From IMG/VR virus record IMGVR_UViG_3300008110_000166, positions 25,429-89,428 of that record: a stretch of DNA of 64,000 nt. One strand, given 5' to 3'. Each line of letters opens with the position of its first letter. Positions within the stretch are counted from its first letter, which is position 1. The stretch comes from a virus. The position numbers were made by a program, and so were the translations under genes. Of this stretch, positions 1-64,000 are shown piece after piece. Under the pieces are notes generated by a model. That model was not told where the DNA came from. It searched no databases and worked only from the letters and a program-made list of their open reading frames with translations.

Positions 1-109
1 TGTCCTCGCAGTCGTGACCATAGTGCCAGTCACGAGCGTCGTTGTTATCAGTGAGGTCAAAAATCCGACCGCACTCACCGCACTTGCCTTGTAGTCCAAG
101 TTGTTTCAT
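1..109 (-). CDS. small zinc-ribbon-like protein (3' end cut by window edge)
   Basis: The first 36 codons are visible; the gene runs off the left edge. It starts MKQLGLQGKCGECGR and has a CxxC pair (residues 10 and 13) followed by H29, H32 and C34, a pattern fitting a small zinc-binding fold. ATG lies 7 nt after the -10 box of the cassette promoter with no room for a Shine-Dalgarno, so it should be made from a leaderless transcript. Function unknown. Confidence 0.6.
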   Translation of the reverse strand, partial: MKQLGLQGKCGECGRIFDLTDNNDARDWHYGHDCED

Positions 110-116
110 ACCACTA

Positions 117-145
117 AGCGTATCCATCACACAGGTCAGATACAA
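117..145 (-). promoter_or_regulatory. cassette promoter (copy 1), leaderless type
   Basis: -35 TTGTAT, conserved spacer CTGACCTG plus nine bases (17 bp in all), -10 TACGCT. ATG of the left-edge gene follows the -10 by 7 nt. One of 22 near-identical promoters in the first 16 kb. Confidence 0.75.
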
Positions 146-229
146 AATCCATTCCGATAGCCCCGTGAGGCAAGTCGCGTCGCGGGGCTTATTGTTTGGG
201 GAAAGTGTCTGGCTCTCCCCGGTTGAGTT

Positions 230-523
230 CTAGAAGTGAACGACTGTGGCCTTTGACCACTTGACGAACAAGTGCCTGCCGGGGACACCGTCAATGGTGA
301 GCCACAGATACTTGCCGCCCTGAAAGACGTTGTCCGACTTGCGGACTTTCTCAATTTTCCTGATAGTTCCCGCTGCGTACCCGTAGGCGCTGCGCTCTGC
401 GGCCGTCGTCTTGAGGCCGAACAGGTGAGCCTCGTGACGCTGCTTATACGTGTCGTATGAGTAGCCGACAAGAATAATCTCGCCTGCTTGCAAGTCTTCA
501 ATTTTTTCTCGTGTCTTTTCCAT
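230..523 (-). CDS. hypothetical protein, leaderless cassette
   Basis: A 97-residue protein starting MEKTREKIEDLQAGEI. The N-terminus is helical and charged; the rest is probably a small beta-rich fold (YLWLTIDGVPGRHLFVKW near the end). A longer upstream reading exists but runs through the promoter. ATG 523 is exactly 7 nt after the -10 box, the spacing of neighbouring cassettes. Not recognised as a known family. Confidence 0.65.
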   Translation of the reverse strand: MEKTREKIEDLQAGEIILVGYSYDTYKQRHEAHLFGLKTTAAERSAYGYAAGTIRKIEKVRKSDNVFQGGKYLWLTIDGVPGRHLFVKWSKATVVHF

Positions 524-530
524 ACCACTA

Positions 531-559
531 AGCGTATAGGCCGCACAGGACAGGTACAA
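531..559 (-). promoter_or_regulatory. cassette promoter (copy 2), leaderless type
   Basis: -35 TTGTAC, spacer beginning CTGTCCTG, -10 TACGCT, then 7 nt to ATG. Same geometry as copy 1, including an identical -10 and initial base context. Confidence 0.75.
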
Positions 560-606
560 AGGCCAACGTTGAGCCCCGTCACCCAAGTCGCGGGGCGGGG
601 CTCGCA

Positions 607-632
607 GAAAAAGAGCAGGTGCTTTCGCACCC
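607..632 (-). terminator. intrinsic terminator of the 62-aa gene cassette
   Basis: On the minus strand a GGTGC/GCACC stem with a small AAAG-type loop is followed by TCTTTTTC, just after the stop of the gene at 650-838. It stands before the AGCCCCG repeat and promoter copy 2. Confidence 0.6.
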
Positions 633-649
633 ACTCCCTTGCTGGTTGG

Positions 650-838
650 TTAGGCGTTGATGGCTTTGCGGAGTTTCTTGGTCAAGTCCTTGACCGAGTT
701 CTCCAAGTCCATCTCTACCGTGATGAGGTAAAGGTTCCCCGTGGTGTCCTTGTTCAGACGCTCACGCACGAGGTCTCGTGCCGTGATGAGTGAAAGGATT
801 TCATTGACTGTTTCTGTGATTGTAAGTGTGTCTTCCAT
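650..838 (-). CDS. small acidic helical protein, leaderless cassette
   Basis: 62 residues, MEDTLTITETVNEILSL onwards, predicted mostly helical with heptad-like hydrophobic spacing ending in a basic tail (LTKKLRKAINA). ATG lies 7 nt after the -10 box. Flanked by its own promoter and terminator, so it appears monocistronic. Function unknown. Confidence 0.65.
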   Translation of the reverse strand: MEDTLTITETVNEILSLITARDLVRERLNKDTTGNLYLITVEMDLENSVKDLTKKLRKAINA

Positions 839-845
839 ACCAACA

Positions 846-874
846 ATCGTACAGAACGCACAGGTCAGATACCA
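846..874 (-). promoter_or_regulatory. cassette promoter (copy 3), leaderless type
   Basis: -35 TGGTAT, spacer CTGACCTG plus nine bases, -10 TACGAT, 7 nt to ATG. Confidence 0.75.
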
Positions 875-922
875 AAGTCATTCCGCTAGCCCCGCTATGT
901 CGAGTTGTGTGCCGGGGCTCCT

Positions 923-955
923 GGAAATAAATACCTGGCCCTCGCGAGCCAGGTA
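923..955 (-). terminator. intrinsic terminator of the acidic 56-aa gene
   Basis: Stem TACCTGGC/GCCAGGTA with an 8-base loop, followed on the minus strand by TTTATTTCC. It begins 11 nt after the stop codon of the gene at 966-1136. Confidence 0.7.
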
Positions 956-965
956 CTCATTCGGA

Positions 966-1136
966 TTAGAACTCTATGCCCTCGTAATCCGTTTCCTCGG
1001 TGGCCGCGTCATCCTCGGCTGCCTCACCCTCTGCTGCTGCTTCAAGCCACAAGTCCTCGTAGACCTGATTGGTTTCCCAAGTTTCAAGGTCGTTCTCGTA
1101 CTGGCCGTATTCATCGTTGTCGTAGTAGTCATCCAT
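966..1136 (-). CDS. very acidic small protein, leaderless cassette
   Basis: 56 residues, MDDYYDNDEYGQYEND onwards; more than a third of residues are Asp or Glu, with a run of Ala/Glu near the middle. The start is 7 nt after the -10 box. Extreme acidity in a tiny phage protein recalls DNA-mimic inhibitors, but there is no specific evidence for that here. Confidence 0.65.
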   Translation of the reverse strand: MDDYYDNDEYGQYENDLETWETNQVYEDLWLEAAAEGEAAEDDAATEETDYEGIEF

Positions 1137-1143
1137 AACTAAG

Positions 1144-1172
1144 ACATTACGGGCCGCGCAGGGCAGATACTA
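1144..1172 (-). promoter_or_regulatory. cassette promoter (copy 4), leaderless type
   Basis: -35 TAGTAT, spacer CTGCCCTG plus nine bases, -10 TAATGT, 7 nt to ATG. Confidence 0.75.
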
Positions 1173-1293
1173 AACGTGGAGATGGGTGTGCACGCAGCCC
1201 CGGTTCCGCGGTTGACCGGGTCGCAATGACGGGGCTCACGAGATGAAGAATAATTTGGAACGCGCTGCCGATTTCTATTTGAGCAGATACGCG

Positions 1294-1326
1294 AAAAAGC
1301 CCACCACACACTCGGTGCGGTGGGCT
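1294..1326 (-). terminator. intrinsic terminator after the 89-aa gene
   Basis: Minus-strand stem AGCCCACC/GGTGGGCT closing a loop of 13 bases, followed by a short T-run (TTTTTCGC). It lies 17 nt downstream of the stop of the gene at 1343-1612. Confidence 0.65.
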
Positions 1327-1342
1327 CTCGCTGTGGACTCTG

Positions 1343-1612
1343 TTATGGCCACACGACCGTGAAGCCATCTGCTACCTCGGTAATGTCGTACCCCGGCGAC
1401 TGCCAGCCGAAGTCGTACCCAAGGTAGCTGTAGTACTCGGCCTGCAAGCGAGCGTGTAGGCAAGCAATTTCTGCTTCCTGACGCGTTGCGTATGTGTACC
1501 ACGCAACCTTACAGCCTGACTCTGTCTTGATGGGCTTTGGACACGGTGGCAACTCTGCCTTGACACGCTCGTACTCTGTGCGAACGGCCTTGTCCTGTGC
1601 ATCTATAGTCAT
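1343..1612 (-). CDS. hypothetical protein, leadered cassette
   Basis: 89 residues starting MTIDAQDKAVRTEYERVK. The middle carries WYTYATRQEAEIACLHARL, a conserved-looking segment with Tyr/Trp residues, and the end is DFGWQSPGYDI...GFTVVWP. Unlike its neighbours it has a real leader: a purine-rich Shine-Dalgarno (GAGAGGGGG) sits 8 nt before ATG, so the upstream in-frame start that overlaps the -10 box is rejected. Function unknown. Confidence 0.65.
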   Translation of the reverse strand: MTIDAQDKAVRTEYERVKAELPPCPKPIKTESGCKVAWYTYATRQEAEIACLHARLQAEYYSYLGYDFGWQSPGYDITEVADGFTVVWP

Positions 1613-1644
1613 ATAATTCACCCCCTCTCCCTTCCTCACTTGTA

Positions 1645-1673
1645 ACACTACAGAACCCGCAAGTCAGATACAA
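1645..1673 (-). promoter_or_regulatory. cassette promoter (copy 5), leadered type
   Basis: -35 TTGTAT, spacer CTGACTTG plus nine bases, -10 TAGTGT; about 32 nt separate the -10 from ATG and contain a strong Shine-Dalgarno. Confidence 0.75.
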
Positions 1674-1807
1674 AATCAGTTTCTATAGCCCCGTTGCTGC
1701 AAATCAATTTCGCTGCCGATTGTTGTTTGTTTGTAGTAGTACTTCAGTTTGCTGGCCGTGGATTCTGTTGCCAAGCCCCACGCGGCTCCGTTTGTTAGAC
1801 AGTATGG

Positions 1808-2008
1808 CTATGAGTCCGAACACATCCCGTCCCCATCAATCGCCCAAGCGTCGATGAGTCGAGCACCGTTCTCACGGGCGACTTCGCGTCCGAATGCCTT
1901 CGCTGCCTTTGTGGCAGCAGCATCGCTTGCGAACTCGTCACCGTAGGACTCTGTCCACTCAGCGCCTTTCGGGCCGTTGAGCAGAGCACAAACCGTGTAT
2001 TCCTTCAC
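1808..2008 (-). CDS. hypothetical protein, GTG start, leadered cassette
   Basis: 66 residues starting MKEYTVCALLNGPKGAEW. The body (SDAAATKAAKAFGREV) is a likely helix between two short strands; the whole resembles small alpha/beta phage proteins of unknown role. Start is GTG, chosen because GGAAGGGGG sits 7 nt upstream. A leader hairpin (GTTCGAG/CTCGAAC) lies between the -10 and the Shine-Dalgarno. Confidence 0.65.
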   Translation of the reverse strand: MKEYTVCALLNGPKGAEWTESYGDEFASDAAATKAAKAFGREVARENGARLIDAWAIDGDGMCSDS

Positions 2009-2061
2009 TTATTCACCCCCTTCCAAGAAGTGTGGTTCGAGCGGTTCTCGAACGCATTTAC

Positions 2062-2090
2062 ATCTTACGAAACGCACAGGCCAGATACAA
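2062..2090 (-). promoter_or_regulatory. cassette promoter (copy 6), leadered type with hairpin
   Basis: -35 TTGTAT, spacer CTGGCCTG plus nine bases, -10 TAAGAT. The transcript would begin a few bases before a GTTCGAG/CTCGAAC hairpin at about 2034-2051. Confidence 0.75.
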
Positions 2091-2131
2091 AGTGGTGGTT
2101 TCTGTTGCCAAGTACCACCCAACTCCGTTTG

Positions 2132-2356
2132 TTAGACGGTTTGGTTCTCCCACAGACCTCGCGTCTTGTGTCCCACCAATGGATACTCATGATTGAGGTA
2201 TCCGATTGGGTAGTCCGCAGCGTAGCGATTGGTAGCAATGAAGGTTGCCATATCAATGCCGCAACGCTTGAGGTCACGCATGACAGAAGTCAGCAGGTGT
2301 GGCTTTATCACACGCTGACGAATCATCTGTCCATCGTGGAACTGAATAATCATCAT
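2132..2356 (-). CDS. hypothetical protein, leadered cassette
   Basis: 74 residues starting MMIIQFHDGQMIRQRV. Contains LLTSVMRDLKRCGIDMATF, a likely helix, and ends in GHKTRGLWENQTV. ATG 2356 is preferred over an upstream GTG because the GGGAAGGGGG Shine-Dalgarno overlaps that GTG and stands 8 nt before the ATG. The flanks duplicate those of the preceding cassette. Function unknown. Confidence 0.6.
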   Translation of the reverse strand: MMIIQFHDGQMIRQRVIKPHLLTSVMRDLKRCGIDMATFIATNRYAADYPIGYLNHEYPLVGHKTRGLWENQTV

Positions 2357-2413
2357 ATTTTTCACCCCCTTCCCAAGAAGTGTGTTTCAGGAACGGTTCC
2401 CGAACGCAGTATC

Positions 2414-2442
2414 ACCTTATGAAACACGCAGGCCAGATACCA
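2414..2442 (-). promoter_or_regulatory. cassette promoter (copy 7), leadered type with hairpin
   Basis: -35 TGGTAT, spacer CTGGCCTG plus nine bases, -10 TAAGGT. The leader has an imperfect hairpin (TTCGGGAAC/GTTCCTGAA) before the Shine-Dalgarno, like copy 6. Confidence 0.75.
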
Positions 2443-2510
2443 ATACCAAAAGAGCTGCGGCCGCATCAACAGCGAAGCCCCGATACTCCGCTCATGACGC
2501 GGGGCTCCTG

Positions 2511-2554
2511 GAAAAAATTAGGGGGTGTAACAAGGTTTCCCCTGCTACACCCCC
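2511..2554 (-). terminator. strong intrinsic terminator
   Basis: Nine-base-pair stem GGGGGTGTA/TACACCCCC followed on the minus strand by TAATTTTTTC, just downstream of the stop of the gene at 2562-2861. The clearest terminator in the cassette array. Confidence 0.8.
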
Positions 2555-2561
2555 TCGGGGG

Positions 2562-2861
2562 TTACTTGGCGAGAGCCCGCTCCATTACTGAAGTCATTGG
2601 CACTGGTTCGCCGTAGGTCTGTTCGTAAATTGCCATCAGAGCCTTCATTGCGCCCTTCTTGCTTCGGACAGTCACTCCGTACTGCTCTGCTACTCGCGAG
2701 AGTGGGTAGCGCAACGTACGGCACTTGTGGACAATTTCCATTGAGTATGACGAGATGAGCAAGTGAAGCCTGTATCGCTCAATTGCTTCGCCCTCAAGGC
2801 AAATCATTCCTGTCTCTGTTACTTCGGTTCCGTTGATTACTTCTTGCATTTTTGGGTTCAT
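2562..2861 (-). CDS. hypothetical protein, possible HTH
   Basis: 99 residues starting MNPKMQEVINGTEVTE. The second half (YPLSRVAEQYGVTVRSKKGAM) has the length and hydrophobic spacing of a helix-turn-helix, so DNA binding is possible. ATG 2861 lies 6 nt after AAGGAGGGG; a GTG further upstream lacks this support. Single-gene cassette ending in a strong terminator. Confidence 0.65.
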   Translation of the reverse strand: MNPKMQEVINGTEVTETGMICLEGEAIERYRLHLLISSYSMEIVHKCRTLRYPLSRVAEQYGVTVRSKKGAMKALMAIYEQTYGEPVPMTSVMERALAK

Positions 2862-2884
2862 TGGTGTCCCCTCCTTCACTTACT

Positions 2885-2913
2885 ACGTTACGGCACGCAC
2901 AGGACAGATACAA
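2885..2913 (-). promoter_or_regulatory. cassette promoter (copy 8), leadered type
   Basis: -35 TTGTAT, spacer CTGTCCTG plus nine bases, -10 TAACGT, short leader with an AAGGAGGGG Shine-Dalgarno. Confidence 0.75.
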
Positions 2914-3062
2914 AGGTGACCGAACGTGTGTTCGCATAGCCCCGGGTCTCAAGAGGTACAGCGGGGCTTGGCCGCGAAAGAGCCCGTACCCTATCTCAAC
3001 GTCGGCAGTGAAGGAAGGGAAGGGGTTGCCAACGGAGACTGGATACGGGCTATCGCCGTGGA

Positions 3063-3329
3063 CTACTCGTAATCTGAATAATCCTCGTTCTCGTCTAGGA
3101 ATGACGACAGATGAAGGCCGTCAATAATCCCAGAGACTGTCTTAGTAATTCCGTTCGGCATAACAATTTCAGTGTGCCAGTCTCCCTGATTAGCAAGCGA
3201 GATGGCCTGACGTGCTATCGGCAGGAATACTGGGTGAACTGCTGGATAGTGATTAGTTGCCAAGTGCCAACGGAGTGCTACGTCCGTATCGGCATTGGCC
3301 ACCATTTCTTCTGCGCTCATTCTGCCCAT
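3063..3329 (-). CDS. hypothetical protein, second gene of two-gene cassette
   Basis: 88 residues starting MGRMSAEEMVANADTD, ending in an acidic tail (DENEDYSDYE). Its ATG shares one base with the stop of the upstream gene (TAATG), with GAGGGAG about 8 nt before, so translation is coupled. The 3' flank carries a long-range AGCCCGTA/TACGGGCT pairing and a T-rich stretch that could end the transcript. Function unknown. Confidence 0.6.
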   Translation of the reverse strand: MGRMSAEEMVANADTDVALRWHLATNHYPAVHPVFLPIARQAISLANQGDWHTEIVMPNGITKTVSGIIDGLHLSSFLDENEDYSDYE

Positions 3330-3595
3330 TAGATTGCTCCCTCGTTCGCCATCATTTCTGCGAAGTGTCCAACAAACGTTGGCGCACTTACTGCGTTGTA
3401 ATGGTCTGCGATAGCGCAAGCCTGACTGAATGAGAGACAGGGCAGGTCAAACGTCAAACTGTCTGAACTGTCTCCAGTTGGTGAACTGAAGTACAGACGT
3501 ACTGACCATTCCGTGTTCACTCCGTAGAGCGACATTGATAATTTCTGAACTTGTGCGACTAGCACAGTTCCCTTTATTGCGACTTGGGTAGTCAT
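3329..3595 (-). CDS. hypothetical protein, first gene of two-gene cassette
   Basis: 88 residues starting MTTQVAIKGTVLVAQV, strand-rich at first (WSVRLYFSSPTGDSSDSLTF), then a helix with FSQACAIADHYNAV. The start follows AAGGGAATGAA. It is the only cassette gene with a long leader (about 120 nt) rich in complementary segments, so its expression may be controlled by RNA structure. Function unknown. Confidence 0.65.
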   Translation of the reverse strand: MTTQVAIKGTVLVAQVQKLSMSLYGVNTEWSVRLYFSSPTGDSSDSLTFDLPCLSFSQACAIADHYNAVSAPTFVGHFAEMMANEGAI

Positions 3596-3604
3596 TTCAT
3601 TCCC

Positions 3605-3720
3605 TTCGTGTAGTTGAGTAGTTGTTCTTGGAGTTCAGATGGGAGAGCCTGTCGGGAGACTTTGGTAATCTCCCAATTAGCGTTATGGGACACTCTTCAG
3701 TCTCCCACCTGAACGATTAT
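3605..3720 (-). promoter_or_regulatory. long structured 5' leader with alternative pairings
   Basis: Four segments of the minus-strand leader can pair in two ways: TGGGAGACT (3699-3707) with AGTCTCCC (3654-3661) or with TCTCCCA (3640-3646), and TGGGAGA (3669-3675) with the other partner. The two folds exclude each other, as in regulatory leaders. No known riboswitch class was recognised. Confidence 0.5.
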
Positions 3721-3721
3721 T

Positions 3722-3750
3722 ACTTTACAGTTTGCACAGGACAGATACTA
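3722..3750 (-). promoter_or_regulatory. cassette promoter (copy 9), long-leader type
   Basis: -35 TAGTAT, spacer CTGTCCTG plus nine bases, -10 TAAAGT, about 127 nt upstream of the first ATG. Confidence 0.75.
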
Positions 3751-3764
3751 AGTAACCGCCAGTG

Positions 3765-4046
3765 TTACGCTCCGCTCATATTGCCAAGCGTTCCGCACCT
3801 GAATATTTCTTGACGGGTCATTCCTGATATGTCGTTGAGTTCGCCACTCATCAGGTTCTCAATGTGGAGCAACTGCTCTTCTTCTATGTAGTCGCCCCAC
3901 TCGTCAAGTCGTGGACGACGACGACCTAAGTTCAGTGGACGACCGACGTCCACAAACTCGTCAAACTCTTCGCTATCGGAGTAGGCGAGTAGGTACGGCA
4001 GTGGCTTGCTCTTTGGCTTGTAGTTCCTTCTTTGCGTAATTCCCAT
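3765..4046 (-). CDS. hypothetical basic/acidic protein, leaderless cassette
   Basis: 93 residues starting MGITQRRNYKPKSKPLPY. Basic N-terminus, acidic middle (SDSEEFDEF), an Arg-rich stretch (NLGRRRPRLDEW) and a helical end. ATG is 6 nt after a TATTAT -10 box. Function unknown. Confidence 0.65.
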   Translation of the reverse strand: MGITQRRNYKPKSKPLPYLLAYSDSEEFDEFVDVGRPLNLGRRRPRLDEWGDYIEEEQLLHIENLMSGELNDISGMTRQEIFRCGTLGNMSGA

Positions 4047-4052
4047 ATTCCA

Positions 4053-4081
4053 ATAATACTAGACACACAGGACAAACACAA
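4053..4081 (-). promoter_or_regulatory. cassette promoter (copy 10), leaderless type
   Basis: -35 TTGTGT, spacer TTGTCCTG plus nine bases, -10 TATTAT, 6 nt to ATG. Slightly diverged spacer but the same geometry. Confidence 0.7.
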
Positions 4082-4182
4082 ACCGCGGTAGTAGAGCCCC
4101 GCAGCCGAGTTTGTACGGTGGGACGGCTGGCGGGGCTTACAAACAAGAGAAGCGACCCGAGTTGGGCCGCTTCCCGAGTTGG

Positions 4183-4404
4183 TTAGAACCAGTCGGTTGC
4201 TTCGAACGGCTTCTCGTTCGGTTCGCGGAGTGCTTGGCGCCATCCGTCGTGTCCGTTGAAGAAGTACGTCCCTTGGTAATCACCGATGAGCGCTCCAAGA
4301 GCGTCATCGACTCCATCCGCGTCGGCCGCGTCGAGTGCTTGGAGCACCACGGTGACCGCCTTTCGGATTTCCTCGAGGGCTTTCTGCCCAGCCGTTATGT
4401 TCAT
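4183..4404 (-). CDS. small helical protein behind a parS-like palindrome
   Basis: 73 residues starting MNITAGQKALEEIRKAV, helical with Ala/Asp-rich middle (LQALDAADADGVDDALG). ATG follows GGAAGGGAAAG. A longer upstream reading crosses the palindrome and the promoter and is rejected. The leader holds a perfect 16-bp palindrome matching the ParB-site consensus. Function unknown. Confidence 0.65.
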   Translation of the reverse strand: MNITAGQKALEEIRKAVTVVLQALDAADADGVDDALGALIGDYQGTYFFNGHDGWRQALREPNEKPFEATDWF

Positions 4405-4420
4405 TTCTTTCCCTTCCGAA

Positions 4421-4436
4421 TGTTCCACGTGGAACA
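4421..4436. promoter_or_regulatory. parS-like 16-bp palindrome
   Basis: TGTTCCACGTGGAACA is a perfect palindrome and matches the chromosomal ParB-binding consensus TGTTNCACGTGNAACA at every fixed position. It lies between promoter and Shine-Dalgarno, so the RNA could also fold as an 8-bp hairpin with an ACGT loop. No parA/parB gene is seen in this window; host ParB could bind it. Confidence 0.6.
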
Positions 4437-4450
4437 TTTCCTCACCATCA

Positions 4451-4479
4451 AACTTAGTGTCCCCGCAGGACAGATACCA
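4451..4479 (-). promoter_or_regulatory. cassette promoter (copy 11), leadered type
   Basis: -35 TGGTAT, spacer CTGTCCTG plus nine bases, -10 TAAGTT; leader of about 40 nt contains the parS-like palindrome. Confidence 0.75.
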
Positions 4480-4568
4480 AATAGCCCCGCAGCCCGGAAT
4501 GTCGTCAACACCGGTGGCGGGGCTCATGAAACAAGCAACCACCCGTGAGTGGTTACCTGTCCGAGTGT

Positions 4569-4787
4569 CTACTCCTCTTCCGAGAAGAAGACAGCCCGAG
4601 CGGTCGGCGAGTACTTCTTGACCATCGTGTCCATGAATTCCATGAACGTGTCGGTCTCTTCAGACCACTCGCAGAAGTCAATGAGTTGCTCGGGGGTAAT
4701 CCCGTCCTTCGCGCAGTTGTCAAAGACTTCCATTTGGATAATCTTCATCAACACTGCTTTCATCAGGTCTTCACCGTTGAATTCCAT
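4569..4787 (-). CDS. small acidic helical protein, leadered cassette
   Basis: 72 residues starting MEFNGEDLMKAVLMKI. Mostly helical, Met- and Glu-rich (FMEFMDTMVKKYS), ending FFSEEE. ATG 4787 follows GAAGGGAGGG; an upstream in-frame start overlaps the -10 box and is rejected. Function unknown. Confidence 0.65.
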   Translation of the reverse strand: MEFNGEDLMKAVLMKIIQMEVFDNCAKDGITPEQLIDFCEWSEETDTFMEFMDTMVKKYSPTARAVFFSEEE

Positions 4788-4807
4788 ATTCCCTCCCTTC
4801 ACTATCA

Positions 4808-4836
4808 ATGGTACATACAGCGCAGGACAGATACAA
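4808..4836 (-). promoter_or_regulatory. cassette promoter (copy 12), leadered type
   Basis: -35 TTGTAT, spacer CTGTCCTG plus nine bases, -10 TACCAT, short leader with Shine-Dalgarno. Confidence 0.75.
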
Positions 4837-4929
4837 AGTCCGCCACGCTAGCCCCGCGAGTCAAACCACCCCCCGGGGCTTTGCAGAGAAAGAATGCTAC
4901 CCGAAGGCAGCACTCTCTCTACTTACTGA

Positions 4930-5340
4930 TTAGCAACCAGCAAGACGCTCGTAGTACGAGCACATAGCGTCGTCATACGCGCTCTGGCGGTAATCGGCGA
5001 GATACTCGCGAGCCTCGTCAGTAAGGCAGTCCTCGTCCAACTCGCGCACCTTGCCCGCGCCGTGGCAAACCTCGCAAGGCTCGTCAAAGCGACCAGAGAG
5101 GTAGTCCTCTTGGAACTCCTCGTCCAACTCGTCCCAGCGTTCAGACGAATACGTACCAAAGCGGCGTGAATGACCGCCGTCGCCGTGGCAGTAGTCGCAG
5201 ATAGCCCACACGAAGCGCAGAGCGAACGAGGCGATTTGCTCGTCCTTCATCGCGTCCACGAGGACACGAGCCTCCTCAGCCTCAGCGCACGCGATATCGC
5301 TCGCGTAGCGGTCGCGCAACCCGTCATAGTCAATGTTCAT
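4930..5340 (-). CDS. DnaJ-type double zinc-finger protein
   Basis: 136 residues. Two CxxCxGxG motifs, CDYCHGDGG near residue 49 and CEVCHGAGK near residue 90, form the kind of paired zinc site seen in the cysteine-rich domain of DnaJ and in many small zinc-ribbon proteins; the J domain is absent. The rest is acidic and helical. The ATG follows AAGGAGGGG. It may bind a protein partner or nucleic acid; which one is unknown. Confidence 0.7.
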   Translation of the reverse strand: MNIDYDGLRDRYASDIACAEAEEARVLVDAMKDEQIASFALRFVWAICDYCHGDGGHSRRFGTYSSERWDELDEEFQEDYLSGRFDEPCEVCHGAGKVRELDEDCLTDEAREYLADYRQSAYDDAMCSYYERLAGC

Positions 5341-5373
5341 AAATACCCCTCCTTTGGGAATATGGTCAAGACC

Positions 5374-5402
5374 AGCCTAGTAATGGGACAGCACAGATAC
5401 AA
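5374..5402 (-). promoter_or_regulatory. cassette promoter (copy 13), leadered type
   Basis: -35 TTGTAT, spacer CTGTGCTG plus nine bases, -10 TAGGCT. A TGGTC/GACCA inverted repeat follows the -10 immediately. Confidence 0.7.
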
Positions 5403-5588
5403 AGCGAAAGACCAGCTCGGAAACAACCTGGCTCTTTGTAAACCTTGTTATACCCCTTTGTTCAGCGCAAGCCCCGTTGGTTGGTCCGCGCAGCGGGGCT
5501 TTCCTAAAGAAATAGGCGGTGCGAGTGGAAGGGTTACTCGCACCGCCTCTTACCGAGCCTAAATGGAGAAAGGCTACAAGGTAAGTTC

Positions 5589-5921
5589 TTAGCAATCCTC
5601 AAACACTTCACCGCCATCAGTAATGCGGAGATTGCAGTCGTTATTTCGTGGCAGGAATACTTGCTGACCGACCACAAGATTAGTTCCGTATGTATCTACA
5701 GCGTCATCAAGTGCTTCGCCAAGATTGCCATCACAGTTGCGAGTTACGAGGTCAAACAGAGTTATCCCATCACTGACGATAATCGGGCGACTATCGCAGA
5801 TATATGCGTCTATCGCCTTCTCTGTCTGTAGGTAGAACATCGCCGATATTGACAGAGCAATCCCAACGAGAATACCAAGCAAGATATTTTGAGTTTTCAT
5901 ATTTTCCCTTCGCTTTTCCAT
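5589..5921 (-). CDS. membrane-anchored LysM-domain protein
   Basis: 110 residues. Residues 8-30 (KTQNILLGILVGIALSI) form a signal anchor or signal peptide. The remainder resembles a single LysM domain (ITLFDLVTRNC...GEALDDAVDTYGTNLVVGQQVFLP), which binds peptidoglycan; cysteines at both ends could form disulphides. Two starts are possible: ATG 5921, 7 nt after the -10 (leaderless), and ATG 5900 behind GAAGGG inside the first codons. A paralogue with the same plan lies at 14036-14287. Likely located at the cell envelope. Confidence 0.7.
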   Translation of the reverse strand: MEKRRENMKTQNILLGILVGIALSISAMFYLQTEKAIDAYICDSRPIIVSDGITLFDLVTRNCDGNLGEALDDAVDTYGTNLVVGQQVFLPRNNDCNLRITDGGEVFEDC

Positions 5922-5928
5922 ACAGATA

Positions 5929-5957
5929 ATCGTATCCGTCACACAGGACGGATACAA
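5929..5957 (-). promoter_or_regulatory. cassette promoter (copy 14), leaderless type
   Basis: -35 TTGTAT, spacer CCGTCCTG plus nine bases, -10 TACGAT, 7 nt to the first ATG. Confidence 0.75.
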
Positions 5958-5960
5958 AAC

Positions 5961-6053
5961 TTACTTTTTTCGAAGTACAGAGCGTACGTAGGCGAACACA
6001 AGCCCCGCAACGAAACCAATCAACATTCCTTGGTAGTAAGCAATAATGCGCAT
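5961..6053 (-). CDS. 30-aa single-span membrane miniprotein
   Basis: MRIIAYYQGMLIGFVAGL and then VFAYVRSVLRKK: one hydrophobic segment flanked by a positively charged tail, the shape of a small inner-membrane protein. It follows the 184-aa gene upstream by 38 nt and should share its transcript. Shine-Dalgarno is weak. Its coding sequence contains a partial GCCCCG repeat arm, so the match to that family may be chance. Confidence 0.5.
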   Translation of the reverse strand: MRIIAYYQGMLIGFVAGLVFAYVRSVLRKK

Positions 6054-6091
6054 AATCACAAGATACCAGCCTCGGCCTATTTCCGTTCGGA

Positions 6092-6646
6092 CTACTCGCA
6101 GTACGAAATATTCCAGTCCACGACTGTCCCGAAGGCCTTGTACGGTTGGAACTGTGCTCGCTGTGAGTCGGACATTTCTGCGAGTGGCGTGAACTCTGCC
6201 CGTGTGAAACGAACCGACTGAAAGCCTTTCGCGTTGCGGTGGCCATTGCGAACTGGAATCGTCACCTCGCGCTCGGGTGTGAGTACCCCGTATCCCGCGC
6301 GACCCATCTCCATACGCGACCAAACTTGCGTGTACGAAGTGAGCGGTGAGTATGAGCAATCGCCGTTCGCGTGTTCCTTGTAGCCCGCGACCCATTGCCT
6401 GTGCTCGCTACGCGCAACCCATACGAAACGCTTCTCGCGCTTACTCCACACGCTCTCCTCGTACTGGAATACGAACAGGCCAGTCGTGTTTTCGTCGTAG
6501 GCCGTGTTAGCCCACACCTCAACTTCGTCAAGCCAAGCGGAATCGTGCTCGCGTCGTGTAGGGCAGTCCGCGTACCACGGAAGGCCACTCGGGTTCGGGT
6601 TGGGTGTACGCGTCGGCATCTCGCCTCGCATCAGGGAATGTGTCAT
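6092..6646 (-). CDS. hypothetical protein, leaderless cassette
   Basis: 184 residues starting MTHSLMRGEMPTRTPN. Trp- and Tyr-rich with a strand-rich core (TGLFVFQYEESVW, KRFVWVARSEHRQWV). No family recognised. The start is set by ATG lying 7 nt after the -10 box; the longer upstream reading runs through the promoter. Confidence 0.65.
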   Translation of the reverse strand: MTHSLMRGEMPTRTPNPNPSGLPWYADCPTRREHDSAWLDEVEVWANTAYDENTTGLFVFQYEESVWSKREKRFVWVARSEHRQWVAGYKEHANGDCSYSPLTSYTQVWSRMEMGRAGYGVLTPEREVTIPVRNGHRNAKGFQSVRFTRAEFTPLAEMSDSQRAQFQPYKAFGTVVDWNISYCE

Positions 6647-6653
6647 ACAAACA

Positions 6654-6682
6654 AGATTACAGAGAACACAGGACAGAAACAA
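6654..6682 (-). promoter_or_regulatory. cassette promoter (copy 15), leaderless type
   Basis: -35 TTGTTT, spacer CTGTCCTG plus nine bases, -10 TAATCT, 7 nt to ATG. Confidence 0.75.
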
Positions 6683-6713
6683 AGGCCGCGCTGTCGCGCG
6701 AAGAGGCCGGGGC

Positions 6714-6908
6714 TTAGAACAGACTGTCTTGCTTGGGGGCCGTAGTGCAGAAACTATGTTTGTATTTCCATAGTTCATTCTCAACAGACACAACTGTCTT
6801 GCCACTACTTTTCAGCCACACTTCAGCAAGCCTCATTGACGTACTTGCGCTTGGGTGTATTTCGTTATTACAGATACAACACGTGTATAGAGGTGGCATT
6901 GATGACAT
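6714..6908 (-). CDS. small cysteine-containing protein, third gene of cassette
   Basis: 64 residues with a CCICNNEIHPSASTS segment near the N-terminus and a later Cys (HSFC), compatible with a treble-clef-like zinc site. It lies 12 nt after the preceding gene. No good Shine-Dalgarno; an internal ATG four codons on is an alternative start. Function unknown. Confidence 0.5.
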   Translation of the reverse strand: MSSMPPLYTCCICNNEIHPSASTSMRLAEVWLKSSGKTVVSVENELWKYKHSFCTTAPKQDSLF

Positions 6909-6920
6909 ACTCGAATCGTA

Positions 6921-7160
6921 TCAGCCTGTAAAGTCAGTTCCGTAATCGTCTTTAGATGGATTGTAGAAGTCGTCGTGAGTGCGCTCAATGTCAGTCCGAC
7001 GCAGTGGCACTATCCAAAAGTATCCACGAGTTTGTTCGGGTTGTTTGTCTATCCAAGCTTGAGCCCCGGCACCTTTCTCAAACGGACCATAGAAGCGGGT
7101 AGCACCCATTGGTTGAGAGAGCGAGACAACACACGCCCCTATGTCGCCCAGTTCTACCAC
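6921..7160 (-). CDS. hypothetical protein, second gene of cassette
   Basis: 79 residues with a GTG start overlapping the end of the upstream gene by 7 nt (CTGTGGTAG). Contains ATRFYGPFEKGAGAQAWI and ends KDDYGTDFTG. Overlap suggests translational coupling. Not recognised. Confidence 0.55.
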   Translation of the reverse strand: MVELGDIGACVVSLSQPMGATRFYGPFEKGAGAQAWIDKQPEQTRGYFWIVPLRRTDIERTHDDFYNPSKDDYGTDFTG

Positions 7161-7312
7161 AGCGACATTGACGCATCTACCATCTCGTAGAAGTGAGCGT
7201 CACAGATGGTTGTGTGAGTTCCGTTCACTCGGCGTACTTCATTGTTGCCACCACACTCAACGCCGTGAGCGTGAGTGAACTGGCAAGTTTCGGTGTTCGT
7301 GGTGTTCTCCAT
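7154..7312 (-). CDS. small Cys/His-rich protein, leaderless first gene
   Basis: 52 residues starting MENTTNTETCQFTHAHG. Cys and His residues at 10, 14, 16, 20, 37 and 40 suggest a compact zinc-binding fold (TCQFTHAHGVEC, then ICDAHF). ATG is 6 nt after the -10. First of a three-gene transcript. Confidence 0.6.
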   Translation of the reverse strand: MENTTNTETCQFTHAHGVECGGNNEVRRVNGTHTTICDAHFYEMVDASMSLW

Positions 7313-7318
7313 AAGGTA

Positions 7319-7347
7319 AGAGTACAGGTCACGCAAGTCAGATACCA
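7319..7347 (-). promoter_or_regulatory. cassette promoter (copy 16), leaderless type
   Basis: -35 TGGTAT, spacer CTGACTTG plus nine bases, -10 TACTCT, 6 nt to ATG. Drives a three-gene cassette. Confidence 0.75.
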
Positions 7348-7356
7348 ACTTGCTTA

Positions 7357-7713
7357 TTAGTACCACTCACTCCATTCGTCTTCCTCTTCGTCTTCATCTT
7401 GCTCTTCACCTGCGCCCTGCGGAATCAGCGTGGTGAATCCTTCGTTCGGGTCTTCGTTGTTTGTCTCAACTGCCGAGATGAATCGCAAGCCACACGACTC
7501 GTGCCACCAAGCGTGAAGTTTCGCCAACATCTCTTCAGGCGTTCCCGTGAAGATGTCAGGTGCGTAGTTCTCCCTGAACCAACGCTCTTGACCTGCGTCC
7601 ATCGCAAGGTAAATCTTGTGGCACGTGTCCCAAGCGATAAGGCGAGCGTCTTTGACTGCCACCTCAACATTGTTCCAGTATTTCTCCATTGTGTCCATTT
7701 TGTTCTCCTCCAT
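7357..7713 (-). CDS. hypothetical protein with acidic tail
   Basis: 118 residues starting MEENKMDTMEKYWNN. Helical and Trp-rich (KLHAWWHESCGLRFI), then an acidic tail (GEEQDEDEEEDEW). Two starts overlap: ATG 7713 is leaderless at 7 nt from the -10, and its second and third codons form a GGAGGAG Shine-Dalgarno for ATG 7698. Function unknown. Confidence 0.65.
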   Translation of the reverse strand: MEENKMDTMEKYWNNVEVAVKDARLIAWDTCHKIYLAMDAGQERWFRENYAPDIFTGTPEEMLAKLHAWWHESCGLRFISAVETNNEDPNEGFTTLIPQGAGEEQDEDEEEDEWSEWY

Positions 7714-7720
7714 ATCTAAG

Positions 7721-7749
7721 AGGTTACTTGGCGCACAGGTCAGATACAA
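7721..7749 (-). promoter_or_regulatory. cassette promoter (copy 17), leaderless type
   Basis: -35 TTGTAT, spacer CTGACCTG plus nine bases, -10 TAACCT, 7 nt to ATG. Confidence 0.75.
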
Positions 7750-7861
7750 AGACCCGTGCCGGGGCTTATGGGTTACTATTTATGGGTGGCTGACGAAAAG
7801 AAAAAGAAAAAAGACAAACCAGCAAAGGTCAAGCGCAAAGAGCGTAGACCGAGTTGCTGTC

Positions 7862-8077
7862 CTATTCGTTAGACCAGCGAGCCTCTACCCATTCGTGAAG
7901 TTTCGGCGGGCAATTGTCTCTATGAAAAGGGTCAAGCATTGTTCCGTTCAGTGCTCTCGCAATAGACGGCTTCACTTCATCTAAATAGTTGTAATAAATC
8001 TGCCCGTATCTCATTGTTTCGTCGTGGCGAAGTTCGTACTTCAGCGCAACATCAGCAAGAAACTCTAGGTAATTCAT
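7862..8077 (-). CDS. small helical protein, last gene of WhiB operon
   Basis: 71 residues starting MNYLEFLADVALKYEL, with Tyr-rich helices (YGQIYYNYLDEV). ATG overlaps the stop of the WhiB-like gene by ATGA, so it is coupled to it and may work with it. Function unknown. Confidence 0.65.
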   Translation of the reverse strand: MNYLEFLADVALKYELRHDETMRYGQIYYNYLDEVKPSIARALNGTMLDPFHRDNCPPKLHEWVEARWSNE

Positions 8078-8355
8078 ACCGCAACTTTATCTCGCTCACC
8101 ACGAAGTAAGTACGAAGGCAATACGGCGTATCCAGCCATATGACGTTCTCTCTCCGTCTCTCCGCCCCACACTCCGTATTGTTCTTTATTCTTGCGTGCT
8201 ATATCACGACACTGAATTGCTACTGGGCAAGTGCTACAAACTTTCTTGGCAAGTGCTTCACGCTTGTCTCGCCGTTCAGGTCGTTCGGCACTCTTCCCGT
8301 AAAAGATATAAGCCTTGCCGTGACAAGGTCGTGGTGTATCAAAGACGATGCTCAT
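8074..8355 (-). CDS. WhiB-family iron-sulphur transcription factor
   Basis: 93 residues. Four cysteines (C11, C40, C43, C49; the last three as CSTCPVAIQC) match the [4Fe-4S] ligand set of WhiB proteins, followed by the family signature YGVWGGETERER. WhiB proteins bind the primary sigma factor region 4 and alter promoter choice in actinobacteria; phage copies can act against host WhiB. ATGA overlaps on both sides place it inside a five-gene operon. The C-terminal region is short, so DNA contact may be limited. A second WhiB lies at 32052-32441. Confidence 0.85.
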   Translation of the reverse strand: MSIVFDTPRPCHGKAYIFYGKSAERPERRDKREALAKKVCSTCPVAIQCRDIARKNKEQYGVWGGETERERHMAGYAVLPSYLLRGERDKVAV

Positions 8356-8720
8356 AGTGAGTACTCTACTAACGGCATAACAATAATCGGTGTTTGTTCA
8401 CCAACCCACGCACCGACAACATTGAAGTCCACATACTCCATTGCTTCTTCATATTCCATTCCGTCACGCTCCATACAAACATTTATCAGTTTGTCGTAAG
8501 AATAGACAGCGAGTATTGGTTCGTTTATTCGTTGAGAGAAACCGATAAAGGCTTCATCAAACCCGTCCATCAGCAATGCGCTTTCACCCATTTCTTGTAA
8601 TGCTTCATCTATTTGCGAGCGTGAAGGTTTTGTAGACATTTCTGTCCAACCATTCTTGTCGCCTATTTCTTTCCAATGTTCGTAGGTGTTACCAACGAAT
8701 ATGTCTTTCGCTTCGCCCAT
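8352..8720 (-). CDS. conserved phage hypothetical protein
   Basis: 122 residues. The segments LMDGFDEAFIGFSQRI, LAVYSYDKLINVCMERDG and FNVVGAWVGEQTPIIV match, from memory, a widespread short phage family (around 100 aa) of unknown role. Start ATG 8720 overlaps the upstream stop (TAATG) and follows GAGAGGG; a longer reading is rejected. Directly precedes the WhiB-like gene. Confidence 0.7.
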   Translation of the reverse strand: MGEAKDIFVGNTYEHWKEIGDKNGWTEMSTKPSRSQIDEALQEMGESALLMDGFDEAFIGFSQRINEPILAVYSYDKLINVCMERDGMEYEEAMEYVDFNVVGAWVGEQTPIIVMPLVEYSL

Positions 8721-8902
8721 TATGCCCTCTCTTGCGTAGTACTGATGAAGTAGTCCACGATAGCCTCTATTTCGCCACAAGCGGAACATATTTCAGTTTC
8801 GTTGTCACGTCGTGAGAGAGCCCCGGGGTAAGCCCCTGGCATTTCATTGTTTGGAATAAACCCATTGCAATTTGGGCAGATGTGGTCAATGCTCTTTTTC
8901 AT
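8720..8902 (-). CDS. zinc-ribbon small protein
   Basis: 60 residues with two CxxC pairs, CPNCNGFIPNNE at residue 9 and CSACGE near residue 39, a classic zinc ribbon. ATGA overlap with the gene before it. Likely a nucleic-acid or protein-binding adaptor in the WhiB operon. Confidence 0.65.
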   Translation of the reverse strand: MKKSIDHICPNCNGFIPNNEMPGAYPGALSRRDNETEICSACGEIEAIVDYFISTTQERA

Positions 8903-9156
8903 TTGTCCTCGCAGTAGTAGAAGCGAATATCTCTGTAGAAGTCTTGAGAGATGTTGGTGATGTCATACACAGCGTCACACCTTGCGCACCAGTAATGCGC
9001 CCGTGTCCACTCTGATGCGACTGGCTCACACTCTGTCCATTTTCCATTTACGTTTTTACACGGATAGAAACCGTCGTAATGCGGTGCGTTGCCACACGAA
9101 CATTCCAACCAGTCCTCGCTAGCGAGTATCGCCGTGCTTCGTTCTTGTGTTTTCAT
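8899..9156 (-). CDS. cysteine-rich protein, leaderless first gene of WhiB operon
   Basis: 85 residues starting MKTQERSTAILASEDW. Cysteines occur as ECSCGNAP, YPCKN, ECEP and WCARCDAVYD, suggesting one or two zinc sites. ATG is 7 nt after the -10, so the operon mRNA is leaderless. Function unknown. Confidence 0.65.
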   Translation of the reverse strand: MKTQERSTAILASEDWLECSCGNAPHYDGFYPCKNVNGKWTECEPVASEWTRAHYWCARCDAVYDITNISQDFYRDIRFYYCEDK

Positions 9157-9163
9157 ACCCACG

Positions 9164-9192
9164 ACAGTACAGATAACGCAGGTCAGATACAA
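9164..9192 (-). promoter_or_regulatory. cassette promoter (copy 18) of the WhiB operon
   Basis: -35 TTGTAT, spacer CTGACCTG plus nine bases, -10 TACTGT, 7 nt to ATG. Its -35 lies 33 bp from that of a divergent promoter of the same family. Confidence 0.75.
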
Positions 9193-9224
9193 CGCTACGC
9201 CGAGCGGGGCTCTTGTACGGGCTT

Positions 9225-9253
9225 TAGTATCTGTCCTGTGCCCCCTGTATCGT
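9225..9253 (+). promoter_or_regulatory. cassette promoter (copy 19), plus strand
   Basis: -35 TAGTAT, spacer CTGTCCTG plus nine bases, -10 TATCGT. Same family as the minus-strand copies but facing right, driving the putative RNA. Confidence 0.75.
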
Positions 9254-9259
9254 TTGATG

Positions 9260-9478
9260 TGTGGCAGGGAAGCCTGTCGCCTCGGCTCTCAGACAGTTGG
9301 AGAAACGAGACATACCAGCAAGCCTCTCTAACGCTAAGGCTCTGTCGGGATGGTGTACTAGTCACCTAGCCCGTCATCCGTCCGCCTCTTACGAAGCAAC
9401 CGCTACAGGTAGTCTCGCCAACGGGCAAGGCCAGCCCAGTCTGGGAGTTGGGGCGAGAGGTTTCTCTGTTTTTTTATT
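9260..9478 (+). ncRNA. putative structured non-coding RNA, about 215 nt
   Basis: The transcript expected from the promoter just upstream would run to an AGAG/CTCT hairpin followed by GTTTTTTTATTT. It contains many local pairings: AGCC/GGCT (about 9310-9335), GGTG/CACC and GATG/CATC (about 9348-9380), and a 3' domain where CTCGCCAAC pairs with GTTGGGGCGAG around an inner GGGC/GCCC stem. An 85-codon frame from GTG 9261 (7 nt after the -10) also exists and continues past the terminator, but its product resembles no protein I know and is encoded partly by the terminator, so RNA is preferred. No known RNA class was recognised. Confidence 0.5.
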
Positions 9479-9491
9479 TCGCGAGCCCCGG

Positions 9492-9656
9492 CTACCCGAG
9501 ACGCATTGCGCCGAGTGACTGGTTTGTTTCACCCAGTGAGTTCTTGGTAGGGGTGGAGACATCAAGTTGGATACGTTGGAGTATCACTTCGAGTTCATCC
9601 AGTTTCTTATTCATTGCGGTTACTTTGTTGAGAATATCCACGATGTGCTGTTCCAT
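9492..9656 (-). CDS. small coiled-coil protein
   Basis: 54 residues starting MEQHIVDILNKVTAMN. The first 35 residues carry heptad-spaced Ile/Leu/Val (ILNKVTAMNKKLDELEVILQRI), a short coiled coil suited to oligomerisation. Divergent from the helicase gene with overlapping -10 boxes. Function unknown. Confidence 0.55.
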   Translation of the reverse strand: MEQHIVDILNKVTAMNKKLDELEVILQRIQLDVSTPTKNSLGETNQSLGAMRLG

Positions 9657-9673
9657 TCCATAGACCCTAGCAG

Positions 9674-9680
9674 TATTATC
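9674..9680. promoter_or_regulatory. overlapping divergent -10 boxes
   Basis: TATTAT on the plus strand is followed by 6 nt and the GTG of the helicase gene; on the minus strand the same bases read GATAAT, 18 nt before the coiled-coil gene. No cassette-type spacer motif is present, and -35 boxes are unclear. Confidence 0.4.
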
Positions 9681-9685
9681 TACCC

Positions 9686-11605
9686 GTGCGCCTATTTCTT
9701 GACCACGACTTACTGGCACTGGACTTCCCCTATGACGCCGACCAAGTTGCTGAAATCAAGGCAGTACCCGGGGCTAAGTGGGACAAGGTGGACAAGTTAT
9801 GGAAAGTGCCTATTAGTTCCATAGATGAAGCCCGTGGTTTCGCACAGAAACATAAGTTTCAGATATCTGATGAAGTTCTGCGGTTTACTATCCCGGGAAG
9901 GAAAGCAAAGCGTGGGGCATATCTCAAAGGTGACTGGGTATTCATACAAATCCCGTATGACAAAGTAGTAATCAACGCCGTGAAGCGGATACCAGGGATA
10001 ACTTGGGATAAAGGTGAAGTGGCGTGGAGAGCACCCGTAACCTCGGCACAAGACACTATTGACTGGGCTAACTCATTCGCCGTATCAGTAGATGAGACAG
10101 TATTCCGTGTGGCAGATGAGACAAAGGCAAAGTTAGAGCGATTACAACAAGCCTCACGCTCAACAGACGCAGAGATAGAAGTGCCGGGATTACAAGGAAC
10201 GCTATTGCCTTATCAAAGAGCAGGCGTGGAGTACGCCACCCGTGCGAAGCGAACGTTCATAGCAGACGAGATGGGTTTGGGAAAAACATTACAAGCGATA
10301 GCAACACTGGAGTATTCCTCGCAGACAGATGAGGTGTATCCAGCAGTAGTCGTATGCCCACCAACTCTCGCACTCAACTGGAAAGCAGAGTGGAACAGAT
10401 GGTTGCCTCACAGACGAGTTTCCGTTGTAAGTAATCGCAAAGAGTTTCCTGAAAGTGGAACTTATGATGTCGTGGTAGTCGGTTACTCAAACATTCAGCA
10501 TTGGGAAAAGCAACTAACTGGGCATAACTCATACGTATTTGATGAAAGTCATTACACAAAGACACCAACGGCGCAACGAACTAAGTCGGCTATAAAGATG
10601 GCAAAGAGCGCACCCAAACACGGCATTGTGTTGTGTCTTACTGGAACACCCGTAACCAACAGACCAGCAGAGTACGCAAGTCAGTTAGACATAATCGGAA
10701 AACTCAAAGAGTTTGGTGGCTTGTGGGGTTTCTATCGGCGTTACTGTAACGCATTCCAAGACAGGTTTGGTCAGTGGAATATCAGTGGAAACTCACACCT
10801 TGACGAACTCAATGACAGACTTCGTGGTACTTGCTACATACGCCGTACCAAGTCACAAGTGCTATCCGAACTGCCACCCGTAGTACATAACCCAGTTCTC
10901 GTGGAAGGAACAGAGGCGGGGCTCAAGGAGTACGTGAAGGCAGAGCGAGACATCATCAAGTACATAACGGACAGAGCCCGTGAAATCGCATTGGAACTCG
11001 GAGAAAGCCCGTACTCGGCAGCGGTGGTGGCAAGAATAAAGGCAGAAAGCAACGAACACCTAGTCCGACTATCCGTTCTTAGACGACTATCAGCGAAAGC
11101 GAAAATGCCGTTGGTAGAGGAGTGGGTAAACGAGCGCATAAATGACGGGAAAAAGGTGGTTATCGCTGCGCACCACAGAGACGTTGTAGATGAACTCGCA
11201 AGAAAGTTCGGAAATCTACGGATACAAGGCGATATGAAAGTCACCGACATTGAGGAACAAAAGCATAAGTTTCAGACGCTACCCGTAGAGGAAGCACCCG
11301 TAATCGTTCTAAGTATTCAGGCAGCCAAGACTGGACACACGCTTACCGCAGCGCAAGACATTGTATTTGTGGAGTTACCGTGGACACCCGCAGACCTTGA
11401 CCAAACTTATTCACGACTTCACCGCATTGGACAGCAAGGAAGCGTGACGGCGACTTATCTACTGATGGAAGGAACCATTGACGAGGAAATCTATTCGCTT
11501 ATTGAGAGAAAGCGGAAGGTTGTCAATGCGTCAGTAGAAGGTGGAGAGTTCGTTCAGTCGTCAGCGTCGCAGTTGGTACTGAACTTCATAGACCGACACC
11601 GCTAA
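9686..11605 (+). CDS. SNF2-family helicase with HARP-like N-terminus
   Basis: 639 residues. The N-terminal part has two similar segments, KWDKVDKLWKVP (about 31-42) and ITWDKGEVAWRAPV (about 105-118), like the HARP repeats of SMARCAL1-type annealing helicases. The ATPase core follows: LLPYQRAGVEYA, motif I DEMGLGKT (194-201), motif II DESH (286-289), motif III LTGTP (318-322), and motif VI SRLHRIGQQG near residue 590. Such enzymes use ATP to remodel or reanneal DNA, for example at stalled forks. GTG start, probably leaderless (6 nt from TATTAT). Usual length for phage members of the family. Confidence 0.88.
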   Translation: MRLFLDHDLLALDFPYDADQVAEIKAVPGAKWDKVDKLWKVPISSIDEARGFAQKHKFQISDEVLRFTIPGRKAKRGAYLKGDWVFIQIPYDKVVINAVKRIPGITWDKGEVAWRAPVTSAQDTIDWANSFAVSVDETVFRVADETKAKLERLQQASRSTDAEIEVPGLQGTLLPYQRAGVEYATRAKRTFIADEMGLGKTLQAIATLEYSSQTDEVYPAVVVCPPTLALNWKAEWNRWLPHRRVSVVSNRKEFPESGTYDVVVVGYSNIQHWEKQLTGHNSYVFDESHYTKTPTAQRTKSAIKMAKSAPKHGIVLCLTGTPVTNRPAEYASQLDIIGKLKEFGGLWGFYRRYCNAFQDRFGQWNISGNSHLDELNDRLRGTCYIRRTKSQVLSELPPVVHNPVLVEGTEAGLKEYVKAERDIIKYITDRAREIALELGESPYSAAVVARIKAESNEHLVRLSVLRRLSAKAKMPLVEEWVNERINDGKKVVIAAHHRDVVDELARKFGNLRIQGDMKVTDIEEQKHKFQTLPVEEAPVIVLSIQAAKTGHTLTAAQDIVFVELPWTPADLDQTYSRLHRIGQQGSVTATYLLMEGTIDEEIYSLIERKRKVVNASVEGGEFVQSSASQLVLNFIDRHR

Positions 11606-11637
11606 CTGCCAGCTCGAGCCCCGCTCGCCCTCGCAGT

Positions 11638-11666
11638 TAGTTTCTGTCCTGCGTGCTTATTAGGCT
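11638..11666 (+). promoter_or_regulatory. cassette promoter (copy 20), plus strand
   Basis: -35 TAGTTT, spacer CTGTCCTG plus nine bases, -10 TAGGCT. The leader starts with a TTGCC-GTAA-GGCAA hairpin before a GGAAGGGGG Shine-Dalgarno. Confidence 0.7.
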
Positions 11667-11710
11667 TACGTTGCCGTAAGGCAAACGAGCCCAAGGAAGG
11701 GGGTGAACAA

Positions 11711-11932
11711 GTGAAAAGAGAAATCGTGTGGCGTCTCACCGAAACGCAGAAGCAACTCATTCTGCGTGCGGTACTCCACTGCCCTTGCGAAATCGGCGAG
11801 GGCGCAACCGAGCACGAGGAACACCACGCTCTGCTTCGCAAGAGCGAGGAAGAACTCGCAAAACTCGGGTGGGGTGGCGAGGGGTTGTGGCATTTTCTCA
11901 ACCACAACACCAAGCGCCTCGCAAGGCGTTAG
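11711..11932 (+). CDS. small helical protein, GTG start
   Basis: 73 residues starting MKREIVWRLTETQKQLI, helical and charged, with CPCEIGEGATEHEEHH and a basic end (NTKRLARR). The GTG start is supported by GGAAGGGGGTGA 7 nt before, the same leader type as the gene at 1808-2008. Followed by a G-rich inverted stretch that could be its terminator. Function unknown. Confidence 0.6.
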   Translation: MKREIVWRLTETQKQLILRAVLHCPCEIGEGATEHEEHHALLRKSEEELAKLGWGGEGLWHFLNHNTKRLARR

Positions 11933-11987
11933 TGCGTAGGGGCAGGGGCAGGCAACCCTTGTCCCTCGCTCGCCCGTGTGCCGGGGC

Positions 11988-12419
11988 TTACTTGGCCTTG
12001 GGCTCGGGGGCTACACCCATAATCTCATCTGATATGAGTTTGGTGTACTTCTTGCGCAGACGCCATATTTTTTGGTTCATTTCTGCCATTGCGTCTGTCT
12101 CACGGGCTTTGCGTATTGCTTCTTTGTCGTAAACGCCAAACTTCTTGAACAATATGTCATCAATGTCATTGTTCTCAAGGATTATGTCGGTAATCCAACC
12201 AGCCTGCTTGTCAATGCTCATCAAAAGTTCGCACATACCTTCGTAGCCAAACTCGGTGAATACTCGGTTCACCAAAAGTGAACAAAAGTGAGAGCGATAC
12301 AGTACTTCTGCGTCAGCGCTCTTGTTCATAAACTCGCTCAACCAAACGGCAAGTTCTTCACGGGTCGGCTCACCATCAAACGAACTGTCGTCAGGGTCAA
12401 AATCAGGTTCATTATCCAT
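11988..12419 (-). CDS. hypothetical acidic protein
   Basis: 143 residues starting MDNEPDFDPDDSSFDG; acidic disordered N-terminus, then a helical body (LLMSIDKQAGWITDIILE) and a basic C-terminus. No Shine-Dalgarno of strength; a TAAGGC box 7 nt upstream is a poor -10, so the promoter is unclear. Lies downstream of the TIGR03299-like gene. Function unknown. Confidence 0.6.
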   Translation of the reverse strand: MDNEPDFDPDDSSFDGEPTREELAVWLSEFMNKSADAEVLYRSHFCSLLVNRVFTEFGYEGMCELLMSIDKQAGWITDIILENNDIDDILFKKFGVYDKEAIRKARETDAMAEMNQKIWRLRKKYTKLISDEIMGVAPEPKAK

Positions 12420-12474
12420 TTAGCCAGCCTTACTCGCCGCGGGGCTTACAGCTCAATGGTATCGCTAATACTTG

Positions 12475-13500
12475 TCAAGCCAGTGACAGGATTATCTCTT
12501 GCGCTGTGATTTTCTTTTGTGTCACCCACGAGTTGTTGCTCATTGACGCGAGTGCTTTTTCGTCTGCTTTTGCGTCTCGGTAGTGGTCAAGGTACTCAAC
12601 TATTGCGTTGTAAGCACTCCACCCGTTGTACCCGTAGCCACCTGCGTTCTTTTCATTGTCATACACACCACGAACGAGTGCGACAACTCCGTCACGATTT
12701 CGTTTCTGTCTTTCGGTATCTGTTGCTTTCGCTGGGAATACTCCGTCAAGTATCTTCGTGAGTTGTGTGCTTGCCTGCGGAACGCTAATCGTCAATAGTT
12801 TCTCGGCGGTCTTTTGGAACTGTGTAGCCCACGCTGTTGAGATTTCTAATACTTTTTGTGCTTCCTCAATGGCGTGTTCAGCGTTACGAGTATGTCGTGC
12901 TGTGAACACCCGTGGTGCTTGTCCGATACCTGCGATTACCGTGTTCTTACACACCGCACGAATAGAAGTGTTAGCGAACGTAATCGGGGTCTTTCCGTCG
13001 TGTCCGTTACGAACGAGTAAGTAGCGTTCTATTTTGTCGTTTATTCCCGTCGGGTCAATGACTAGCCCACCCAAGTCAAGCGAACTAAAGAACTCACGCC
13101 CACCGTCTAGCACTCCGCAAGTGTCCACTACTGCGTCACCCTTGCTTGCGCCGACAATGGCGAGTGCGTAGTCCAAGCACTCACGGTTCTGCTGTACGAC
13201 ATAGCGTGTGCCGACTGTTGCTAGTCCATCAAACGAGCCATCAGGGTTCACCCGTACCGTTGCCCGACTATCCTCAATGACTATTGACGAGCCATCAGGG
13301 TTCGTAATCAGGTTTCCTTCCGTGTCCACGACTGCGACTTTCGTGGTGACGACATCATAATCAGCCTGTGCCGTTGCCAACATTTCCTCGGCTGTCTGTA
13401 GTCCCTTCATAGCCACGCCAAGTCTGTGCCACGGGATTTCTCTCTCGGCATACGCCATTTTCGCTACACCCTTAGCGTCTATCTCTAGCCCGTGTGCCAT
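12475..13500 (-). CDS. DUF932 / TIGR03299 phage-plasmid-like protein
   Basis: 341 residues. The opening MAHGLEIDAKGVAKMAYAE..PWHRLG and the later NRECLDYALAIVGA, GGREFFSSLDLGG and TSIRAVCKNT segments match the phage/plasmid-like family known as TIGR03299 in the DUF932 superfamily, whose usual length is 320-360 aa. The biochemical role is not established; members are common in actinophages and mobile elements near replication genes. Confidence 0.8.
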   Translation of the reverse strand: MAHGLEIDAKGVAKMAYAEREIPWHRLGVAMKGLQTAEEMLATAQADYDVVTTKVAVVDTEGNLITNPDGSSIVIEDSRATVRVNPDGSFDGLATVGTRYVVQQNRECLDYALAIVGASKGDAVVDTCGVLDGGREFFSSLDLGGLVIDPTGINDKIERYLLVRNGHDGKTPITFANTSIRAVCKNTVIAGIGQAPRVFTARHTRNAEHAIEEAQKVLEISTAWATQFQKTAEKLLTISVPQASTQLTKILDGVFPAKATDTERQKRNRDGVVALVRGVYDNEKNAGGYGYNGWSAYNAIVEYLDHYRDAKADEKALASMSNNSWVTQKKITAQEIILSLA

Positions 13501-13588
13501 TTCGTGTGTCTTTCTCTATGTCTCAGTTAGATTTATCTGAAACATACCACACGCTTACTGCGTTACAGGGTAGGTGTAGCCCCGGCTT

Positions 13589-13732
13589 CTACCGTCTGAA
13601 CTCCGCCCACGGGTCACGCCCTGCGTTCACTTCCTCTTGTTCCCAGTCAAGTAGGTCGTTCGCCCACTTCTCGCACTCGTCGCAAGCGCACTTGGGTTCG
13701 TGCCATTTGGGTTGCTGTGGTCGTGGTCGCAT
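13589..13732 (-). CDS. small zinc-binding-like protein
   Basis: 47 residues, MRPRPQQPKWHEPKCACDECE then a Trp-rich acidic end. The CACDEC cluster and nearby His could bind zinc. ATG shares a base with the preceding stop (TAATG). Second gene of its cassette. Confidence 0.55.
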   Translation of the reverse strand: MRPRPQQPKWHEPKCACDECEKWANDLLDWEQEEVNAGRDPWAEFRR

Positions 13733-13980
13733 TACTCGTCGTCCTCGTCGTCGTCGTACATTCCGAACAACTCTGTCCAACACTTCGGGTGAGTTCCTGA
13801 GATAAGTTGCTCTCGCAAGTCTGCCGAGAGAAACGGGAATGCGTCTTGTATGTACGCACCTGCGTTACGCAACTCAATACCGCGCAAGCCTTCCTCGCGT
13901 GGCATAGTGAGTTCTCCAAACTCGCCACAGTGGTAGCAACGCTTCGTCTCAATGGTGATGGTGTCGGTGGTGGTGTTCAT
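13732..13980 (-). CDS. small protein with CxxC motif, leadered cassette
   Basis: 82 residues starting MNTTTDTITIETKRCYH. CYHCGEFGEL near residue 15 and a later C (HPKCW) suggest a metal site; the C-terminus is acidic (MYDDDEDDE). ATG 13980 is preferred over an in-frame ATG two codons upstream because GAAGGGAG would otherwise abut it. Confidence 0.6.
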   Translation of the reverse strand: MNTTTDTITIETKRCYHCGEFGELTMPREEGLRGIELRNAGAYIQDAFPFLSADLREQLISGTHPKCWTELFGMYDDDEDDE

Positions 13981-14001
13981 AATCATCTCCCTTCGTATCC
14001 A

Positions 14002-14030
14002 ATAGTAGTGACAACACAGGACAGATACTA
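14002..14030 (-). promoter_or_regulatory. cassette promoter (copy 21), leadered type
   Basis: -35 TAGTAT, spacer CTGTCCTG plus nine bases, -10 TACTAT, 21-nt leader with GAAGGGAG. Confidence 0.75.
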
Positions 14031-14035
14031 AGCGA

Positions 14036-14287
14036 TTACTCGCCTAGCACTATCCTCTGTGTCGGGTGAATGAGTGTGCCGTACTTCTTGACCATCTCGT
14101 AGTCGGCTTGCTGTAAGTTGCCACGACAATACTTACGAACGATACCGCTGATGGTGTCGCCATACTCAACCTTGTGCGATACCTTCTCACAGGTGTATGG
14201 TGCGTGTATTGACTGCCACGCTGAATAGGTAACTGTGGCGAATGCGACTACTGCGATTACTACTTGGGCTATCTGCTTTGTTCTCAT
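14036..14287 (-). CDS. membrane-anchored LysM-domain protein (second copy)
   Basis: 83 residues. An N-terminal hydrophobic segment (IAQVVIAVVAFATVTYSAW) is followed by a single LysM domain: HKVEYGDTISGIVRKYC, then VKKYGTLIHPTQRIVL. Cys residues at either side of the domain could form a disulphide. Same plan as the protein at 5589-5921. ATG lies 7 nt after a -10 TACCGT. Likely envelope-located and peptidoglycan-binding. Confidence 0.72.
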   Translation of the reverse strand: MRTKQIAQVVIAVVAFATVTYSAWQSIHAPYTCEKVSHKVEYGDTISGIVRKYCRGNLQQADYEMVKKYGTLIHPTQRIVLGE

Positions 14288-14294
14288 ATCATCT

Positions 14295-14323
14295 ACGGTA
14301 GGGAATACTGAAACACAAGTCAA
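14295..14323 (-). promoter_or_regulatory. canonical-type promoter, leaderless
   Basis: -35 TTGACT, 17-bp spacer, -10 TACCGT, 7 nt to ATG. The spacer lacks the family motif, so this is a related but separate promoter with the same leaderless geometry. Confidence 0.65.
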
Positions 14324-14466
14324 GGATTTGTGAGCCTTATGGGATAAGGGTTATACCCGTAGCACTACCCGTAGGCACTTGCGACACTCCACCTATAAGC
14401 GCACTGTGTCGGTTGCTATGTCGGTGCGTAGTGCGCCTGCCTTGTGTGCCGGGGCTTCGAGCTGGC

Positions 14467-14535
14467 CTACAGTTTGTCTTTGACTAGGTAAGTGAATGCG
14501 AGCAACATTGCGCTCAATATGACCAACTGGTTCAC
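14467..14535 (-). CDS. 22-aa hydrophobic miniprotein overlapping upstream stop
   Basis: The frame reads MNQLVILSAMLLAFTYLV then KDKL, a short membrane-spanning segment with a charged tail. Its GTG start overlaps the TGA of the secreted Thr-rich protein (GTGA), the arrangement of translational coupling. Tiny size and weak Shine-Dalgarno make it tentative. Confidence 0.4.
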   Translation of the reverse strand: MNQLVILSAMLLAFTYLVKDKL

Positions 14536-15311
14536 TTCTTGACTGTCGCCTTCTTGCTCTTGACGACTGGCTTCTTGCTCTTGACGACTGGCTTCTTGAC
14601 GAATGGCTTGCGGGTCGTCGTTACTGATGGGGTGAATACAGTGCTCTCAACTCCTGCTACTGCGCTAGCAACTAGCGGTGTCGTAGTCGTTGTCGTAGTC
14701 GGTGTCGGTGCTTCGTATGCCACTGGCGTCGGCTCATCTACTGGTTCGCTCGCTGGTTCGTTCATTGGTGCTGGTGCTTGCGTCGTCGTCGTCACTGCGA
14801 CAGTGGTGGTCGTAATCACTGCGACAGTCGTCGTCGTGGTCGGTGTGACAGTGGTGGTCGTCGGTGCTACTCCATCTATTGTGCCGTCACACGATACGGC
14901 ACAGTCTCCGTTCGTCACGACTGGGGTGGTGCTTGCGCCTATCAACTGATACACGACACTACGTGCGAGTGCGACATCTATTCCACTTCGCCACAGTGCG
15001 AGTGTAAAGTTCGGGCGATAACCATTGCCACCTGAACCATTACCAATACCTACGCCGACATACTCACACACGCCGAACCAACCGTGCGCCTGTGCTATCG
15101 CCTTGCCTAGTGCGGTGTGTCCACCATTGGAATAAGTCACTAGGCGTTCGTATGCTGTCGTGCCTACCTCGGTGTCAATGATGGTGAACACTGTAGGCAC
15201 TGCTGATGATGGTGCTTGCGTCGGCTCTAGGCATTCATCTGCTCTCGCTTCACTGACTGGGGTGAACGACAGTGCGACTGCGACTGCGAGTGTGGTGGTT
15301 AGTAACTTCAC
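14532..15311 (-). CDS. secreted Thr-rich protein with basic tail
   Basis: 259 residues. Residues 1-24 form a signal peptide (LLTTTLAVAVALSF, then SEARA-D cleavage-like end). A folded part of about 120 residues with four cysteines includes KAIAQAHGWFGVCEYV. It is followed by Thr runs (TTTTVTPTTTTT), which resemble glycosylatable linkers, and a Lys-rich end with two KKPVVKS repeats. GTG start behind AAGGAG. The plan suggests an extracellular or wall-bound protein; the exact role is unknown. Confidence 0.7.
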   Translation of the reverse strand: MKLLTTTLAVAVALSFTPVSEARADECLEPTQAPSSAVPTVFTIIDTEVGTTAYERLVTYSNGGHTALGKAIAQAHGWFGVCEYVGVGIGNGSGGNGYRPNFTLALWRSGIDVALARSVVYQLIGASTTPVVTNGDCAVSCDGTIDGVAPTTTTVTPTTTTTVAVITTTTVAVTTTTQAPAPMNEPASEPVDEPTPVAYEAPTPTTTTTTTPLVASAVAGVESTVFTPSVTTTRKPFVKKPVVKSKKPVVKSKKATVKK

Positions 15312-15365
15312 TATGTCTCCTTGTAGTAGGGATACCCGTAGGCTACCCGTGGCACTTGCGACTTG

Positions 15366-15746
15366 CTACTTCGTGTTCTCGTCGTCGGCTTCTTGCCAAC
15401 CTTGACCGTCGTCGGTTGCGACAAGGGTGGTGAGTGAACCGTCGTCGTTCGTGCGGAATATCCAACACCAACGGCAACACGGCTTATCACCTTTGCGACT
15501 TGGGTGCTGTCCTTTACCTAGTCGTTCACCTAGTCGGGGTAGGGCTGTGAGTAGGGTGACGATACAGTCGTGACACAACTTCCACGGGTGGTCTTCATCT
15601 TCGTCTGCGAGACTGTCACTGAAACCGCTGTAGTAACCAAACTGATTTGCGTCTAACAACCAACCGTCGTCTATCAGTTCGTTATGAATGTGCGCTTCAT
15701 ACGACTTCTCACAAGCGTCGCATACGACAATGTGACCATCTCTCAC
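15366..15746 (-). CDS. cysteine-rich zinc-finger protein
   Basis: 126 residues. CDAC near residue 9, CHDC near residue 58 and CCRWCW near residue 90 are likely metal ligands. The GTG start overlaps the TGA of the previous gene (GTGTGA), so it is translated by coupling; a TTG further upstream would overlap by 61 nt. Function unknown. Confidence 0.6.
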   Translation of the reverse strand: MRDGHIVVCDACEKSYEAHIHNELIDDGWLLDANQFGYYSGFSDSLADEDEDHPWKLCHDCIVTLLTALPRLGERLGKGQHPSRKGDKPCCRWCWIFRTNDDGSLTTLVATDDGQGWQEADDENTK

Positions 15747-16138
15747 ACGACACCTGCGAATACTTGTGGTGTGAAACTGCCAACCAATGTCGGTGACTGC
15801 CAACCTTCTATGACTGTCTCAAGTGTGCGTCGCACCTGTCGTGCGTCTGCCTCTCTACCTTGTCGCACCATCTTGCCTGTCTTGGTGTTAGGTGCTGTCT
15901 CTGCGTCGGTGAGTAGGCACTGCTCAAGTTCGTATAGTGACAGGGTGAGTAGCAACACCTCGTCGCTAGTCAAGTATGCGCCTTTCGTCTTGACCTTACG
16001 AAACAACTTCACGACACGCTCTGACGCTGATGGGTCGGTGTCTGCGAGGTCGTCTGTGTATCGGTAGTCAAGTGTGCCTAGTACCTCAAGTGCTTCACGC
16101 TCTGCGTCGGTGAGTAGGTAGTGAGTAAGTGTCTCCAT
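15743..16138 (-). CDS. hypothetical helical protein, leaderless
   Basis: 131 residues starting METLTHYLLTDAEREAL; helical and charged, with LTSDEVLLLTLSLYELEQCLL. ATG 7 nt after the -10 box. First gene of the last minus-strand cassette. Not recognised. Confidence 0.65.
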   Translation of the reverse strand: METLTHYLLTDAEREALEVLGTLDYRYTDDLADTDPSASERVVKLFRKVKTKGAYLTSDEVLLLTLSLYELEQCLLTDAETAPNTKTGKMVRQGREADARQVRRTLETVIEGWQSPTLVGSFTPQVFAGVV

Positions 16139-16145
16139 ACCTCAC

Positions 16146-16174
16146 AGGATAGTCACGACACTGGACAGATACCA
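16146..16174 (-). promoter_or_regulatory. cassette promoter (copy 22), leaderless type
   Basis: -35 TGGTAT, spacer CTGTCCAG plus nine bases, -10 TATCCT, 7 nt to ATG. Last member of the family in this window. Confidence 0.75.
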
Positions 16175-16177
16175 AAC

Positions 16178-16231
16178 GGGTATCGGGTGGGGTATAGGGT
16201 ATGGGGAATGGGGTATGGGGTGTGGGGTATG
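16178..16231 (+). repeat. G-run repeat, possible G-quadruplex
   Basis: Eight runs of three or four G are separated by 1-4 bases, mostly as degenerate GGGGTAT units. It lies directly upstream of the last minus cassette promoter and about 145 bp before a plus-strand promoter. Part of a 270-bp gap that holds no gene. Confidence 0.6.
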
Positions 16232-16374
16232 TACCTACTACCCGTGTGTCACCCGTAGCGTGTGCGCCACTCCTCTTAGGGCGAGTTGGTCTGCGACTGC
16301 TCACGGCTTCCCTCTCTCTCCTACCAACCTTCCACGCCTCTCCCTAGTCACTAGCCCTCTGCGTGTAGGGATAC

Positions 16375-16403
16375 TTGCTCTGCCCTTGCCTAGCGACTAC
16401 CTT
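16375..16403 (+). promoter_or_regulatory. plus-strand promoter, leaderless type
   Basis: -35 TTGCTC, 17-bp spacer, -10 TACCTT, then 7 nt to ATG 16411. Lacks the CTGWCCTG motif. Confidence 0.65.
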
Positions 16404-16410
16404 AGACACT

Positions 16411-16605
16411 ATGACTAAGCAACACGCTGATAGCACCTCACTTATCGGACTAACCATTGTCGTCTCACCTACTGATGACAGACACGGTGGTCGTGTGGGT
16501 GTAGTCGTTGCCTCACCTCTGCCTGACTATGCGACAGTCAAGTTCGCTGACGGTGGTGACACTGCGACGCTTCACACGAAACTGCTAGCGACGACACGAC
16601 ACTGA
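16411..16605 (+). CDS. small beta-rich protein, leaderless
   Basis: 64 residues starting MTKQHADSTSLIGLTIV. The pattern GLTIVVSP..RHGGRVGVVVAS..YATVKFADG suggests a small SH3/KOW-like barrel. ATG lies 7 nt after TACCTT; there is no Shine-Dalgarno. Function unknown. Confidence 0.6.
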   Translation: MTKQHADSTSLIGLTIVVSPTDDRHGGRVGVVVASPLPDYATVKFADGGDTATLHTKLLATTRH

Positions 16606-16919
16606 CGCTTCGTGCTTCGTCTGCGTTGCGACGACACACTCACACGCTTGGTGCGAACCCACGAACCCACAAACCCATCTTGCGACTTCGTGTGCTGACT
16701 ACACGACACGAATGATGATGGCGTAGCACACACTGCTACACGACGACAGTGCGTGTGTACGACGACAGTGTGACAATGTAGGTACACACTTCGTGTGTTG
16801 CGAATATGGTACACGACTTCGGGTGTCCACAGGGGTCTGCGGGGCTGCGTACATGCACTCGTAGGGGGTGTGGGGGCACCAATGCGCCAAATTTTATGAC
16901 GCAGAGTTTTTATTGTAAT
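16606..16919. other. non-coding repeat-rich stretch
   Basis: No convincing gene. Two 12-bp direct repeats ACGACGACAGTG (16740-16751 and 16759-16770), an ACACA/TGTGT hairpin with a CTTCG loop (16784-16798) and several CGACACGA-like words are present, and the last 50 bp are G-rich then AT-rich. It separates the cassette array from the regulator region. It could be a control or replication region, but nothing proves it. Confidence 0.5.
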
Positions 16920-17546
16920 TTATCTAAACCGGCTCTTGAGAACTCGCTTGCCGCGTAGGTCGTATTCTGCTCGGTCTTCGATGACGGTCACCAGCTCGGG
17001 CACTCGTTTGTAGTTTCCGGTTACATCAAGGTGCATGATGCATGTTTCTAGTTCTCGTCGTATGTCTGAATCGGTGTGGTAGTTGGCAATAGTGACATGT
17101 ATTCGATTCAGGTCGATAGTTAGCATCGGTGAAGAGTTGTCGTATTCGTAGTGTGTTTTGAGTTTCTCGCTCAGTTCTTCCCAGCTATTTGGTGCAAGCA
17201 ATCTTCTCATTGGCTGATTTGTATCAATTGCTACATAACCGTACGGATGCACAAGTATGTCACTGACTGTTTTAGCGCTTTCTCGTATTTTTTGCGTCCC
17301 AAAGCCTGCGTCTTGCAAGATACTCAGCAGCTCTGCCAGAAATGTACCTAAATAGGTGAATTGGCGATGATGTGCCGATTTGCCAGTGTGTATGTAGGTG
17401 GCAGGGATGAATCCTTCTTTTATCCAGCCATCGATTGTCTTGTATGGCTTGTCGATATAGGCAGCTAACTCTTGCAGTGACAGTGGTTCTTTTTGTTCTG
17501 TCTTTTGCGCTAGTTCGATAGTGAGTTCTGTGCTATATAGCGTCAT
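16920..17546 (-). CDS. MerR-like HTH transcriptional regulator
   Basis: 208 residues. Residues about 22-50 (LSLQELAAYIDKPYKTIDGWI) form a helix-turn-helix, followed by a wing and a MerR-like helix (ELLSILQDAGFGTQKIRE). The C-terminal 120 residues are unlike known MerR effector domains. The gene has a TATAAT -10 box 10 nt before ATG and two copies of GATAAATTTATC upstream, one overlapping its own -35, which suggests self-regulation. It may control the phage's early or lysogeny decision; that is inference. Confidence 0.68.
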   Translation of the reverse strand: MTLYSTELTIELAQKTEQKEPLSLQELAAYIDKPYKTIDGWIKEGFIPATYIHTGKSAHHRQFTYLGTFLAELLSILQDAGFGTQKIRESAKTVSDILVHPYGYVAIDTNQPMRRLLAPNSWEELSEKLKTHYEYDNSSPMLTIDLNRIHVTIANYHTDSDIRRELETCIMHLDVTGNYKRVPELVTVIEDRAEYDLRGKRVLKSRFR

Positions 17547-17556
17547 AGGGATACAT

Positions 17557-17562
17557 ATTATA
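17557..17562 (-). promoter_or_regulatory. -10 box of the MerR-like gene
   Basis: Consensus TATAAT on the minus strand, 10 nt before ATG. The -35 region is covered by the operator-like palindrome. Confidence 0.6.
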
Positions 17563-17577
17563 TGCGTGGAAGCATAG

Positions 17578-17589
17578 GATAAATTTATC
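17578..17589. promoter_or_regulatory. operator-like palindrome 1
   Basis: GATAAATTTATC, a perfect 12-bp palindrome in the longer context GGATAAATTTATCTAGAAGG, lying at the -35 position of the MerR-like gene. Confidence 0.55.
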
Positions 17590-17659
17590 TAGAAGGCGGC
17601 CGTTTTTCTTTTGTCCGGTTGGTGACGTACACAAAATATGCAGAGCTGTGTGAGTGTCG

Positions 17660-17671
17660 GATAAATTTATC
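17660..17671. promoter_or_regulatory. operator-like palindrome 2
   Basis: Second exact copy of GATAAATTTATC, again followed by TAGAAGG and GGCC, 82 bp from the first. The shared flanks show the site is larger than the palindrome. Confidence 0.55.
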
Positions 17672-17719
17672 TAGAAGGGGCCTCAAAATAAAAAAATCGC
17701 GGAAAAGGCTTCAGCCGGA

Positions 17720-18100
17720 TTAATTTGAAGTTAGCGGCGTTTCGCTTAAATTTATCTGATTCTTCTTACTGCGACCGAAATTGCTTTGCACTCCGTTTTC
17801 ACGAAGCATGTCGGCTAAATCGTCTTTGCGTTTTTGTCCCAATACTCTGAGGCAAGTATCGCCATCGGCGGTGATTCTGTAGGTCGTTTTGTTATTTGCT
17901 TCATGTTTGGCTATATAGCCGAATTTAGAAAGCGTGTCGAAGCTTCTTGAGATGTCTTTGACGAATTCCGCTCGATTTAACTGGAATTGTCTGTAGTTAT
18001 CCTCGGTGAACCAGTTTCGCTTGCTTTTTGCGTAACAGAGGACAACGTATGACTTGCTGTCCAATTTGATTTGTGGTTTGAATTTTCCTTTGGTGTACAT
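17720..18100 (-). CDS. small basic protein, possible winged helix
   Basis: 126 residues starting MYTKGKFKPQIKLDSK. The segment FVKDISRSFDTLSKFGYIA with KTTYRITADGDTCLRVL looks like a winged helix (recognition helix then a beta hairpin). Basic C-terminus. A TTGTTA / TACACT promoter pair with 16-bp spacing precedes an ATG 9 nt later. May act together with the MerR-like regulator beside it. Confidence 0.55.
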   Translation of the reverse strand: MYTKGKFKPQIKLDSKSYVVLCYAKSKRNWFTEDNYRQFQLNRAEFVKDISRSFDTLSKFGYIAKHEANNKTTYRITADGDTCLRVLGQKRKDDLADMLRENGVQSNFGRSKKNQINLSETPLTSN

Positions 18101-18158
18101 GTTGCTTGGAGTGTACCTATTTGACGTTAAATAACAACTTGCCTGGCGTCACAAGGCG

Positions 18159-18231
18159 TGCGCCCTCTGGGGCTCGAACCCAGGACCAACGGATTAAAAG
18201 TCCGGTGCTCTACCGACTGAGCTAAAGGCGC
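18159..18231 (-). tRNA. tRNA-Lys (UUU anticodon)
   Basis: 73 nt; acceptor GCGCCTT pairs with AGGGCGC, anticodon loop ACTTTTAAT gives UUU, and the T arm (GGTTCGAGCCCC) is normal. CCA is not encoded. Confidence 0.93.
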
Positions 18232-18236
18232 GCTAT

Positions 18237-18515
18237 TTAGAAGAAAAAGTCGTCGTCTGACTCTGACTGGTCATCGTAATAGTCTGCGACGATATTTATC
18301 CAGTCCCACATCTCTGGCCATTCTCTTCTTTGTTTGACCATCATCTTCATGTGCTTTTTTTGGTCTGGATGTTCTGCTCTGAGAGCCTGAACCATTTTGC
18401 CAACAGCCGTGTGCAACTGTTCATATTTTCTCTCGATTTTAGAATGCTCCACATCCAATATGGTGATTCTTTTTTGGAGGTCTTTTATGTCGCGCCTTAG
18501 GTGTTTCTTCTTCAT
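18237..18515 (-). CDS. coiled-coil hypothetical protein
   Basis: 92 residues starting MKKKHLRRDIKDLQKR. Residues 8-50 have a continuous heptad pattern; the C-terminus is acidic and ends DDDFFF. ATGA overlap with the upstream gene and AGAGGA Shine-Dalgarno. Function unknown. Confidence 0.65.
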   Translation of the reverse strand: MKKKHLRRDIKDLQKRITILDVEHSKIERKYEQLHTAVGKMVQALRAEHPDQKKHMKMMVKQRREWPEMWDWINIVADYYDDQSESDDDFFF

Positions 18516-18742
18516 TGTCCTCTTTGCTCCTCTTCAATCTCAAATGCCGCGTCCCTGAATGCTTGATATGCGTTCTTCCACGTCTGCGGAACGGTGAAAT
18601 CCGGGTCCACCCTATCGCTGACTTGGTCGTTGTACGCGCATTCCTCGGCGTAGTAATTGCGAATAATTTTTCTCAATCGGTCAATTTCGTACGCTTGTTC
18701 AGCAATGATTTCCATTAAGTCGTAATCGAAGTAGTCATTCAT
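18512..18742 (-). CDS. hypothetical acidic helical protein
   Basis: 76 residues starting MNDYFDYDLMEIIAEQ. The helix MEIIAEQAYEIDRLRKII is followed by an aromatic, acidic part (WKNAYQAFRDAAFEIE). Start overlaps the end of the small Cys protein upstream (ATGAATGA), which sets the start at 18742. Confidence 0.62.
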   Translation of the reverse strand: MNDYFDYDLMEIIAEQAYEIDRLRKIIRNYYAEECAYNDQVSDRVDPDFTVPQTWKNAYQAFRDAAFEIEEEQRGQ

Positions 18743-18890
18743 TGATATCTCTCTCTTCGTCCAATATTTTTGCACAGATAGAACAGAACATAACGCCTGC
18801 TTTTTGATTACCTAAAAACTGTTGCCAGTTCTTGCACTTATGGGGTATTCGCGACTTAATCCAATACCAACGGTATAGAAGAAAATCCAT
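18735..18890 (-). CDS. 51-aa zinc-finger-like protein
   Basis: Starts MDFLLYRWYWIKSRIPH; Cys at 19 and a CSIC pair at 36-39 with H17 suggest a zinc knuckle. Its end overlaps the next start by 8 nt, and the run of overlapping genes supports it being real. Function unknown. Confidence 0.55.
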   Translation of the reverse strand: MDFLLYRWYWIKSRIPHKCKNWQQFLGNQKAGVMFCSICAKILDEERDINE

Positions 18891-18893
18891 GTC

Positions 18894-19361
18894 CTAGATA
18901 TTTTTAGTGAATATATCGGCGCAACAATCAGCACCAAGATTCATCGTCAATGTTCCATGCCCAATCGGGATTGATATTTCTTGGTACATCACCTGCTTGA
19001 TGCTGCAAAGGTCGCAACCAGACGAGTCGGCCATAAGTAAGGGCAGAAATCCTGATAAACATTCGAAGCAACAACCAACTCCAATTGATGGACAGAGGAA
19101 GTGTCTGAAGGTTGGCATTGTGGTGCTGAAATGTGGGCAAAACTTATCAATCTTTCCAAGCAACCTCTGAAGAGCCTCTGTTCTTTTTTCAGAAGACTTT
19201 TCATGAGTGATTCCCGTGAAGTTTTTCCCCTTGAGTTGCTTTTTCATCTCGGTGAAAAATTCGCTCTCGGCCTCAACAAAGTTGCGCATGAATTCTTTCA
19301 GTTCATCTTCGTTTGCGAACTTCTTTATCTCAGGTGCTGACTTTCTGTATCTTGGTTGCAT
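18894..19361 (-). CDS. cysteine-rich hypothetical protein
   Basis: 155 residues starting MQPRYRKSAPEIKKFA. Helical charged N-terminal half; the C-terminal half has many cysteines (FCPHF, LCPSIGVGCCFECL, GCDLC, DCC), likely two or more metal sites. AAGGAGAAAAT precedes ATG. A longer reading runs into the tRNA and is rejected. Confidence 0.65.
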   Translation of the reverse strand: MQPRYRKSAPEIKKFANEDELKEFMRNFVEAESEFFTEMKKQLKGKNFTGITHEKSSEKRTEALQRLLGKIDKFCPHFSTTMPTFRHFLCPSIGVGCCFECLSGFLPLLMADSSGCDLCSIKQVMYQEISIPIGHGTLTMNLGADCCADIFTKNI

Positions 19362-19372
19362 ATTTTCTCCTT

Positions 19373-19446
<74 letters not shown>

Positions 19447-19451
19447 TTTAT

Positions 19452-20108
19452 TTACGGGATTTTTATTGTAATAATCTTCGAGAGTGCAGTGTAACCAGGG
19501 TTTTCGTATGAATCAACTTCAGATATCTCAATTATCTCGATTAATTCGCTATCTACAAGCCGTTCCAGTTGCCCCATGAATCCAGAATCCTGAAAGTGGT
19601 CGCTTTTAACACTAAATACAGCATAGGAATCAGCCTGCATCATTCTGATTATCTTCAATAAATGACCAGCATCTAAATGCCCAGTTGTAAAAGTTCCAGA
19701 GCTCACCATAAAGCTATAAGTATTTTTCTGGATTTGATTTTGGTTTGATATATCACCGATATAGATTTTCCGGTAGCACATACGGCCATTTTGCTTCTTT
19801 TTGTTATAGGCATAAAAAACCATTTCGGGTGAAATGTCTATTCCGTCAATACGTATGTTTTGGGGATTTGAACCAAGTTCCAATCCAAGAAGACCAGTTC
19901 CGCAACCGATATCAATAATCTCTTCAGTGCGCCTCAAGGTATTGAGCAAATGTGATGCCTTTTCCGCCACGCGTTTGTGAAGCACGTAACCAACAGATTC
20001 TGTAAATCTGTCATAATCTTTAGCCGAGTCATCGTAATACTTTGATAGCTCTTCGCTATTTTTGTATGAGTAGGCCAGATTTATTGAAAAATCGTCTGGT
20101 GATTTCAT
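19452..20108 (-). CDS. class I SAM-dependent methyltransferase
   Basis: 218 residues. Motif I EEIIDIGCGTGLLGLELG (about 62-79) and an acidic motif II (IRIDGIDISPEMV) mark a Rossmann methyltransferase of the UbiE/small-molecule type. The N-terminus has YYDDSAKDYDRF, typical of that group. Its ATG directly follows the stop of the di-iron gene. Substrate unknown; probably a metabolite within the island. Confidence 0.82.
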   Translation of the reverse strand: MKSPDDFSINLAYSYKNSEELSKYYDDSAKDYDRFTESVGYVLHKRVAEKASHLLNTLRRTEEIIDIGCGTGLLGLELGSNPQNIRIDGIDISPEMVFYAYNKKKQNGRMCYRKIYIGDISNQNQIQKNTYSFMVSSGTFTTGHLDAGHLLKIIRMMQADSYAVFSVKSDHFQDSGFMGQLERLVDSELIEIIEISEVDSYENPGYTALSKIITIKIP

Positions 20109-21218
20109 CTAATAGCTGTGAACGAAAGCCGCAAACTCTTCTTCTGAATCACCGAGATTCTCGAACTCAATGGTTCCCATTTCTTCAAATTTCCTACGCA
20201 ACCAAGCCCCATTTCTATCGAGTAGCCCAAGCTTACTGACATTTGGAACAATTTTGGCAGCCAGCATTTTTCGAATCCAGGCCTGTGCTGGGTCTTTCAA
20301 TAGGTACGGTGCGATGTCTTTGGTCTTTACGCCCATCTTTTCATAAACTTCCTGCTGAAGCATTCTTTCACCGAGCTTGACGCTGGCTTCATAAGCGAAC
20401 TGCTGACGCTCCATTATTTCGGAGTCGCTCATCTCCGCATAAATCTCTTTGAGAGAAAGAACCCCGAACGATATGTGCCTCGCCTCATCGGCCATGACGT
20501 TTCTGAGCAATTGCTTGAGTAGTGGTTCGTTTGTAAGTTCACGCATGTACGCCATGGAGGCAAGGCCTAAACCTTCGACCATTATTTGCATACCAAGGTA
20601 TGTCATATCCCAACGATTGTCTGCAATTGTGTCGTCAACGAGGCTTTGAATGTGCCAGTTAAAAGGAAGAGTGCCACCGAGTTTTTCCTTGGCATACTTT
20701 GCAAATACCTCAACATGGCGAGCTTCGTCCATGACTTGCGTAGAGGCATACAACTTGCCGTCATACCACGGACATGTTTGCGTCAATTTTGCTGAGCACA
20801 TCAACGCGGCCTGCTCTCCATGAATGAATTGGGAAATAAGCCAACGGCGACTATTTACGCCAAATTCAAGCCATTCTTTATCGCCCCAGTGCTCAACAGG
20901 GCTGCCGTCATACACCGACATCTCACGACTTGAGCCGAAGTTGGCATAATCCTCTATTACTGAGCGTTCTACGTCTACTTCGGTTGACCAGTCAAGGGCT
21001 GTTTCACCGTTCCACTGATTATTTTTCGCCTTTTCGTAAAGCTTGCGGAGCTGTGGTCTTACAAGACTGTAATCCCAGGTGAAGATGACATCACTATCGT
21101 TTTTTACAACTCGGTCAACTGCTTCGAAATCCACATCTGGCGCGGAAATAATTGGCTCAATATCGCCATAGCTGACGCGGCCAATAAATTCCTTGTAGGT
21201 TTCACGCGTGACCGTCAT
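20109..21218 (-). CDS. ferritin-like di-iron protein (oxygenase-type)
   Basis: 369 residues. Helical, with HGEQAAL, DEARHVEVFAKYA and DEARHISFGVL; the two ExxH-type motifs plus upstream Glu give the carboxylate/His set of a di-iron site as in R2-like and AurF-like oxygenases. The precise reaction is not predictable. ATG is 6 nt after TATTGT, so it may also have its own leaderless promoter inside the island. A [3Fe-4S]-type ferredoxin elsewhere in the window could supply electrons. Confidence 0.78.
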   Translation of the reverse strand: MTVTRETYKEFIGRVSYGDIEPIISAPDVDFEAVDRVVKNDSDVIFTWDYSLVRPQLRKLYEKAKNNQWNGETALDWSTEVDVERSVIEDYANFGSSREMSVYDGSPVEHWGDKEWLEFGVNSRRWLISQFIHGEQAALMCSAKLTQTCPWYDGKLYASTQVMDEARHVEVFAKYAKEKLGGTLPFNWHIQSLVDDTIADNRWDMTYLGMQIMVEGLGLASMAYMRELTNEPLLKQLLRNVMADEARHISFGVLSLKEIYAEMSDSEIMERQQFAYEASVKLGERMLQQEVYEKMGVKTKDIAPYLLKDPAQAWIRKMLAAKIVPNVSKLGLLDRNGAWLRRKFEEMGTIEFENLGDSEEEFAAFVHSY

Positions 21219-21248
21219 AGTCCAACAATATTAGCAGTTTGTCTTATT

Positions 21249-21875
21249 TTAAAGGCTGTAGAAATTGGTGCTGGCGAATTTGTGGCCACTCTTTACAGGT
21301 GCCGAAGCGTGCCACTGGAGGGCATCAAAAAACACAATCGTTCCGGCTTGTGGCTTCAGCGACATTATGTCGTGCTGATACTCGGTCTGCCTTTTAGTGG
21401 AAAAAAGCAATTCGCCGCCCTCATAGTTATCGTTGATGTAGAAAACGGACGAAAGGTGAACGACTGGAAAGCCGTTTTTTATTACATATTCAGATATCGA
21501 CCAATCTTGGTGATATGGGAGAGATTGACCTTGGGCATACCGAACGATTGATTCGCCTTGTAGGCGAGTTGTTTGCTTTCCGTATTGCTCGAGGATTATA
21601 TCTTTGCATATTTTATTCAATTTCAACGTAATCTCTTTAAGGACTCTGTTCATGTCCTGAAATCGATGAGAACGCAAAACTTCGTCTGGTGCTGGTGGTG
21701 CACCGAATTCTTTTAGTTTTTCATCAGTTATTCCAGTTTGCTGTTGAGCTAACAACTTATCTGGTATTCCACCATACGACTCGTTGATATAGAAGTCAAC
21801 GCTTTCACAGTACTCATGCATCGTTTCCAGCGTTTGACTATCAACTACATCTGTTCTTATGAGTGTGTCAAACAC
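21249..21875 (-). CDS. 2OG-Fe(II) oxygenase (prolyl-4-hydroxylase type)
   Basis: 208 residues. Iron ligands H and D in LPYHQDWSISEY, the family segment FYINDNYEGGELLF, a distal His in LQWHASAPV and a basic residue in SGHKFAS that would hold 2-oxoglutarate. Such enzymes hydroxylate proteins or small molecules; substrate unknown. Overlaps the upstream methyltransferase by 8 nt. Confidence 0.85.
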   Translation of the reverse strand: MFDTLIRTDVVDSQTLETMHEYCESVDFYINESYGGIPDKLLAQQQTGITDEKLKEFGAPPAPDEVLRSHRFQDMNRVLKEITLKLNKICKDIILEQYGKQTTRLQGESIVRYAQGQSLPYHQDWSISEYVIKNGFPVVHLSSVFYINDNYEGGELLFSTKRQTEYQHDIMSLKPQAGTIVFFDALQWHASAPVKSGHKFASTNFYSL

Positions 21876-22458
21876 TTAATGGGTCTCCGTAAAAGTATTG
21901 CCTAGCAAGCTGGTGGTCAATCACGTTGCAGTCAATCCACCAATCTTCGTGGACATCCCTCCAAATCAGCGTGTACCCGAGGGCGTCAAGTATCTCCCTC
22001 TGCGCATCTCTTACTGTGTTTAGTCTCCAATACATATTCTCATCATGCTCAAATACAATCACATTGAATCTGTACTGAGTTAGGGGAAGCGTAATTAGGC
22101 CCAATAGAGTTGTGTATGGGGTAATTGGCCTTATGTTTGTGTCATACCCAGCATCAATATCTACCTGTAAGTAGTCAATTTGTTTCGGGAAGAAGTTGTC
22201 ATTAAAATATGCCAAGTAGTCAAACTTCAAGGCATCACCAAAGCATGGATTTGTTCTGTTGCTAATGAACTCTTCCCTTTTTTCATCAACTATCTCAAAA
22301 GAAACACCTGACCAGTTGTAGTCACGTTCGAGATGAAACGTGTTGCTTCCATTCACTGAATGGAACGCTCCAAGCTCAACATAAAAACCATCTTTTTTGT
22401 ACCCACTCATCGCGAGGGCAAATTTTTCTTGCGCGCTTACGCCTAAATATTCTGTCAT
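21868..22458 (-). CDS. FkbM-type methyltransferase
   Basis: 196 residues. DGFYVELGAFHSVNGSNT and SGVSFEIVDEKREEF match the start of FkbM-family O-methyltransferases, with DYLQVDIDAGYDT as the central acidic strand. These methylate sugars or other hydroxyls. ATGA overlap with the 2OG gene before it. Substrate unknown. Confidence 0.75.
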   Translation of the reverse strand: MTEYLGVSAQEKFALAMSGYKKDGFYVELGAFHSVNGSNTFHLERDYNWSGVSFEIVDEKREEFISNRTNPCFGDALKFDYLAYFNDNFFPKQIDYLQVDIDAGYDTNIRPITPYTTLLGLITLPLTQYRFNVIVFEHDENMYWRLNTVRDAQREILDALGYTLIWRDVHEDWWIDCNVIDHQLARQYFYGDPLSV

Positions 22459-23360
22459 CGGTCTTCCCTGACTCCGTATCCTTTAACTAGGTTTCCTTTA
22501 TAAGCTCTTACTAATTCTTTTGAAATTGTTGGTATCCCGTTTTCAAACATCATTAAAGCAGGTCCTGCCTTGGCGTAAACGCTCTTCTTTTCATCATCGG
22601 TTCCGCAGACTTGTTGTTTCCAGGCCTCTTCGCCATACTTCTCTACACCAGCCTCCCATTCAGGCGTGACGGGGTCAACATACTTGCCAAAAGAACGGAA
22701 TAGCCACTTCTCTCCCTGACCAGTCGGGCATACGGAGTGAAAATATGGGCGACCATCTCCGGGGAACAATGGATTGCCTGATGGAAAGACGAGAATTTCA
22801 CCCGCTTTTGGCTTGTACCTTATTGCCTTCCCATCAGCCCAAAACTCGATTTCTCCACCCTCGTAATCATCGTTTGGGTATGTGCAGGATGTAATCATGA
22901 ACTTTTCACCAGGAAAGTCGACGGTCTCCGGAATGAAATCAACATGAAAGCTCATCGCTTTTGGGTCTATTTTGTCATGGTCGGATGAATTCTCTTTGTA
23001 TGAGCATGGTCCTGGACTTGTCAGTATTGGTAATTCATTGCCCGTATTTGGGTCGACAATTCCGTTTACCTTCTGATAGTGAATCATTGCCGCATGTATC
23101 GCCGCTGTTGCACGTCGGTAGCATCCGCGTTCGAAATTGGCAATCTCTGGTTCGCCGTTTCCCTCGTTTATGAGAGCCATATGGCCAAATGTGTACCAAG
23201 GCGTCCATTTACCGTAGAAATTATTATCGGCGTTCCGCTCTTTGCTTTCTCTCAGCGATTTGTAAATCTCCTCGTGGTCTGGGAGGAGCTTTTTGTAGAC
23301 AAATATGTAGTCGTGAATCTCTTCGTATTCAAAGTCCATCGCAAATGTCTGCATTTCCAT
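22455..23360 (-). CDS. 2OG-Fe(II) oxygenase
   Basis: 301 residues. AMSFHVDFIPETV (HxD), the YEGGEIEF strand, a distal His in YFHSVCPTGQG and an Arg (LFRSFGKY). A C-terminal extension of about 80 residues follows the core and is unlike other members. First gene of the island; the leader has no clear Shine-Dalgarno and an AT-rich stretch that may hold the promoter. Confidence 0.82.
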   Translation of the reverse strand: MEMQTFAMDFEYEEIHDYIFVYKKLLPDHEEIYKSLRESKERNADNNFYGKWTPWYTFGHMALINEGNGEPEIANFERGCYRRATAAIHAAMIHYQKVNGIVDPNTGNELPILTSPGPCSYKENSSDHDKIDPKAMSFHVDFIPETVDFPGEKFMITSCTYPNDDYEGGEIEFWADGKAIRYKPKAGEILVFPSGNPLFPGDGRPYFHSVCPTGQGEKWLFRSFGKYVDPVTPEWEAGVEKYGEEAWKQQVCGTDDEKKSVYAKAGPALMMFENGIPTISKELVRAYKGNLVKGYGVREDR

Positions 23361-23410
23361 GTTAAAAAATTAGCATGTCTGACAGTTTTTAGTGGGAATA
23401 GCTTTACCTA

Positions 23411-23692
23411 TTAGATATCCCTCGGTGGGATTGGTACCCCTCCGCCAGCCATTTTATGGAATGTTTTATCATCCAGAACCTCAAAAGACCACGCATCTTG
23501 AGTGAATCCATTGTTTATTTCATGCGGTCTTCTGTCGATTAGCGATATGAGCCTGCAGCGTGAAAACTTCCCATCAATATCCGTGGTTACATACCATGTT
23601 TTAACTGGGTCTTTAGTTTGCCAAATCACATAGATACAGTCGTCTGTTTTCCCGGCTTTTGTTATCTGTCCGATTGTCCCTTTTTGTGGCAT
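23411..23692 (-). CDS. hypothetical beta-rich protein
   Basis: 93 residues starting MPQKGTIGQITKAGKT. Strand-rich (DCIYVIWQTKDPVKTWYVTT), Gly/Pro-rich end. AAGGAG precedes ATG, 1 nt after the upstream gene. Not recognised. Confidence 0.62.
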   Translation of the reverse strand: MPQKGTIGQITKAGKTDDCIYVIWQTKDPVKTWYVTTDIDGKFSRCRLISLIDRRPHEINNGFTQDAWSFEVLDDKTFHKMAGGGVPIPPRDI

Positions 23693-23693
23693 T

Positions 23694-24092
23694 TCACTCC
23701 TTCGTTTTCTTATCTACTTCTGAGTACTTTGCATATGTCAGATTGCTCGCAGCAAATTCTGGGTTCAGCGTTTTGTACCAGTTTCCAATTGACTTCATCA
23801 ACACACCTGAACCACCGGTAGCTTCGCATGTTCTGCCGGCGATTTCTTCGTACTTTGCAACAACTGCATCCATTTCATTGCGAAGAGATGGGTCGGATGG
23901 CTGGAAGTAGAATCTCAAGCCACCAAATTTTTCTTTGATTTGTTGCAGGTCGTACTTGGGGTCAATTTCTGAAAGTTCCTTGTCGCAATCAAGCACAAGC
24001 TGGTACCAGCCCTCGTCGACATCGATATACGGCAAATATGGTGGCTTAATTTTTAATTTCAACAAGGTGATTTTTCGATTAAGTTCGTCCAT
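23694..24092 (-). CDS. conserved phage hypothetical protein
   Basis: 132 residues. The stretch DLQQIKEKFGGLRFYFQP, then AGRTCEATGGSGVL, is, from memory, a recurrent pattern in phage proteins of unknown function. The usual Cys pair in the C-terminal motif is partly replaced. AAGGAAGAG precedes ATG. Confidence 0.65.
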   Translation of the reverse strand: MDELNRKITLLKLKIKPPYLPYIDVDEGWYQLVLDCDKELSEIDPKYDLQQIKEKFGGLRFYFQPSDPSLRNEMDAVVAKYEEIAGRTCEATGGSGVLMKSIGNWYKTLNPEFAASNLTYAKYSEVDKKTKE

Positions 24093-24104
24093 ATTCGCTC
24101 TTCC

Positions 24105-24776
24105 TTACAGGTCTATCGCTGGTGGCTCAGAGGGTCCGCCATCGAATGCGTTATTAATCCAAGTCCACACCACGAAGCCGGATTCGTTTATCACATCAGT
24201 GCAACCATTACCTCGGAAAATGAGGTTAATCATTTGAGTATTGTCTTCTAGGTTATTCATCTCTTCAATTACCTTAAATTTAAAGCCAGCTTCAGTTAAC
24301 CTGCTGGTCGCAATATCTAGGCCGTCGTTTTGAATATCAAGCAAAACATTATCTTGAACGCAATCCCAGTTAATAGCCCACGACATCCCGGTATTGAGAT
24401 GGTCCCAATAGTCCATGTCTCCCTCGTAATGGGTAATCATTGGCTGCTCCAGTGTCGGCAGATTGCACCAGTAGTCTACGTAGCCATTTCCTTTAATATT
24501 CCATCTCGCGAACGCCCCATCAGAACGCATCTTCGTAAATGCTGAAAACAAACGATAGTAATCAGAATTTTTTGGCGGCGACATTGGTTCTTCGTTACGT
24601 TTGCGCGTAGTTCTGACTACGCCATCACAACCAATAACCCTGCTACGGGGAACCCACATTCGGTGATATCTATCGTACTCTGTTTCGCGACTATTTGTGA
24701 GACGCAACGATTTAAGACGTTGAGTCTCATCATTTTGACGACGTTGCAATTCATTGAGTGTAAGTGTGTTTGTCAT
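24105..24776 (-). CDS. hypothetical protein
   Basis: 223 residues starting MTNTLTLNELQRRQND. Charged helical N-terminus, then an alpha/beta body rich in Trp and Asn (NVLLDIQNDGLDIA, NLIFRGNGCTDVI). Starts 3 nt after the atypical tRNA, so it may be processed from the same transcript. Not recognised. Confidence 0.6.
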   Translation of the reverse strand: MTNTLTLNELQRRQNDETQRLKSLRLTNSRETEYDRYHRMWVPRSRVIGCDGVVRTTRKRNEEPMSPPKNSDYYRLFSAFTKMRSDGAFARWNIKGNGYVDYWCNLPTLEQPMITHYEGDMDYWDHLNTGMSWAINWDCVQDNVLLDIQNDGLDIATSRLTEAGFKFKVIEEMNNLEDNTQMINLIFRGNGCTDVINESGFVVWTWINNAFDGGPSEPPAIDL

Positions 24777-24779
24777 TTG

Positions 24780-24854
24780 TGCCCCTGGTTGGAGTTGAAC
24801 CAACGTGTACCGCTACGGTTTCTACACCTTATAAGAGTGAGCCGATACAGGGGC
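24780..24854 (-). tRNA. atypical tRNA-like gene, probable UAU anticodon, no normal D arm
   Basis: 75 nt. Acceptor GCCCCTG/CAGGGGC and T arm GTTGG-TTCAACT-CCAAC are perfect. Between them an anticodon-like arm with loop CTTATAA would read UAU (Ile), but only seven bases replace the D arm and the variable region holds an ACCG/CGGT hairpin. It may be a D-arm-less tRNA, a decayed tRNA, or a tRNA mimic. Confidence 0.5.
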
Positions 24855-24894
24855 GAGCATCACACACATCCCTGTATTCGACCCATAAAAAGCA

Positions 24895-25278
24895 TTAGCT
24901 CAGTTGTTCTTTGACGTAGTCGGCCCATTCTGGGCAAAGGAAAATTACTGAACCAGCAATGACTGCTGAATATAGTTCGTCATCGTAGTTACCCGAGGAG
25001 TTCTCGTTAAATACTTCAATGAGGCCATCAATCGTTCCGCCTTGGTCAAACACTTCGCATACGGTTGTGCCAAGTTCGAGCAAATCTGCCTCTGTCCAAG
25101 AGCGAGCTTGAGCTGACTCGTTGTAAAGCATGTCTAGATACTGGTCAAACTTATTCAGTTCTGGAGCTGGTGCCTCTGTTGGCGGAGTTGTTACGAGCAC
25201 CTCGCGGATGGTTTCTTTTTGACCGCACCCAACGAGAATCGATGCAACGATTGCTAAACCAATAATTCGAGTTTTCAT
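24895..25278 (-). CDS. DUF732-like lipoprotein
   Basis: 127 residues. Signal peptide with a lipobox (IVASILVGC, Cys 18), a Pro/Thr-rich linker, then a helical domain with ARSWTEADLLELGTTVCEVF and two conserved Cys, resembling the DUF732 domain of secreted actinobacterial proteins. A phage lipoprotein could alter the host surface or block superinfection; that is a guess. AAGGAA precedes ATG. Confidence 0.7.
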   Translation of the reverse strand: MKTRIIGLAIVASILVGCGQKETIREVLVTTPPTEAPAPELNKFDQYLDMLYNESAQARSWTEADLLELGTTVCEVFDQGGTIDGLIEVFNENSSGNYDDELYSAVIAGSVIFLCPEWADYVKEQLS

Positions 25279-25320
25279 TTGATTCCTTAATTCAATAATT
25301 TGTGGTTTATGACTTTTATC

Positions 25321-25452
25321 TTATTTATCAGTTTCTTTTTTGACAACCTCGTCCTGCACGTCCACTTCCTCTTCTTCATACCACTCTATGTGGTTCTGTT
25401 CTCCGAGGTCTGTCCGTTCAAGATTTATTAGTTTTCGTACTCTCTTTTTCAT
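25321..25452 (-). CDS. 43-aa charged small protein
   Basis: Starts MKKRVRKLINLERTDLG and ends acidic then Lys-rich (YEEEEVDVQ, KKETDK). ATG overlaps the TGA of the upstream gene (TGATG). Function unknown. Confidence 0.5.
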   Translation of the reverse strand: MKKRVRKLINLERTDLGEQNHIEWYEEEEVDVQDEVVKKETDK

Positions 25453-25796
25453 CAGAGTAGTCCACGTCTTTTGAGTGCATACTCGTATAAAACAACTTCA
25501 CGTTTTCTTGCTTCTTCTTCGTCCACTGCGGTTCCATTTTTGTAAGCAGCAAGACAGTCAAAAAGTTGGTCGGAAAGATTTCTTTCGTACTCGTAATCTT
25601 TGCGCCAGTTATCTCTATCGAGACGAAGTAGTACGTATCGAGATTGAAGCGCTTTGATTTCATTAACTACAGTTCTTGCAAAATCGCTTGGGCTTTTTAG
25701 AAGTTCATCAATCACTAAAAGCAGTGATTCGTTTTCCCCACCATAACCAACAGGCAATTCCTCGGGCAGGAGTTCGGATTCCATATTGTCGTTCAT
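25452..25796 (-). CDS. hypothetical helical protein
   Basis: 114 residues starting MNDNMESELLPEELPV. Helical, with a coiled-coil-like YVLLRLDRDNWRKDYEYE and EEARKREVVLYEYAL. ATGA overlap with the nuclease-like gene. Not recognised. Confidence 0.6.
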   Translation of the reverse strand: MNDNMESELLPEELPVGYGGENESLLLVIDELLKSPSDFARTVVNEIKALQSRYVLLRLDRDNWRKDYEYERNLSDQLFDCLAAYKNGTAVDEEEARKREVVLYEYALKRRGLL

Positions 25797-26251
25797 GCCG
25801 GTAAATCGTATTCGCTATTCCTCATCAAATCAATCACATCTTGCGGCATCAAGAGAAATCCACGGGCCGGGTTATCCTTCCCGCCTAGGTTGATTTTTGT
25901 GTTTTCGTTGAATCTTGGCTTGTTAAGCCTGAGGTACCGCTTTAATCTATCGACGTTGATGATGACGAATGCTTCGTCCATCGAAAAAACGTATACCCAC
26001 CATTTAGCCGTAGTGACGTTTATTCCGCTTTTGTGCCAAATTTGGTTCCCATTGTTGTCGCGGATGCCACGTGGGTTTTGGTCGGTCTCGACGACCATCC
26101 TCCCATTTCTGTAGCGGTCGCTTTTTACTTCGAAAGAGCCACCAGATAATGAGTCAAGAAAACTGGAAACGAGGCTTTCGCCTTTTTGGCCAAACGATAA
26201 GTCAGTTTTAAAATCAAACTGCCGAGCTGGCACATCAAAGGATTCTTGCAT
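25793..26251 (-). CDS. PD-(D/E)XK nuclease-like protein
   Basis: 152 residues. FGQKGESLVSSFLDSL, then GSFEVKSDRYRNG and MVVETDQN, gives a Glu in helix 1 and an E-x-K on the central strand, as in Holliday-junction resolvase and restriction-type nucleases. Size is right for a single-domain resolvase-like enzyme. ATG is 7 nt after TAACCT with a TTGTCA -35. The exact substrate is unclear. Confidence 0.6.
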   Translation of the reverse strand: MQESFDVPARQFDFKTDLSFGQKGESLVSSFLDSLSGGSFEVKSDRYRNGRMVVETDQNPRGIRDNNGNQIWHKSGINVTTAKWWVYVFSMDEAFVIINVDRLKRYLRLNKPRFNENTKINLGGKDNPARGFLLMPQDVIDLMRNSEYDLPA

Positions 26252-26258
26252 GGGGCCA

Positions 26259-26287
26259 AGGTTATCGAGACATTAAAAGTCTGACAA
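26259..26287 (-). promoter_or_regulatory. promoter of nuclease-like gene, leaderless
   Basis: -35 TTGTCA, 17-bp spacer, -10 TAACCT, 7 nt to ATG. Canonical boxes without the cassette motif; confirms the leaderless geometry outside the cassette array. Confidence 0.75.
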
Positions 26288-26295
26288 CCATAGAC

Positions 26296-26898
26296 CTACA
26301 TTCTCCAGTTAGACAATCCGCCTTGGCTATTGTTCATTATGTAGCGAGCCATCATGAGGTTGCAGTGAATAGTCTTCAGTCCCTGCATCCGATTGTCGAC
26401 CGCATTCTCCCCGCAGACTTCTTTGACGGCTGAGTACCATCCAGAATTGATTTGTAGAAGGCCGGTATCGTACGACTTGTCCTTATTTAGGGCGTACGTC
26501 ATATTCCCGTTGGCATCCCATGTGGCATTCTGGGCCTTAGGACGGCACCCAGACTCTCTCCAGGCGATGTAGGACCACGTTTGCACTGGATAGAGCCCAT
26601 ACGCCTCAAACACTGGTTCTAGACGCGGACAACGCTTTTCTGGGTCTTGTGGAACCTCTTGCCTCTTGCCTCTGTGGTCGCTTTTTACTGGCGGAAACTG
26701 CGGCAAGACTCTCTGTGCTCTGAATGGCGGTTCGGTTTCCCGAATGCTCTGGTTTTCTGCCCAGAGTGGGTTCTCGACCATTATCTCCACGTGCTCTGCT
26801 TTCCCTGATGGGGCTTCTGCTTCGCTGGAATTAAGTGGTATTAAGACTCCCGTCATGAAAAAGAGTAAAGAAATTCCATATCCCAAAACTGCGTTCAA
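26296..26898 (-). CDS. lytic transglycosylase-like enzyme with signal anchor
   Basis: 200 residues. An N-terminal hydrophobic segment (GYGISLLFFMTGVLIPL) is followed by a Pro-rich linker and a lysozyme-fold domain: WSYIAWRESGCRPKAQN with the catalytic Glu in RESG, then DTGLLQINSGWY. TTG start at 26898 is favoured by an AGGAG 8 nt upstream over a longer TTG reading. It should cut peptidoglycan, either for lysis or in entry. Shares its region with a divergent SSB gene. Confidence 0.72.
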   Translation of the reverse strand: MNAVLGYGISLLFFMTGVLIPLNSSEAEAPSGKAEHVEIMVENPLWAENQSIRETEPPFRAQRVLPQFPPVKSDHRGKRQEVPQDPEKRCPRLEPVFEAYGLYPVQTWSYIAWRESGCRPKAQNATWDANGNMTYALNKDKSYDTGLLQINSGWYSAVKEVCGENAVDNRMQGLKTIHCNLMMARYIMNNSQGGLSNWRM

Positions 26899-27040
26899 CT
26901 TTTTGTCTCCTGTGGCTAGCGGATAGGACAACAGGTGTTAATAACTAACCTGCCTATGTGTGTCACTTTGACACCTCTATATTACCAAATTATTACGTGG
27001 GCCCCAACATCTTGCCCAAACCCTTTACAGATAAAGGCCT

Positions 27041-27298
27041 TTATTCTCGGCCGAGTAGGTCTTGTACAAATTTTTCTCCATCTTTTAGCTTTATTTGGAC
27101 TAAAGCTACATCGTTTTCGAGCACTTCTGTAACCTCAATTTCGAGTGAAGCCCCAATAACTGCAGATATATTTAGCATTTCTTCAAATACTGTATCCGCC
27201 TCTTCGTCCGTAGATGTGTCATCGGTGTTGATGTATGTAAGGACCCATGCTATCTGTTCAATAAGGGCAAGTCTCGCTTCATCTTTTGAGTAGCTCAT
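27041..27298 (-). CDS. hypothetical acidic protein
   Basis: 85 residues starting MSYSKDEARLALIEQI, helical then strand-rich (LEIEVTEVLENDVALVQIKL), acidic. Divergent from SSB. A GTG two codons before the ATG is an alternative start; TAGGGT lies 8 nt before the ATG. Function unknown. Confidence 0.58.
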   Translation of the reverse strand: MSYSKDEARLALIEQIAWVLTYINTDDTSTDEEADTVFEEMLNISAVIGASLEIEVTEVLENDVALVQIKLKDGEKFVQDLLGRE

Positions 27299-27337
27299 GT
27301 TCACATACCCTATCAGCGAGGTGGTATGGTATGTGCA

Positions 27338-27356
27338 CCGAGGTCGTCGACCTCGG
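27338..27356 (+). promoter_or_regulatory. 19-bp palindrome in the SSB leader
   Basis: CCGAGGTCGTCGACCTCGG, two perfect 9-bp arms around one base, 6 nt after a TATGGT -10 box and just before the SSB Shine-Dalgarno. It could be an operator or, in RNA, a CCGAGG/CCTCGG hairpin controlling SSB translation. Confidence 0.55.
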
Positions 27357-27379
27357 TAATTAACCCACTAGGAGAAGAA

Positions 27380-27844
27380 ATGAACCCAGCACCAGTAGTG
27401 ATTATCGGGAATGTCACGGCAGACCCGGAACTCACTTTCACCGCAAGCGGCCAGGCTCGCCTGGCATTTTCAGTAGCGTCAAACTACGTCTGGTACGACC
27501 AGGCCGGGGAGAAGCAGGAAAAAGTTTCCTTCTTCAACATCACGGCATGGCGTTATACCGCCGAGAACGCATCAAAGACCCTCGAAAAGGGGATTGGTGT
27601 AATCGTTACGGGACGTCTTGAGCAGCGCACCTGGGATGACAAGGAGACTGGTCAGAAGCGTTCAACGGTAGAGGTAATTGCAGATGAAATCGCAATCAAC
27701 ACTCGTGCCATTGAGGCTGTGACTCGTCGCACAAAGCAAGAAGGTGGCCAGGAAGGCTCTGCTGCACCAGCGGCTCGCCGTCAGAAGCCAGTTACATCGC
27801 GTCAGCCAGTGGGCGTGGGCGCAGATGAATCTGAACCATTCTGA
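27380..27844 (+). CDS. ssb: single-stranded DNA-binding protein
   Basis: 154 residues. OB-fold typical of SSB: VVIIGNVTADPELTFTASG, VSFFNITAWRYTAENAS and KGIGVIVTGRLEQRTW, then a flexible Gly/Ala-rich tail ending ADESEPF, close to the acidic tip that recruits partners. AGGAGAAGAA precedes ATG. A strong terminator follows. Works with the primase-helicase at the fork. Confidence 0.92.
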   Translation: MNPAPVVIIGNVTADPELTFTASGQARLAFSVASNYVWYDQAGEKQEKVSFFNITAWRYTAENASKTLEKGIGVIVTGRLEQRTWDDKETGQKRSTVEVIADEIAINTRAIEAVTRRTKQEGGQEGSAAPAARRQKPVTSRQPVGVGADESEPF

Positions 27845-27859
27845 TTTAAAACCACTTAG

Positions 27860-28087
27860 TTAAGCAAGACCCTCGTTAATTCCGAACCGAGATTCGGAGA
27901 CGGGGGTCTTTCTTTTTTTGCCAAAATACTTGGTCATTTCATCACCGTCAATAATCACAGACTTGCTTTCGTCGTCCGTTTTTATGTCCAGAAGTATGTC
28001 GATGACCTCTCTGACCCCGAGTACGGTTTTCGGCTCAGCCTTGACTAATTGGGATAGTTCCTTTAGGTGTTTTTCTAACATGCTCAT
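27860..28087 (-). CDS. small hypothetical protein convergent with ssb
   Basis: 75 residues starting MSMLEKHLKELSQLVK. Helical N-terminus and a strand-rich middle (ESKSVIIDGDEM). Its last codons are the complement of the ssb terminator, so the C-terminus (KKRKTPVSESRFG) may be unconstrained. ATG lies 7 nt after TAGGGT (leaderless). Confidence 0.6.
   Translation of the reverse strand: MSMLEKHLKELSQLVKAEPKTVLGVREVIDILLDIKTDDESKSVIIDGDEMTKYFGKKRKTPVSESRFGINEGLA
27866..27919 (+). terminator. ssb intrinsic terminator
   Basis: AAGACCC pairs with GGGGTCTT around an inner CCGA/TTCGG stem, followed by TCTTTTTTT. It is encoded inside the C-terminus of the convergent gene. Confidence 0.8.
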
Positions 28088-28121
28088 AGCCAAAACCCTA
28101 TCAAATAATTTTTATTAGAGG

Positions 28122-28150
28122 TTGTCACATTTCTAAAAAATCGCTACTAT
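28122..28150 (+). promoter_or_regulatory. promoter of the small basic protein
   Basis: -35 TTGTCA, 17-bp spacer, -10 TACTAT, followed by a 41-nt leader with AGGGGG. Confidence 0.7.
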
Positions 28151-28191
28151 CAAATCAACCTACAAACACTCACCTAATAGGGGGTTATTAA

Positions 28192-28401
28192 ATGTCAGAA
28201 TATAAAGCTCTTAAAACAAAGGGACTCACTCGTGGTCGCCCACGTCTTAACGACAAAGAGCGTCAAGAACGAAAGAAAGTTACTGCAATGCGGCAAGAGG
28301 CACGTCGTCGTGCGGGGTTGGTTCTTCAGCACCGCCACAATGACGAGTATGAACAACTCGTTCGGAAGGAAATGGAAAGCCTTAAGCGCGAATCTCGCTA
28401 A
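28192..28401 (+). CDS. small basic DNA-binding-like protein
   Basis: 69 residues, very basic, with an AT-hook-like TRGRPRLNDKER and long charged helices (RQEARRRAGL). Good Shine-Dalgarno AGGGGG. Probably nucleic-acid binding; target unknown. Confidence 0.62.
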   Translation: MSEYKALKTKGLTRGRPRLNDKERQERKKVTAMRQEARRRAGLVLQHRHNDEYEQLVRKEMESLKRESR

Positions 28402-28584
28402 CTAGGTCCAGTTATTCACAGAAGGCGCTGGCGCGGTTGATTCCGTGTCAGCGTCTTTTGCATATTCTCCGGTCTTGAATCGGAGTTTAAAACCTAATTC
28501 GCTTGCCCCTTCATTGGGCTGCGACCTTTTTTCGATGGCTTCATCACCTTTGACTTGGACTTCCCATACTCCGTCTCCAGCCAT
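28402..28584 (-). CDS. short hypothetical protein overlapping the next gene
   Basis: 60 residues starting MAGDGVWEVQVKGDEA. It overlaps the gene at 28494-28685 by 91 nt in the -1 frame and has GAGGAT 8 nt before ATG. Either a separate overlapping gene, or the -1 frameshift product of that gene (a run of six A lies in the overlap). Confidence 0.42.
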   Translation of the reverse strand: MAGDGVWEVQVKGDEAIEKRSQPNEGASELGFKLRFKTGEYAKDADTESTAPAPSVNNWT

Positions 28585-28685
28585 TCGTCAAAATCCTCAA
28601 TATCCCCGTGGGATGACCTCGCGTACTTTTCGTACTCTCGCATCATGCCAATTAGTTCGTTATCTTCCTCATCAAACCTAGGCAT
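28494..28685 (-). CDS. small acidic/basic hypothetical protein
   Basis: 63 residues starting MPRFDEEDNELIGMMR. Acidic helical start, Lys-rich end (SKSKVMKPSKKGRSPMK). Starts 4 nt after the DUF5872-like gene. Function unknown. Confidence 0.58.
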   Translation of the reverse strand: MPRFDEEDNELIGMMREYEKYARSSHGDIEDFDEWLETEYGKSKSKVMKPSKKGRSPMKGQAN

Positions 28686-28689
28686 TATT

Positions 28690-29199
28690 CTATGACTTTC
28701 TCGCGGCCCTTCCCGCACTTGCTGCTCGGTCTGTGTTGGCAACAAACTGTCTGCCACTGCGCGAGCCGAGAATCTTTTTTCGATTTGTTGCTCTTCTCTG
28801 AGCTGGAGTAAGTCTTGCCCACGCCGCTGCTGGAAGATATCTGCGCATTCCGCCCGGCCTGTTGGCCTTCTTGCCATCGCTGGTCGTCCACTTTTCTCTT
28901 GTCCACTCTTTTAAAGAGCGTTGAGCCTTTTTAGGCTTCCCTCTATACCCGCCACCAGCCTTGCGGTATTCGAGTGCAAGCAGTTGCGCTTTTCTTGCGC
29001 TCCACTGACCAGGATTCCCACCCTTGGAGCCAGCCATAATTCTATTTTTGATTCTCTCACGAAGTTCTGGTTTTGTGTAAGACATTTTTGCCGCTTTGCC
29101 CATTACCTCGAAGTCTGGGGCATTTTCGACGAACTCATCGACCACCTGCTGAACCCAGGCGGGAGAGCTGTCAAGCGATTTAATTTCTCTCTGTATCAT
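28690..29199 (-). CDS. DUF5872-like protein
   Basis: 169 residues. YTKPELRERIKNRIMAGSKGG, WSARKAQLLALEYRKAGGG, then RSLKEWTREKWTTSDGK and LPAAAWARLTPAQRRATNR match, from memory, DUF5872, a family found in phages and giant viruses, of unknown role. Basic, so nucleic-acid binding is plausible. ATG lies 8 nt after TATTAT (leaderless). Confidence 0.78.
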   Translation of the reverse strand: MIQREIKSLDSSPAWVQQVVDEFVENAPDFEVMGKAAKMSYTKPELRERIKNRIMAGSKGGNPGQWSARKAQLLALEYRKAGGGYRGKPKKAQRSLKEWTREKWTTSDGKKANRPGGMRRYLPAAAWARLTPAQRRATNRKKILGSRSGRQFVANTDRAASAGRAARKS

Positions 29200-29244
29200 T
29201 ACACCCAATAATACGCCAAAACGAATCCCTGCAGGGGTGCAGTA

Positions 29245-29565
29245 TTACTGAAGTCTCGTGTTGCACTGGGTGCAAATCTTTGCCCAGGGGTATATCTTCA
29301 ACATATATGCCGGGTGCTGGCAGTCGAGCAGCTCTGTTGCCTTGGCGTCAAGAATGTCCCGAATCCATGCGGACATGCTCTGACCGGTTACCTCTGCAGC
29401 CTTCCTCCAGCGCTCGCGACTTGCCTCCGTGGTGCGAATGAGGACAGATGTTCCGGCTGGGCCATCTTCGGTTTTGTCAATTGGCGAAATGGACAATCCA
29501 GTCGTTTCGGAAACCTTGTTTACTGCTGCCTCTAAATTGCTATTCGTTGGAATTTTCTTCTGCAT
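29245..29565 (-). CDS. ribbon-helix-helix-like protein with Zn tail
   Basis: 106 residues. TSVLIRTTEASRERWRKAAEVTG followed by QSMSAWIRDIL has the strand-helix-helix layout of ribbon-helix-helix regulators or MobC-type proteins. The end (LLDCQHPAYM, CTQCNTRL) forms a likely zinc site. ATG 29565 is 7 nt from GGAGGAAG; ATG 29571 is too close to it. Confidence 0.6.
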   Translation of the reverse strand: MQKKIPTNSNLEAAVNKVSETTGLSISPIDKTEDGPAGTSVLIRTTEASRERWRKAAEVTGQSMSAWIRDILDAKATELLDCQHPAYMLKIYPWAKICTQCNTRLQ

Positions 29566-30217
29566 CTTCATCTTCCTCCATGTCTTCGGGTTCTATCTCA
29601 ATAAGAGAAGAATCTTCGATAACTTCGGCATCGATGATGTCTTTCTCGCTAAGTATTCTCTGCACTGTGCTTTCTGGCAAAACTCCGGAAGAGCCCATGA
29701 GTGCAAGCAGTTGTCTGGCTTCTGCTTCTGGGTCGAATTTCGGGCCAACCTGTTTCATTTGTTCAGAGCCAGCCAGTGTTGCTTTGATTGCATCGTTCTG
29801 TTTTGTAGCAACGTCCATTTGCACATTTATGTTTGTCTGGTCCATGCCTAACAATTTTGTTCTTCTGTCCATAATTGAGAGCACCTGTTGTATTGCTTTG
29901 AGGTCTGGCTCCACTTGTACTTCGGTCCCATCAGGGAGGACTTCTCTTCTATGTTGAGTCATTGGCCAGATTGCTTGTTGAAGGTTGTCCAGTCTTTCGA
30001 GTTCAAGCCTCAGTACCTCGGGGTAGGCCATCAAGGTTTCTCTATTCATCTTTTCAAGAGAACGCTGAATTGATTTTGCTACTGCACCAGTTGAGATGCC
30101 GAATCTACGAGCTATTTCGGTGGTTGATGTCCCGGCTTGACGAAGTTTAAAAATTCTTAGGTCGCGCTCGCCAAGAAATTCACGTGAAGCAATCTTATTG
30201 CTTTTCTCTTCGCTCAT
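29540..30217 (-). CDS. HTH protein, terminase-small-subunit-like
   Basis: 225 residues. LRIFKLRQAGTSTTEIARRF then GISTGAVAKSIQ is a clear helix-turn-helix; the rest is helical with an acidic tail (EPEDMEEDEDAEENSNE). The plan (HTH, coiled middle, acidic end) suits a phage terminase small subunit, but no large subunit is in the window to confirm it. Confidence 0.55.
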   Translation of the reverse strand: MSEEKSNKIASREFLGERDLRIFKLRQAGTSTTEIARRFGISTGAVAKSIQRSLEKMNRETLMAYPEVLRLELERLDNLQQAIWPMTQHRREVLPDGTEVQVEPDLKAIQQVLSIMDRRTKLLGMDQTNINVQMDVATKQNDAIKATLAGSEQMKQVGPKFDPEAEARQLLALMGSSGVLPESTVQRILSEKDIIDAEVIEDSSLIEIEPEDMEEDEDAEENSNE

Positions 30218-30234
30218 TTAACTATCTTAGTAAA

Positions 30235-32055
30235 CTATTTGCCCACATTCATAAACTCGATTACCTGGAACGGGAATGTGGTGCCACGCTTGATTTTGAG
30301 TGGCCACTGGCGCTCATCGCGGGCCCCACGGAAGTGACGGACGTCGTAAACATAGGGTTCAGGAGCGGTCGGGTCGGGTTGTAGAGAAATACCGAATTCC
30401 GGCCAGCGCGACCATACAGCGCTACCGAACGGCCGCAATTCTCGTGTAGCAAGAGTAGTGCCTAGTGGTGCGTGGTGTTCTAGCCACATTGCGCATCCAT
30501 ACCTTGTCCGCAATGAATCAAGATATCGAGCAATTTCAACAACAATTGATTCAGACGTTCTCCCACCTGGGTCTACGAAAGATTTGTAAATAGGCCCCAT
30601 AACTAGAAGCTCTGGTTCTGCTCTTTCTATTGCTTCCTCGAGAATTGCCCTGTCTGGAAGTTTCATCAAATCGAGACCTGCTGGTTTTATTAGCAGTTCG
30701 CCATATACGCGCTTGACATGTCCATGCTTCATCGCCGAAGACAAAATCTTGGCAGACATTCTTCTGATGATTCTTTCCGGATTTTCAAGGTCGACAGTAA
30801 GTGTTTTGATTGGCCTCATTTGCGAATAAGTAAACGGGTGAATTCCAGCTGCCGAACAAAGCGCAATTTGTCGCGCAAGCATGGTTTTACCCACACCCTC
30901 CGCCGCAACGACTATTACTCTTTCCTGCTTTTCTAAAAGACCAGGAATTACCCATTCGTAACTATCGTCGTCTTTTTCGTCAATGAAGTCGTTCCATTGG
31001 ACAAACCTACCCTTGTCTTCCACTCCAGAGGATGCAGCTTCAAGAATAATTCTGTTTGCCCGGATGATAAGCGAGTTTGAATCTATGTCAGTTCTGTTGA
31101 GAAGTTCGCGAAGGTCTTCTACTTTTTGTGCAATAACAGAAATCTCTTCTTGCTGTGTTTCTGTTTCTTCTGTCTGCTCTACTTCATCTCCATCATCCTG
31201 AACAGAGAATTCTTCGATGTTCACTTCTTCCGCAAATTCAAGCAATTTATCTACTGCATATCCAGCAGCAAGGTGGTCTGCAATGTCTTTATGCTCTGGA
31301 CAAATCCATACCTGAGCGTCACAACCAGCTTTAGTGAGTTCATCAAAAACTTCTTTAGCATGCACCTTGCCCGGCTCGTCATTGTCGGCAACAATTTCAA
31401 CTATTGCTCCAGCAAGAGCTTCGGTATGTATGTCTAGCCACTTACCCGCACCGCCAGGCATTGTCGTAGCAACCACACCCTGTTCTATTAGTGCATCGGC
31501 ATCTTTTTCACCCTCCACCACCCACACTGGTATGCCTGCTTCGCGTGCTGCCAGAACAGCAGGGAGGTTGTAAAGGACTTTTGGTGTTTCGCCAAGAGAA
31601 TAAATCCAACCACCAGCCCCATCAGGTCTGCGCTGTCTAAAAGACTTTTTACCGTCTTGGTTTACGTATCTGACTTTTTGAAACAAAAGCTCGCCATCTT
31701 CGCTTACAAAGTCGTACGACTTAACAAAGGTTAATTTGTCTGGCTGTTTCTGTTGAACAACCGATTTTGGTTTAGGCGTGACACTTCTTGTTGACGGTGG
31801 TGAGAAGTCCCCATTTGATGGACCACAAAGGTCACCTTCTTTAATGCCAACTGTGGAACATATTTCAGAAAAGGAGCAACCGTTGCCGCGGTGGCACGTA
31901 ACCAAGACACGGTCTTCTGAGAATCCGATACTCAACGACGGATTATTATCATCGTTCCTGCACGGACAGCGCGCAGCCCACTGATTCTGCCCAGCAGGCC
32001 TTACACCATCAAGCCTCGCAAGGAAGTCGTCTAAACGTTCTCTGGCGTCGCTCAT
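30235..32055 (-). CDS. bifunctional DNA primase-helicase
   Basis: 606 residues. N-terminal zinc site with C30, C32, C54, C60, C66 (RCPCRNDDNNPSLSI, VTCHRGNGCSFSEIC). TOPRIM segment VWVVEGEKDADALIEQG (about 177-193) with IVADNDEPGK. C-terminal RecA-like ATPase with Walker A AAEGVGKT (384-391) and a probable Walker B in EPELLVMGPIYKS. Such single-chain enzymes prime and unwind DNA for phage replication. Overlaps WhiB by ATGA. Confidence 0.87.
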   Translation of the reverse strand: MSDARERLDDFLARLDGVRPAGQNQWAARCPCRNDDNNPSLSIGFSEDRVLVTCHRGNGCSFSEICSTVGIKEGDLCGPSNGDFSPPSTRSVTPKPKSVVQQKQPDKLTFVKSYDFVSEDGELLFQKVRYVNQDGKKSFRQRRPDGAGGWIYSLGETPKVLYNLPAVLAAREAGIPVWVVEGEKDADALIEQGVVATTMPGGAGKWLDIHTEALAGAIVEIVADNDEPGKVHAKEVFDELTKAGCDAQVWICPEHKDIADHLAAGYAVDKLLEFAEEVNIEEFSVQDDGDEVEQTEETETQQEEISVIAQKVEDLRELLNRTDIDSNSLIIRANRIILEAASSGVEDKGRFVQWNDFIDEKDDDSYEWVIPGLLEKQERVIVVAAEGVGKTMLARQIALCSAAGIHPFTYSQMRPIKTLTVDLENPERIIRRMSAKILSSAMKHGHVKRVYGELLIKPAGLDLMKLPDRAILEEAIERAEPELLVMGPIYKSFVDPGGRTSESIVVEIARYLDSLRTRYGCAMWLEHHAPLGTTLATRELRPFGSAVWSRWPEFGISLQPDPTAPEPYVYDVRHFRGARDERQWPLKIKRGTTFPFQVIEFMNVGK

Positions 32056-32441
32056 TGTCCCTGAATGCGTGCTCGTATTTTGGAATCAGTAAGGTATTTT
32101 GAGCCTTTGTAGGCAAAACCATTGGCATTTCTTCTGCCAATCCCTGGCAAGTAAATTCGCGCTTCTCTCGATACAAGTATGTTTCGTTCTGAGCGCAAAA
32201 AGGCCCGCTCCGCTTCTGTTTTTCCACCCCAAATGCCAAGAGGCTCATTGCGAAGTGCGTAATCCAGGCACTCTTCTTGTTTTTCACATTTAAAGCAAAT
32301 CGATTTTGCTTCTTCTGAATCTCGGTGAACTTTTTTTAGTTCTTCTCTTGATAAGTCAGCAACAATCATTGGAAACCATTTATTTACATCGTGTCCTTTA
32401 CACAAACCATCAGTTGGTGGTAGTTCGACACTATTACTCAT
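32052..32441 (-). CDS. WhiB-family protein (second copy)
   Basis: 129 residues. C14 plus CFKCEKQEEC (C49, C52, C58) and LGIWGGKTEAERAFLR give the Fe-S ligand set and family motif. A basic 40-residue extension (YLPGIGRRNANGFAY) follows, unlike the short copy at 8074-8355. Probably steers host sigma factor. Coupled to the primase-helicase. Confidence 0.85.
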   Translation of the reverse strand: MSNSVELPPTDGLCKGHDVNKWFPMIVADLSREELKKVHRDSEEAKSICFKCEKQEECLDYALRNEPLGIWGGKTEAERAFLRSERNILVSREARIYLPGIGRRNANGFAYKGSKYLTDSKIRARIQGQ

Positions 32442-32461
32442 GTGATATTCCCCCGTAAGTG

Positions 32462-32890
32462 TTAGTTCCCCGATTGGTTGCGTGAAAGCCTAGCCACATC
32501 TGAACCAGAAAGGAACAACAGAGCGTGCTGAATTATTAAATTTCCGTTGACGTCTGCCACGACTACGTCGATTGCTTCGATTGGTATTTGAAATCGTGTA
32601 GCGATAATTGCTTTTGTTCTGCTTATATCTATTTCTTCATTTGCTAATTTTTGATTTATATCAACTTCGTTAATAAGTTGCGCGCCTGCTCCAAGTGCTT
32701 TTATTTCTTCATCTTTGGCCTCAGCGCGAAGACACCAAGCGCATGCAAGGGTCGGTGATGTTGCAGCCCTGGGCCTTGTTTCGGTATGCCCACAAGAAAG
32801 AAGGTGTTTGTACTTAACGCGCCCCCATGCGCCTTCTCGTGAAATTTCAACGACGCTACGACGCGGTGCCTTGCGATGCTCTGTTGTCAT
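32462..32890 (-). CDS. hypothetical protein with small zinc site
   Basis: 142 residues starting MTTEHRKAPRRSVVEI. LLSCGHTETR and ACAWC suggest a zinc site; the remainder is strand-helix with IDVVVADVNGNLIIQ. AGGTGGG before ATG. Function unknown. Confidence 0.6.
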   Translation of the reverse strand: MTTEHRKAPRRSVVEISREGAWGRVKYKHLLSCGHTETRPRAATSPTLACAWCLRAEAKDEEIKALGAGAQLINEVDINQKLANEEIDISRTKAIIATRFQIPIEAIDVVVADVNGNLIIQHALLFLSGSDVARLSRNQSGN

Positions 32891-32914
32891 GACCCACCTG
32901 CTGGTGGAATCTAA

Positions 32915-33214
32915 TTACTTAGATGCGCTCTTGAACAGCTTGCGCAGCCAGTTCTTCAGACCACGTGAATCAACAGTGATTTGCGCTGGAATGCTATCGA
33001 CGAGCAATTCAATCTTTTCTGCATGCTCAGCAATTTGCTTAGCGGCAATTTCCTCGAAGAATTTGTTTGTGTCAACAAACTTCTTTGGCTTAACTGCTGC
33101 CTTTGATGATGAAGCAGCTTTTTTCGGTGCTGCCTTCTTCTTTGCTGGGGCTTTCTTGGCCGGAGCCTTCTTAGCCGTTGCCTTTTTTGCTGCTGGTTTC
33201 TTTGCTGTTGTCAT
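32915..33214 (-). CDS. histone H1-like Lys/Ala-rich protein
   Basis: 99 residues. The first 45 are Lys/Ala/Pro repeats (AKKAPAKKAPAKKKAAPKK), like histone H1 and bacterial HU-type tails; the rest is a helical, partly acidic domain. Likely coats or compacts phage DNA. ATG lies 8 nt after TAGTGT. Confidence 0.65.
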   Translation of the reverse strand: MTTAKKPAAKKATAKKAPAKKAPAKKKAAPKKAASSSKAAVKPKKFVDTNKFFEEIAAKQIAEHAEKIELLVDSIPAQITVDSRGLKNWLRKLFKSASK

Positions 33215-33298
33215 GACATGAAACACTAGCAAACCGCTAACGCCCCGTGGTGGAACACCCTCCCCTACTGCAGGGCTGTTTGCACCTAATGTGTACTC

Positions 33299-33940
33299 GT
33301 GGACGGCATATATGACAACGATTACAGTAAAATCGCTCTTGCTGTAACGGCCGCCCAGCTAGCAAAATCGACCTGTGTTAAGGAATTCGGCATTGGCGAA
33401 GACCTCTCAATGAATTTTTTTGGATGGGATTCCGAAAGACTGTCAATAGTTTGCCAAATGAAACAGGAGTTCATGAGAGAGAGCCCTGAAGAGAGATTAG
33501 AGCGATGTGCTGAATTATGTAACGTAATGAGGAAGTACTGGGGGGTAGATGCGATAAGCATGATAGCCGAGGGGTATTGCTCATTTAATCAAGCCGAAAC
33601 GGCCGGCAGTGAGCTTTCTCAAGCTTTTCTCGACCCCCAAAAACCAGTAAAAGAATGCATAACCGTTACCCACGTTGGCACGATGGACAGCAACGACGAC
33701 ACCCGTGTGACCACAATCGTGGCCATTCCTTATGCGTATGAACTTGGACGTGATATCACCTGGTTCGACATGATTGTTTACCCAGAAAATCATAGAAGTA
33801 AGTTCAGAAACGCCAGATTTCCAGTCGCTATCGATAAGGCCTTAAAACTTAAGGTTGTTGATGACTTACCAGAAGAGGCTTACGACGAACTTAGAAGACT
33901 TATTCTCGCTAACGGTTTCCATTTAGAAGAATTTAATTAA
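33299..33940 (+). CDS. hypothetical protein
   Basis: 213 residues, GTG start 6 nt after TAATGT (leaderless). Alpha/beta, with MSMIAEGYCSFNQAE and TRVTTIVAIPYAYELG. No family recognised. First of a plus-strand group running to ThyX. Confidence 0.6.
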   Translation: MDGIYDNDYSKIALAVTAAQLAKSTCVKEFGIGEDLSMNFFGWDSERLSIVCQMKQEFMRESPEERLERCAELCNVMRKYWGVDAISMIAEGYCSFNQAETAGSELSQAFLDPQKPVKECITVTHVGTMDSNDDTRVTTIVAIPYAYELGRDITWFDMIVYPENHRSKFRNARFPVAIDKALKLKVVDDLPEEAYDELRRLILANGFHLEEFN

Positions 33941-33954
33941 AGTACTATTTAAAT

Positions 33955-34290
33955 ATGCCTTTTTATGACAATCCATATACATCTTCATTTGAAACTGGGA
34001 AGATTTTTGATGATGTTACATTCGTAAAGGCCGACAGAATGCCTTGCCCTGTTTGTGGTCATCCAACTGGTGATTGTTCATCCACAGATAATCCACAGCC
34101 TGTGAGGATTGCTGGTTTCGGACTCAGTGAATCACTAAAAGAAGTCCAAACATATCTCCTCGAAGAAGACATCTACGAAGAGAGACAAATTACTCCATTT
34201 TTAAAGACACGTGTGCTCGTCCATCGCAAGGGGAAGCAGATACCATACGCGGAAGCAGAAAGACTGGGGTTGGTCAAAAAGTTCATATGA
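33955..34290 (+). CDS. conserved phage hypothetical protein with CPVCGH motif
   Basis: 111 residues. PCPVCGHPTGDCS near residue 30 is a small zinc knuckle; the remainder has VYVPF-like strands and a basic end. ATG is 6 nt after TACTAT (leaderless). Function unknown. Confidence 0.62.
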   Translation: MPFYDNPYTSSFETGKIFDDVTFVKADRMPCPVCGHPTGDCSSTDNPQPVRIAGFGLSESLKEVQTYLLEEDIYEERQITPFLKTRVLVHRKGKQIPYAEAERLGLVKKFI

Positions 34291-34364
34291 CTTTTGAACC
34301 TTTCAGTATTTCTGACTGAGTTACACTCGATACCTACCAAAAATCAACACCGTTAAGGAAAATT

Positions 34365-36290
34365 ATGACCCTGCTAGACCAATCATTCGTGGATTCCTAT
34401 TCTCTAAAAACAGCTCCGTGGGGCTTCAATGGAATGGGCGAGGTCGTTTTTCTTAGAACGTACAGCCGCAAGAAAGACGACGGAACCAACGAGACATGGA
34501 CAGAAACTCTGCAACGCGTCATCAATGGTGCTCACGAAATTGGCGTCGATTACACGAAGGAAGAAGCTGAAGCGCTTTTTGACCACTGCTTCAATCTTCG
34601 CTGTTCATTCTCTGGGCGCTCGCTATGGCAACTAGGAACACCTCTTGTTCAGAAATACAATGCAACATCACTGAACAATTGCTACTTCACCAATATCGAA
34701 AAGATTGAGGATTTCGAACTGCTATTCGAATACCTGATGCTCGGTGGTGGAGTTGGATTCTCCGTAGAGCGTTCCAAGATTCACGAACTTCCAAAGGTTA
34801 AGACTGGTGTAACAATTACACACGAGCGCTCAAACGATGCGGACATCATTGTCCCTGACTCGCGTCAAGGTTGGAAGCGTCTTCTTCATTCAGTGTTGAA
34901 GTCGTACTTCGACACGGGTAAGTCTTTCTCATACTCCACGATTCTCATTCGTGAATTCGGTGCACCACTCAAGACGTTCGGCGGTACCGCTTCAGGTCCA
35001 GGCGCACTCATTGATGGAATTGCAGACATCTGCAAAGTGATGCAGAATCGTGAAGGCAAGAAGCTTCGCTCAATTGATGTGCTTGACATTTGCAACATCA
35101 TTGGTCGCATTGTTGTTTCTGGTTCGTCACGTCGTTCAGCTCAGATTGCGATGGGTGACCCAGACGACGTGCTATTTCTTCGTGCCAAGAACTGGTCATC
35201 AGGAAACATCCCTGGCTGGAGAGCAAATTCGAACAACAGCATCTATGCGGATTACTTTGAGGAAATCATGCCTGAACTGTGGAAGGGTTACGATGGGACT
35301 GGCGAGCCTTACGGCTTGCTAAATCGTCGTCTCGCCCGCAAGTATGGTCGTCTCGGAGAAGCCAAGGCTGACAACTCAATTGACGGATTTAATCCATGTG
35401 CAGAGATTGCTCTTGCAGATGGTGAATCATGCAATTTGGCAACAATATTCTTGCCAAACGTTGAGTCCATGGAGCAGTTCATGGAGATTTCTCGCCTCTT
35501 GTACAAGACGCAAAAACAAATCACACGCATGGCTTATCCATACGAAAAAACCACCAATGTAGTGAGCAAGAACGCTCGCCTTGGGCAGTCGGTTACAGGA
35601 ATCCTGCAATGTGGCGCCGAAAAGCTTTCATGGCTATCACCTGTTTATGAATATCTGCAGGCTTTCGATGCAACATACTCAAAAGAGCGTGGCTGGCCAG
35701 CATCTGTTCGCTTAACAACCGTTCAACCGTCGGGAACACTTTCGCTTCTTCCTGGCGTCACTCCGGGTATCCACCCTGCATATGCTCAGTACTACATTCG
35801 CCGGGTTCGCTTTGGCGCTGCCGACCCACTAGTTGATGGACTGCGCAAGCGAGGACACAAGGTTGTGTGGGATATTGGTATTGACGGTCGTGAAGACCAC
35901 ACCAAGTATGTGGTTGAGTTTCCATGCATGTCTCCAGAGGACTCGGTTCTTGCCGCAAGCATGACAGCCGTTGAGCAGCTCGAATGGGTAAAGAGAATGC
36001 AAACCGAATGGGCTGATAATGCCGTATCGGTCACTGTTTATTACCGCAAGGAAGAACTTGGAGAGATTCAGGATTGGTTAAGCAAGAACTACGACAAGAG
36101 CGTTAAGTCTGTTTCTTTCTTGCTTCACGCTGACCACAACTTCCCGCTTCCTCCATACGAAGAGACAACCAAGGAAAACTACGAGAAATTGCTTGCCAAG
36201 ATTGACTCCTCAATCCCGCTACAGCAGACAACATTCCTCGGAGAACTTGACCTAGATAATTGCGCAACAGGGGCGTGCCCGATAAAGTAG
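34365..36290 (+). CDS. nrdJ: class II ribonucleotide reductase (adenosylcobalamin-dependent)
   Basis: 641 residues. GFNPCAEIALADGESCNLAT holds the conserved NPCAEI loop; LNNCYF and the C-terminal NCATGACPIK provide the redox cysteines. The layout, with VGFSVERS and TVQPSGTLSLLPG, matches monomeric B12-dependent reductases of the NrdJ type, which make dNTPs without oxygen and need host cobalamin. Starts behind AAGGAAAA. Confidence 0.9.
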   Translation: MTLLDQSFVDSYSLKTAPWGFNGMGEVVFLRTYSRKKDDGTNETWTETLQRVINGAHEIGVDYTKEEAEALFDHCFNLRCSFSGRSLWQLGTPLVQKYNATSLNNCYFTNIEKIEDFELLFEYLMLGGGVGFSVERSKIHELPKVKTGVTITHERSNDADIIVPDSRQGWKRLLHSVLKSYFDTGKSFSYSTILIREFGAPLKTFGGTASGPGALIDGIADICKVMQNREGKKLRSIDVLDICNIIGRIVVSGSSRRSAQIAMGDPDDVLFLRAKNWSSGNIPGWRANSNNSIYADYFEEIMPELWKGYDGTGEPYGLLNRRLARKYGRLGEAKADNSIDGFNPCAEIALADGESCNLATIFLPNVESMEQFMEISRLLYKTQKQITRMAYPYEKTTNVVSKNARLGQSVTGILQCGAEKLSWLSPVYEYLQAFDATYSKERGWPASVRLTTVQPSGTLSLLPGVTPGIHPAYAQYYIRRVRFGAADPLVDGLRKRGHKVVWDIGIDGREDHTKYVVEFPCMSPEDSVLAASMTAVEQLEWVKRMQTEWADNAVSVTVYYRKEELGEIQDWLSKNYDKSVKSVSFLLHADHNFPLPPYEETTKENYEKLLAKIDSSIPLQQTTFLGELDLDNCATGACPIK

Positions 36291-36297
36291 TGGGCAT

Positions 36298-36374
36298 GCG
36301 TCGGTAGCTCAATCGGATAGAGCAACAGACTTCTAATCTGTAGGTTGCAGGTTCGATTCCTGCCCGACGCGCCA
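36298..36374 (+). tRNA. tRNA-Arg (UCU anticodon), CCA encoded
   Basis: Acceptor GCGTCGG/CCGACGC, anticodon loop CTTCTAA, normal D and T arms; ends GCCA so the tail is encoded. Reads AGA codons. Confidence 0.93.
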
Positions 36375-36385
36375 AGGAGGGAATT

Positions 36386-37048
36386 ATGGAATTTGGATTT
36401 GTACGTCTTGACGCATCAATGGCTGATGACTTGTCTGTTGTCAATGCGGCGAGGGTGTCTTTTGCTCAGGAGTCAGACGAGCTAAACGAGTCAGGGGTTG
36501 GTTTAATCCGTTTTCTGATGAGAGAACGTCATGGCACACCATTCGAACACAACGCGTTCAGATTTCATGTTAAATGTCCTGTGTTCGTGGCTCGTGAATG
36601 GTTCCGTCATAGAATTGGCTCGTTTAACGAGTTCTCGGCACGGTACAGTACCGTAGGGAATGAGTTCTTCAAGCCAAACATTGCGGATGTTCGTACGCAG
36701 GTTGGGAAACCTGGCAGCTATTCATTCGAACCAGTTTCTCAAGAAAAAGCAGCCATGGCGGTTCAGGAAATATCCAAGCTAAACGAGCAGGCATATGCGA
36801 CGTACGAGAGACTAATTGACCAAGGAGTTGCTAAAGAGCTCGCAAGAGTTGTTCTCCCTGTTTCGATGTATACGCAGTTTTATTGGACAGTGAATGCACG
36901 CTCTATTATGAATTTTCTTAGTTTACGAACCAGTGAAACCGCTCAAAGAGACATTAGGGAGTATGCAAAAAAGGTGGAAGAACATTTTTCAACTTCCATG
37001 CCGGTTACACATAAGGCGTGGGTGGAAAACGGGCTAGTCTGTCCTTAA
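36386..37048 (+). CDS. thyX: FAD-dependent thymidylate synthase
   Basis: 220 residues. RHRIGSFNEFSARYS is the ThyX signature RHRxxSxxxxSxR, and FEHNAFRFHVKCPVFVAREW precedes it. Makes dTMP from dUMP using FAD and methylene-tetrahydrofolate. Sits after the class II RNR, forming a dNTP-supply pair. Clear Shine-Dalgarno (AAGGAGGG). Confidence 0.92.
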   Translation: MEFGFVRLDASMADDLSVVNAARVSFAQESDELNESGVGLIRFLMRERHGTPFEHNAFRFHVKCPVFVAREWFRHRIGSFNEFSARYSTVGNEFFKPNIADVRTQVGKPGSYSFEPVSQEKAAMAVQEISKLNEQAYATYERLIDQGVAKELARVVLPVSMYTQFYWTVNARSIMNFLSLRTSETAQRDIREYAKKVEEHFSTSMPVTHKAWVENGLVCP

Positions 37049-37052
37049 GCAT

Positions 37053-37125
37053 TGGTGGATAGCTCAGTTGGCAGAGCAACGGACTGTTAATCCGTGGGTC
37101 GCAGGTTCGAGCCCTGCTCCACCAG
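37053..37125 (+). tRNA. tRNA-Asn (GUU anticodon)
   Basis: Acceptor TGGTGGA/TCCACCA, anticodon loop ACTGTTAATC, normal arms. CCA is not encoded. Confidence 0.93.
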
Positions 37126-37130
37126 CAATA

Positions 37131-37204
37131 CGGAGTGTGGCGTAGCTTGGTAGCGCGCTTGTCTGGGGGACAAGAGGTCGTAGGTTCAAATCCTGCCATT
37201 CCGA
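37131..37204 (+). tRNA. tRNA-Pro (GGG anticodon)
   Basis: Acceptor CGGAGTG/CATTCCG with one G-U, anticodon loop CTGGGGG in stem CTTGT/ACAAG, normal T arm. Confidence 0.9.
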
Positions 37205-37223
37205 CGAGTAGAATGTAGGAACT

Positions 37224-37313
37224 GGAGCGGTGGCAGAGAGGCTTATTGCACCTGTCTTGAAAACAGGAGTCCGTTTGCGCGGACCGGGGGTTCAAATCCC
37301 TCCCGCTCCTCCA
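37224..37313 (+). tRNA. tRNA-Ser (UGA anticodon), CCA encoded
   Basis: 90 nt with a long variable arm (GAGTCCG...GCGGACC), anticodon loop CTTGAAA, acceptor GGAGCGG/CCGCTCC, CCA present. Reads UCA. Confidence 0.92.
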
Positions 37314-37325
37314 TTTAGTCTGGGT

Positions 37326-37380
37326 AGCCCAATGGCTTGTAAGCGGTAGGTCGTCAGTTCAATCCTGACCGAGGGCTCCA
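37326..37380 (+). other. truncated tRNA-like element with encoded CCA
   Basis: AGCCC pairs with GGGCT before a CCA, and the T arm GTCAG-TTCAATC-CTGAC is perfect. A CTTGTAA sequence could be an anticodon loop (UGU, Thr), but no stem fits and a D or anticodon arm is missing. Either a tRNA remnant or a tRNA mimic at the end of the cluster. Confidence 0.4.
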
Positions 37381-37398
37381 GATACTACAATTGGATAC

Positions 37399-38205
37399 AT
37401 GGGTGTCACCATATATAGGAACATGAGTATTGGGGATGTACCACCAACCCCTGCACACCCAATGATTGACGAGTCAATAACTCCAGAATCACGAAAATCA
37501 CTTCTGGATATGGGAAGAATTTTGGGCACCCCAGTCAGTTACGCCCAAGAGCAAAATGGCAGACTCATTCAGAATATTGTCCCAGTGCATAAGACTGAAT
37601 ATCAGCAGATTTCAACATCATCCAAAGTTGAGCTGCAAATGCATACGGAATCGTCATTCCACCCGTACAGACCTTCACATGTCCTTTTGCTCTGCCTGCG
37701 TGGCGATGACTCCGCGTTCACAACATATGCAGATGATTTTGACATCATCGAAAAGCTGAGCGACGAAGCGATTAATGTGCTGAAAATGCCATGGTTCACA
37801 ACTCAGGTAGATGACAGCTTCAGAACAAACGGTGAGCCAAATATGAAAATGACCACATCTATTCTTAGGGAAAACACCATTTCTGTTTATTCATCTTGGA
37901 TGATGACGTATGATTCTGCTTTTATGGAGGCCTCTGGAGTAGACGAGAAGTCACAGATTGAAGCAGAAAGAGCACTCGAAGAGATGCGTATGGCCGTGGA
38001 TGCTTCCACCAAACAGGTGGCACTCAAAACAGGTGAACTTATGGTTATCGATAATAGAACAACCATCCACGGGAGAAAGCCATTTCAGCCACGTTATGAC
38101 GGAACGGACAGATGGGTTCAGAGAATGGTTGTGATTGGGACGCTTCCTCCTCCTGACCATATTTCTGGCCACGTCATAACTACAAAGTTCCGCTCGAATG
38201 GGTAG
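37399..38205 (+). CDS. clavaminate-synthase-like 2OG-Fe(II) oxygenase
   Basis: 268 residues. LQMHTESSFHPYRPSHVLLL has the HxE iron ligands, and LMVIDNRTTIHGRKPF with QRMVV supplies the distal His and Arg, matching the VioC/AsnO group that hydroxylates free amino acids such as Arg or Asn. ATG lies 7 nt after TACAAT (leaderless). The third 2OG enzyme in the window. Confidence 0.78.
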   Translation: MGVTIYRNMSIGDVPPTPAHPMIDESITPESRKSLLDMGRILGTPVSYAQEQNGRLIQNIVPVHKTEYQQISTSSKVELQMHTESSFHPYRPSHVLLLCLRGDDSAFTTYADDFDIIEKLSDEAINVLKMPWFTTQVDDSFRTNGEPNMKMTTSILRENTISVYSSWMMTYDSAFMEASGVDEKSQIEAERALEEMRMAVDASTKQVALKTGELMVIDNRTTIHGRKPFQPRYDGTDRWVQRMVVIGTLPPPDHISGHVITTKFRSNG

Positions 38206-38212
38206 GGGTTGC

Positions 38213-38515
38213 ATGACTTTTTTTAATGTTTTCTCAAACCCTAAATACGACCTGTACCCAATCGTTGTGATGCAGGCAAGGTACGGCGGAGCCTATGAAG
38301 GCGGCAAATGGATAGCGATTGGCTGTTTCGAAAGTATAGAAAAGTCCGGAATGACCGATTACGTATCAGGTGACGACTGTGACGCACTCGATTTTTGGCT
38401 TTCCGATGAGGCGAAAAAAATAGGTCGCGGTTCAGACCCTAATTCAGCAGTTGTTGACTTATGCGTGCGGAATGATTTTGACCCAAATCAAATCATTCAT
38501 ACATATCTGGATTAG
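38213..38515 (+). CDS. hypothetical protein
   Basis: 100 residues starting MTFFNVFSNPKYDLYP. Alpha/beta with GGKWIAIGCFESIE and LDFWLSDEAKKIG; similar short proteins seem common in aquatic phages. AGGGG 5 nt before ATG; an upstream ATG in frame is an alternative. Confidence 0.6.
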   Translation: MTFFNVFSNPKYDLYPIVVMQARYGGAYEGGKWIAIGCFESIEKSGMTDYVSGDDCDALDFWLSDEAKKIGRGSDPNSAVVDLCVRNDFDPNQIIHTYLD

Positions 38516-38618
38516 GAAGTTTAAACATCTTTCTAAGTTGAAGAATGTAAGGAATTGACGCAATTACTCCAACTGGCAAAAATGCCAAAATAAACTTCAT
38601 GCCAATTCTTTTCCTCAT
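38493..38618 (-). CDS. 41-aa single-span membrane protein
   Basis: MRKRIGMKFILAFLPVG then VIASIPYILQLRKMF; one hydrophobic span with positive charges at both ends. Overlaps the 3' end of the converging gene by 23 nt. Divergent from another small membrane protein. Tentative. Confidence 0.45.
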   Translation of the reverse strand: MRKRIGMKFILAFLPVGVIASIPYILQLRKMFKLPNPDMYE

Positions 38619-38718
38619 CTGTTATCCCCATTATTGAAGTCCATGATACCCCCATCTATTTTAGAGATACTTTGTATAGATTCATCTTATAACAAGATTG
38701 AGCGCCATAATATACGTC

Positions 38719-38868
38719 ATGTTCTTTATCGTCTTAATTTTAACAGTAACAGCAATATTTTCAGCACATAGATTTGTGATGAACTCGGTCGAGTCTTACG
38801 ACAGCTACGGCAACGGCGGCTCTTTCCGTGAGTGGCAGCAATTTGAGAGGGAAAAGCTTAACTTTTAA
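38719..38868 (+). CDS. 49-aa small membrane protein
   Basis: MFFIVLILTVTAIFSAH is a membrane segment followed by a hydrophilic tail (YDSYGNGGSFREW). ATG lies 7 nt after CATAAT. Function unknown. Confidence 0.45.
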   Translation: MFFIVLILTVTAIFSAHRFVMNSVESYDSYGNGGSFREWQQFEREKLNF

Positions 38869-38869
38869 G

Positions 38870-39481
38870 CTACTTGACGTATATTCCAATGCGTTCTAGT
38901 TCTGTTCCTTCGTCGCTTATAAATCTATAGCCTTCTGGCTTTGGGTCTATTTCGTTCTTCCATAACGGGATTACCGAGCTATTCCCATGCATAAAATCTG
39001 GATTCCCACGCAGGTGTATTTCTATTAGTTTGCCACCGATGAACTCGCAGTTAATCGTTTTATAGCGAAGTGGTATGTATCCGATAAAGCTTGGTAGCGG
39101 ATGGATTTGTTCAGTTTTTTCCCATCTTGTGAACCTTTGATACGGGCGTTTCTTGTCTTTTTCACCCCTAACCGAAAGAACAGGTTCGTAGCCACTGTAG
39201 TCAATGCTCAAATGGTCGCCTTCAAATATCTCGCACCAGAACTCTCCCGGGTGAAGATGACTCGTATCTCCGTCAAGATACTCGACTCGTGCATTGCGCC
39301 CCATGCCTTTTATATTGCTGATAGGCCTAACAAAATACTCGCCTCGTTTTGGAACTGGCACGCCCATTGGGCCACATAGATGACCAGACCGTCTAGCAAC
39401 TATTAGTTTGTCGAAAATCCACAAGTCTTCTGGATTACAATTTTTCCAGGCATTAACTTCTATTAAATAGTCATTTTTCAT
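38870..39481 (-). CDS. hypothetical protein
   Basis: 203 residues. Strand-rich, with YFVRPISNIKGMGRNARV and HPGEFWCEIFEGDHLSID, then LIEIHLRGNPDF. The ordering resembles ATP-grasp-type ends, but no firm assignment is possible. Begins next to the ferredoxin gene and may share its transcript. Confidence 0.5.
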   Translation of the reverse strand: MKNDYLIEVNAWKNCNPEDLWIFDKLIVARRSGHLCGPMGVPVPKRGEYFVRPISNIKGMGRNARVEYLDGDTSHLHPGEFWCEIFEGDHLSIDYSGYEPVLSVRGEKDKKRPYQRFTRWEKTEQIHPLPSFIGYIPLRYKTINCEFIGGKLIEIHLRGNPDFMHGNSSVIPLWKNEIDPKPEGYRFISDEGTELERIGIYVK

Positions 39482-39727
39482 CTATGGTTCGATGAATATG
39501 CACTCACCAGGGCACTCTTCGGCGGCTTCAATTACGTCAGACAGTCTTTCGTCTGCGAAAGATGCCATTCCTTCTGCTCCCTCTGGGTTCCCCGCAGCGG
39601 CCGCATAAATCTTTTCCCCTTCGCGCACATACGCAAGACCGTCTGGCATCATATGAAAAACATCTGGGGCTATCTCCGCGCAAAGACCATCTCCAGTGCA
39701 TAAGTCTTGGTCAATCCAAACTCTCAT
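39482..39727 (-). CDS. small iron-sulphur ferredoxin ([3Fe-4S] type)
   Basis: 81 residues. MRVWIDQDLCTGDGLCAEIAP and EECPGECIFIEP give C-x5-C and C-x3-C, the reduced Cys set of actinobacterial [3Fe-4S] ferredoxins that serve P450s and other oxygenases. Overlaps the nuclease stop by TAATG. Could supply electrons to the di-iron enzyme of the metabolic island. Confidence 0.8.
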   Translation of the reverse strand: MRVWIDQDLCTGDGLCAEIAPDVFHMMPDGLAYVREGEKIYAAAAGNPEGAEGMASFADERLSDVIEAAEECPGECIFIEP

Positions 39728-40065
39728 TACTTAAATTCAGCTTTATTCAGGCATGCGGTTGATGGGTTCTCTACATCATCAGAGGAGTAAATACGGGCCA
39801 GAATTCGTCCATACTTATCATTTTTATCTGGGATTGTGTTAACAAAAACCCACTGATGGTTTGTTAGCCAGTCTTTAGTAAAAGACTTAGCCTTAAGACC
39901 CATTTCTTTTTCTGCAAGGTCTTTGGTTCTTGATTCAGGAGTATTCACTCCATACAAACGAACACGTATCTTGTGATGGATACTAAAGCCGAGGTCTATC
40001 ATCAAGTCAATAGTGTCACCATCAACAACATTGAGGACCGTAGCCCCATACCAGAATCTTTGCAT
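39727..40065 (-). CDS. staphylococcal-nuclease-like enzyme (short)
   Basis: 112 residues. VVDGDTIDLMIDLGF, VRLYGVNTPES and NDKYGRILARIY are the family motifs with catalytic Asp/Arg/Glu present. The usual C-terminal strand and helix end early, so it is shorter than typical. Starts in the stop of the repetitive protein (TGATG). Confidence 0.78.
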   Translation of the reverse strand: MQRFWYGATVLNVVDGDTIDLMIDLGFSIHHKIRVRLYGVNTPESRTKDLAEKEMGLKAKSFTKDWLTNHQWVFVNTIPDKNDKYGRILARIYSSDDVENPSTACLNKAEFK

Positions 40066-42071
40066 CAGAAGTCTCTAATTCCGCGGTTTTTCCTGTTGTC
40101 CCTCAGATTGAACTGTCCTGGGTCTCTTTCTGGATTTTCTCTTCCGTTGCCCCTTAAGAATCCTGGGTCTGGATTTCTTTGCGGATTCCCTCGTCCATTT
40201 CCTCTTAAGAATCCTGGGTCTGGATTTGAATCTCTGTCGGCTCTTCTTCTTGGGCCAGATGGCTTATCTATGCTGTCTGGTCTTTTTCTGTCGTCATCGC
40301 TTGTTGGGCGACGTGAATCAGTCTGGCCTCGACGAGTTGCAGCATCGCTTGCGCCAACGCCGCGATTTGCTCTTGCCCTGTCGGCAGCGTCGCCCATTCT
40401 GTTCGGATTTGAACGGTCTGTCCTGTCAGCACCTCTTCTGTCATTTGCACCCGTTCTTTTGTCAGGGCCGTACAGCTGAAGTGTTCCATCACGCTGTTCT
40501 CTTATGTATTCTCTGTCTTTTGGCGTCTGTCCGTCGTATTGTTGCAACTGTCCATCAGCGTCTTCCAGAATGTATCCAGGTTTATATTCGGACCGACTAG
40601 CTCTATCGGCTGAATCGGGTTTTCTATTTGGGGCTGAACGGTCAGCCCTGTCAGCTCCACGACGGTCGTCTGCACTGGTTGGTCTGCGGGAATCTGTTTG
40701 TCCACGTCGAGTTGCGGCATCTCTCGTCCCCTGAGCGGCTTGACGACCAACACGAACAGGCTGGTCGCCTGCTGCGCGGTTTCCGGTTCCACGGTCAACG
40801 CTGTCTGGGCGCTTGCGGTCGTCGGCGCTCGTTGGTCTTCTTGAGTCTGTTTGTCCACGTCGAGTCGCTGCATCTCTTGTGCCTTGAGCCTCCTGGCGGC
40901 CAACTCTTACTGGCTGGTCTCCAGCAACCCTATTGCCGGTCCCCTTATCGATTGAGTCTGGACGACGCTTATCATCAGCACTGGTTGGCCTGCGCGAATC
41001 TGTTTGACCACGACGAGTTGCGGCATCAGATACGCCAGTTGTTCTTCCACGATTAGCCAATGCTCTGTCAGCAGCGTCTATGCGACGTGCTGGTGGAGAA
41101 TTGTCAATTCTGTCTGCTGGTTTTCTATCTGCAGCGGAGGAGCGTTGTGCTTGGCCGGTGAGTCTGTCACTTTGAGCTTGATTTCTTCTGGCTCTTGCGG
41201 CATCCGTATTTGCTCTACCGATTTGAGCTTGTGCTTCAGCACCTGAACGAACAGTCTGCTTGTCAAAAGCTGCTCGCGCCCTTGCTCTAGCGTCTCTTTC
41301 CCTCTGGGAGCGGTCTGCCACGTCTCTGTTTGGCTTTATGCCCTGAGATGCAAGCTGTCCACGAACAAACTTTCTGCGACGCTTTTCATAGTCAGAGTTG
41401 CTTTGCCTCTTGTATGGTGCCCGCTGCTCTTCTGGGGTTCCGTCATTAATCATTCCGTCGCCGTCATGGTCAATCGCATCCAATGAACCCTGTGCTGTTG
41501 CACCAATTGTTCCACCGCGTTGTTGCCCGATGGTCTGTCCTTGAAGTTGCTTTTCATTCAACTCGACTTCATCGCTCTTCTTCTTGGTGTTTTCATATCT
41601 TTCAAGAAGTCTTCTTCCTTTTGCCGCGAGTTTTGCCGCTGCCGCTGCATCCTTTGGGACTGGTTCACCCCATGCTGCCGCAGATAGCGCGAGACGCGTT
41701 GCACGACCCTTTTCATCTTTCATTGGACCAGATGGATTTGTGAAGAAGCGTGTAAGGAAGGAACCTTTTCTACGCATTTTTTCTGGAGTGTCAGCAGGTC
41801 CTTTGACTCCAGGTTTAAGGTTCGCGCCTTCTGTTCTCTTGAAGTAAGCACGGCCAGCCGCAGTGAGACCGCCTTCTGGGTTCTTTAATTTTTGTTTCGC
41901 TGACTTCTCACCATAAAATTCTTCTGAAAGATAATCAAAAACAACTGACGAGTAATACTCGTCGTAGATTGGTTGTTCAATTTCGAATGACTCATCTTCT
42001 TTGATTGAGATATTAATTTCAATCTCTGATAGCTCGTTAAAGAGTTGTTCTATTTCTGTATTTTCATCCAT
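40065..42071 (-). CDS. repetitive Arg/Asp-rich capsid-region protein with DUF6321
   Basis: 668 residues. After an acidic start, residues about 65-160 (GGLTAAGRAYFKRTEG, GSFLTRFFTNPSGPMKD) form the DUF6321 domain seen near phage capsid genes, followed by a calcium-site-like DHDGDGMINDGTPEE. The C-terminal 400 residues are disordered and polyampholytic, with at least five DAATRRGQTDSRRP repeats and two PDPGFLRGNGR repeats. Lies just after the major capsid gene, behind a terminator. A decoration or DNA-binding role in the virion is possible. Confidence 0.68.
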   Translation of the reverse strand: MDENTEIEQLFNELSEIEINISIKEDESFEIEQPIYDEYYSSVVFDYLSEEFYGEKSAKQKLKNPEGGLTAAGRAYFKRTEGANLKPGVKGPADTPEKMRRKGSFLTRFFTNPSGPMKDEKGRATRLALSAAAWGEPVPKDAAAAAKLAAKGRRLLERYENTKKKSDEVELNEKQLQGQTIGQQRGGTIGATAQGSLDAIDHDGDGMINDGTPEEQRAPYKRQSNSDYEKRRRKFVRGQLASQGIKPNRDVADRSQRERDARARARAAFDKQTVRSGAEAQAQIGRANTDAARARRNQAQSDRLTGQAQRSSAADRKPADRIDNSPPARRIDAADRALANRGRTTGVSDAATRRGQTDSRRPTSADDKRRPDSIDKGTGNRVAGDQPVRVGRQEAQGTRDAATRRGQTDSRRPTSADDRKRPDSVDRGTGNRAAGDQPVRVGRQAAQGTRDAATRRGQTDSRRPTSADDRRGADRADRSAPNRKPDSADRASRSEYKPGYILEDADGQLQQYDGQTPKDREYIREQRDGTLQLYGPDKRTGANDRRGADRTDRSNPNRMGDAADRARANRGVGASDAATRRGQTDSRRPTSDDDRKRPDSIDKPSGPRRRADRDSNPDPGFLRGNGRGNPQRNPDPGFLRGNGRENPERDPGQFNLRDNRKNRGIRDF
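40290..41030 (-). repeat. tandem coding repeats in the Arg/Asp-rich protein
   Basis: Near-identical blocks encoding DAATRRGQTDSRRPTS occur at about 40290-40345, 40665-40720, 40810-40870 and 40970-41025, with longer repeat units (about 150 bp) between the last three. Such repeats can expand or contract by slippage or recombination. Confidence 0.65.
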
Positions 42072-42100
42072 TTGTACATTCTCCCACATGAATTTGATGC

Positions 42101-42145
42101 AAAAAAGAACCCCCGGTCTTTTTAGGGACCGGGGGTTCAACTTTT
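42101..42145. terminator. bidirectional terminator after the major capsid gene
   Basis: A perfect 12-bp stem GAACCCCCGGTC/GACCGGGGGTTC with an 8-base loop, flanked by A6 on the left and a T-run on the right, so it can stop transcripts from either side. It ends the capsid transcript and the repetitive gene starts just beyond. Confidence 0.82.
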
Positions 42146-42161
42146 TAGCTAGTGCTGATTA

Positions 42162-43532
42162 TCAGCTTGGCTCGGCGTCGAAGTCGACTTTCACGAACGC
42201 TTCTGGACGCTTGACAGCGAGAGCGAGTCTCTGTTCTGCCAAAACGACGATTGCGTTGCGCACGAAGAAGTCTGAGTGCTGCTCCGAGATTCTGATTGAA
42301 GCCTGCTCGCGGTCGTACAGCTGTGCTGCTGTTCCGAACGCACCAACAAGGGCTGTGCCCTCGGTGATTGCTGGCGTATCAACAACTGGCATTCTCCAGA
42401 CGCGTGGCTCGCCACCCATTGCAACCGAAACTGCAACGAGGTACTGACCTTGATTGTCCTTTGTCAATTCGATGTCTTCCCAGTCGTTCGGGTGCAACAC
42501 GATGCCGGATGGCTCGTAGTAAGCGAGGAACGAGAGGGTAGCGGCACGACGAATTGCATCAGCCTTTGTGTCAGCAACTGGGCTTGTTGCACCTGATGAC
42601 CATGCGTACTCTTGAATGTTTGGCGTGTTGAGAACACCGAGGAGATTTTCTCCTGCGCCGTTACCATTCAAAATCTGGTCGTCTTCGAGAAGACGCAGAC
42701 CGTACATCAATTCGTTGTCGATGATTGAACGCAACTGTGGCTCATCGGCTAGGACGTTGCGGTGTGCAGCTTCCCAGTGTGCCAATGTGCGAATAGGAGC
42801 TTGCTCACCAACGAACGAGAATGACGACTGTGGCTTCATTGCAAACGCGTTGTTTGCGCCGTTACGCTCAGCGACAGTTGATGCTGAGTTAACACCAGCA
42901 GCAAAGCCGTAACCACCCTGAATTGGTGTGGTGAAGCCGAGCTGACGGAAGTACTCGATAACTGCTGCTGTTGTCGTGCGGACTGGGAACAGGTCACGAA
43001 CACGCTTGGTACGCATTGGCTGCGTTACCATCGCATCGCGCTGAACACTTCCGAACGTGCCCAAGCGGCTGCCTGTTACGTTTGTGTTTGGAATTGCTGA
43101 ATAGACGTCCTTAACTTGGATGCCACCTGTGAACGAAGCCTTCACCTGCCACGGAGCAACCATGTTTGCACCGTTGCGGCCATTGGCGAGTGACTTGAAC
43201 TCAGCTGACTCGAGGAACATTTCGCCGATTGACTTGATTTCTGAGCTTGTAAGCTGTGAAACCTCTGCTGCAGCAGCAGCAAATGAACCAGCAACAGTCT
43301 CAGTTGGCTGTGATGACCAAGACTCAACTGAGTCCATGGCCTGCATGCCGTCGATGAGGCTCTTGATTTCCTTGATGTCAGACATGTTCTTGTCGAACGC
43401 TGTCTTCTGTTCTGGGGTGACGACAACTGTGCCGTCTTCTACGCGGAATGAGTCCGCAATGGCCTTATTATCGGCCATCTTCGAACGAAGTGCACCTTGC
43501 AGTTCGTTCAATCTTGACTTGTCTTGCGACAT
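42162..43532 (-). CDS. major capsid protein, HK97 fold
   Basis: 456 residues. N-terminal helical delta-like part (EQKTAFDKNMSDIKEIKSL), then the HK97 body with FPVRTTTAAVIEYFR, LADEPQLRSIIDNEL and the AYYEPSGIVLHPNDWEDIELTK stretch (split here for length), and a DAEPS end. Typical length for a capsid protein with a cleaved N-terminal scaffold region. AGGAGTAATC precedes ATG; a strong terminator follows. Confidence 0.85.
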   Translation of the reverse strand: MSQDKSRLNELQGALRSKMADNKAIADSFRVEDGTVVVTPEQKTAFDKNMSDIKEIKSLIDGMQAMDSVESWSSQPTETVAGSFAAAAAEVSQLTSSEIKSIGEMFLESAEFKSLANGRNGANMVAPWQVKASFTGGIQVKDVYSAIPNTNVTGSRLGTFGSVQRDAMVTQPMRTKRVRDLFPVRTTTAAVIEYFRQLGFTTPIQGGYGFAAGVNSASTVAERNGANNAFAMKPQSSFSFVGEQAPIRTLAHWEAAHRNVLADEPQLRSIIDNELMYGLRLLEDDQILNGNGAGENLLGVLNTPNIQEYAWSSGATSPVADTKADAIRRAATLSFLAYYEPSGIVLHPNDWEDIELTKDNQGQYLVAVSVAMGGEPRVWRMPVVDTPAITEGTALVGAFGTAAQLYDREQASIRISEQHSDFFVRNAIVVLAEQRLALAVKRPEAFVKVDFDAEPS

Positions 43533-43619
43533 GATTACTCCTGATTGGAATTGAGGGTTGGATATTTTATTACTGACGGCTTAGGTAAGCACCCAGCCCT
43601 AGTTATATAAATTAACAGA

Positions 43620-43673
43620 GATTTACACTCTTTAGTGGAACTAGTTTTATTGCAAGATTATTGTGTGTAAATC
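43620..43673. promoter_or_regulatory. inverted repeat upstream of the capsid gene
   Basis: GATTTACAC (43620-43628) and GTGTAAATC (43665-43673) are 9-bp inverted copies 36 bp apart in a 160-bp AT-rich gap. On the minus strand it also contains TATATAAC, a possible -10. Likely the control region for capsid expression. Confidence 0.45.
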
Positions 43674-43693
43674 GTTAAGAAGAAATAGATAAA

Positions 43694-44290
43694 TTACTTC
43701 TTCTTTTGACGTTTTAGTTCTTCACGAACCACTTTTTGTATATCACGTCGTGATTCCTCTTGCCGACCACGACGACCGAGTGATGTGGTACCAGAAACTC
43801 TTGCATAGTCGCTCATGTTTGTGCATGGCATCCACACTGCGCGCCCGTTCTTGGACACCCTTCTGCTTATTCCAATGCACCCAAGTTGCCTGGACCGAAC
43901 GCGGGCTGATTCTGGGTCAATAAAGACATCTGGGTCGTTTTCGCGGACATATTCCGGCCCTGAGCGTGCTGTTTTTGCAGCCATGCCAGCTTCACCAGAA
44001 ACAGCGCTTACTATTCCCACTCCTGGCAGTCCAGTTATTCCACGAATTGGTTTTTCTCCAAGTTCTTCCCATCCGTCTGACCGCTTCTTCCTTTTTCGTT
44101 TCTTCTGAAACGCCATTACCTTTTCGGTCCATTTTCCAGTCTCGGCTCTATTTGAAATACGAGACAGAGATTCTGGAGAAGAGCATGGAAGCCAGTTGCC
44201 ATTTTCGTCTTGGTGCACTCCTGAACAACCAATCATTTTTGCAACTTCTTCTGCCTGTTCGCGAGAAACTGGTTCTTTCTGCTTAGCCAC
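43694..44290 (-). CDS. hypothetical head-region protein with repeated GCxG...W.PC motif
   Basis: 198 residues, GTG start behind AAAGG. Two segments, GCSGVHQDENGNWLPC and GCIGISRRVSKNGRAVWMPC, share a GC-x-G...W-x-PC pattern, an internal duplication. Between them a basic linker (KKRKRKKRS). The pattern may bind metal or form disulphides. Overlap by reading through the upstream stop is rejected. Function unknown. Confidence 0.6.
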   Translation of the reverse strand: MAKQKEPVSREQAEEVAKMIGCSGVHQDENGNWLPCSSPESLSRISNRAETGKWTEKVMAFQKKRKRKKRSDGWEELGEKPIRGITGLPGVGIVSAVSGEAGMAAKTARSGPEYVRENDPDVFIDPESARVRSRQLGCIGISRRVSKNGRAVWMPCTNMSDYARVSGTTSLGRRGRQEESRRDIQKVVREELKRQKKK

Positions 44291-44291
44291 A

Positions 44292-45029
44292 TTAGAACCT
44301 TTCGTGAACTTCTTTTTTGGCAATAGAGATTCGGTCTTCACCTTTTGTTGCGACCGGGGAAATCGAACCAGCACGACGGAGAGCTCGTCTATTTTGGCTT
44401 TGTGTTGATGAATCAAGATTCTTTAAACGAATAAATCTTCTCGTAAAACCATCTCCAAGTTTTTCCTGCAGCTCTATTGCTTGCCCCATCAAAGCATCAT
44501 CGTTTTTTGCACTAATTATCGAGCCGGAACGACTTTCTATGGCTAGACCAGAGTTTTTCATTCCTAAGGCGAATGATGCTTTCTTGTTGCTTGAAATGAA
44601 TTTTCTGATTTTAAGGTTAATTTTGTCTGTTTTTGAGAATTTGTTAGAATTGGCGTTTATTTTTTCTTCTAATGATTTTGACTCAAAATTTATCTTTTTA
44701 TCAAACTTAACTCTTTCTTTGAAATTTGGTTTCAAAGAGGCGACTTTCTCTAAAATCACTCCAGTGAATGATTTTTGGTCAACTTCAATTTCTGATGTTT
44801 TCTTGACAATATTTTCAAGGATGCTTTTTGAGACAGTTTTAAAAGCTGTTTGAGAAATTCCGTCCGGCATTGAATACTCACCAGTTTTTGCAAATGAGTT
44901 TTCCGCCTCTTTTGCCCATTCTGAACCCAACTCGTGAAAACCATAAAACTTGGTGTTTTCTTGTTCTTTAACGATTACGCCAAAATTTGTGTCTCTCACT
45001 GCATCCTTAAGAATTGATACGGAAGCCAT
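44292..45029 (-). CDS. hypothetical basic helical head-region protein
   Basis: 245 residues starting MASVSILKDAVRDTNF. Lys- and Ser-rich with predicted helices (SILENIVKKTSEIEV) and a basic tail. ATG lies in an ATGATG overlapping the upstream stop, with AGAGGTGA before it. Not recognised. Confidence 0.6.
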   Translation of the reverse strand: MASVSILKDAVRDTNFGVIVKEQENTKFYGFHELGSEWAKEAENSFAKTGEYSMPDGISQTAFKTVSKSILENIVKKTSEIEVDQKSFTGVILEKVASLKPNFKERVKFDKKINFESKSLEEKINANSNKFSKTDKINLKIRKFISSNKKASFALGMKNSGLAIESRSGSIISAKNDDALMGQAIELQEKLGDGFTRRFIRLKNLDSSTQSQNRRALRRAGSISPVATKGEDRISIAKKEVHERF

Positions 45030-47044
45030 CATTCACCTCTCAGTACATCTACGAGTGTTTTTTTACTCTTTGACAAAGTTTCCAGTCTGTTCTTAAATAG
45101 CACTTCGATTATTTTCAAGTGTGCTTCTTCTCCAGCAGAAAGACCATCAAGTTTCATTCTTCTACGCAATTCAGCCATTTTGAATAAACGAGCCCTATTA
45201 ATAAGGGCATCGATGTATCGTCTGAAAGCAGCTTGCTGTTGTGCTTTTAGTTGAGCGTAATATTCAGAATAATTCGGCATGCCAGCCGCCTTGTAGAAAT
45301 CTTCAATTGTCATTTTTGTTCTCTTGGATATTTCTATTTTGTCCAAGTCTGTGAGTCCTGATGTTATGTTTTGCGCTAACATCGCCCGCACCCCGTCTGA
45401 TGTATCCATTGCATAAATTGAGGAGTTCGGTCTTTCTCTTTGGTCGGTCAAAAAGTCCGAAACCATCATCCTTGCAATATCCTGTGGGTCTAGGTCATTG
45501 AACTTTATGTTTGGGTTTAGTTTTGAACCCTGAAGTGCGGTCTCTACGTCTTCCCTGAAGTACTGACGCTTGTCTCCCGGCTTTCCAAAAAAGAACACAT
45601 CTGGAGACTCGAGACCCAAGTGTTGCTGAAGGTCGGAAGCAAAGAATTCTCCCATGTGTTGATACTTCTTTGGCAACTGACTTAAGAAGTACTTATTTCC
45701 GCCCACTGTTATTAATGTCTGATTATTGGCAAGTTTCGTTGTCTGTATAACTTTGGATTTCCTGAGAACCTGCGGCATTATTTCTGCAGATATCTGTGAA
45801 AGGCTTCCGCCTTCTATCAGAAATTGGACAGCTTCATCAATATCTGTAATTTTCTTGCCAATCGCTCGATTGGAAACTGTTTTTCTTGCTGGCTCTGGTG
45901 CTGCAGGGGCTTTTGCTGCGCGCATTTTAAATCCAGCAGTGGCCCATCTTGGTTTTCCGTTCACTACTTCATTGGGGTTCTTTAGGCCAACAAAGTTTTC
46001 CGTATACCCAATTCCGTCTCCGGTCTCATCGGCAACCATTTTGAGTCTTGATGCTGGGTCATTGCCAACGCTAGATTCAATGGCTGTATTTACTGTGCGC
46101 CCAAGTTTTCTTCTTTCACCAACAGAAAGTTTTCTTTTCTTTTCCAGGGTTAGAGTTGAACCACCAGGAAGAACATAGATAAGCGAACGCACGCCGGTAT
46201 TTGAAAGCAATCCTAGTTCATCATTTCCTATGTCTTGCGGAGAGAGCGCCGAGAGCATGTAGGTTGCGCCTTCCATGTCTCTGTTGTCCGGGATTGCTCT
46301 AAGAACTTTTGCTGGTACGACTGGTTCCAACACAAAACCATCACGACGAACCATTCTGGAAACCCTGTTACCGGTAGAGCCAATGTCTGAGGTAAGTTTT
46401 TTTACCTGCTCGGAAGCGACCTGCCTGTTTTCAACAGACACTTTTGGTATCTGTGGCTTACGTGATTGAATCAGACTTTCTGGATACTGACCAGCACCCA
46501 GTGGTGTTCCAGTAACTTTTTCTGGCTTCTTTCCTCGTACAGCGCGCCTAATCGCGGCAAGCGCTAAACCAAGTGGTGATGGGATATCAAAAAGTTTTGC
46601 CCCACACGTAGAAAGTCTTGAGTCAGTAAATCTTCCGCCGTACTGGTAACCCTCTGGGCATCTGTGCCCACGATTCTGGCCAGGAAGCGAACCGCCTCGA
46701 CTACCACCAGGTTTTCCTGGTGTAATTGTTCTGTATACAGCAGAGCGAACAGGTGAGCGGATTGGGTCGGAGTCGCCAGGAATGGCTATTGAAACAAGAC
46801 TTCTTCCGAGCCTTGATGCTTTAACCTGCATCCCGTCTTGGAAGAGCGTCTTGGTTGAACCAATTCTTGTGGTTCCGTTCCTCTTGCTGAGAGCCTTAAA
46901 ATCAATGATGTCCTGCGTTAACGGCAAGTGTTTTCTTGCAATGTTGCGAGGGTGCGTAGAGTCATCGCTTGCAAGAAATATTCTTGCTACCGAAACTTGC
47001 TCTTGACCAGGGCAGCACGATTGAGGTTGCGTGAATCTAGACAT
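45029..47044 (-). CDS. large head-associated protein with kinase-like segment
   Basis: 671 residues. A Cys motif (HRCPEGYQYGGRFTDSR then LSTCGAKLFDIP) resembles one in the giant protein at 49048-55917. The C-terminal half has NKYFLSQLPKKYQHMGEFF, RMMVSDFLTDQRERPNSS and MLAQNITSGL, a layout like HipA/PI4K-type kinases, but the catalytic DxH is replaced by QRERPN, so activity is doubtful. Virion protein is inferred from position only. Confidence 0.5.
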   Translation of the reverse strand: MSRFTQPQSCCPGQEQVSVARIFLASDDSTHPRNIARKHLPLTQDIIDFKALSKRNGTTRIGSTKTLFQDGMQVKASRLGRSLVSIAIPGDSDPIRSPVRSAVYRTITPGKPGGSRGGSLPGQNRGHRCPEGYQYGGRFTDSRLSTCGAKLFDIPSPLGLALAAIRRAVRGKKPEKVTGTPLGAGQYPESLIQSRKPQIPKVSVENRQVASEQVKKLTSDIGSTGNRVSRMVRRDGFVLEPVVPAKVLRAIPDNRDMEGATYMLSALSPQDIGNDELGLLSNTGVRSLIYVLPGGSTLTLEKKRKLSVGERRKLGRTVNTAIESSVGNDPASRLKMVADETGDGIGYTENFVGLKNPNEVVNGKPRWATAGFKMRAAKAPAAPEPARKTVSNRAIGKKITDIDEAVQFLIEGGSLSQISAEIMPQVLRKSKVIQTTKLANNQTLITVGGNKYFLSQLPKKYQHMGEFFASDLQQHLGLESPDVFFFGKPGDKRQYFREDVETALQGSKLNPNIKFNDLDPQDIARMMVSDFLTDQRERPNSSIYAMDTSDGVRAMLAQNITSGLTDLDKIEISKRTKMTIEDFYKAAGMPNYSEYYAQLKAQQQAAFRRYIDALINRARLFKMAELRRRMKLDGLSAGEEAHLKIIEVLFKNRLETLSKSKKTLVDVLRGE

Positions 47045-47684
47045 AATCTCCGTTGCAGCATTCTGCCGATTTTCTCTTTGGAGAGATTTCTCTTACGACT
47101 TTATTTCCTTCTTCGTCGTCGCCTTCAACTTCCCAGTTGTCGTCATTGCGTAGAAACTCAATAAACTTTGGTTCCATGTCCATGAAGTCACGTAGTACTT
47201 CCATGGCATGTCTGAAGTCTGATTCCGTAACTACGTCCATTGGTGAATTAGGTTTTTCACCTTTAAACTCATGGAAGAAAACATCGTCGCTATATTGCAT
47301 GTCTAGAGACTTGCCTTTAGTCGGTCGCTTGGCGGCATTGCGCAAGTTGCGCGCAAACTCCATATTCGACCAGTTTTGTTTCTTAATCTTGCCTCGGCAA
47401 TTTTTCATTCCTGGATGATGGCAGCCCTCGTTTGGCCACAGCCCAGTTGTTTCATGATGCAACCATGCACAAATATTGTTCAATGGATAAAGTTCTGGGT
47501 GGTTGGCAAGAATCACGCGACACCTGCGAAACCCGCCAGGCTTTCGCATGATTGGTCTCCAGTAGCGAAGAAGGCGTTCAAGATTTCCTCGACGAGGACC
47601 GTATCCACGAAGAATGTCACCAGTGACAATCTCTTGAGGGATTATCCCACCAAGAGGGTCGGCCTTTAGCTCGTGTTCATTCAT
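47037..47684 (-). CDS. conserved head-region hypothetical protein
   Basis: 215 residues. The N-terminal ILRGYGPRRGNLERLLRYW then CAWLHHETTGLWPNEGCHH with CRGK forms a Cys/His-rich region that may bind metal; the C-terminal half is acidic. Overlaps the next gene by 8 nt. Role unknown. Confidence 0.62.
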   Translation of the reverse strand: MNEHELKADPLGGIIPQEIVTGDILRGYGPRRGNLERLLRYWRPIMRKPGGFRRCRVILANHPELYPLNNICAWLHHETTGLWPNEGCHHPGMKNCRGKIKKQNWSNMEFARNLRNAAKRPTKGKSLDMQYSDDVFFHEFKGEKPNSPMDVVTESDFRHAMEVLRDFMDMEPKFIEFLRNDDNWEVEGDDEEGNKVVREISPKRKSAECCNGDYV

Positions 47685-48105
47685 TGTGAGGTCTGCTTTC
47701 TTGAATAATGTTTACCTTATAATCTACCATTTGACCAGAATCCTTATTATTCAAGAATTTAATGGCTCTTGAATTTTTAACCTCTAACTTCTTTTTTGTT
47801 TGGCCAAGCGTTTTTTCTATAACAAGCTTGTCAAGCGTTTCCTTGTCAATCTGGACATTTTTTGTCACGAACATGTCAAACCATTTCCCCTTGGTCACAG
47901 CCTTAGGTGCATCCCAAAAGAACCGATGAAATGAAGTGTTCCTTATCTGATTCAAGCCTTTTACCTTCGCCGCCCAAGAAAGAAGATAAATCTTTACAGT
48001 AGAGCCATCTTCACGAACAATGATTCCGTCACGACTTCCAGCTGGGGCGTCAAAGTCGTAATAGACCTTGTTTCCCTCATGGGTTCCAACAAGTAGGGCT
48101 TTCAT
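47677..48105 (-). CDS. hypothetical head-region protein
   Basis: 142 residues starting MKALLVGTHEGNKVYY. Strand-rich start, then a charged helix (KLVIEKTLGQTKKKLEV). ATG lies 1 nt after the upstream stop. Not recognised. Confidence 0.6.
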   Translation of the reverse strand: MKALLVGTHEGNKVYYDFDAPAGSRDGIIVREDGSTVKIYLLSWAAKVKGLNQIRNTSFHRFFWDAPKAVTKGKWFDMFVTKNVQIDKETLDKLVIEKTLGQTKKKLEVKNSRAIKFLNNKDSGQMVDYKVNIIQESRPHNE

Positions 48106-48106
48106 G

Positions 48107-49051
48107 TCAGGAGACAACCTCTCGTGGCCCTGGTTTGCGCATTTTCTTGAGGGCTTTCTTCAGTTCTTCATCCATCTCTGAGATTATGTTTTGTTGAAGC
48201 ATCAGGCCCACATTTTCATTTCCAAGAGCGTTCTTGTCGTATGTTCGCGGATTCTCAATATTGATTCCATCCGGGTGAGCAATTCTGACATATTCGACAC
48301 CAGCATTCTGGTACTTGTCTTTTACTTTCTTTGCTGCTCTATACTCGCGAAGCTTCTGCATTGAAGGGGTATTCATGGAACCGCCATCGGATACGGAATA
48401 GAAATATGCAATTTCTTCTGGTGTAAACCCAAGCTTCTCAAGTCTTCCCTTTACCGAGCCTTCATTGACAACATCCGATATATCTTCTTCTTCTGCCAAT
48501 TTCTGAACCCTGGTATATGGGTAGTGAATTCCTTCAACCTCATCTTTCTTGAATCCACCAAGAATGTGGGCTTCAAATGGGTCGCGTGGTCTTTCACTTG
48601 GGTCTATTTTTCCAACTGGAGTCATTCTGCCTTTTTCGTCTCTTCCGGCATTTATTGAGGAGAAGTTCTTATCAAGCGACGCCTGCAACATGTGCACCAT
48701 CGCCTCGGCGTCTTTGCTCGAGTTGTTTATGCCATCGGTATTTATCAAGGCGTCGGCAATGTCGTCGGTATCTCTCGAGTTCATAAGCACTGGTCTATGT
48801 GCAGATGCGAGTGAATCTCCTCTTCCGTAGGACGTTCTTTGTGAAACCTCTGGTCTTAGCACTACTTCGATTTCTCCAAAAGCAGTTAGACCATCTCCCG
48901 CGATATCGTTATCTCCGATTTCAAATACCGCATCAGAGCCAATATTTCCTTTGCCCTTTGCTTTAACTCTTCGCTTTCTTTCTTCGTCATGTGAACGATG
49001 GACGACATAGCCAGATACTGGTCGTGTCGCTGATGGCATACCCTTGCTCAA
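48107..49051 (-). CDS. hypothetical head-region protein
   Basis: 314 residues. Basic start (EERKRRVKAKGKG), then alpha/beta; the end has EYVRIAHPDGINIENPRTYD and a helix with LLQQNIISEMDEELKKAL (split wording). ATGA overlap with the giant protein before it. No family recognised. Confidence 0.6.
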   Translation of the reverse strand: MSKGMPSATRPVSGYVVHRSHDEERKRRVKAKGKGNIGSDAVFEIGDNDIAGDGLTAFGEIEVVLRPEVSQRTSYGRGDSLASAHRPVLMNSRDTDDIADALINTDGINNSSKDAEAMVHMLQASLDKNFSSINAGRDEKGRMTPVGKIDPSERPRDPFEAHILGGFKKDEVEGIHYPYTRVQKLAEEEDISDVVNEGSVKGRLEKLGFTPEEIAYFYSVSDGGSMNTPSMQKLREYRAAKKVKDKYQNAGVEYVRIAHPDGINIENPRTYDKNALGNENVGLMLQQNIISEMDEELKKALKKMRKPGPREVVS

Positions 49052-52000
49052 ACCAATTCTTGACTGATATTCCTTGTTGTAGTGATTGGCTGCTCTGCCA
49101 GCTTTTTTACCCGAACTAAAAGCTGCGTCACCGAAGGGGTCATATTCTGTTTTTGCTGGTTCACTCGAAGTGACGTTGAAGATTGCGAACTTACATCAAA
49201 TCCATCAAATGGGTCATCATATTCTGTATTCGTTGATGGTGGTGTGTAATCACCGAATGGGTCGTCGTATTCCGTTGTTCCCCCAAAGGAAGGGATTGAT
49301 GTTTGAGTTCCAGTAGCTGATGGCGTATCGAACTCGTCAAAGGAATCTCCACCACCTCTTCTTCTCCCGCCGATTCGGCCGCGAACCCTTGAAGCGACTC
49401 CGCCAAGCTTTTCTTTTGCGGTTTCTCCAGCCTGTGTTACCGAACCAGGAAGGTTTTGTGTCGCCGAGCCAGCAATCTCTTTTCCTCTTCCGACAATTTC
49501 TCTTGCGCGTTCTGCGTTTTCTTCGGTGAATACTCTCTCGTCCATGAACTTTGAACCAACTGTCCATGCGTCGGCCAACGCGTCAACCACTTCGTCTGGG
49601 AGGCCCTCTGGGGCTACACGGTCGACTCCGCGCATTGCAAGTTCGGCTTGCTCTGCTGTTACGTGGCCTCTTGCCACGGCTTCCTCAAGTACTCTTTCAG
49701 CTATTTCGCGACCAGCTCTGCGAGCTACGTCTTGCGCAAGTGCGGCAGCAAAACCAGGAGGACCACCAGCTGCTAGTGCGCCAGCAAACTTCATTCCATA
49801 CTTCACGCGTTCTTTTGTTTGCTCGTCGGCGTTTGTCCGCTTAAGGGCTGCATCAACTATCTTGTCTGTAACGCGAGAGGTGAGAACTCCTGCAACTTTC
49901 CCACGTTTCCCACCAGTTCTTCCAGAAGAAAAACCGTCAACCGCAAAAGCATCGGTTCTTTGAGATAGTGGCGCAGACAGAACAGCCTCTGGGGTAACGG
50001 GTTTACCCTGTCTCTGGAGTTTGATTGCTCTAGCCATGAGCGCAGGCCCAACTTCCTTGAGCTTGTCGTCCGTGACCGTTCCGTTTTCGGTGTATCTTTG
50101 ACCTGGGCTTACCTTTTGTGAAATACCAAAAATCGGCTTCCTCCGGCCAAGAATCTGTGTTTCCTCATTTCCTGGCCCAAGAAGGCTCGTTATGTCTTTC
50201 CCTTCTTTTCCATCAACGAGCCAGGCTGTTCCACGACGGCTTGTCATCCATCTGTCATAGGCATCCCTGTCTTCTATTGTCGATGAAACCTGCAAATTCT
50301 GTCTTTCAAACTCTGATGCAACAGAGGCAATATCATTTGGAATTGTCTTTGGGGCAAAACGTCCAAAATAACCACCAGATACAATCTCTTTTCCAGCGGG
50401 GTAAGAGGATAGGAACTGTCCATCTACTCTCTCAGCCATATCAAGAACGGCTTTGTATTTGCCTAGGAATTTTTCTTCGCTTTGAATTGTGTTATCTATT
50501 TCTCTATAACCATACTCTGCGTAGGCTGATTGTGGAATGTCATAATCAAGACCATCACCACCATCAACTTTGAATGCGGAACCGATAAGGCCAAACATTT
50601 CTAGCTGTTTTGCCTCTTCTGGAGAGGAAGCCCTAAATCTTCCACCTTCAGGATTTTTATTCTTCCAGTCAGAAAGAGCCTTAAGTGCATCAAGACCTGG
50701 CTGGCGTTCATCAATTGTCTCTCTTGCTATCTCAATCTGTCGATTATTAAGACCACGGGTGTCTCCAGGTCCTTTTGACCTACCAACCATACTGCCGACA
50801 CTTCTACTTGGGTCAAGAACTCCGTCATCTAGTTCGCTTGCGCCTGCGTGGTAAACAAAGCGGTCATCTGATTCAGCGCCACCGAATATCTCATTAAATT
50901 CTTCAGAATCCGTTGAGAGTCCCTTTATTCTCTTGGCCTCTTCGCGGAGCTCCAACATGACATCATCCGGAATGTCTTCAACATCCAAAACACCTTGCTC
51001 GCGACGTATTTTCTTTCTCTTCGCAATATCTTCTTGATGCCTTGCTTCAATTTTGGAGATGCGAATCTTTTCCTTTAGGATGTCGATTATTTTTTCAGCT
51101 CCACCTCTTTCTGCAACCTCATCTGCAGTTAAGTTCTTTGGAGTGAGTCCTGGCTCGTCTGGTCCATCGACCGTCCAGTTGTTTGAAACAGATGCAACAA
51201 CACCAAGGTCGCCGCCTTTCCATTCACCTGTCTCTTCAAGTATTCTCAATCCTTCTTCCAGGTTCTCTACACGTCTTACGGCATCGTCATAGTTCTTCTG
51301 CGCTCTTTCTACGGAGCTATCGAGCTCAATTGCCCTTTGCTGTGTTCTTCCAGATGAGAAAGTAATATCTGCATTGCTTCTACGTTGTCTTGGATTGAGT
51401 CTGCGCTCAAGTCTTCTCCCAATTGCTCCGCTTTCGAGAATCACGTCATCTGGGTCATCTGGCAAAAACTCACCAGAATTCATGAATGAATCAAGTTGCG
51501 TTTCTGACATTCGAACACGTGGTCGCTTGTCTATCCCTTCGTGGAACTCAACCGCAGCATCTTCAATCTTCTGCGCAATTTGTTCTGGAGTTGAACTGAA
51601 AATTATTCTCGCTACCGATGGGTCAACGGAGTCTTTTGTTGCATCCGGCCACAAGTCTGATGCGTCCTCCCCGGAAAGCAGGTTCTTAACAGAATCAACG
51701 GTGGATTCAACTTTCTTTCGTCTCGAAGACTTTCTCTGTTCTCGTGTTTGTGGAACGCCAAGCGCCTCTGCTCCTGATGCCGGATTGTCGGGAACAACAC
51801 CAGATGAAGTCTTGTATGGCGCTCTTTTCTTTGAGCCAGGAACATGGTTTTCATCGAAGTCTGGGGGTTGCGGAAGATTGGCTATTATCTCACCGCGTTT
51901 TGCTAGTTCATCATCAAGGGACCTGAGCGTTGCTCTGTCTGTTCCTTGGAAACCTTTTCTATCATTTGCGTAGTCTGGGTCGAGAAGATTTCTGTAGACC

Positions 52001-55000
52001 GATGCCCTGCGATTAACCAACTCATCCACGGTCATGCGGTTCACAACCCTCATCTGTGGTCTACCGGTTCGTGGGTCGACAGGGTCTGGTTTGATGTCCG
52101 CTTCGGCTGGCTGAACGAGTGGAGCCTTTGTTACTTCTGCAACATAGTCATCTGGGGCTGCTTCACCAAAAGCGCCACCAGCCTCACGTACGGTGCGAGT
52201 CGCTTCAGTGTTTCTAGATTCAATCGCGGGAGATGGTTTTGGTTGCGACGGTACAGAACTAAGGCCATTCTCTCTTCTTTGCGCAATGTACTTATCTATC
52301 GTTCTGTCTATTTTCGACTTAGTGCCCTTTGCGTGCTGAGTCGCTGCTGGCCCTTCATCCGAACCACTTGTTATGTTTGAAATTCTTGAAAGCGTGTCAG
52401 TTATGCTTTCTTGGCGCTCAATCCTGGCAACGATTGTCCCATCTTCACGCCTATCGACTACGCGAAGTCTCATTCCGGGTGGGAGTGTTGCAAATCCAGA
52501 AGTATCGTCCTTGCTTCTTGCGTCACCGCGTGAAAGTATCGCCTTATCGCCTTTTGCTACCTGGATAACTACACGATGTTTCTTTTCGGTTCCCCATCTG
52601 TTTCGTATGTCTTCACCATCAGCATATTTTGCTACACCCGTTAGTCCTGGCTTTTCTTCAGTAATGACACGACCCTTTACTATTTCAGAAACGAATATCG
52701 TGTCTGGAATTACAGCCGTATCATCGTCAGCAATGTCAACATAAACAGTTGCATCTACTTCGAAATTATCTGTCACTTCAGCCTGCTCGAAAGCCTCCAA
52801 TGCAGGTATTAGCACGTTCTCAATTTGCTGCTCTAGTGAGGCGTTATCGATATTTTCGCCATTTATCTCAGCCGCTCCACGCTGAGCTTTTCTGTGTTTA
52901 CGATTAATCTCTTTGACAGCAGAAACCTGTTCGCTTTGCTTCATAATGCGTGTTATCGCTGGGCCGTCATCGCCTTCAACTGTTACTGCATCTTCTGTGC
53001 GCTCTATCTGTTTAACAGCTTCTTTTTGCTTGTCGGTCAGCTTGGAGTCAAGGTCTTTTCTAGTTTGTCTTGCATATGTTCCAGACGAACGTGAATTCTT
53101 GAACTTTTTAGGCTTTGCGATTACTCGCTCTGTTTCGGGAACAACGATGTCAAAAATCTTCTTCTCAAGTTCACGTCGCTGGGCGGCCCATGGGCGCTCA
53201 TCTCCTGAGTCGACTCGTAGTTTTTTGAATGCGTCTCTAAATATCTTCTGTTGCTTCTTTATCTTTTCACGTTCATCTTTTGATGTTGCTGGGTCCTTAA
53301 GGAGAATTTCAAAGTCAGCAAGTTTTCTAATTAGTCCGTCTTCGTCAAGGCTCGAAGACAGTTCCTTGGCCTCTTTTGTCTCTCGCTCATCCATGCGAAC
53401 CTTAAGTTTTTCTGGGTCGAGAGTTCCAGTAACTTCTCGTCTTTCGTCGATAAGTTCACGCATTCTCTTTTTGTTTGCAGACCTATTCTCGTCTCCAGGT
53501 CTACCAAATCTGTCGTTCCATCCACGCTCAATAATCTTTTGAGTTTTATCAAGCTCCGTCATTTTGTTTCTGTTTTCAATTCGTGCAGGGTCGTCAGACG
53601 GAACGCCCGCAGAATCCATTCTTGACCAATCATTCGATAGGTCTTCTTTATATTCCTCGATATTCGTCAGTGCCGCAATTATCTGGTCCTCGGTAGTGGT
53701 CGGGTCGGTAGCAAAATCTTCCGCCCTCTTGAGCCTGCCCTTTGCTTCAGCGCGTTCACGCTCTCTAATAACAGCTCTTGTTTCTCCGAGTATTTCCCTA
53801 TCTGGGCCAACGTTTGCGTAGTAACTCTCTTTGATAATTGCTAGACCCTCATCTGCGGAGAGTCTTCTTTCTGTAATGTACTTTTGGTCAGACTGTTCGT
53901 CCATCCACTCCAGTGCTGCGTCAATATCGTCACCGTAGATGATTCCAAGGTCTCTGAGTGCGTGCAACTCGGCAAGTGCTTCAAGGGCCCAAAGCTCAGC
54001 GCCATCATCATCGTTGAAATAGTCTTTTGGATACTCTCCGGCCAAAAATGCCACAACATCAGTTCTGGATAGTGCATTTTTCAATGACTCCAGGTCAATT
54101 GAATCCCCATCTGATTTCATCAATGCTGCAATCATTCCACCAGTCAGGTCTTTCACGTCCTCAACACGCGCAAGAGTTCCGTCTGATTTCTTTACCTCAA
54201 TGAACCCATTGGTTTCAATTTGCCTCTTTGCTTCAGTGGTAAATCTTGCCATTTGAATGGTGTGTGCTATTTCGTGTTTAGCAATATGGCGAGCGTAGGC
54301 TCGTTCTTCAACCATCCCAGCTAGTTGCTTGGAATGACCATCGACAGTGACAAGGAAGTCAGAAAGAACTGTTGCCGCTTCTGCATCGGTTCTAGCGCCA
54401 ACAACATCAATTCTTAGGCGCTCATTAGGTGCGAGTTGCGGAAGCATTGCTTCTTGGTTGGACATTATTTGTGGAATATGGAATGTCATTACACCGGAGA
54501 ATCTTTGGGTATCTTCCGTTATTCGCAAATTAGCGTTTGCTTCATCACCTGGGTTTAGTTCCCATCTGAATTCGATGTCATTGACTGAACGCATGTGTTC
54601 TGGGTCGGCGACGAAAGAATCTAGAGCCGCTTCGAGGATTGCTCTTTCTGTTTGGTAGTAGCGCTCTGCATCTGCCTTTATCAGGGCATTCTGTCTTTCT
54701 GGAGAAAGTGCTGAAAACCCTGGGACCTGGTTTAGCCTGGCACGCATTACTAGATTGACTTGCTCTTTTGTTGGTCTGTCACCATCTCCGTGTCTAACGT
54801 TTAGCGTCCACGCTCCACTTGCTCGGAGTTTGTCAAGCGCTTCGTATAGGTCTTCGTTCGTAGCCATTCTTTCAGGGGTACGCATCACATCTAGGTCGGT
54901 CATTAAGTCAGAGATGATTTTGTCTTGCTGCTTCAATCTGTCTTGACCACGAATCATCCCGTCTACGAAGACACGGCTATTTCTGTCGTTCAGGCTCGCT

Positions 55001-55917
55001 TCGCGCCACTTCTTAATGTTTCTAATGCGCTTGCCATTTTCGTCGCGCCAGACAGTTCTTCCAAGACCTGGAATACCACCGTTATCGATATAAGAAACAA
55101 AGTTGAAGAAGTTTTTGACGTTATTTCTAAACGTGCTTTCATCACCAATTTCTTTCGCTTTATCAAGGGCAAAGTTAAGAATTTCACTTGATGAAATACC
55201 GAAGCAGTTTGACCCCATGCTGTCGGTGAATTGGTTTGCTGCAGGCGTCCCTGGAGGGCATCTGAATTTATTCGCTTCGTCGACGATTACTCCGAATGCA
55301 GCAGCAGCTCTGGCAAGAAGAGAACGACCACGTGAGCCAATTGTTTCTCCTGGAAGTCTTTTTACTTCTGGGGAATCAGTTTGTTTTGCCGCATTGCCAT
55401 TAAGACTGAATTGGTCAACTGGCTGTTCGGAAGATTGAATTAATTCATTTGTTTTTGAATTGACTTTGTATTTTCTAAAACGAATTTTTGGCTTGCTCGC
55501 CAACCCACGTGCATACTCATCTGGGTTTGATGGTTTCGGGTCTTCAAGCCATCCGAAGTTTGGTTGCTTCGTATTTTTCAGTCTGCTAATCAGGCTCGGC
55601 GTGAGGTATAGGGAGCGACCCTCTTCCCATTTTTGATTTTCTATATATCTGATTCCACCGCGCTCTTCAACTAGGCCGGATGGGGCGCCAGTATTAACAC
55701 GCTTCTTGTTATCAGTGTCCTGATACGTCTCGCTTCCGCTTACGTCCGATAATGCCTTAATGGAATACGCGGCATCTAGAGTTGGTCGTGAAGATGAAGC
55801 AATGAGTGCACGCTTAAATGCGATTGCTATCTCATTAAAGTCTTTCCTACCAGCAAGCTTAAGCTCAAGCTCTTCTGATGTGATGACCCTGATTTTGTAG
55901 AACGGGTTACCCGCCAT
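49048..55917 (-). CDS. giant capsid-region polyprotein with HExxH zincin
   Basis: 2289 residues. A Cys motif (KFRCPPGTPAANQFTDS then GSNCFGI, about 220-250) resembles one in the 671-aa protein. Near residue 546 KHEIAHTIQ is an HExxH metalloprotease-type site with a downstream ALAELHALRD acidic ligand candidate. Much of the rest is charged, repetitive and disordered. F-S-S-G-R motifs occur near 51350 and 49920, the latter followed by a basic C-terminal domain. Likely packaged or used in capsid maturation; head position supports this. Confidence 0.65.
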   Translation of the reverse strand: MAGNPFYKIRVITSEELELKLAGRKDFNEIAIAFKRALIASSSRPTLDAAYSIKALSDVSGSETYQDTDNKKRVNTGAPSGLVEERGGIRYIENQKWEEGRSLYLTPSLISRLKNTKQPNFGWLEDPKPSNPDEYARGLASKPKIRFRKYKVNSKTNELIQSSEQPVDQFSLNGNAAKQTDSPEVKRLPGETIGSRGRSLLARAAAAFGVIVDEANKFRCPPGTPAANQFTDSMGSNCFGISSSEILNFALDKAKEIGDESTFRNNVKNFFNFVSYIDNGGIPGLGRTVWRDENGKRIRNIKKWREASLNDRNSRVFVDGMIRGQDRLKQQDKIISDLMTDLDVMRTPERMATNEDLYEALDKLRASGAWTLNVRHGDGDRPTKEQVNLVMRARLNQVPGFSALSPERQNALIKADAERYYQTERAILEAALDSFVADPEHMRSVNDIEFRWELNPGDEANANLRITEDTQRFSGVMTFHIPQIMSNQEAMLPQLAPNERLRIDVVGARTDAEAATVLSDFLVTVDGHSKQLAGMVEERAYARHIAKHEIAHTIQMARFTTEAKRQIETNGFIEVKKSDGTLARVEDVKDLTGGMIAALMKSDGDSIDLESLKNALSRTDVVAFLAGEYPKDYFNDDDGAELWALEALAELHALRDLGIIYGDDIDAALEWMDEQSDQKYITERRLSADEGLAIIKESYYANVGPDREILGETRAVIRERERAEAKGRLKRAEDFATDPTTTEDQIIAALTNIEEYKEDLSNDWSRMDSAGVPSDDPARIENRNKMTELDKTQKIIERGWNDRFGRPGDENRSANKKRMRELIDERREVTGTLDPEKLKVRMDERETKEAKELSSSLDEDGLIRKLADFEILLKDPATSKDEREKIKKQQKIFRDAFKKLRVDSGDERPWAAQRRELEKKIFDIVVPETERVIAKPKKFKNSRSSGTYARQTRKDLDSKLTDKQKEAVKQIERTEDAVTVEGDDGPAITRIMKQSEQVSAVKEINRKHRKAQRGAAEINGENIDNASLEQQIENVLIPALEAFEQAEVTDNFEVDATVYVDIADDDTAVIPDTIFVSEIVKGRVITEEKPGLTGVAKYADGEDIRNRWGTEKKHRVVIQVAKGDKAILSRGDARSKDDTSGFATLPPGMRLRVVDRREDGTIVARIERQESITDTLSRISNITSGSDEGPAATQHAKGTKSKIDRTIDKYIAQRRENGLSSVPSQPKPSPAIESRNTEATRTVREAGGAFGEAAPDDYVAEVTKAPLVQPAEADIKPDPVDPRTGRPQMRVVNRMTVDELVNRRASVYRNLLDPDYANDRKGFQGTDRATLRSLDDELAKRGEIIANLPQPPDFDENHVPGSKKRAPYKTSSGVVPDNPASGAEALGVPQTREQRKSSRRKKVESTVDSVKNLLSGEDASDLWPDATKDSVDPSVARIIFSSTPEQIAQKIEDAAVEFHEGIDKRPRVRMSETQLDSFMNSGEFLPDDPDDVILESGAIGRRLERRLNPRQRRSNADITFSSGRTQQRAIELDSSVERAQKNYDDAVRRVENLEEGLRILEETGEWKGGDLGVVASVSNNWTVDGPDEPGLTPKNLTADEVAERGGAEKIIDILKEKIRISKIEARHQEDIAKRKKIRREQGVLDVEDIPDDVMLELREEAKRIKGLSTDSEEFNEIFGGAESDDRFVYHAGASELDDGVLDPSRSVGSMVGRSKGPGDTRGLNNRQIEIARETIDERQPGLDALKALSDWKNKNPEGGRFRASSPEEAKQLEMFGLIGSAFKVDGGDGLDYDIPQSAYAEYGYREIDNTIQSEEKFLGKYKAVLDMAERVDGQFLSSYPAGKEIVSGGYFGRFAPKTIPNDIASVASEFERQNLQVSSTIEDRDAYDRWMTSRRGTAWLVDGKEGKDITSLLGPGNEETQILGRRKPIFGISQKVSPGQRYTENGTVTDDKLKEVGPALMARAIKLQRQGKPVTPEAVLSAPLSQRTDAFAVDGFSSGRTGGKRGKVAGVLTSRVTDKIVDAALKRTNADEQTKERVKYGMKFAGALAAGGPPGFAAALAQDVARRAGREIAERVLEEAVARGHVTAEQAELAMRGVDRVAPEGLPDEVVDALADAWTVGSKFMDERVFTEENAERAREIVGRGKEIAGSATQNLPGSVTQAGETAKEKLGGVASRVRGRIGGRRRGGGDSFDEFDTPSATGTQTSIPSFGGTTEYDDPFGDYTPPSTNTEYDDPFDGFDVSSQSSTSLRVNQQKQNMTPSVTQLLVRVKKLAEQPITTTRNISQELV

Positions 55918-55932
55918 TCCGGGTCCCCTTTC

Positions 55933-57363
55933 TTAAATCAAGTCTGTTTCAGCTTCGAGAATCTGGAACTCTGCAAGAGAAGCGAGGAACTCTGCCTGAG
56001 TTGTTTCATCAGCAATTTCTTCTGACTTCTCTGATGCGCTCCAGTTTTCCGGAATGAGGTCTTCTTTCCCGAGGTCCTTTGCGCGCTTCATGATGTGGCG
56101 CTTGGCGGCTTCCTTATCCTTTGCACGACCGTAGGCCTGGATTGCATTGCGCAAGTCGCCTTCGTTCGAAATTGGATACGAGCCATCTGGAAGTGCTGTA
56201 CCTTCCTTGGCCATTGCTTCTCTTTGCTCATCGGAGAAAGCTCGTTTGAGGGCAATCTCTGCAGCCTCGGCCTCGATGTCTTCTGCCTCTTCTGGTTCGT
56301 ACTTGTCGTATCCAAGTATGTCGCCATCTAGCGCAACGTAAACATCGTACGACTTGCCATCGAATCCTTCGATTTCAACTGCATAGGCATCGATTCCTTC
56401 GAAGTTGTCTGGCTCTACAGCAACCACATGGCCATCAATTGACTTGACTGCAATTTCAGCAGCTTCTGTGAAGCTAACAAGGTTCAATTCATCGACGGAG
56501 CTCTTCTCCCCAACAAGTTCATCGTCGAGTCGATGCCAGCCCATTACCTCTGCCGTGGTTCCGTCAATGAAGGCTTCGTACGGCTTTCCGTCCTTGCCCA
56601 TTACGTCAACAACAAACATGTCTGCGTCTGCAGAGTAACCAGAGTCAATCACTTGACCATCAAACATTTCTTCAGCCATTCCTTCGACATGAAGAAGTCC
56701 TGGAAGACCCTTTTCCGAAACACATCCGCCTGGGCAGTCGTCGCAAACAGAAGTTGAGCCAGGGTAGCCCTTGCGGTCAACCGCGCAAACATAACCATGC
56801 TGACCGAGGTCTGCCGCCTTCATCCCCATGGATGCGATACGACGCTTGCGGAATTTGTCCATAGCGCCATTCATCTTTTCTTCCATGTCCGCTGCATCTT
56901 CGAGGTCTTCGTCTTCCTCGTCTTCCATCATTTCTTCGTCATCTTCTTCGGACATCTTTGAAGACTTGCGCTTCTTGAACTTGCCCATCATGATGTTTTG
57001 CTTTTCAGACTCTTCGTCTTCCATTTCCTCTTCGGAGTCCTCCATGCCGTCTTCCATCTCAGTGTCCATGTCTGACTCTTCGTCATCCATTTCTGCCGAT
57101 TCTGGCATAGCACCCATACGCTTCTTTTTCTTTGGCATCATTTCCATGCCGTACATCTTCTCTTCGTCGTCCATCATTTCTGAGTCATCCTCTTCCATGT
57201 CGACAGCAGGTACCATCTTCATCTCTACGGCCATAGCACCACATTTGCCGCATACCTTTGCGCCCTTTACGTAGCCACAGGCATCTCCAGCAAGACCTTT
57301 GGCGCATTTCATAACAGCACCCTCGCTATCAATGCTGACTGTCGCTTTCTCGTCGTAAGCCAT
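55933..57363 (-). CDS. acidic scaffold-like protein with PepSY-like repeats and DUF6582
   Basis: 476 residues. N-terminal zinc site (CGYVKGAKVCGKCGAM), then a long Glu/Asp/Met-rich stretch, a CDDCPGGC cluster, two PepSY-like repeats (YEAFIDGTTAEVMGW, YDVYVALDGDILGYD) and a C-terminal region with REAMAKEGTALPDGSYPI and RAKDKEAAKRHIMKRAK typical of DUF6582 in actinophage capsid proteins. Lies before the capsid module; a scaffold or maturation role is inferred. Confidence 0.65.
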   Translation of the reverse strand: MAYDEKATVSIDSEGAVMKCAKGLAGDACGYVKGAKVCGKCGAMAVEMKMVPAVDMEEDDSEMMDDEEKMYGMEMMPKKKKRMGAMPESAEMDDEESDMDTEMEDGMEDSEEEMEDEESEKQNIMMGKFKKRKSSKMSEEDDEEMMEDEEDEDLEDAADMEEKMNGAMDKFRKRRIASMGMKAADLGQHGYVCAVDRKGYPGSTSVCDDCPGGCVSEKGLPGLLHVEGMAEEMFDGQVIDSGYSADADMFVVDVMGKDGKPYEAFIDGTTAEVMGWHRLDDELVGEKSSVDELNLVSFTEAAEIAVKSIDGHVVAVEPDNFEGIDAYAVEIEGFDGKSYDVYVALDGDILGYDKYEPEEAEDIEAEAAEIALKRAFSDEQREAMAKEGTALPDGSYPISNEGDLRNAIQAYGRAKDKEAAKRHIMKRAKDLGKEDLIPENWSASEKSEEIADETTQAEFLASLAEFQILEAETDLI

Positions 57364-57498
57364 AAACCAAAGCTCCTTGCGCTAATTGGTCACAGACGGC
57401 CGCAAGAGCCAACTGTTTATTGAATATTCTTTATAAGAGTATAACGCAGAGCACTCTTTATACGGGAAGTATCAAAAAAACGGAATTTATATAAATGA
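57364..57498. other. intergenic region between giant polyprotein and scaffold-like gene
   Basis: Contains on the minus strand an AT-rich ATTTATATAAAT palindrome after the giant gene, a TATAA/TTATA plus GAGT/ACTC inverted stretch (about 57430-57465) that may terminate or regulate, and AAGGAGCTTTGG ahead of the next ATG. A promoter is likely but its boxes are ambiguous. Confidence 0.45.
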
Positions 57499-60400
57499 TT
57501 AACGTTTCGTATTTTGATTGTCAACTAATCTTAAAAGTTTTTCCCATTGGTTTGCAGAGAGAAATCCATCGCGGTCGAACTGCTGAACAAGACTTGTGGC
57601 AAAACCACTCCACTTATTATTCCGTGCCCAGAAAATTAATTCATTCTGCATGCGTGGAGTTATGTTGTCTGGAGCGCCATTGTTCTTTCGGCCTGATGAA
57701 AGTGCTTCTGTTGATTCACGACCAGCTTTTGCAACTCTCCGCGAGGCTCTTCTTCCGCTTGAGAAGTCGGTTCCGCGAACATCGTCAAGAGTAAAATTGG
57801 TATTTAGCTCGCCATTGATGGTGTCGAGATGTCTTGCCATATCCACTTCTGAATATCTTGGTGGCATGCCGCGAGATATCTTCGCATCTATGGACAATGC
57901 TTTATCCGGAGTGTTTATTTCTTTTCGGAAGTTGCTTGAGCCGAGAATTCTGGCGAGCTTGCTGTCAGATATCTTCGCCCCTTGCCCCTTCAAAAGCGCG
58001 TCAAGACGTTTGTGGAATTCGATTTTGCCCATCGACTGGTCGAAGGCCCTGCCGGCCTCTCCCCAGATTTGTTCAGCATTTTCGATAAGGCCAAGGTCCC
58101 TGAATACTTCTGCGTAAGCAGCAGGTACACCATCCGTATTCCAGCTACCAATTGTTGTACTGGTAACAGTGATTCTTCCGTTGGTGCGATTCTTGATTTC
58201 CTCCATCATCGCTTTTCTATCACCAGGTTCAACACCGAGGAATTCTGCGAATTTCTGGATTGTGAAGTCACTCTTGCGGAAACTTCCTGCAAGATTGCTC
58301 TTGTCTGACGACCGTCTAACCGGTGCGGCTGAAGGAGTTGGTGCCTCTGGGGCTCCTGGTGCGTTGACGGTAGATGGACCATCTGGTATTTCAACATCAA
58401 GCGGAGTGCTCAGACCGTAGACATACTCACCATCTGCCATGAGTTCGTCAAATTCGGCCTTATCTATCTGCTTGTCATTCACGTCATACCAATATGGAGA
58501 CGCATTCCATCCCCATATTGCCTGCATGTATCCATCTGTCTTCATTAGAGTCTTTGGGTCACTAGCGCCACCCATTAGCATCTGAACGAGTTCGTATGCA
58601 TCAGTATCGGATATCGATGCACCTTCCTTGGACATTTTCTTGAGGTCTTCTCCAGTCATTCCGAGAAGTTCACCAAGCATTTCTGGTGTCATATCAACAA
58701 ATGTCCGCTCGTCGTCGACGAATCTCTCTCGCCCAAGAAGCTGAAGAAGTGGTGCTATCGGAACCTGCCATGTATCCAGCGGTCCGCGCATGTCGTTGTC
58801 TGATACGTTTCCTGCTTTTGTTGGAGTGTCTAGGCGCTCAAAGTATTTCTTTAACTGTTTTGCATCTGCATCCGTAACAGGTAAGCCAACCCTTTTGCCC
58901 GATGTAGTCCTTCCTGATGAGAATTCAGAAGCCTCTGGACCGCTTCGACGCTTGCTCGGAACAGTCTTTGCACGCATTCTCAGGCCGTCACGGTAAGCCT
59001 GCATCTCTCCATCCGACATTGGTCGGCGCTTTGAACTTGCTGAACGCTTTTTACGTCCAGCAGAGAAACCATTTTGTAACGTAGCCCTTTTCTCACGACC
59101 GATGATTTTCTTCATGTCATCGAAAGTTATATTGTCTTTCTCAACCGCATAGTATTCATCAGCGAGCTCGTCTTCCGATGGGCGATAGTCGCGCTCTTCA
59201 CCTCGTGGTCCTCTAGCCTCAAATCCCCAGTCGGTTGATTGATATATCTCGTTCAGTTCATCATCGGATGGTGCCCCAACGAATTCATCAACAATTTCTT
59301 CAACACTGTGGTTATCCCAGAATTCAGCAATGTCATCAGCTGTTGCTCCTGTTTCTGGGTCAACAAAATCTGTATTCAATTCAGGATATTTTTTGAGTGC
59401 TTCCGCATATGCCTCTTCTGAAGCATTATTAGGGAAATCAAATCTCTCGTTGTTGAGGTCGTACCCATTAAGTCTGAAGCTGCTAATCTGCCGCTTGATA
59501 TAAGCCTTCTCAGCATCGCTGTGCTCAGCGTACGAACGCATCGGTGGAAGAGAATCGATATATTCCTGCCTGCTTCTACCTGAGGAGAATCTTTCTCTGT
59601 ATACCTGCTTGCCATCGCCCTTTTGAACACCAGGCTGCCTTGGGTTTACAGGAAGTTTTGCTCCATCGATAAGTCCTTCAATCTTTTCCAGATTGAAGCT
59701 TCTGTACTGGCCGCTTTCTTCATCAACACCGATGAAGTAAATGCCGCCTTCTTTTTTGGCTTTTATACCAGTTGGGTAAATTGTGCGGTCTTTGCCCTTG
59801 TACTTGAACTTGACTGGCTTGCCCTGAGCGCGAACCTCATTCAGGTCATACAAGTCCGTTGGGACGTACGTGTTCTTGATGATTTCACGAGCATTTGAAC
59901 CAATCTCGTCATCTCTTCCAGCAGCACCCTTTACGTTCGGGATTGTTGCAGGGTCGGCGTCGTTGTATCGAGATACGCGACCCGCCGAGAATCGGCTTTC
60001 CTCGCGCATGAAGTCTGATTGCAGGTCAGCAGCATGGTCTTGCCAGTCCTCCGCAGACCAATTAGCTGTTTCCTCGTCAAACTGGCGAGATATCTCGTCC
60101 CAGCTCCACATCATGTCTTCTTGCTTTCGACGTTCGTCAGCCTCTGCCCAGCTTTGCCTTGCTAGTTCATACTCGTCATCTCGGCGCTTTGATTCTTCGT
60201 CAAGAAGTTTCTGGACGCGCTCAAGGTCGTCATTTTCGACTGCTTCGCTATACGCTCTCTTGAATTCTCTTCTTCCATCTTCGTAATCCTGAATGAAGTC
60301 GGCCATCTCTTCTGCTGAATCAAACGAACGCGACACTCCACCAAAATCTCTGTCGATGTTGTCGTCGTCACCACGGTCTTCGTCGTCGCCGTAATCATCA

Positions 60401-63400
60401 AAGACAAGTGAATCTAGGTGCCATTTACCAGATGCATCTTGTCCAGCATGCCATCTTCCGAAACTTCCTAGTTCACGGGAGTCGCGAACAAAGTAATCCT
60501 TTTCGTATTGATTTCTGCCTTCTGGATATGTGAATCCTTCAAACTCACCAAGTATTCCGTCGTTGGGCTTGCCCATTACATCAGCAAGTGATGTTCTGTT
60601 TCCTTCAGCGTCTCTCATGAAGCGTGGACCAAACGGTCTACCGTCTGGAGCCATTCTTCCTGATGAAAGTGGTGCAGCAACTTCTGGCATGCTTGGAACA
60701 AGGTCTTTGTTTCCTGTAAGGACGCCCTTTTCTGTTCCATTCTTGCCGAGTTTCTTTTGCATCTTTGGTGATTTACCAATGACAAAATCGGCTGCTTTTT
60801 GTGCATCGCCGAAAGCTTGCTGGAGGGCGTTCGGGTCACTCTTTAGTGCTTGCAACCAGTTCGCAAGATATTTGGCATGGTCTTCACGTGGCTCTGCTGA
60901 AACTCCTAGTGCAGCAAGGAAGAATGCAGATGCTATTTCTGCAACTAGTTCTTCACGCGCATATGCTTCGTTTCCGAACATGTTCATGTTTGGACGATTT
61001 AGCCTTGATGAGTGACCGGTCCAGTGCATCATCTCGTGTGCGAGAGTTGCGTAGTAGCCCTCTCTTGACTTAAATGATTCAAATGGCGGCATTGATATTT
61101 CGTCGGTTGATGGCCTGTAGAAAGCGCGACCATCTGTGCTGATATTTACAATTGCGCCGACTTCTGCAAGTGCTTCTTCAAGCTCCTGCACTCTTTCTGC
61201 TGGGTCGAGTTGTTCACCCTTTAGGGCGTCCATATCTATACCGTCTACTTGGTCGGCGTTAAATACATACCCGACTTTAAAGAAGACGAAACCAGACTTG
61301 ACTACAGTGCCGTCTTTGTCTTTCTTAGGAGGAACGATTGTGGGAATGAATATTTGCGTTCCCTTTTCGCCCTTGCGTACAGAACCGCCCAACTTTTTCC
61401 ACTGCTCAAACCCTGCCCACATCGGCGTTTGATAACCCATGTCCTGCTGAGTGAACATAAGCATGAGCGCGTTTACGTTGGTGTATGGGCGATTCTTGTT
61501 CGATGGATTACTTGGAACGAATCCAGACTTATGCCATGGGAATTCCCAGCTATTTGGGTCGGCACTTTCAAGCATCTTGATGAGTCGGTCCTGAACTGCC
61601 TTATAGACCTCATCCTGCTTGCCAGAAGAGAGTCCCTCTCCAGGGAACATCCCCTCCATTGGGTTCTTGAATGCACCACTTCTTCTTGCTGATGCAAATT
61701 CTGGATTCTCATTTCTCCATGCTTCAGCTTGTGCGTCAAGGTCCTTGAGGAGACGTTCATGGCGTTCTGAGCCTTCAATGACTTGACCAGGTGTAAGCCC
61801 GTAATCTTTCGCAATATCCTCTGCTGACTCTCCAGCGCCGATACGTGAATAGAACAGTTCGTCTGCTCTTTCTTGCGCAGCTTCGATTTCTGCAAATCGC
61901 TGCATGTCTTTTGAGAACTCTTCAACATCTATATAGTCCTGAACGAGACTTGAGTCAACTGGCGTGTCGAGTGTCCCACGCATGCGGGCCATATGGCGCT
62001 GTTCGGCCTGTCTCACAACCTGACGCGGCACTCCAAGTTCATTGGCGACATCTTCAAGTGAGGCGCCCTCCATTCTTCTATTGAAGATTTCCTTATCAGT
62101 TGCGCCAATTTTTGGAAGTTTTGCAGCGGCTCTTTGGCCTCGCGTTCTTCCCGATGCAAACGATGCGTCAACGTCGGAAACATCGTCCCTATTTTTAAGA
62201 ATCTGGCCCATTTCTGGATTTACTGTTGGGTCAATATTAAATACTGATGACGCAACACGAGTTCTACCTGAGGAAAATCCGAGGTCTGATTCTGCCTCAT
62301 CGGCGTCATAAACTTGGTCGTAGTTCCAAGCGCTAGTTGCTTTTCCGTAATCTTTGTCGGCCCACTGCTTGGCTGATTCAAGATTCGCAAATCCGAAATC
62401 ATGTTCAGTATCCATCTGGTACTGGCCGCCCTCGCGAACAGCATCATACGTACGGGTTACATAGAACTTGTCGTCGTCGCCCTTTGCAATGGTGTACAGA
62501 CCATCGATTCCTGGCGCATCTGCTTCAAAACCATTATCGGTTTTCTGCCACTTGCCGAGTTTGTCCCCAGCGCGTCCAGAAGAAAAATCAGTTCCAGCAG
62601 AGGTTTTAGGACGGTCTATAAACCTGACGGCATTTTCCAAATCTCTTGGTTCTGGAACACCAGCATCCCTAAGTTCTGAGAGTCTGAGATTATTTTCTTC
62701 TTCTTCTTGGTTGAGCGTTCGCATCACCTTTGCGTGACTTGACTCAACTAGCTTTCGTCCCTCCTCAAGCTGCGCCTCTTCAAGGTCATAGATTCCGCGA
62801 CTCAGTGACCTAATGTCGCTAGCGTCAGAAGCAAGAAGCGGGCCGCTGACATCGAGGTCGCTCATTATGGACGAATGCGCTCCATCGAGACTGTCCGCAA
62901 GGTCGCTGATATGACTAAATTTCTGTTCAAGAACTTCGTCCTCGTCATAGAGGTTTTCTATTTCAGCAAACTTTTTGTCGATGCTGGATGGTGAGAACGG
63001 ATTCTCCACATCTGAAGCCCCTAGTGATGAAAAGATATCGTCAAGAGTCTCTTTTCTATTTTCGATATCGTCATACTCTTCTGAGTATTTTCCAATTGCA
63101 ATTTCGAGACCAGCAATTGCCGTGTCGTAGTCGGAAAGAATGTCCGTGACATCTTCGTCTTCTGTGACATCAAATAAATTGAATCCACCACGTTCTGGCT
63201 TCTTGCCGTCATACGCCCTCGTTGCAATGTCATTCATCTCTTTTGAGAGTTGACGCATGAGGTCATCTGCTTCACCAACCCTGTCAAGCCCGATTTCTCT
63301 ACGTTGTCTTATTCTGTAAAGAAGGTCTGTATCCCCGGTTCCAGAATTAAGTTCATCTAGTCTTTGGCGTGCAGCAGACTTTTCCTTTTCGGAAATACGG

Positions 63401-64000
63401 CCAGATGAGAAAAAATCTCTTCCAGTTGCTTGTGGAACACCTCGCGTATCGGCACGCGTTGTAGGTGACGGCTCTCCAAGATTTCGGGTTTGCTGCTCGT
63501 CGAACAGTCTTTCGTTGATATTGTCGGCGACCACTTCTTCAATGCGGCCCTCTAGTTCTGAGTCCCACTTAGGGTCGTCAGGGTTCATGCCCATGCTTGT
63601 TAGATAGTCAGCAGCGTCTTGCTCGTATTCTTTACGTTCATCAGCAGACATGTTGTCCATGAAGTCGTACACGCGGTCTTCTTCTCGTGGGTCAAGGTCA
63701 CGTGAGAATTCATTTGTGCGGCCAGATGAGAAGATTCCTTCGTCAAAATCGCGCTGACTTCTTCCTACGCTTCTTTCAAGTCTGTCCCTAGACCTTTCAT
63801 CGTCGGACATGGTACGGGCGCGGACTTGTGCGTCAAAAAGGGATTGCTGAAGATTCTCAAGAAATACAAGTTTATTTTGGCCCTCTATAGACTCATCTAC
63901 AGATAATTCATCAATCATCTCTTCAACAGAGGTGTTTATCCATGGCATGTCCTCATTGGCTGAGGCCCACCCTTCAACTGCTGAGTCCAGCTGATTACCA
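57499..64000 (-). CDS. giant ArdC/zincin polyprotein with repeated FSSGR motif (5' end cut)
   Basis: At least 2166 residues; the frame stays open to the right window edge, so the true start is outside. It contains an ArdC-like N-terminal domain (SADPNSWEFPWHKSGFV, GGSVRKGEKGTQIF) followed by a zincin HEMMHWTGHS site, HTH-like segments (SLEDVANELGVPRQVVRQ, AEDIAKDYGLTPGQVI), and a WYL-like piece (VKFKYKGKDRTIYPTG). F-S-S-G-R or close variants recur about 14 times at the borders of these segments, suggesting proteolytic processing. ArdC domains bind ssDNA and oppose restriction, as in known polyvalent proteins. Confidence 0.75.
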   Translation of the reverse strand, partial: GNQLDSAVEGWASANEDMPWINTSVEEMIDELSVDESIEGQNKLVFLENLQQSLFDAQVRARTMSDDERSRDRLERSVGRSQRDFDEGIFSSGRTNEFSRDLDPREEDRVYDFMDNMSADERKEYEQDAADYLTSMGMNPDDPKWDSELEGRIEEVVADNINERLFDEQQTRNLGEPSPTTRADTRGVPQATGRDFFSSGRISEKEKSAARQRLDELNSGTGDTDLLYRIRQRREIGLDRVGEADDLMRQLSKEMNDIATRAYDGKKPERGGFNLFDVTEDEDVTDILSDYDTAIAGLEIAIGKYSEEYDDIENRKETLDDIFSSLGASDVENPFSPSSIDKKFAEIENLYDEDEVLEQKFSHISDLADSLDGAHSSIMSDLDVSGPLLASDASDIRSLSRGIYDLEEAQLEEGRKLVESSHAKVMRTLNQEEEENNLRLSELRDAGVPEPRDLENAVRFIDRPKTSAGTDFSSGRAGDKLGKWQKTDNGFEADAPGIDGLYTIAKGDDDKFYVTRTYDAVREGGQYQMDTEHDFGFANLESAKQWADKDYGKATSAWNYDQVYDADEAESDLGFSSGRTRVASSVFNIDPTVNPEMGQILKNRDDVSDVDASFASGRTRGQRAAAKLPKIGATDKEIFNRRMEGASLEDVANELGVPRQVVRQAEQRHMARMRGTLDTPVDSSLVQDYIDVEEFSKDMQRFAEIEAAQERADELFYSRIGAGESAEDIAKDYGLTPGQVIEGSERHERLLKDLDAQAEAWRNENPEFASARRSGAFKNPMEGMFPGEGLSSGKQDEVYKAVQDRLIKMLESADPNSWEFPWHKSGFVPSNPSNKNRPYTNVNALMLMFTQQDMGYQTPMWAGFEQWKKLGGSVRKGEKGTQIFIPTIVPPKKDKDGTVVKSGFVFFKVGYVFNADQVDGIDMDALKGEQLDPAERVQELEEALAEVGAIVNISTDGRAFYRPSTDEISMPPFESFKSREGYYATLAHEMMHWTGHSSRLNRPNMNMFGNEAYAREELVAEIASAFFLAALGVSAEPREDHAKYLANWLQALKSDPNALQQAFGDAQKAADFVIGKSPKMQKKLGKNGTEKGVLTGNKDLVPSMPEVAAPLSSGRMAPDGRPFGPRFMRDAEGNRTSLADVMGKPNDGILGEFEGFTYPEGRNQYEKDYFVRDSRELGSFGRWHAGQDASGKWHLDSLVFDDYGDDEDRGDDDNIDRDFGGVSRSFDSAEEMADFIQDYEDGRREFKRAYSEAVENDDLERVQKLLDEESKRRDDEYELARQSWAEADERRKQEDMMWSWDEISRQFDEETANWSAEDWQDHAADLQSDFMREESRFSAGRVSRYNDADPATIPNVKGAAGRDDEIGSNAREIIKNTYVPTDLYDLNEVRAQGKPVKFKYKGKDRTIYPTGIKAKKEGGIYFIGVDEESGQYRSFNLEKIEGLIDGAKLPVNPRQPGVQKGDGKQVYRERFSSGRSRQEYIDSLPPMRSYAEHSDAEKAYIKRQISSFRLNGYDLNNERFDFPNNASEEAYAEALKKYPELNTDFVDPETGATADDIAEFWDNHSVEEIVDEFVGAPSDDELNEIYQSTDWGFEARGPRGEERDYRPSEDELADEYYAVEKDNITFDDMKKIIGREKRATLQNGFSAGRKKRSASSKRRPMSDGEMQAYRDGLRMRAKTVPSKRRSGPEASEFSSGRTTSGKRVGLPVTDADAKQLKKYFERLDTPTKAGNVSDNDMRGPLDTWQVPIAPLLQLLGRERFVDDERTFVDMTPEMLGELLGMTGEDLKKMSKEGASISDTDAYELVQMLMGGASDPKTLMKTDGYMQAIWGWNASPYWYDVNDKQIDKAEFDELMADGEYVYGLSTPLDVEIPDGPSTVNAPGAPEAPTPSAAPVRRSSDKSNLAGSFRKSDFTIQKFAEFLGVEPGDRKAMMEEIKNRTNGRITVTSTTIGSWNTDGVPAAYAEVFRDLGLIENAEQIWGEAGRAFDQSMGKIEFHKRLDALLKGQGAKISDSKLARILGSSNFRKEINTPDKALSIDAKISRGMPPRYSEVDMARHLDTINGELNTNFTLDDVRGTDFSSGRRASRRVAKAGRESTEALSSGRKNNGAPDNITPRMQNELIFWARNNKWSGFATSLVQQFDRDGFLSANQWEKLLRLVDNQNTKR

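What the first reader, a model, noticed from the sequence alone, without database searches (positions are those of the whole stretch)
117..16174. Twenty-two near-identical promoters drive a modular cassette array
Every cassette in the first 16 kb starts with the same promoter: -35 TNGTAT, then CTGWCCTG, nine variable bases and a TANNNT -10 box, always with 17-bp spacing. Twenty copies face left and two face right. The conserved CTGWCCTG lies inside the spacer, where ordinary promoters show no conservation, so a dedicated factor (phage regulator, WhiB or sigma variant) may read it. Massed identical promoters ahead of single small genes recall, but differ from, the SAS elements of mycobacteriophages.
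Basis: partly seen in the sequence, partly recalled or inferred. Interest (0 to 1): 0.87.

Follow-up and report, generated by a model that had tools for sequence, protein, structure and literature searches.

The report
Phage promoter array with shifting code
A bacterial virus appears to switch on more than thirty small genes or gene groups from matching copies of one promoter, and related viruses carry a different version of the same promoter block at nearly every copy, which points to a still unidentified partner protein that reads it.

Summary
A profile trained only on 12 copies outside the window recovers exactly the 22 sites claimed (20 left, 2 right) and none in the window's other 48 kb. 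The array is larger than seen: 34 strong copies over 25 kb of a 90-kb phage record. Consensus: TTNGTATCTGNCCTGYGY-N6-G-TANNNT, spacing almost invariant. Twelve of 34 have ATG 6-7 nt after the -10, so look leaderless.

The motif is nearly confined to this phage and very close relatives, but relatives carry arrays in the same genome region with another block in about the same register. At 25 orthologous promoters of G003 and G038, three block positions differ in 25, 21 and 24 pairs, the other block positions in 0-6 (one search shows this is not a selection effect). Within a genome, copies are near-random at neutral positions but about 90% identical in the block. That is concerted change of a recognition site with a trans-acting reader, not recent duplication.

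Most likely a phage factor works with host RNA polymerase at fixed geometry, as MotA does in T4. A repressor is the main rival.

The parts
117..146 (-). array promoter 1 (TTTGTA..TACGCT), leaderless type
531..560 (-). array promoter 2, leaderless type
846..875 (-). array promoter 3, leaderless type
1144..1173 (-). array promoter 4, leaderless type
1645..1674 (-). array promoter 5
2062..2091 (-). array promoter 6
2414..2443 (-). array promoter 7
2885..2914 (-). array promoter 8
3722..3751 (-). array promoter 9; leader resembles G003 92748 and G038 111268
4053..4082 (-). array promoter 10, leaderless type
4451..4480 (-). array promoter 11; its leader holds a parS-like palindrome
4808..4837 (-). 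array promoter 12
5374..5403 (-). array promoter 13 (weakest of the 22)
5929..5958 (-). array promoter 14, leaderless type
6654..6683 (-). array promoter 15, leaderless type
7319..7348 (-). array promoter 16, leaderless type
7721..7750 (-). array promoter 17, ATG 7 nt after the -10 and a second in-frame ATG
9164..9193 (-). array promoter 18, leaderless type, upstream of the genes that include the array WhiB
9224..9253 (+). array promoter 19, divergent from promoter 18
11637..11666 (+). array promoter 20; similar leader in G003, G038, L128
14002..14031 (-). array promoter 21
16146..16175 (-). array promoter 22, leaderless type, last of the array
4421..4436 (.). parS-like palindrome TGTTCCACGTGGAACA in the leader of promoter 11
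8074..8355 (-). array WhiB (class III), 93 aa; first-stage candidate reader
9686..11605 (+). SNF2-type helicase, conserved anchor used to find equivalent arrays in relatives
17720..18100 (-). small basic protein, winged-HTH-like by my reading (only a sub-threshold DUF4364 hit), just past the array end; tested as reader and not supported

Best explanation
The array is a phage-controlled promoter class. Each promoter pairs a host-type -10 (TANNNT) with a 17-bp phage-specific block at about -37 to -20 that overlaps or replaces the -35 element. A phage-encoded DNA-binding factor recognises the block and contacts host RNA polymerase at fixed geometry, switching on some 34 short transcription units of small, largely accessory genes, about a third leaderless. 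The factor's specificity changes between related phages, and nearly all copies of the block in a genome follow it. Shown by sequence: the sites, the fixed spacing, confinement to one region, phage-specificity, parallel change at orthologous promoters, near-randomness of neutral positions.
For: Spacing: block sites sought without asking for a -10 (2 mismatches allowed, 4 for G025) have TANNNT at the canonical distance in 34/36 (G000), 31/32 (G003), 29/30 (G038), 19/19 (L147), 45/47 (G025), 14/14 (L142); at +1 or -1 only one G025 site. MotA boxes vary by +/-1 (12 +/-1 from the -10) and are centred at -30 in place of -35 (PMC2988021 passages). Confinement: all 33 sites of the 160-kb G003 lie in 78.8-107.2 kb, and 30 of 31 of G038 (171.8 of 172.5 kb scanned) in 98.8-126 kb, reversed-matrix control 0 in both. 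Concerted change: 25 orthologous promoter pairs G003/G038; block positions 4, 9, 12 differ in 25, 21, 24, the other 14 block positions in 0-6, spacer positions in 6-14; G003 vs 5805_451, 20 pairs, those three positions differ in 0, 1, 1. Without asking for any block in G038: of 35 G003 sites, 27 have their downstream sequence in G038, and 25 of these have the G038-type block there; the two others are G003 sites with poor blocks. Near-randomness: copies within a genome are 90-91% identical in the block (partly so by the way sites were picked, up to 4 mismatches), 39% in the spacer, 31-37% in the -10 NNN, 25-29% in flanks. Phage property, not cassette property: many cassette genes are not shared among relatives, while shared promoters carry the local block. 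In 84,980 prokaryote genomes the G000 motif has 6 scattered single hits, no more than the chance expectation I estimate by hand (about 15).
Against: No transcript data. No reader identified: WhiB III, the XRE protein, two winged-HTH-like proteins and RHH2 do not follow the block. TTTG or TTNG at about -36 is shared by several block types and the -35/-10 spacing of a sigma-A promoter is itself constrained, so part of the rigidity could be sigma's. A repressor operator overlapping -35 would leave much the same sequence record. Related phages with dense motifs do not fit a promoter-only scheme.
Confidence: 0.55

Rival explanations
1. Repressor operator. The promoters are ordinary strong host sigma-A promoters and the block is the operator of a phage-specific repressor that shuts the array off or excludes related superinfecting phages; specificity diversifies as in immunity groups.
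For: Cluster A mycobacteriophages have 20-30 asymmetric 13-14-bp repressor sites per genome whose motifs diverge with the repressor (PMC6550527 and PMC9283540 passages). TTTG near -36 is kept across several block types. Other phages of this family carry dense both-strand motifs (45-98 copies in six array regions), not only at promoters, which looks more stoperator-like.
Against: Block copies hardly occur away from a -10 (172 of 178 sites canonical); rigid spacing is not needed for repression; no tyrosine integrase in 15 of 15 records, several of them fragments, so no sign of lysogeny; no repressor candidate that follows the block.
Confidence: 0.27
2. Alternative sigma-like factor. A phage sigma or core-binding factor reads both block and -10 itself.
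For: Whole element from -37 to -7 rigid; -10 only TANNNT.
Against: Sigma70_r2 in 0 of 15 records (10 of 14 control genomes ring); TANNNT is host-like and constant while the block varies; a 17-bp block is longer than a region-4 footprint (recalled).
Confidence: 0.07
3. Host-encoded reader. The block mimics a host regulator site and differs because the phages infect different hosts.
For: Several proteins of the G003 and G038 records that could be tail fibres (not annotated) are far more diverged than the rest, compatible with different hosts.
Against: Exact G000 motif essentially absent from 84,980 prokaryote genomes; but the hosts of these phages are unknown and may not be in that set, and the other block types were not searched there.
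Confidence: 0.07
4. No reader: promoters and hairpins are mobile shuffling cassettes (PeSL-like) kept alike by recent copying or gene conversion.
For: 13 of 34 promoters have both a GCCCC and a GGGGC within 130 nt upstream (no control for this count); cassette genes shuffle; PeSL precedent (PMC4503421 passage).
Against: Copies are near-random at spacer, -10 NNN and flanks but about 90% identical in the block; generic GC stems upstream are not in clear excess (16 of 34, shuffles 13.1).
Confidence: 0.04

Closest known systems
T4 middle promoters (MotA box, AsiA/MotA sigma appropriation)
   Same: Many phage promoters that keep the host -10 and put a phage element at about -30 in place of -35, at a set distance (PMC2988021 passages).
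   Different: Block is about 17 bp instead of about 10, spaced more strictly, differs between related phages, sits in an actinophage-like genome; no MotA or AsiA counterpart identified (not searched as families).
Cluster A mycobacteriophage stoperators and immunity repressor
   Same: 20-30 asymmetric, oriented, genome-specific sites that diverge with a reader (passages).
   Different: Here nearly all sites lie at one fixed place in promoters; no tyrosine integrase or repressor found.
Cluster K SAS/ESAS
   Same: Repeated phage-specific sequences before small genes; ESAS half-sites vary between phages (passages).
   Different: SAS is a 13-mer at the start codon with a proposed translational role; ESAS is an inverted repeat; the present block is asymmetric and upstream of a -10.
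PeSL promoter-terminator cassettes of T4-like phages
   Same: Promoters plus stem-loops around small shuffling genes (passage in PMC4503421; the originals are not held).
   Different: Possible stem-loops only near 13 of 34 promoters; block kept by selection and different between relatives.
T7/T3-type phage polymerase promoters (recalled)
   Same: A whole promoter set changes in step with its reader.
   Different: Element lies at -37 to -7 with a sigma-like -10; no single-subunit polymerase was searched for.

Membership tests
T4-type sigma appropriation (MotA/AsiA) | host-type -10 kept, phage box replaces -35 at about -30 with set distance | tested here: met
   position assumes TANNNT is the -10
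T4-type sigma appropriation (MotA/AsiA) | homologues of MotA and AsiA | not tested
   no family search for MotA or AsiA was run over the genomes; none appeared among the proteins scanned with Pfam
Cluster A stoperators | asymmetric oriented sites, tens per genome, genome-specific motif | tested here: met
Cluster A stoperators | sites also away from promoters | tested here: not met
   172 of 178 block sites in six phages have the -10 at the canonical distance
Cluster A stoperators | temperate phage with integrase and immunity repressor | tested here: inconclusive
   PF00589 in 0 of 15 records; serine integrases and the repressor family were not searched
Cluster K SAS | 13-bp element immediately upstream of start codon | tested here: not met
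   the block lies upstream of the -10; even where the start codon is nearest, 6-7 nt after the -10 (12 of 34), block and start are about 20 nt apart. The SAS sequence itself was not searched
PeSL | stem-loop terminator directly linked to each promoter | tested here: inconclusive
   13 of 34 with GCCCC and GGGGC upstream; generic stems 16 of 34 against 13.1 in shuffles
phage sigma-70 factor regulon | phage-encoded sigma with region 2 | tested here: not met
   PF04542 in 0 of 15 records
WhiB-read promoters | WhiB variation follows the block | tested here: not met
   over the shared stretch WhiB III differs at two residues between G003 and G038, neither in the C-terminal tail; L123 (G003-type block) shares the Ile of G038. 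WhiB I and II were not compared residue by residue
WhiB-read promoters | direct contact of WhiB with sigma-A region 4 and DNA | not testable with these tools
   biochemistry needed

The most novel reading that the evidence does not exclude
A group of large, apparently virulent actinophage-like viruses runs a sigma-appropriation-type promoter class whose code is lineage-specific and repeatedly rewritten: eight well-supported block types (and one or two weaker) in about the same register, each at up to about 45 promoters, changing at almost all copies between phages whose aligned proteins have a median identity of 92%. This would be a MotA-like system under diversifying selection, perhaps to escape repressors of rivals, satellites or hosts, and would make the joint evolution of a regulator and its complete set of targets directly measurable in natural phage series.
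Probability: 0.45. Interest if true: 0.87.

Novelty: new variant of a known kind. Interest (0 to 1): 0.72.

Why it matters
How a regulator can change specificity when dozens of binding sites depend on it is an open question. Here is a natural series (G003, 5805_451, G038, L266, L121/L122, G000) in which about 20-35 sites per genome, where the array is well covered (G003, 5805_451, G038, G000), differ at defined positions while promoters remain alignable between the closer ones, so the path can be read site by site and tested in vitro.

Tried and rejected
Readers tested and not supported: WhiB III (nearly identical between G003 and G038); XRE protein at record 18319-18537 (recognition helix nearly constant); winged-HTH protein at record 4081-4419 (HTH differs at one residue between G003 and G038); protein at window 17720-18100 (partly follows the block, but L125 with a G003-like block has a very different version); g105132 family (most fixed differences, 7 of 135, but L227 with the same block has only 49% identity, and no Pfam match for the G000 member); the 225-aa sigma-r4-scoring protein (probably terminase small subunit by my reading). 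The helicase-associated/HTH protein at record 12076-12447 (sigma-r4 and HTH hits) has no counterpart found in G003 and was not pursued. RHH1 (record 8406-8576): two fixed differences in its presumed DNA-binding segment (I21L, D24S; 2 of 54; all 17 genes together 41 of 2317); Ser24 goes with TCTG cores (G000, G038 group, L266), Asp24 with TTTG cores (G003, 5805_451, L227); AlphaFold plus Foldseek give a ribbon-helix-helix fold (Arc, CopG, NikA, AmrZ among the hits, none below E 0.001), Pfam hits are below cut-off. Against RHH1: in dense-motif phages its strand and helices are identical in G018 and G011 though their motifs differ (TAGATAAG vs TAGGTAAG), and similar with further motifs. Kept as a weak candidate, about 15-20%. 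The gene comparison is mosaic: of 17 genes G003 is closer to G038 in 9, to 5805_451 in 6, equal in 2, so tree conflict alone singles out no gene.

Void: searches used a pattern with 8 instead of 7 Ns (wrong spacing); repeated correctly. Relatives without a convincing block: 13 of the 30 loci (L330, L331, L321, L300, L307, L339, L338, L342, L146, L110-L113; L146 has one exact G038-type site); L266, L143, L267, L268, L272 have only three sites each, a number that a shuffled control also reached, and count because they match a block seen elsewhere or each other. One search returned repeats that are not blocks for several of its 21 groups (L121, L141, L143, L144, L145, L146, L150, L156, L161, G022, G029, G032); not used as blocks. 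L156 and L161 have one match each in the stretches fetched. The G038-type scan also returned single hits in unrelated-looking contigs, not followed. Generic GC-stem test upstream of promoters showed no clear excess. Cultured relatives Cantare and ChisanaKitsune: a k-mer screen of 48 kb of each showed no comparable array, apart from Cantare's palindrome. Keyword searches of the held library showed no description of this array; most subscription papers are not held. Papers: passages of PMC9283540, PMC6550527, PMC3203893, PMC4503421, PMC2988021; listing only of PMC6755090.


Full report
CHECK. The window is record positions 25,429-89,428 of a 90,420-base IMG/VR virus record. Starting from a strict pattern (27 matches, 26 minus and 1 plus, reversed-pattern control 0), an iterated profile gives 36 sites, 34 strong; reversed profile 0, permuted-column profiles 0-3. 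Consensus by information content: TTNGTATCTGNCCTGYGY, six weak positions, a G-leaning position, TANNNT. The block sits at about -37 to -20 if TANNNT is the -10.

ANATOMY. Of the 34 strong promoters, 12 have ATG 6 or 7 nt after the -10 hexamer (3 and 9), whereas any other offset in the first 50 nt has at most 2. Of the 12 promoters left of the window, ten have an ATG 29-50 nt downstream with a Shine-Dalgarno-like sequence, often after CTACTAC; one (record 22,993) is leaderless and one is the upstream member of a tandem pair. Both GCCCC and GGGGC, which could form a terminator stem, lie within 130 nt upstream of 13 of 34 promoters; a general test for GC stems gave 16 of 34 against 13.1 in shuffles. 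Genes in the array are small and many are not shared with relatives, while the SNF2 helicase and DUF932 gene inside it are widely conserved. A tyrosine integrase was not found in 15 of 15 related records, some of them fragments.

RELATIVES. The major capsid protein finds 421 related IMG/VR stretches (best 80 kept), and 977 records of cultured phages, all under 60% identity, Brevibacterium and Gordonia phages best at 46-48%. I searched 38 of the fetched records for the motif with up to 3 mismatches: G033, a near-identical phage, has 35 sites, four others one each, the other 33 none, the reversed control two in all. An exact scan of the viral contigs finds 25 matches in G033's contig, one and two in two near relatives, and one each in two other contigs. 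In 84,980 prokaryote genomes there are 6 single hits; my hand estimate of the chance expectation is about 15.

OTHER BLOCKS. In the equivalent region around the helicase, relatives have their own repeated motifs (11 relatives beside the window's phage; contexts). Aligned on TANNNT: G003, L123, L125: TTTGGAAATTTGGTAT(C/T); G038, L128-L130: TTTGTAAATCTGATATC; L121, L122 (helicase 89% identical to the window's): TTTGGTTTCTGATATTG; L141, L142, L150: CTAGACATCTGTTGTA; L147: AATCCGGAGAANNACGCA; G025: TTTGTCGGTTAGGGGTGGG; G022: GGAAACTCTTACCCCCC. With the window's phage that makes eight well-supported types; L266 and L143 (TTGGAAATCTGAAGCAC, three sites each) are a weak ninth. L144/L145 have GCTAACATCGTGCC upstream of TANNNT in 9 and 11 sites besides a dense motif. 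G014, G018, G020, G023, G026 and G030 instead have a dense motif on both strands (45-98 copies in the stretches held; TAGATAAG or TAGGTAAG cores), only partly tied to promoters. G029 and G032 gave no block.

CONCERTED CHANGE. G003 and G038 have 114 proteins that align over at least 80% of both, median identity 92%, 72 of them at 90% or more. Their 33 and 31 sites lie, but for one in G038, in one region each of genomes of 160 and 172 kb. Pairing promoters by the following 80 nt gives 25 orthologous pairs. Block positions 4, 9, 12 differ in 25, 21 and 24 pairs; the other 14 block positions in 0-6; spacer positions in 6-14. Site picking allowed 4 mismatches, so a G003-type block kept in G038 (3 mismatches) would have been seen; and when G038 is read with no block asked for, 25 of the 27 matching places carry the G038 type, and the two others belong to G003 sites with poor blocks. 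G003 against 5805_451, which has the same block and is about as distant as G038 (closer in 6 of 17 genes, farther in 9), gives 20 pairs with 0, 1, 1 differences at those positions, and 15 at position 16 (C/T). G038 against 5805_451 gives 18 pairs with 18, 16, 18. Within genomes, copies are 90-91% identical over the block (helped by how they were picked) but 39% in the spacer and 25-29% in flanks. Recent copying does not explain this; selection by a common reader does.

MECHANISM. The near-absolute spacing (172 of 178 sites in six phages) suggests a factor that touches RNA polymerase, in the manner of MotA in T4 middle promoters, which keep the host -10 and carry a phage box at -30 (PMC2988021 passages; PMC6755090 seen only as a listing with the start of its abstract). 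WhiB proteins bind sigma-A region 4 (recalled) and each of 15 phage records has one to three matches; a WhiB could play the AsiA part, but the specificity must then come from elsewhere. A repressor reading is the serious alternative (PMC6550527, PMC9283540 passages).

READER. I compared candidates along the block series. None is convincing. RHH1, a 55-residue protein encoded next to RHH2 (114 aa, C-terminal cysteines) about 7.5 kb outside the array, has block-linked changes in its presumed DNA-binding segment, but dense-motif phages with different motifs share the same segment. Its fold is supported by a model (mean pLDDT 86.8) whose PDB neighbours are mostly ribbon-helix-helix proteins at weak E-values (best 0.11).

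VERDICT. Sets of phage sites that change with a reader are known from immunity repressors and phage polymerases (the latter recalled), so I file it as a new variant of a known kind; the combination of sigma-type promoters, rigid block and in-place change at nearly all shared sites between relatives was not found described in the keyword searches listed in Tried and rejected.

Noticed in passing
window 4421-4436; also L099 187, L122 3988, L123 299, L128 2929 and 3535, L173 11673 and 12279; L104 8344, L105 7910 and 10456: Perfect parS-like palindromes (TGTTCCACGTGGAACA; in G025 TGTTTCACGTGAAACA three times), in several phages in the leader of the corresponding array promoter; none in the dense-motif stretches, nor in L125, L142, L147 and L117. 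Phage sites for host ParB?
   Followed up: partly
L100-L103, L106-L109, L114-L116: Related phages without blocks carry 45-98 copies of a 10-14-bp motif on both strands (TAGATAAG/TAGGTAAG cores), often as close pairs, varying between phages.
   Followed up: partly
record G000 8072-8663 (outside window) and loci L263-L342: Overlapping pair of small genes RHH1 and RHH2 (RHH2 ends in conserved cysteines) conserved across the phage group, near a WhiB gene.
   Followed up: partly
L104, L105, L117: In G025 and G022 leaderless genes often share the first coding bases (ATGAACAGCGAC or ATGGAAACAGCGAC), a possible conserved initially transcribed element.
   Followed up: no
L144, L145: These phages combine a dense GCTATCTTTATT motif with a block promoter (GCTAACATCGTGCC), often preceded by AATAGGTGGCGAGACAGC (L144 shown).
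   Followed up: no
L343 (Brevibacterium phage Cantare) 485-16931: A 19-bp palindrome ATACATAGAATCTATGTAT and variants recurs in this cultured distant relative, perhaps an operator.
   Followed up: no
L110-L113: GACGGTGGCGGA-like repeats, up to 18 copies of an 8-mer, in G029 and G032, origin not examined.
   Followed up: no
window 19452-23360 and 37399-38205: Genes with 2OG-Fe(II) oxygenase, AurF-like oxygenase, methyltransferase and TauD-like hits close together, an unusual cargo for a phage in my judgement.
   Followed up: no

What the first reader, a model, noticed from the sequence alone, without database searches (positions are those of the whole stretch)
9225..9478. Putative independent structured RNA with phage promoter and terminator
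A plus-strand copy of the cassette promoter is followed by about 215 nt full of complementary segments and then a hairpin with seven T. The only reading frame from the expected 5' end runs through the terminator and resembles no protein. A small stable RNA transcribed from the early promoter family would be a candidate regulator or mimic.
Basis: partly seen in the sequence, partly recalled or inferred. Interest (0 to 1): 0.7.

Follow-up and report, generated by a model that had tools for sequence, protein, structure and literature searches.

The report
New dimer-forming phage RNA family (likely)
The flagged stretch is a real gene for a ~215-nucleotide folded RNA that makes no protein, one of a previously undescribed family found in 31 of 71 uncultivated-virus records searched, whose tip always carries a self-complementary loop, which suggests that two copies join like a pair of matching hooks.

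Summary
A plus-strand copy of the phage's cassette promoter is followed by a ~215-nt segment (about 9261-9475) that folds, from +3 to the T-run, into a 31-bp closing stem with a branched apical rod (z -6.5 on the transcribed strand, -3.2 on the other). Coding is excluded: a +1 indel in an 82%-identical relative truncates the only frame. Homology walking turned one orphan locus into a family: about 20 distinct members in 31 of 71 virus records searched, 1-3 copies per record, none in Rfam 15 or matched in 50,697 phage records. In five lineages the RNA sits directly behind that lineage's own cassette promoter. Helices covary. Two conserved internal-loop modules are stacked in a nested rod. The tip is always a 6-nt palindrome, but the palindrome changes: ACUAGU, CCUAGG, UCUAGA, GCUAGC, CGUACG, CCCGGG, CCGCGG, UCCGGA. 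Covariation of adjacent nucleotides cannot be intramolecular, so I infer a symmetric kissing-loop homodimer, as argued for OLE and GOLLD. Expression, dimerisation and function are untested; most likely it is an early regulator or scaffold whose repeated modules bind a partner.

The parts
9227..9253 (+). cassette promoter: GTATCTGTCCTG (9227-9238) and -10 TATCGT (9248-9253)
   Evidence: motif scan and alignment of all copies; same architecture in relatives with their own lineage motif
9261..9475 (+). noncoding RNA gene; 5' end inferred from -10 spacing, 3' end from T-run
   Evidence: fold z -6.53, homologues, covariation, frameshift in L004
9263..9294 (+). P1, 5' arm of closing stem (13 + 18 bp, one unpaired nucleotide)
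   Evidence: nearly all changes in relatives keep pairing; long closing stem in the distant members folded full length (the partial copy L135 is not resolved)
9439..9470 (+). P1, 3' arm, runs into the T-run (terminator-like)
9469..9475 (+). seven-T run, predicted intrinsic terminator
   Evidence: sequence; T-runs also after the L025a, L025b and L080 copies
9296..9300 (+). P2, 5' arm GUUGG (pairs 9418-9422); GUCGG/CCGAU in relatives
   Evidence: covariation
9306..9311 (+). P3, 5' arm CGAGAC (pairs 9412-9417); CAGUC/GACUG, CAGAAG/CUUCUG, CAGC/GCUG, CAGUAA/UUACUG in relatives
   Evidence: per-sequence helices
9320..9327 (+). M1a (AAGCCTCT), 5' strand of internal-loop module a
   Evidence: alignment A9; nested association with M2b
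9336..9343 (+). M1b (AAGGCTCT), 5' strand of module b
9346..9373 (+). P6 apical hairpin (CGGG/CCCG, GGUG/CACC)
9357..9362 (+). ACUAGU, self-complementary apical loop: predicted kissing-loop dimer site
   Evidence: 8 different palindromes at this place in 19 distinct members
9376..9389 (+). M2a (ATCCGTCCGCCTCT), 3' strand of module b
9398..9409 (+). M2b (AACCGCTACAGG), 3' strand of module a
9423..9437 (+). P4 hairpin GGGC-AAGGCCA-GCCC at the three-way junction
   Evidence: covariation C-G/G-C/U-A, G-C/A-U

Best explanation
9261-9475 is a gene for a stable noncoding RNA, the window's copy of a previously undescribed family of ~190-240-nt RNAs in phages that probably infect actinobacteria. Shown from sequence: the gene lies directly behind the phage's own cassette promoter; the RNA closes on itself through a long stem ending in the terminator; it carries a small hairpin at a three-way junction and a rod built of two copies of the same conserved internal-loop module (AAGGCUCU facing AUCCGUCC); the rod is capped by a hairpin whose loop is always a 6-nt palindrome. 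Inferred: two RNA molecules pair through that loop, giving a symmetric homodimer with four modules. Also inferred, with much less certainty: the modules bind a host or phage protein, so the RNA acts early in infection as a dimeric decoy or scaffold.
For: Fold z -6.53 on the transcribed strand against -3.24 on the other. Close relatives change by indel and mostly by pair-keeping substitutions. CM and profile searches find distant members with the full architecture. Covariation on 7 members: 96.2% of cells paired against 84.8% shuffled, 15 double-change cells against 5.3, score 0.381 against 0.180; partners slid by 1-3 columns give 0.02-0.14. Promoter: in L025 two of 12 cassette promoters, in L085 one of 12, in L137 one of 10, and likewise in G024 and L131, drive an RNA copy; nearly all others precede protein genes. 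Palindromic tip in all 23 loci tested, 19 after removing near copies, 8 different palindromes; outer, middle and central (adjacent) positions all change in a self-complementary way; the P4 loop of the same RNAs is palindromic in only 5 of 18. Nested modules: M1b type predicts M2a type 19 of 19 (P 0.001), M1a predicts M2b 15 of 15 (P 0.002); crossed pairings do not (P 0.10, 0.37). The same argument from palindrome switches was used for OLE and GOLLD kissing loops, which were seen by cryo-EM (PMC12286853, section 8).
Against: No transcript data of any kind. The palindrome could partly reflect hairpins with short loops, since the outermost pair can also form within one molecule; ACUAGU is a weak 6-bp duplex. 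P values ignore shared ancestry. Motif M1 was used to find many of the members, so its conservation is partly by selection (the palindrome was not in that pattern). Protein binding rests only on conservation of sequence outside canonical helices. Host assignment rests on a WhiB-like gene and on helicase relatives in Arthrobacter and Gordonia phages. Folding z is modest for some distant members, whose boundaries were only guessed, and sense and antisense strands do not differ in several of them.
Confidence: 0.66

Rival explanations
1. A leaderless small protein gene (GTG at 9261, 85 aa) expressed from the cassette promoter, as for many neighbouring genes.
For: GTG lies exactly where neighbouring leaderless ATGs lie; the frame is open for 85 codons.
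Against: In L004 (82% identical) a +1 indel gives a stop after 25 codons; the frame runs through stem and terminator; conservation follows helices and loops, not codons; in L025 and L085 the RNA copies lack the Shine-Dalgarno sequence that follows the same promoter in front of protein genes.
Confidence: 0.03
2. A DNA-level element (replication origin, recombination site, cruciform) with long inverted repeats.
For: Long imperfect inverted repeat at a divergent junction next to a helicase gene; palindromic centre.
Against: G.U pairs favour one strand in the window copy; changes in the stem mostly keep pairing in RNA of that strand; 1-3 copies per record in either orientation, behind a cassette promoter in the five lineages examined.
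Confidence: 0.04
3. A 6S/Ms1-like RNA that binds RNA polymerase.
For: Closed 5'/3' ends, stable rod, cassette promoter.
Against: No Rfam match to 6S even with lax filters; no central open-promoter-like bubble, since the closing stem is 31 nearly uninterrupted pairs; the conserved parts are the repeated modules and a palindromic tip, which 6S lacks (own knowledge).
Confidence: 0.06
4. A phi29 pRNA-like packaging RNA that oligomerises on the portal.
For: Phage RNA, paired ends, three-way junction, loop-mediated self-association (inferred).
Against: A self-complementary loop gives dimers, not rings of two interlocking loops; located among small cassette genes and in up to three copies per record; in some records the copies carry different, non-matching palindromes.
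Confidence: 0.05
5. A trans-acting antisense RNA pairing with host or phage mRNAs or rRNA through its C-rich segments.
For: Conserved words AAGGCUCU and AUCCGUCC outside strong helices; 16 of 18 positions could pair with E. coli 16S.
Against: The 16S match equals that of shuffled RNA; only one 12-nt complementarity elsewhere in the window, about what chance gives; M1 and M2 types covary with each other, so they form an internal module.
Confidence: 0.12

Closest known systems
GOLLD and ROOL RNAs (phage and prophage RNAs forming RNA-only nanocages)
   Same: phage-encoded, noncoding, function unknown; symmetric intermolecular loops, in GOLLD supported by palindrome switching (PMC12286853)
   Different: GOLLD and ROOL are much larger with complex folds (GOLLD often over 800 nt), often near tRNA islands; this one is ~215 nt, a rod with one palindromic tip, among small cassette genes; no Rfam match
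OLE RNA
   Same: homodimer with a palindromic kissing loop that switches sequence between species (PMC12286853)
   Different: bacterial rather than phage, larger, with known protein partners; no Rfam similarity
phi29 prohead RNA (pRNA)
   Same: phage RNA with paired ends, three-way junction and loop-loop self-association (own knowledge)
   Different: interlocking non-palindromic loops, packaging role, small Bacillus podoviruses
Retroviral dimerisation initiation site (DIS)
   Same: 6-nt palindromic hairpin loop that varies between viruses but stays self-complementary (own knowledge)
   Different: part of a genomic RNA; here a separate small RNA

Membership tests
any Rfam 15 family (GOLLD, ROOL, OLE, 6S, pRNA included) | covariance-model match | tested here: not met
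   window at gathering score: only tRNAs; 9150-9550 with lax filters: best E 2.4; 12 relative loci: none on the RNA
6S RNA | open-promoter-like central bubble between closing and terminal stems | tested here: not met
   closing stem is 31 bp with one unpaired position, then a three-way junction
6S RNA | binds RNA polymerase holoenzyme | not testable with these tools
   needs pull-down
GOLLD/ROOL | large (over ~500 nt) ornate fold near tRNA genes | tested here: not met
   ~215 nt; nearest tRNA gene 8.7 kb away in the window
homo-oligomeric RNA with symmetric kissing loop (mechanistic class) | palindrome switching at adjacent loop nucleotides | tested here: met
   central dinucleotide UA, CG, GC and tetranucleotides CUAG, GUAC, CCGG, CGCG, all self-complementary
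homo-oligomeric RNA with symmetric kissing loop (mechanistic class) | dimer observed | not testable with these tools
   needs native gel or mass photometry
phi29 pRNA | two different, mutually complementary loops | tested here: inconclusive
   the constant feature is one self-complementary loop; the P4 loop is palindromic in only 5 of 18 and differs from the tip; complementarity between different loops was not tested systematically

The most novel reading that the evidence does not exclude
A new class of small phage RNA that assembles as an RNA homodimer through a switching palindrome, so that paralogous copies in one genome (UCUAGA with ACUAGU; CGUACG with UCCGGA; ACUAGU with CCGCGG) form separate dimers, each presenting four copies of a conserved binding module to a host target during early infection.
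Probability: 0.4. Interest if true: 0.85.

Novelty: new variant of a known kind. Interest (0 to 1): 0.7.

Why it matters
Natural RNA homo-oligomers with evolutionary support are rare; the known bacterial and phage examples are large. This family is small enough for routine structural work, its dimer site comes in 8 natural palindromes that can be compared directly, and its repeated modules give a defined bait for finding the partner. It also shows that the cassette regions of these phages carry RNA genes as well as small proteins, which gene callers do not see.

Tried and rejected
Exact 22-mer and gapped-pattern scans found only close copies; two looser patterns gave only chance hits in coding DNA beyond members already known (L048-L050, L052-L056). 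A GTDB genome pattern scan found nothing. blastn against known phages (window, L131, L137, L147, L157) and plasmids (window) gave no RNA relatives; the Streptomyces-phage hits match sequence downstream of the L137 RNA next to a gene start, and StarPlatinum and DSL-LC01 lack the RNA by profile. R1 hits on the opposite strand are the stem's self-complementarity. L133 and L139-type hits are chance. A YNMG-tetraloop reading of CUAG was rejected as sole explanation because GUAC, CCGG and CGCG also occur. 16S antisense idea: no better than shuffles. A dedicated protein partner next to the gene: no shared neighbour across the family. Host search through the ribonucleotide reductase gave only two metagenome-assembled-genome contigs from other phyla, perhaps misbinned phage.

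Full report
What was checked. The window is part of a 90,420-base uncultivated virus record. The finding's elements are present: a plus-strand copy of the promoter that precedes many small minus-strand genes, a self-complementary ~215-nt segment, and seven T. The fold is better than in all 200 shuffles and is stronger on the plus strand. The T-run is fed by the 3' arm of the stem that closes the entire RNA, not by a local hairpin; in the relative L002 a T-to-C change weakens the local hairpin and strengthens the long stem.

Not a protein. The 85-codon GTG frame starts exactly where leaderless neighbours start, so it had to be tested. In L004 a single inserted base shifts it to a stop after 25 codons, while helices and loops around the insertion are intact. 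In L025 and L085 the RNA copies lack the ribosome-binding site that follows the same promoters in front of protein genes.

From orphan to family. Only close copies were found by exact patterns. A covariance model from four sequences found two distant copies on one related contig, L025, at E 3e-9 and 3e-6. A second model with these and loci gathered with a helicase profile added L075, L080, L081 and L085; whole-record searches added L126, L128-L132 and L135; a scan for the doubled word TAAGGCTCT added L137, L144, L147, L148, L157, L160, L173, L182 and others. A final profile has matches in 31 of 71 records at E up to 0.5, 1-3 per record; the weakest of these were inspected, and L218, L219 and L221 look real while L220 and L222 are not convincing, so the count is an upper bound by about two. 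The records searched were mostly chosen because they already held a relative, so 31 of 71 is not a prevalence. Rfam has nothing for those tested, and named phages gave no match.

It is a gene with its own promoter. In five lineages besides minor variants the RNA starts immediately behind a copy of that lineage's cassette promoter, and these promoters differ between lineages: GTATCTGTCCTG in the window, ACATYTGTTGTA in L025, ACATYTGAT in L085, TAGGAAACYCCAGCC...GGTATAG in G024, GTATAATGA in L137, with a TTACAAGGC-type motif in L131. No protein family accompanies it across the set, so it behaves as a free-standing cassette.

Architecture. The full-length members folded have a long closing stem P1, a short P2, a small P4 hairpin at a junction, a P3, and a rod with hairpin P6 at the tip; minimum-energy folds of the inner rod vary between members. 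On seven members, helices P1 (inner), P2, P4, lower P6 and the loop palindrome show 96.2% paired cells and a covariation score twice that of shuffles and well above slid controls; P3 differs in sequence in five members but is perfectly complementary in each. The rod carries two copies of a module, AAGGCUCU on the 5' side facing AUCCGUCC on the 3' side. Module subtype on one side predicts subtype on the other only in the nested arrangement (19 of 19 and 15 of 15), not in the crossed one. These tests do not correct for shared ancestry, and the subtypes were defined after looking at the sequences.

The palindromic tip. The loop of P6, often U plus six bases, is a 6-nt palindrome in every member, with eight different sequences. 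The two central bases, which are neighbours and cannot pair within one chain, change between UA, CG and GC; the next pair changes between C-G and G-C; the outer pair takes all four forms. Four distinct central tetranucleotides all being self-complementary has a chance of about 1.5e-5 if independent. The same reasoning supported intermolecular kissing loops in OLE and GOLLD, which were seen by cryo-EM (PMC12286853, section 8). Homodimerisation is therefore the best inference. In G010, G018 and G063 the two copies have different palindromes, so their dimers should not mix; in G057, G059, G061, G065, G066 and G067 the copies have CCCGGG.

How it may work. Shown from sequence: gene, promoter, structure, modules, self-complementary tip. 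Inferred: transcription, ends, dimer. Guessed: the modules, conserved in sequence where little else is, bind a partner, and the dimer presents four of them, so the RNA acts as an early decoy or scaffold. Base pairing with rRNA or with phage transcripts is not supported.

Novelty. It matches no Rfam family and no named phage. It works like, but is not a member of, the OLE/GOLLD group: tested features (size, Rfam match, tRNA context) are not met, while the palindrome-switch criterion is met. I therefore call it a new variant of a known kind (symmetric homo-oligomeric RNA).

Noticed in passing
window 1-16200: About 20 copies of a promoter (GTATCTGNCCTG, then TANNNT) mostly in front of small minus-strand genes, many with ATG 8 nt after the -10, i.e. 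apparently leaderless; relatives have different cassette motifs with the same layout.
   Followed up: partly
window 11640-11651: A second plus-strand near-copy of the promoter (GTTTCTGTCCTG) downstream of the helicase, followed by a Shine-Dalgarno-like GGAAGGGGGTG.
   Followed up: no
L218, L221, L131, L157 (P6 region): Between module and tip some members carry a further motif, GCGAYA(G/C)UCCCUCC or similar, on both strands of the rod, apparently a two-fold symmetric internal loop.
   Followed up: no
L128, L131, L137, L147, L157, L173, L182: One subgroup has an extra conserved hairpin with CCGACGG beside P2.
   Followed up: no
L129/L130 P4 loop: The P4 loop contains GCUAGC, a second palindrome in the same RNA; a second dimer contact is possible.
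   Followed up: no
window 57499-63948 (-): 2149-aa protein with a stretch (about residues 730-1120) similar to proteins of Caulobacter and Brevundimonas phages annotated as ArdC-like antirestriction or primase.
   Followed up: no
window 34365-37313 (+), 8074-8355 (-): Ribonucleotide reductase gene (34365-36290) beside four tRNA genes (36298-37313), and a WhiB-like regulator (8074-8355) pointing to an actinobacterial host.
   Followed up: partly

What the first reader, a model, noticed from the sequence alone, without database searches (positions are those of the whole stretch)
49900..63740. FSSGR motif repeated about 16 times in two giant proteins
Fourteen copies of F-S-S-G-R (or FASGR, FSAGR, LSSGR/K) lie in the partial giant protein and two in the 2289-aa protein. 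They fall between recognisable units: HTH segments, an ArdC domain, a zincin, a WYL-like piece. Even spacing at borders is what a protease-processing signal in a packaged polyprotein would look like. I know of no description of this motif.
Basis: partly seen in the sequence, partly recalled or inferred. Interest (0 to 1): 0.86.

Follow-up and report, generated by a model that had tools for sequence, protein, structure and literature searches.

The report
Self-punctuated phage head polyprotein
A family of uncultured tailed phages makes a giant protein that begins with the capsid-maturation protease and carries up to about 18 copies of one short motif lying outside its recognisable domains, with a different motif in each phage lineage; it looks like a polyprotein that is cut into its parts during head assembly, although no cleavage has been shown.

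Summary
Spacing is uneven. The motif is not chance: in relatives LSSG occurs in 161 distinct contexts, scrambled words mostly in 0-3.

A 98%-identical contig (L009) shows what the window lacks: the giant starts with an HK97-type prohead protease (Pfam S78), in the portal-to-capsid gene cluster. In 20 related giants (31-98% identical) motifs bracket the ArdC-zincin module every time. In six with mapped domains, 0 of 63 motifs fall inside domains (16.7 expected). AlphaFold places 10 of 11 in low-confidence linkers.

Other lineages have the same protease but another repeated word: S[TM]RS, GLAS, GF[AS]S, RGM[AR]SR, GSKSTT, LRSSG. One giant has ArdC-zincin bracketed by GSKSTT-type words instead of LSSG, so the word follows the genome, not the cargo. 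Uniform within a genome and drifting along the protease tree, this points to one trans-acting recogniser. Best reading: cleavage sites for the fused prohead protease. Cleavage is untested; a docking or packaging signal remains possible. New variant of polyvalent proteins.

The parts
57499..63999 (-). Giant protein 1, 3' part (2166 aa; 5' part incl. prohead protease lies beyond the contig end, seen in L009 4206-13391)
63718..63732 (-). motif FSSGR
63397..63411 (-). motif FSSGR
62572..62586 (-). motif FSSGR
62263..62277 (-). motif FSSGR
62146..62160 (-). motif FASGR
61978..62079 (-). HTH-like stretch (Sigma70 region 4, below Pfam cut-off)
61618..61632 (-). motif LSSGK, 6-7 residues before ArdC; this site is present in 20 of 20 related giants
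60814..61611 (-). ArdC N-terminal domain plus zincin (MPTase-PolyVal)
60655..60669 (-). motif LSSGR, after the zincin; this site is present in 20 of 20 related giants
59977..59991 (-). motif FSAGR
59674..59844 (-). WYL-like domain (just below Pfam cut-off)
59575..59589 (-). motif FSSGR
59053..59067 (-). motif FSAGR
58909..58923 (-). motif FSSGR
57751..57765 (-). motif FSSGR
57688..57702 (-). motif LSSGR
55933..57363 (-). Acidic protein P0003, always between the two giants; no motif
49048..55917 (-). Giant protein 2 (P0002), broken by a frameshift near its C terminus
51346..51360 (-). motif FSSGR in giant 2
49918..49932 (-). motif FSSGR in giant 2
49106..49120 (-). motif FSSGK, in the shifted frame that continues giant 2
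48107..49195 (-). C-terminal part of giant 2 after the frameshift (P0004 frame)
42162..43532 (-). Major capsid protein (HK97 fold); propeptide boundary region EFKSLANGRNGANM

Best explanation
FSSGR ([LFM][SA]SG, usually followed by R or K, in this lineage) is most likely the processing-site motif of a phage head polyprotein. Giant 1 is translated as a prohead protease (S78) followed by a string of cargo modules (HTH, ArdC-zincin, WYL-like, in relatives also an SF1 helicase) separated by linkers that carry the motif. It is built into the prohead with portal and capsid; there the protease cuts giant 1 in cis and giant 2 in trans at the motifs, releasing the modules inside the head to be packaged and later ejected. 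Each phage lineage has drifted to its own word, and all copies in a genome follow, as expected if one enzyme reads them all; a hydrophobic-x-Ser core can be drawn through most classes. Shown: the motif, its enrichment, position outside domains, conservation, co-occurrence with the protease, lineage-wide variants. Inferred: cleavage, the identity of the enzyme, the scissile bond, and packaging.
For: [quoted passage not shown] LSSG in 161 distinct contexts vs mostly 0-3 for scrambled words. Sites flanking ArdC-zincin present in 20/20 giants. 0/63 motifs in domains, 16.7 expected, P 3e-9. 10/11 motifs in pLDDT<50 linkers. Motif Ser identity 0.67 vs 0.36 in flanks (0.54 vs 0.17 in the divergent group). 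Different words in other lineages, uniform within each, clustered on the protease tree (9 changes vs 19.7 shuffled; LSSG one origin, 100/100). Same ArdC-zincin module bracketed by GSKSTT-type words in L220. Giant 1 and giant 2 of one genome share the variant: FSSG in G036, FSSG[RK] in the window, LSSG in G041. S78 is the only peptidase found in all classes. Known prohead proteases use one short word per phage that differs between relatives: AXE in SPN3US, related motifs in phiKZ and T4 (PMC5694885, PMC10052503).
Against: No cleavage data. The S78 domain is 75-93% identical to that of L009 over classes with unrelated-looking words and no closer within the LSSG class than outside it for several members, and the capsid boundary EFK[SAT]LxxG[RK] hardly changes between classes, so specificity has not visibly co-varied. 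The known examples cut after Glu, which no class word contains. Some lineages show only weak words. The related proteins in the domain test are not independent. The hydrophobic-x-Ser core is fitted after the fact and fails for GSKSTT and STRS at the hydrophobic position.
Confidence: 0.6

Rival explanations
1. The motif is a docking or encapsidation signal: a short linear motif bound by capsid, scaffold or another head protein, repeated so that a large flexible protein is held inside the prohead; no cleavage is needed.
For: Also predicts uniform words within a genome, drift between lineages, placement in exposed linkers and sharing between giant 1 and giant 2. Phage P1 DarB has a capsid localization signal (PMC9024508). 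The protease domain and capsid boundary hardly change between classes.
Against: Does not explain why the sites flanking single modules are the most conserved ones, nor why a prohead protease heads the same chain; the capsid protein itself is conserved between classes (70-90% identical to the window's), so a capsid partner would have to accept very different words.
Confidence: 0.22
2. The polyprotein is cut at the motifs, but by the internal zincin (MPTase-PolyVal) rather than by the prohead protease, as proposed for phage P1 DdrB.
For: All LSSG-class complete giants carry the zincin; MPTase domains were proposed as autoproteolytic (PMC5512222).
Against: STRS, GLAS, GF[AS]S and GM[AR]S classes have regular words but no ArdC-zincin hit; L220 has a closely related zincin with a different word. 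Other undetected metallopeptidases are not excluded.
Confidence: 0.08
3. The motif is a passive linker or module-shuffling by-product (low-complexity Ser/Gly/Lys-rich joints), without a specific recogniser.
For: Motifs are Ser-rich and often next to R or K, and modules change order between giants.
Against: All 19 copies examined differ in DNA; residue order is fixed (LSSG 161, LSGS 0, LSTG 0); flanks diverge while the motif stays; each lineage has its own exact word.
Confidence: 0.08

Closest known systems
Polyvalent proteins (Iyer et al. 2017, PMC5512222)
   Same: Multi-domain phage proteins with ArdC-N, MPTase zincin, HTH, helicase; thought to be packaged and released by embedded peptidases; explicitly compared with RNA-virus polyproteins.
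   Different: Assemblin-like peptidase is described there as always C-terminal; here the prohead protease is N-terminal and next to the portal gene. No repeated border motif and no lineage-specific variants are described in the text read.
Prohead-protease processing of internal head proteins in T4, phiKZ and SPN3US (PMC5694885, PMC10052503)
   Same: One protease cuts many head proteins at one short word per phage; the word differs between related phages; the protease can cut itself.
   Different: Protease and substrates are separate genes; sites mostly release N-terminal propeptides rather than separate cargo modules; words end in Glu.
Phage P1 Dar antirestriction system (PMC9024508, PMC5512222)
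   Same: Large antirestriction cargo carried in the head; DarA and DdrB reported to be proteolytically processed.
   Different: Separate genes, protease not fused; a capsid localization signal, not a multi-copy border motif, is described for DarB.
HK97-type prohead protease S78 (PF04586)
   Same: N-terminal domain of giant 1 matches above the curated cut-off, with conserved His and Ser; gene order portal-protease-capsid.
   Different: Fused to about 2900 aa of cargo instead of being a short separate gene.

Membership tests
Polyvalent proteins | Several conflict-related domains (ArdC-N, MPTase, HTH, helicase) in one phage polypeptide | tested here: met
   ArdcN and MPTase-PolyVal far above cut-off; S78; UvrD-like helicase in relatives
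Polyvalent proteins | Protein packaged and delivered with the DNA | not testable with these tools
   Only genomic location in the head-gene cluster
Polyvalent proteins | Assemblin-like peptidase, when present, at the C terminus (as reported, not strictly defining) | tested here: not met
   S78 at residues 26-175 of 3061; statement in PMC5512222
Caudovirus prohead serine protease (S78) | Profile match above curated cut-off | tested here: met
   39.2 bits vs cut-off 21 in L009; 35.9-44.7 bits in the other in-frame giants scanned
Caudovirus prohead serine protease (S78) | Conserved catalytic residues | tested here: met
   His64 and Ser128 invariant in 21 relatives; the third catalytic residue was not assigned with certainty
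Prohead-protease-processed head proteins (T4/phiKZ/SPN3US type) | One short word shared by several head proteins of the same phage | tested here: met
   Giant 1 and giant 2 share FSSGR in the window and FSSG in G036
Prohead-protease-processed head proteins (T4/phiKZ/SPN3US type) | Word of the form x-x-Glu with cleavage after Glu | tested here: not met
   No class word contains a conserved Glu
Prohead-protease-processed head proteins (T4/phiKZ/SPN3US type) | Cleavage at the word shown by mass spectrometry or N-terminal sequencing | not testable with these tools
   No proteome of these uncultured phages

The most novel reading that the evidence does not exclude
A large, undescribed family of phages packages self-cleaving head polyproteins: the capsid-maturation protease is fused, directly or through a conserved A-run frameshift or slippage site, to a chain of interchangeable cargo modules separated by a genome-wide cleavage word that co-evolves with its reader and differs between lineages, so that any module placed between two words is released in the head.
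Probability: 0.45. Interest if true: 0.9.

Novelty: new variant of a known kind. Interest (0 to 1): 0.8.

Why it matters
If the motifs are cleavage sites, they give a sequence rule for reading out which proteins these phages carry in the head, and about ten lineages with different words become a natural specificity series for prohead proteases, whose substrate rules are known for few phages. It would be a bacterial-virus counterpart to RNA-virus polyproteins and a simple way to deliver many small antidefence proteins from one gene.

Tried and rejected
Direct search with giant 2 (P0002) in phage and viral collections found no relatives; they came through synteny. Repeat-DNA or recombination-seed explanation: rejected, all copies differ in DNA. 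Capsid boundary as proof of shared specificity: LANGR looks like the motif, but the boundary is nearly invariant in all motif classes, so it is not evidence for the window word in particular. Placing the capsid cleavage site by alignment to HK97 in the PDB: the propeptide region does not align reliably. AlphaFold of the protease segment: low confidence (mean pLDDT 53), used only for the linker/domain contrast, so no fold search was run. Motif conservation conditioned on its own presence is circular and was replaced by the reference-based test. Cultured relatives: no motif in the regions read. Scan of bacterial genomes for a host: four hits, three in metagenome bins and one distant, not informative. 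Literature search for LSSGR with phage: no paper.

Full report
OBSERVATION. The motif is real. One further FSSGK (49106-49120) sits in the shifted frame that continues the 2289-aa protein: P0002 and P0004 match consecutive parts of one ORF in 10 relatives. Spacing is not even (21-386 aa). FSSGR alone is 6 seen against 0.003 expected in the sister protein of L009. The best word in 30 residue-shuffled copies reaches log10 p -6.2, against -15 to -29 for the motif in the well-endowed giants. The 19 copies examined have 19 different DNA sequences.

WHAT THE PROTEIN IS. The window cuts the gene, and the contig ends 1 kb further on. A 98%-identical contig (L009) carries the start: an ORF of 3061 aa that begins with a head maturation protease (phrog_80 1.2e-25; Pfam S78 9.8e-10), preceded by terminase large subunit and portal. 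The last part of the L009 copy differs from the window by an apparent deletion. Downstream follow an acidic protein (P0003), the second giant, a protein of about 690 aa and the major capsid protein; this order is kept in the ten relatives compared. The closest cultured phages by capsid protein infect Actinobacteria (Brevibacterium, Gordonia, Streptomyces) and lack the motif array in the regions read. That the host of the window's phage is an actinobacterium is inference.

THE MOTIF IN RELATIVES. Searching IMG/VR with the protease region gave 77 loci. Complete giants have 2.9-3.7 thousand residues, and an unbiased word search returns LSSG as the most enriched word in most of the richly endowed ones. 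LSSG occurs in 161 distinct contexts; scrambled words mostly in 0-3 (GLSS, 23, overlaps G-LSSG); the flanks prefer K/R. Positions on both sides of the ArdC-zincin module carry the motif in 20 of 20 giants of 31-98% identity (the aligner may favour the motif). A reference-based pairwise test, which does not require the motif in the second sequence, gives 0.67 identity for motif Ser against 0.36 for flank Ser in the closest group and 0.54 against 0.17 in the most divergent one. Phe at the first position is not better conserved than flank Phe; it exchanges with Leu.

POSITION. In six giants with Pfam domains, 0 of 63 motifs fall inside domains (16.7 expected, P 3e-9). The proteins are related, so the P value is too optimistic, and a few of the domain hits are below Pfam's cut-off. 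The helicase module lies before ArdC in L033 and after it in L042, with a motif 22 residues behind it both times. In AlphaFold models of two stretches (mean pLDDT 57 and 53), 10 of 11 motifs lie in segments of pLDDT below 50, in the second model in short gaps between helical domains. The exception touches the first helix of ArdC.

OTHER LINEAGES HAVE OTHER WORDS. Two further scans (541 relatives for one query) and word search show lineage-specific repeated words in the protease-linked giants: S[TM]RS, GLAS[ST], GF[AS]S, RGM[AR]SR, GMRSxR, GMSS, GSKSTT, LRSSG. On a tree of the protease region the LSSG class has one origin (100/100), and all classes together need 9 changes, shuffled mean 19.7. 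L220 has ArdC-zincin bracketed by SKSST and SKSTT, and an exonuclease bracketed by the same word. The word therefore follows the genome, not the cargo. The class patterns were chosen from the word search, so the table describes them and does not test them. Several lineages (for example L135-L170) show only weak words.

MECHANISM. The most likely reader is the S78 protease: it is the only peptidase found in every class, on the same chain or translated just upstream. Known prohead proteases cut several head proteins at one short word per phage that differs between relatives (AXE in SPN3US, SXE in phiKZ). The zincin is unlikely as the general cutter because many classes lack it. Against S78 stand the high identity of the domain between classes (75-93% to L009) and the almost invariant capsid boundary. 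A docking or packaging signal explains much of the same pattern and is kept at 0.22. The scissile bond is not known: bonds after the Ser, after the Gly and after the basic residue are all compatible with the data.

THE JUNCTION. Between protease and cargo lies an A-run: A9-A11 in most LSSG lineages, A7 next to the end of the protease frame in the STRS and GMSS lineages, where protease and giant are separate, overlapping frames. Seventeen distinct protease sequences are split in this way. In L079 the arrangement TCA AAA AAA TAA is a textbook minus-1 slippery site. In the fused L009 copy, shifting into either other frame meets a stop within a few codons. This suggests that protease alone and protease-polyprotein are made in a set ratio. 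It is untested, and homopolymer errors may contribute where A9 and A10 differ (L072 versus L051).

KNOWN OR NEW. The domains and the idea of packaged multi-domain proteins released by peptidases belong to the polyvalent proteins (PMC5512222), which were already compared with polyproteins. New here are the N-terminal prohead protease (assemblin-like peptidases are described there as always C-terminal), the repeated border word, its lineage-specific variants and the A-run junction. I found no paper describing these in the open-access library searched; most subscription papers and preprints were not covered, so absence is weak evidence.

Noticed in passing
L009 around 5877 (protein residue about 557); L079 11350-11386; L072, L075, L214-L217: Conserved A7-A11 run at the protease-cargo junction; in the STRS and GMSS lineages protease and giant are split into overlapping frames as at a minus-1 frameshift site. 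Possible programmed frameshift or transcriptional slippage setting the ratio of protease to polyprotein.
   Followed up: partly
window 49048-49195: Giant 2 is broken by a frameshift in this contig but is a single ORF in 10 relatives; no homopolymer at the site, so it may be a sequencing error or a real mutation.
   Followed up: partly
L009 13370-13410 versus window 57688-57950: The L009 copy of giant 1 appears to lack about 65 residues ending exactly at an LSSGR motif, with loss of frame.
   Followed up: no
window 40065-42140 (minus): 691-aa protein next to the capsid gene with several tandem units of the type TRDAATRRGQTDSRRPTSADDRKRPDS, strongly basic and repeat-rich.
   Followed up: no
window 49048-55917, P0002 sequence KHEIAHTIQ: Giant 2 contains an HExxH zincin-like signature that no Pfam model recognises.
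   Followed up: no
L182 9974-13771 and L187 3685-7608: Giants of two relatives contain 10-15 copies of ANLxxA / LxGAxL repeats, like pentapeptide-repeat proteins; Pfam pentapeptide repeats are confirmed in L216.
   Followed up: no
L269 9956-18049 (contig in a Phycisphaerae metagenome bin): A 2698-aa giant with the S78 protease and a GLxSxR word: another class, or a contaminating phage contig in the bin.
   Followed up: partly
window 42162-43532, residues about 109-124, and L090-L107, L247-L267: Capsid propeptide boundary EFK[SAT]LxxG[RK]NGANM is almost invariant over all motif classes.
   Followed up: yes
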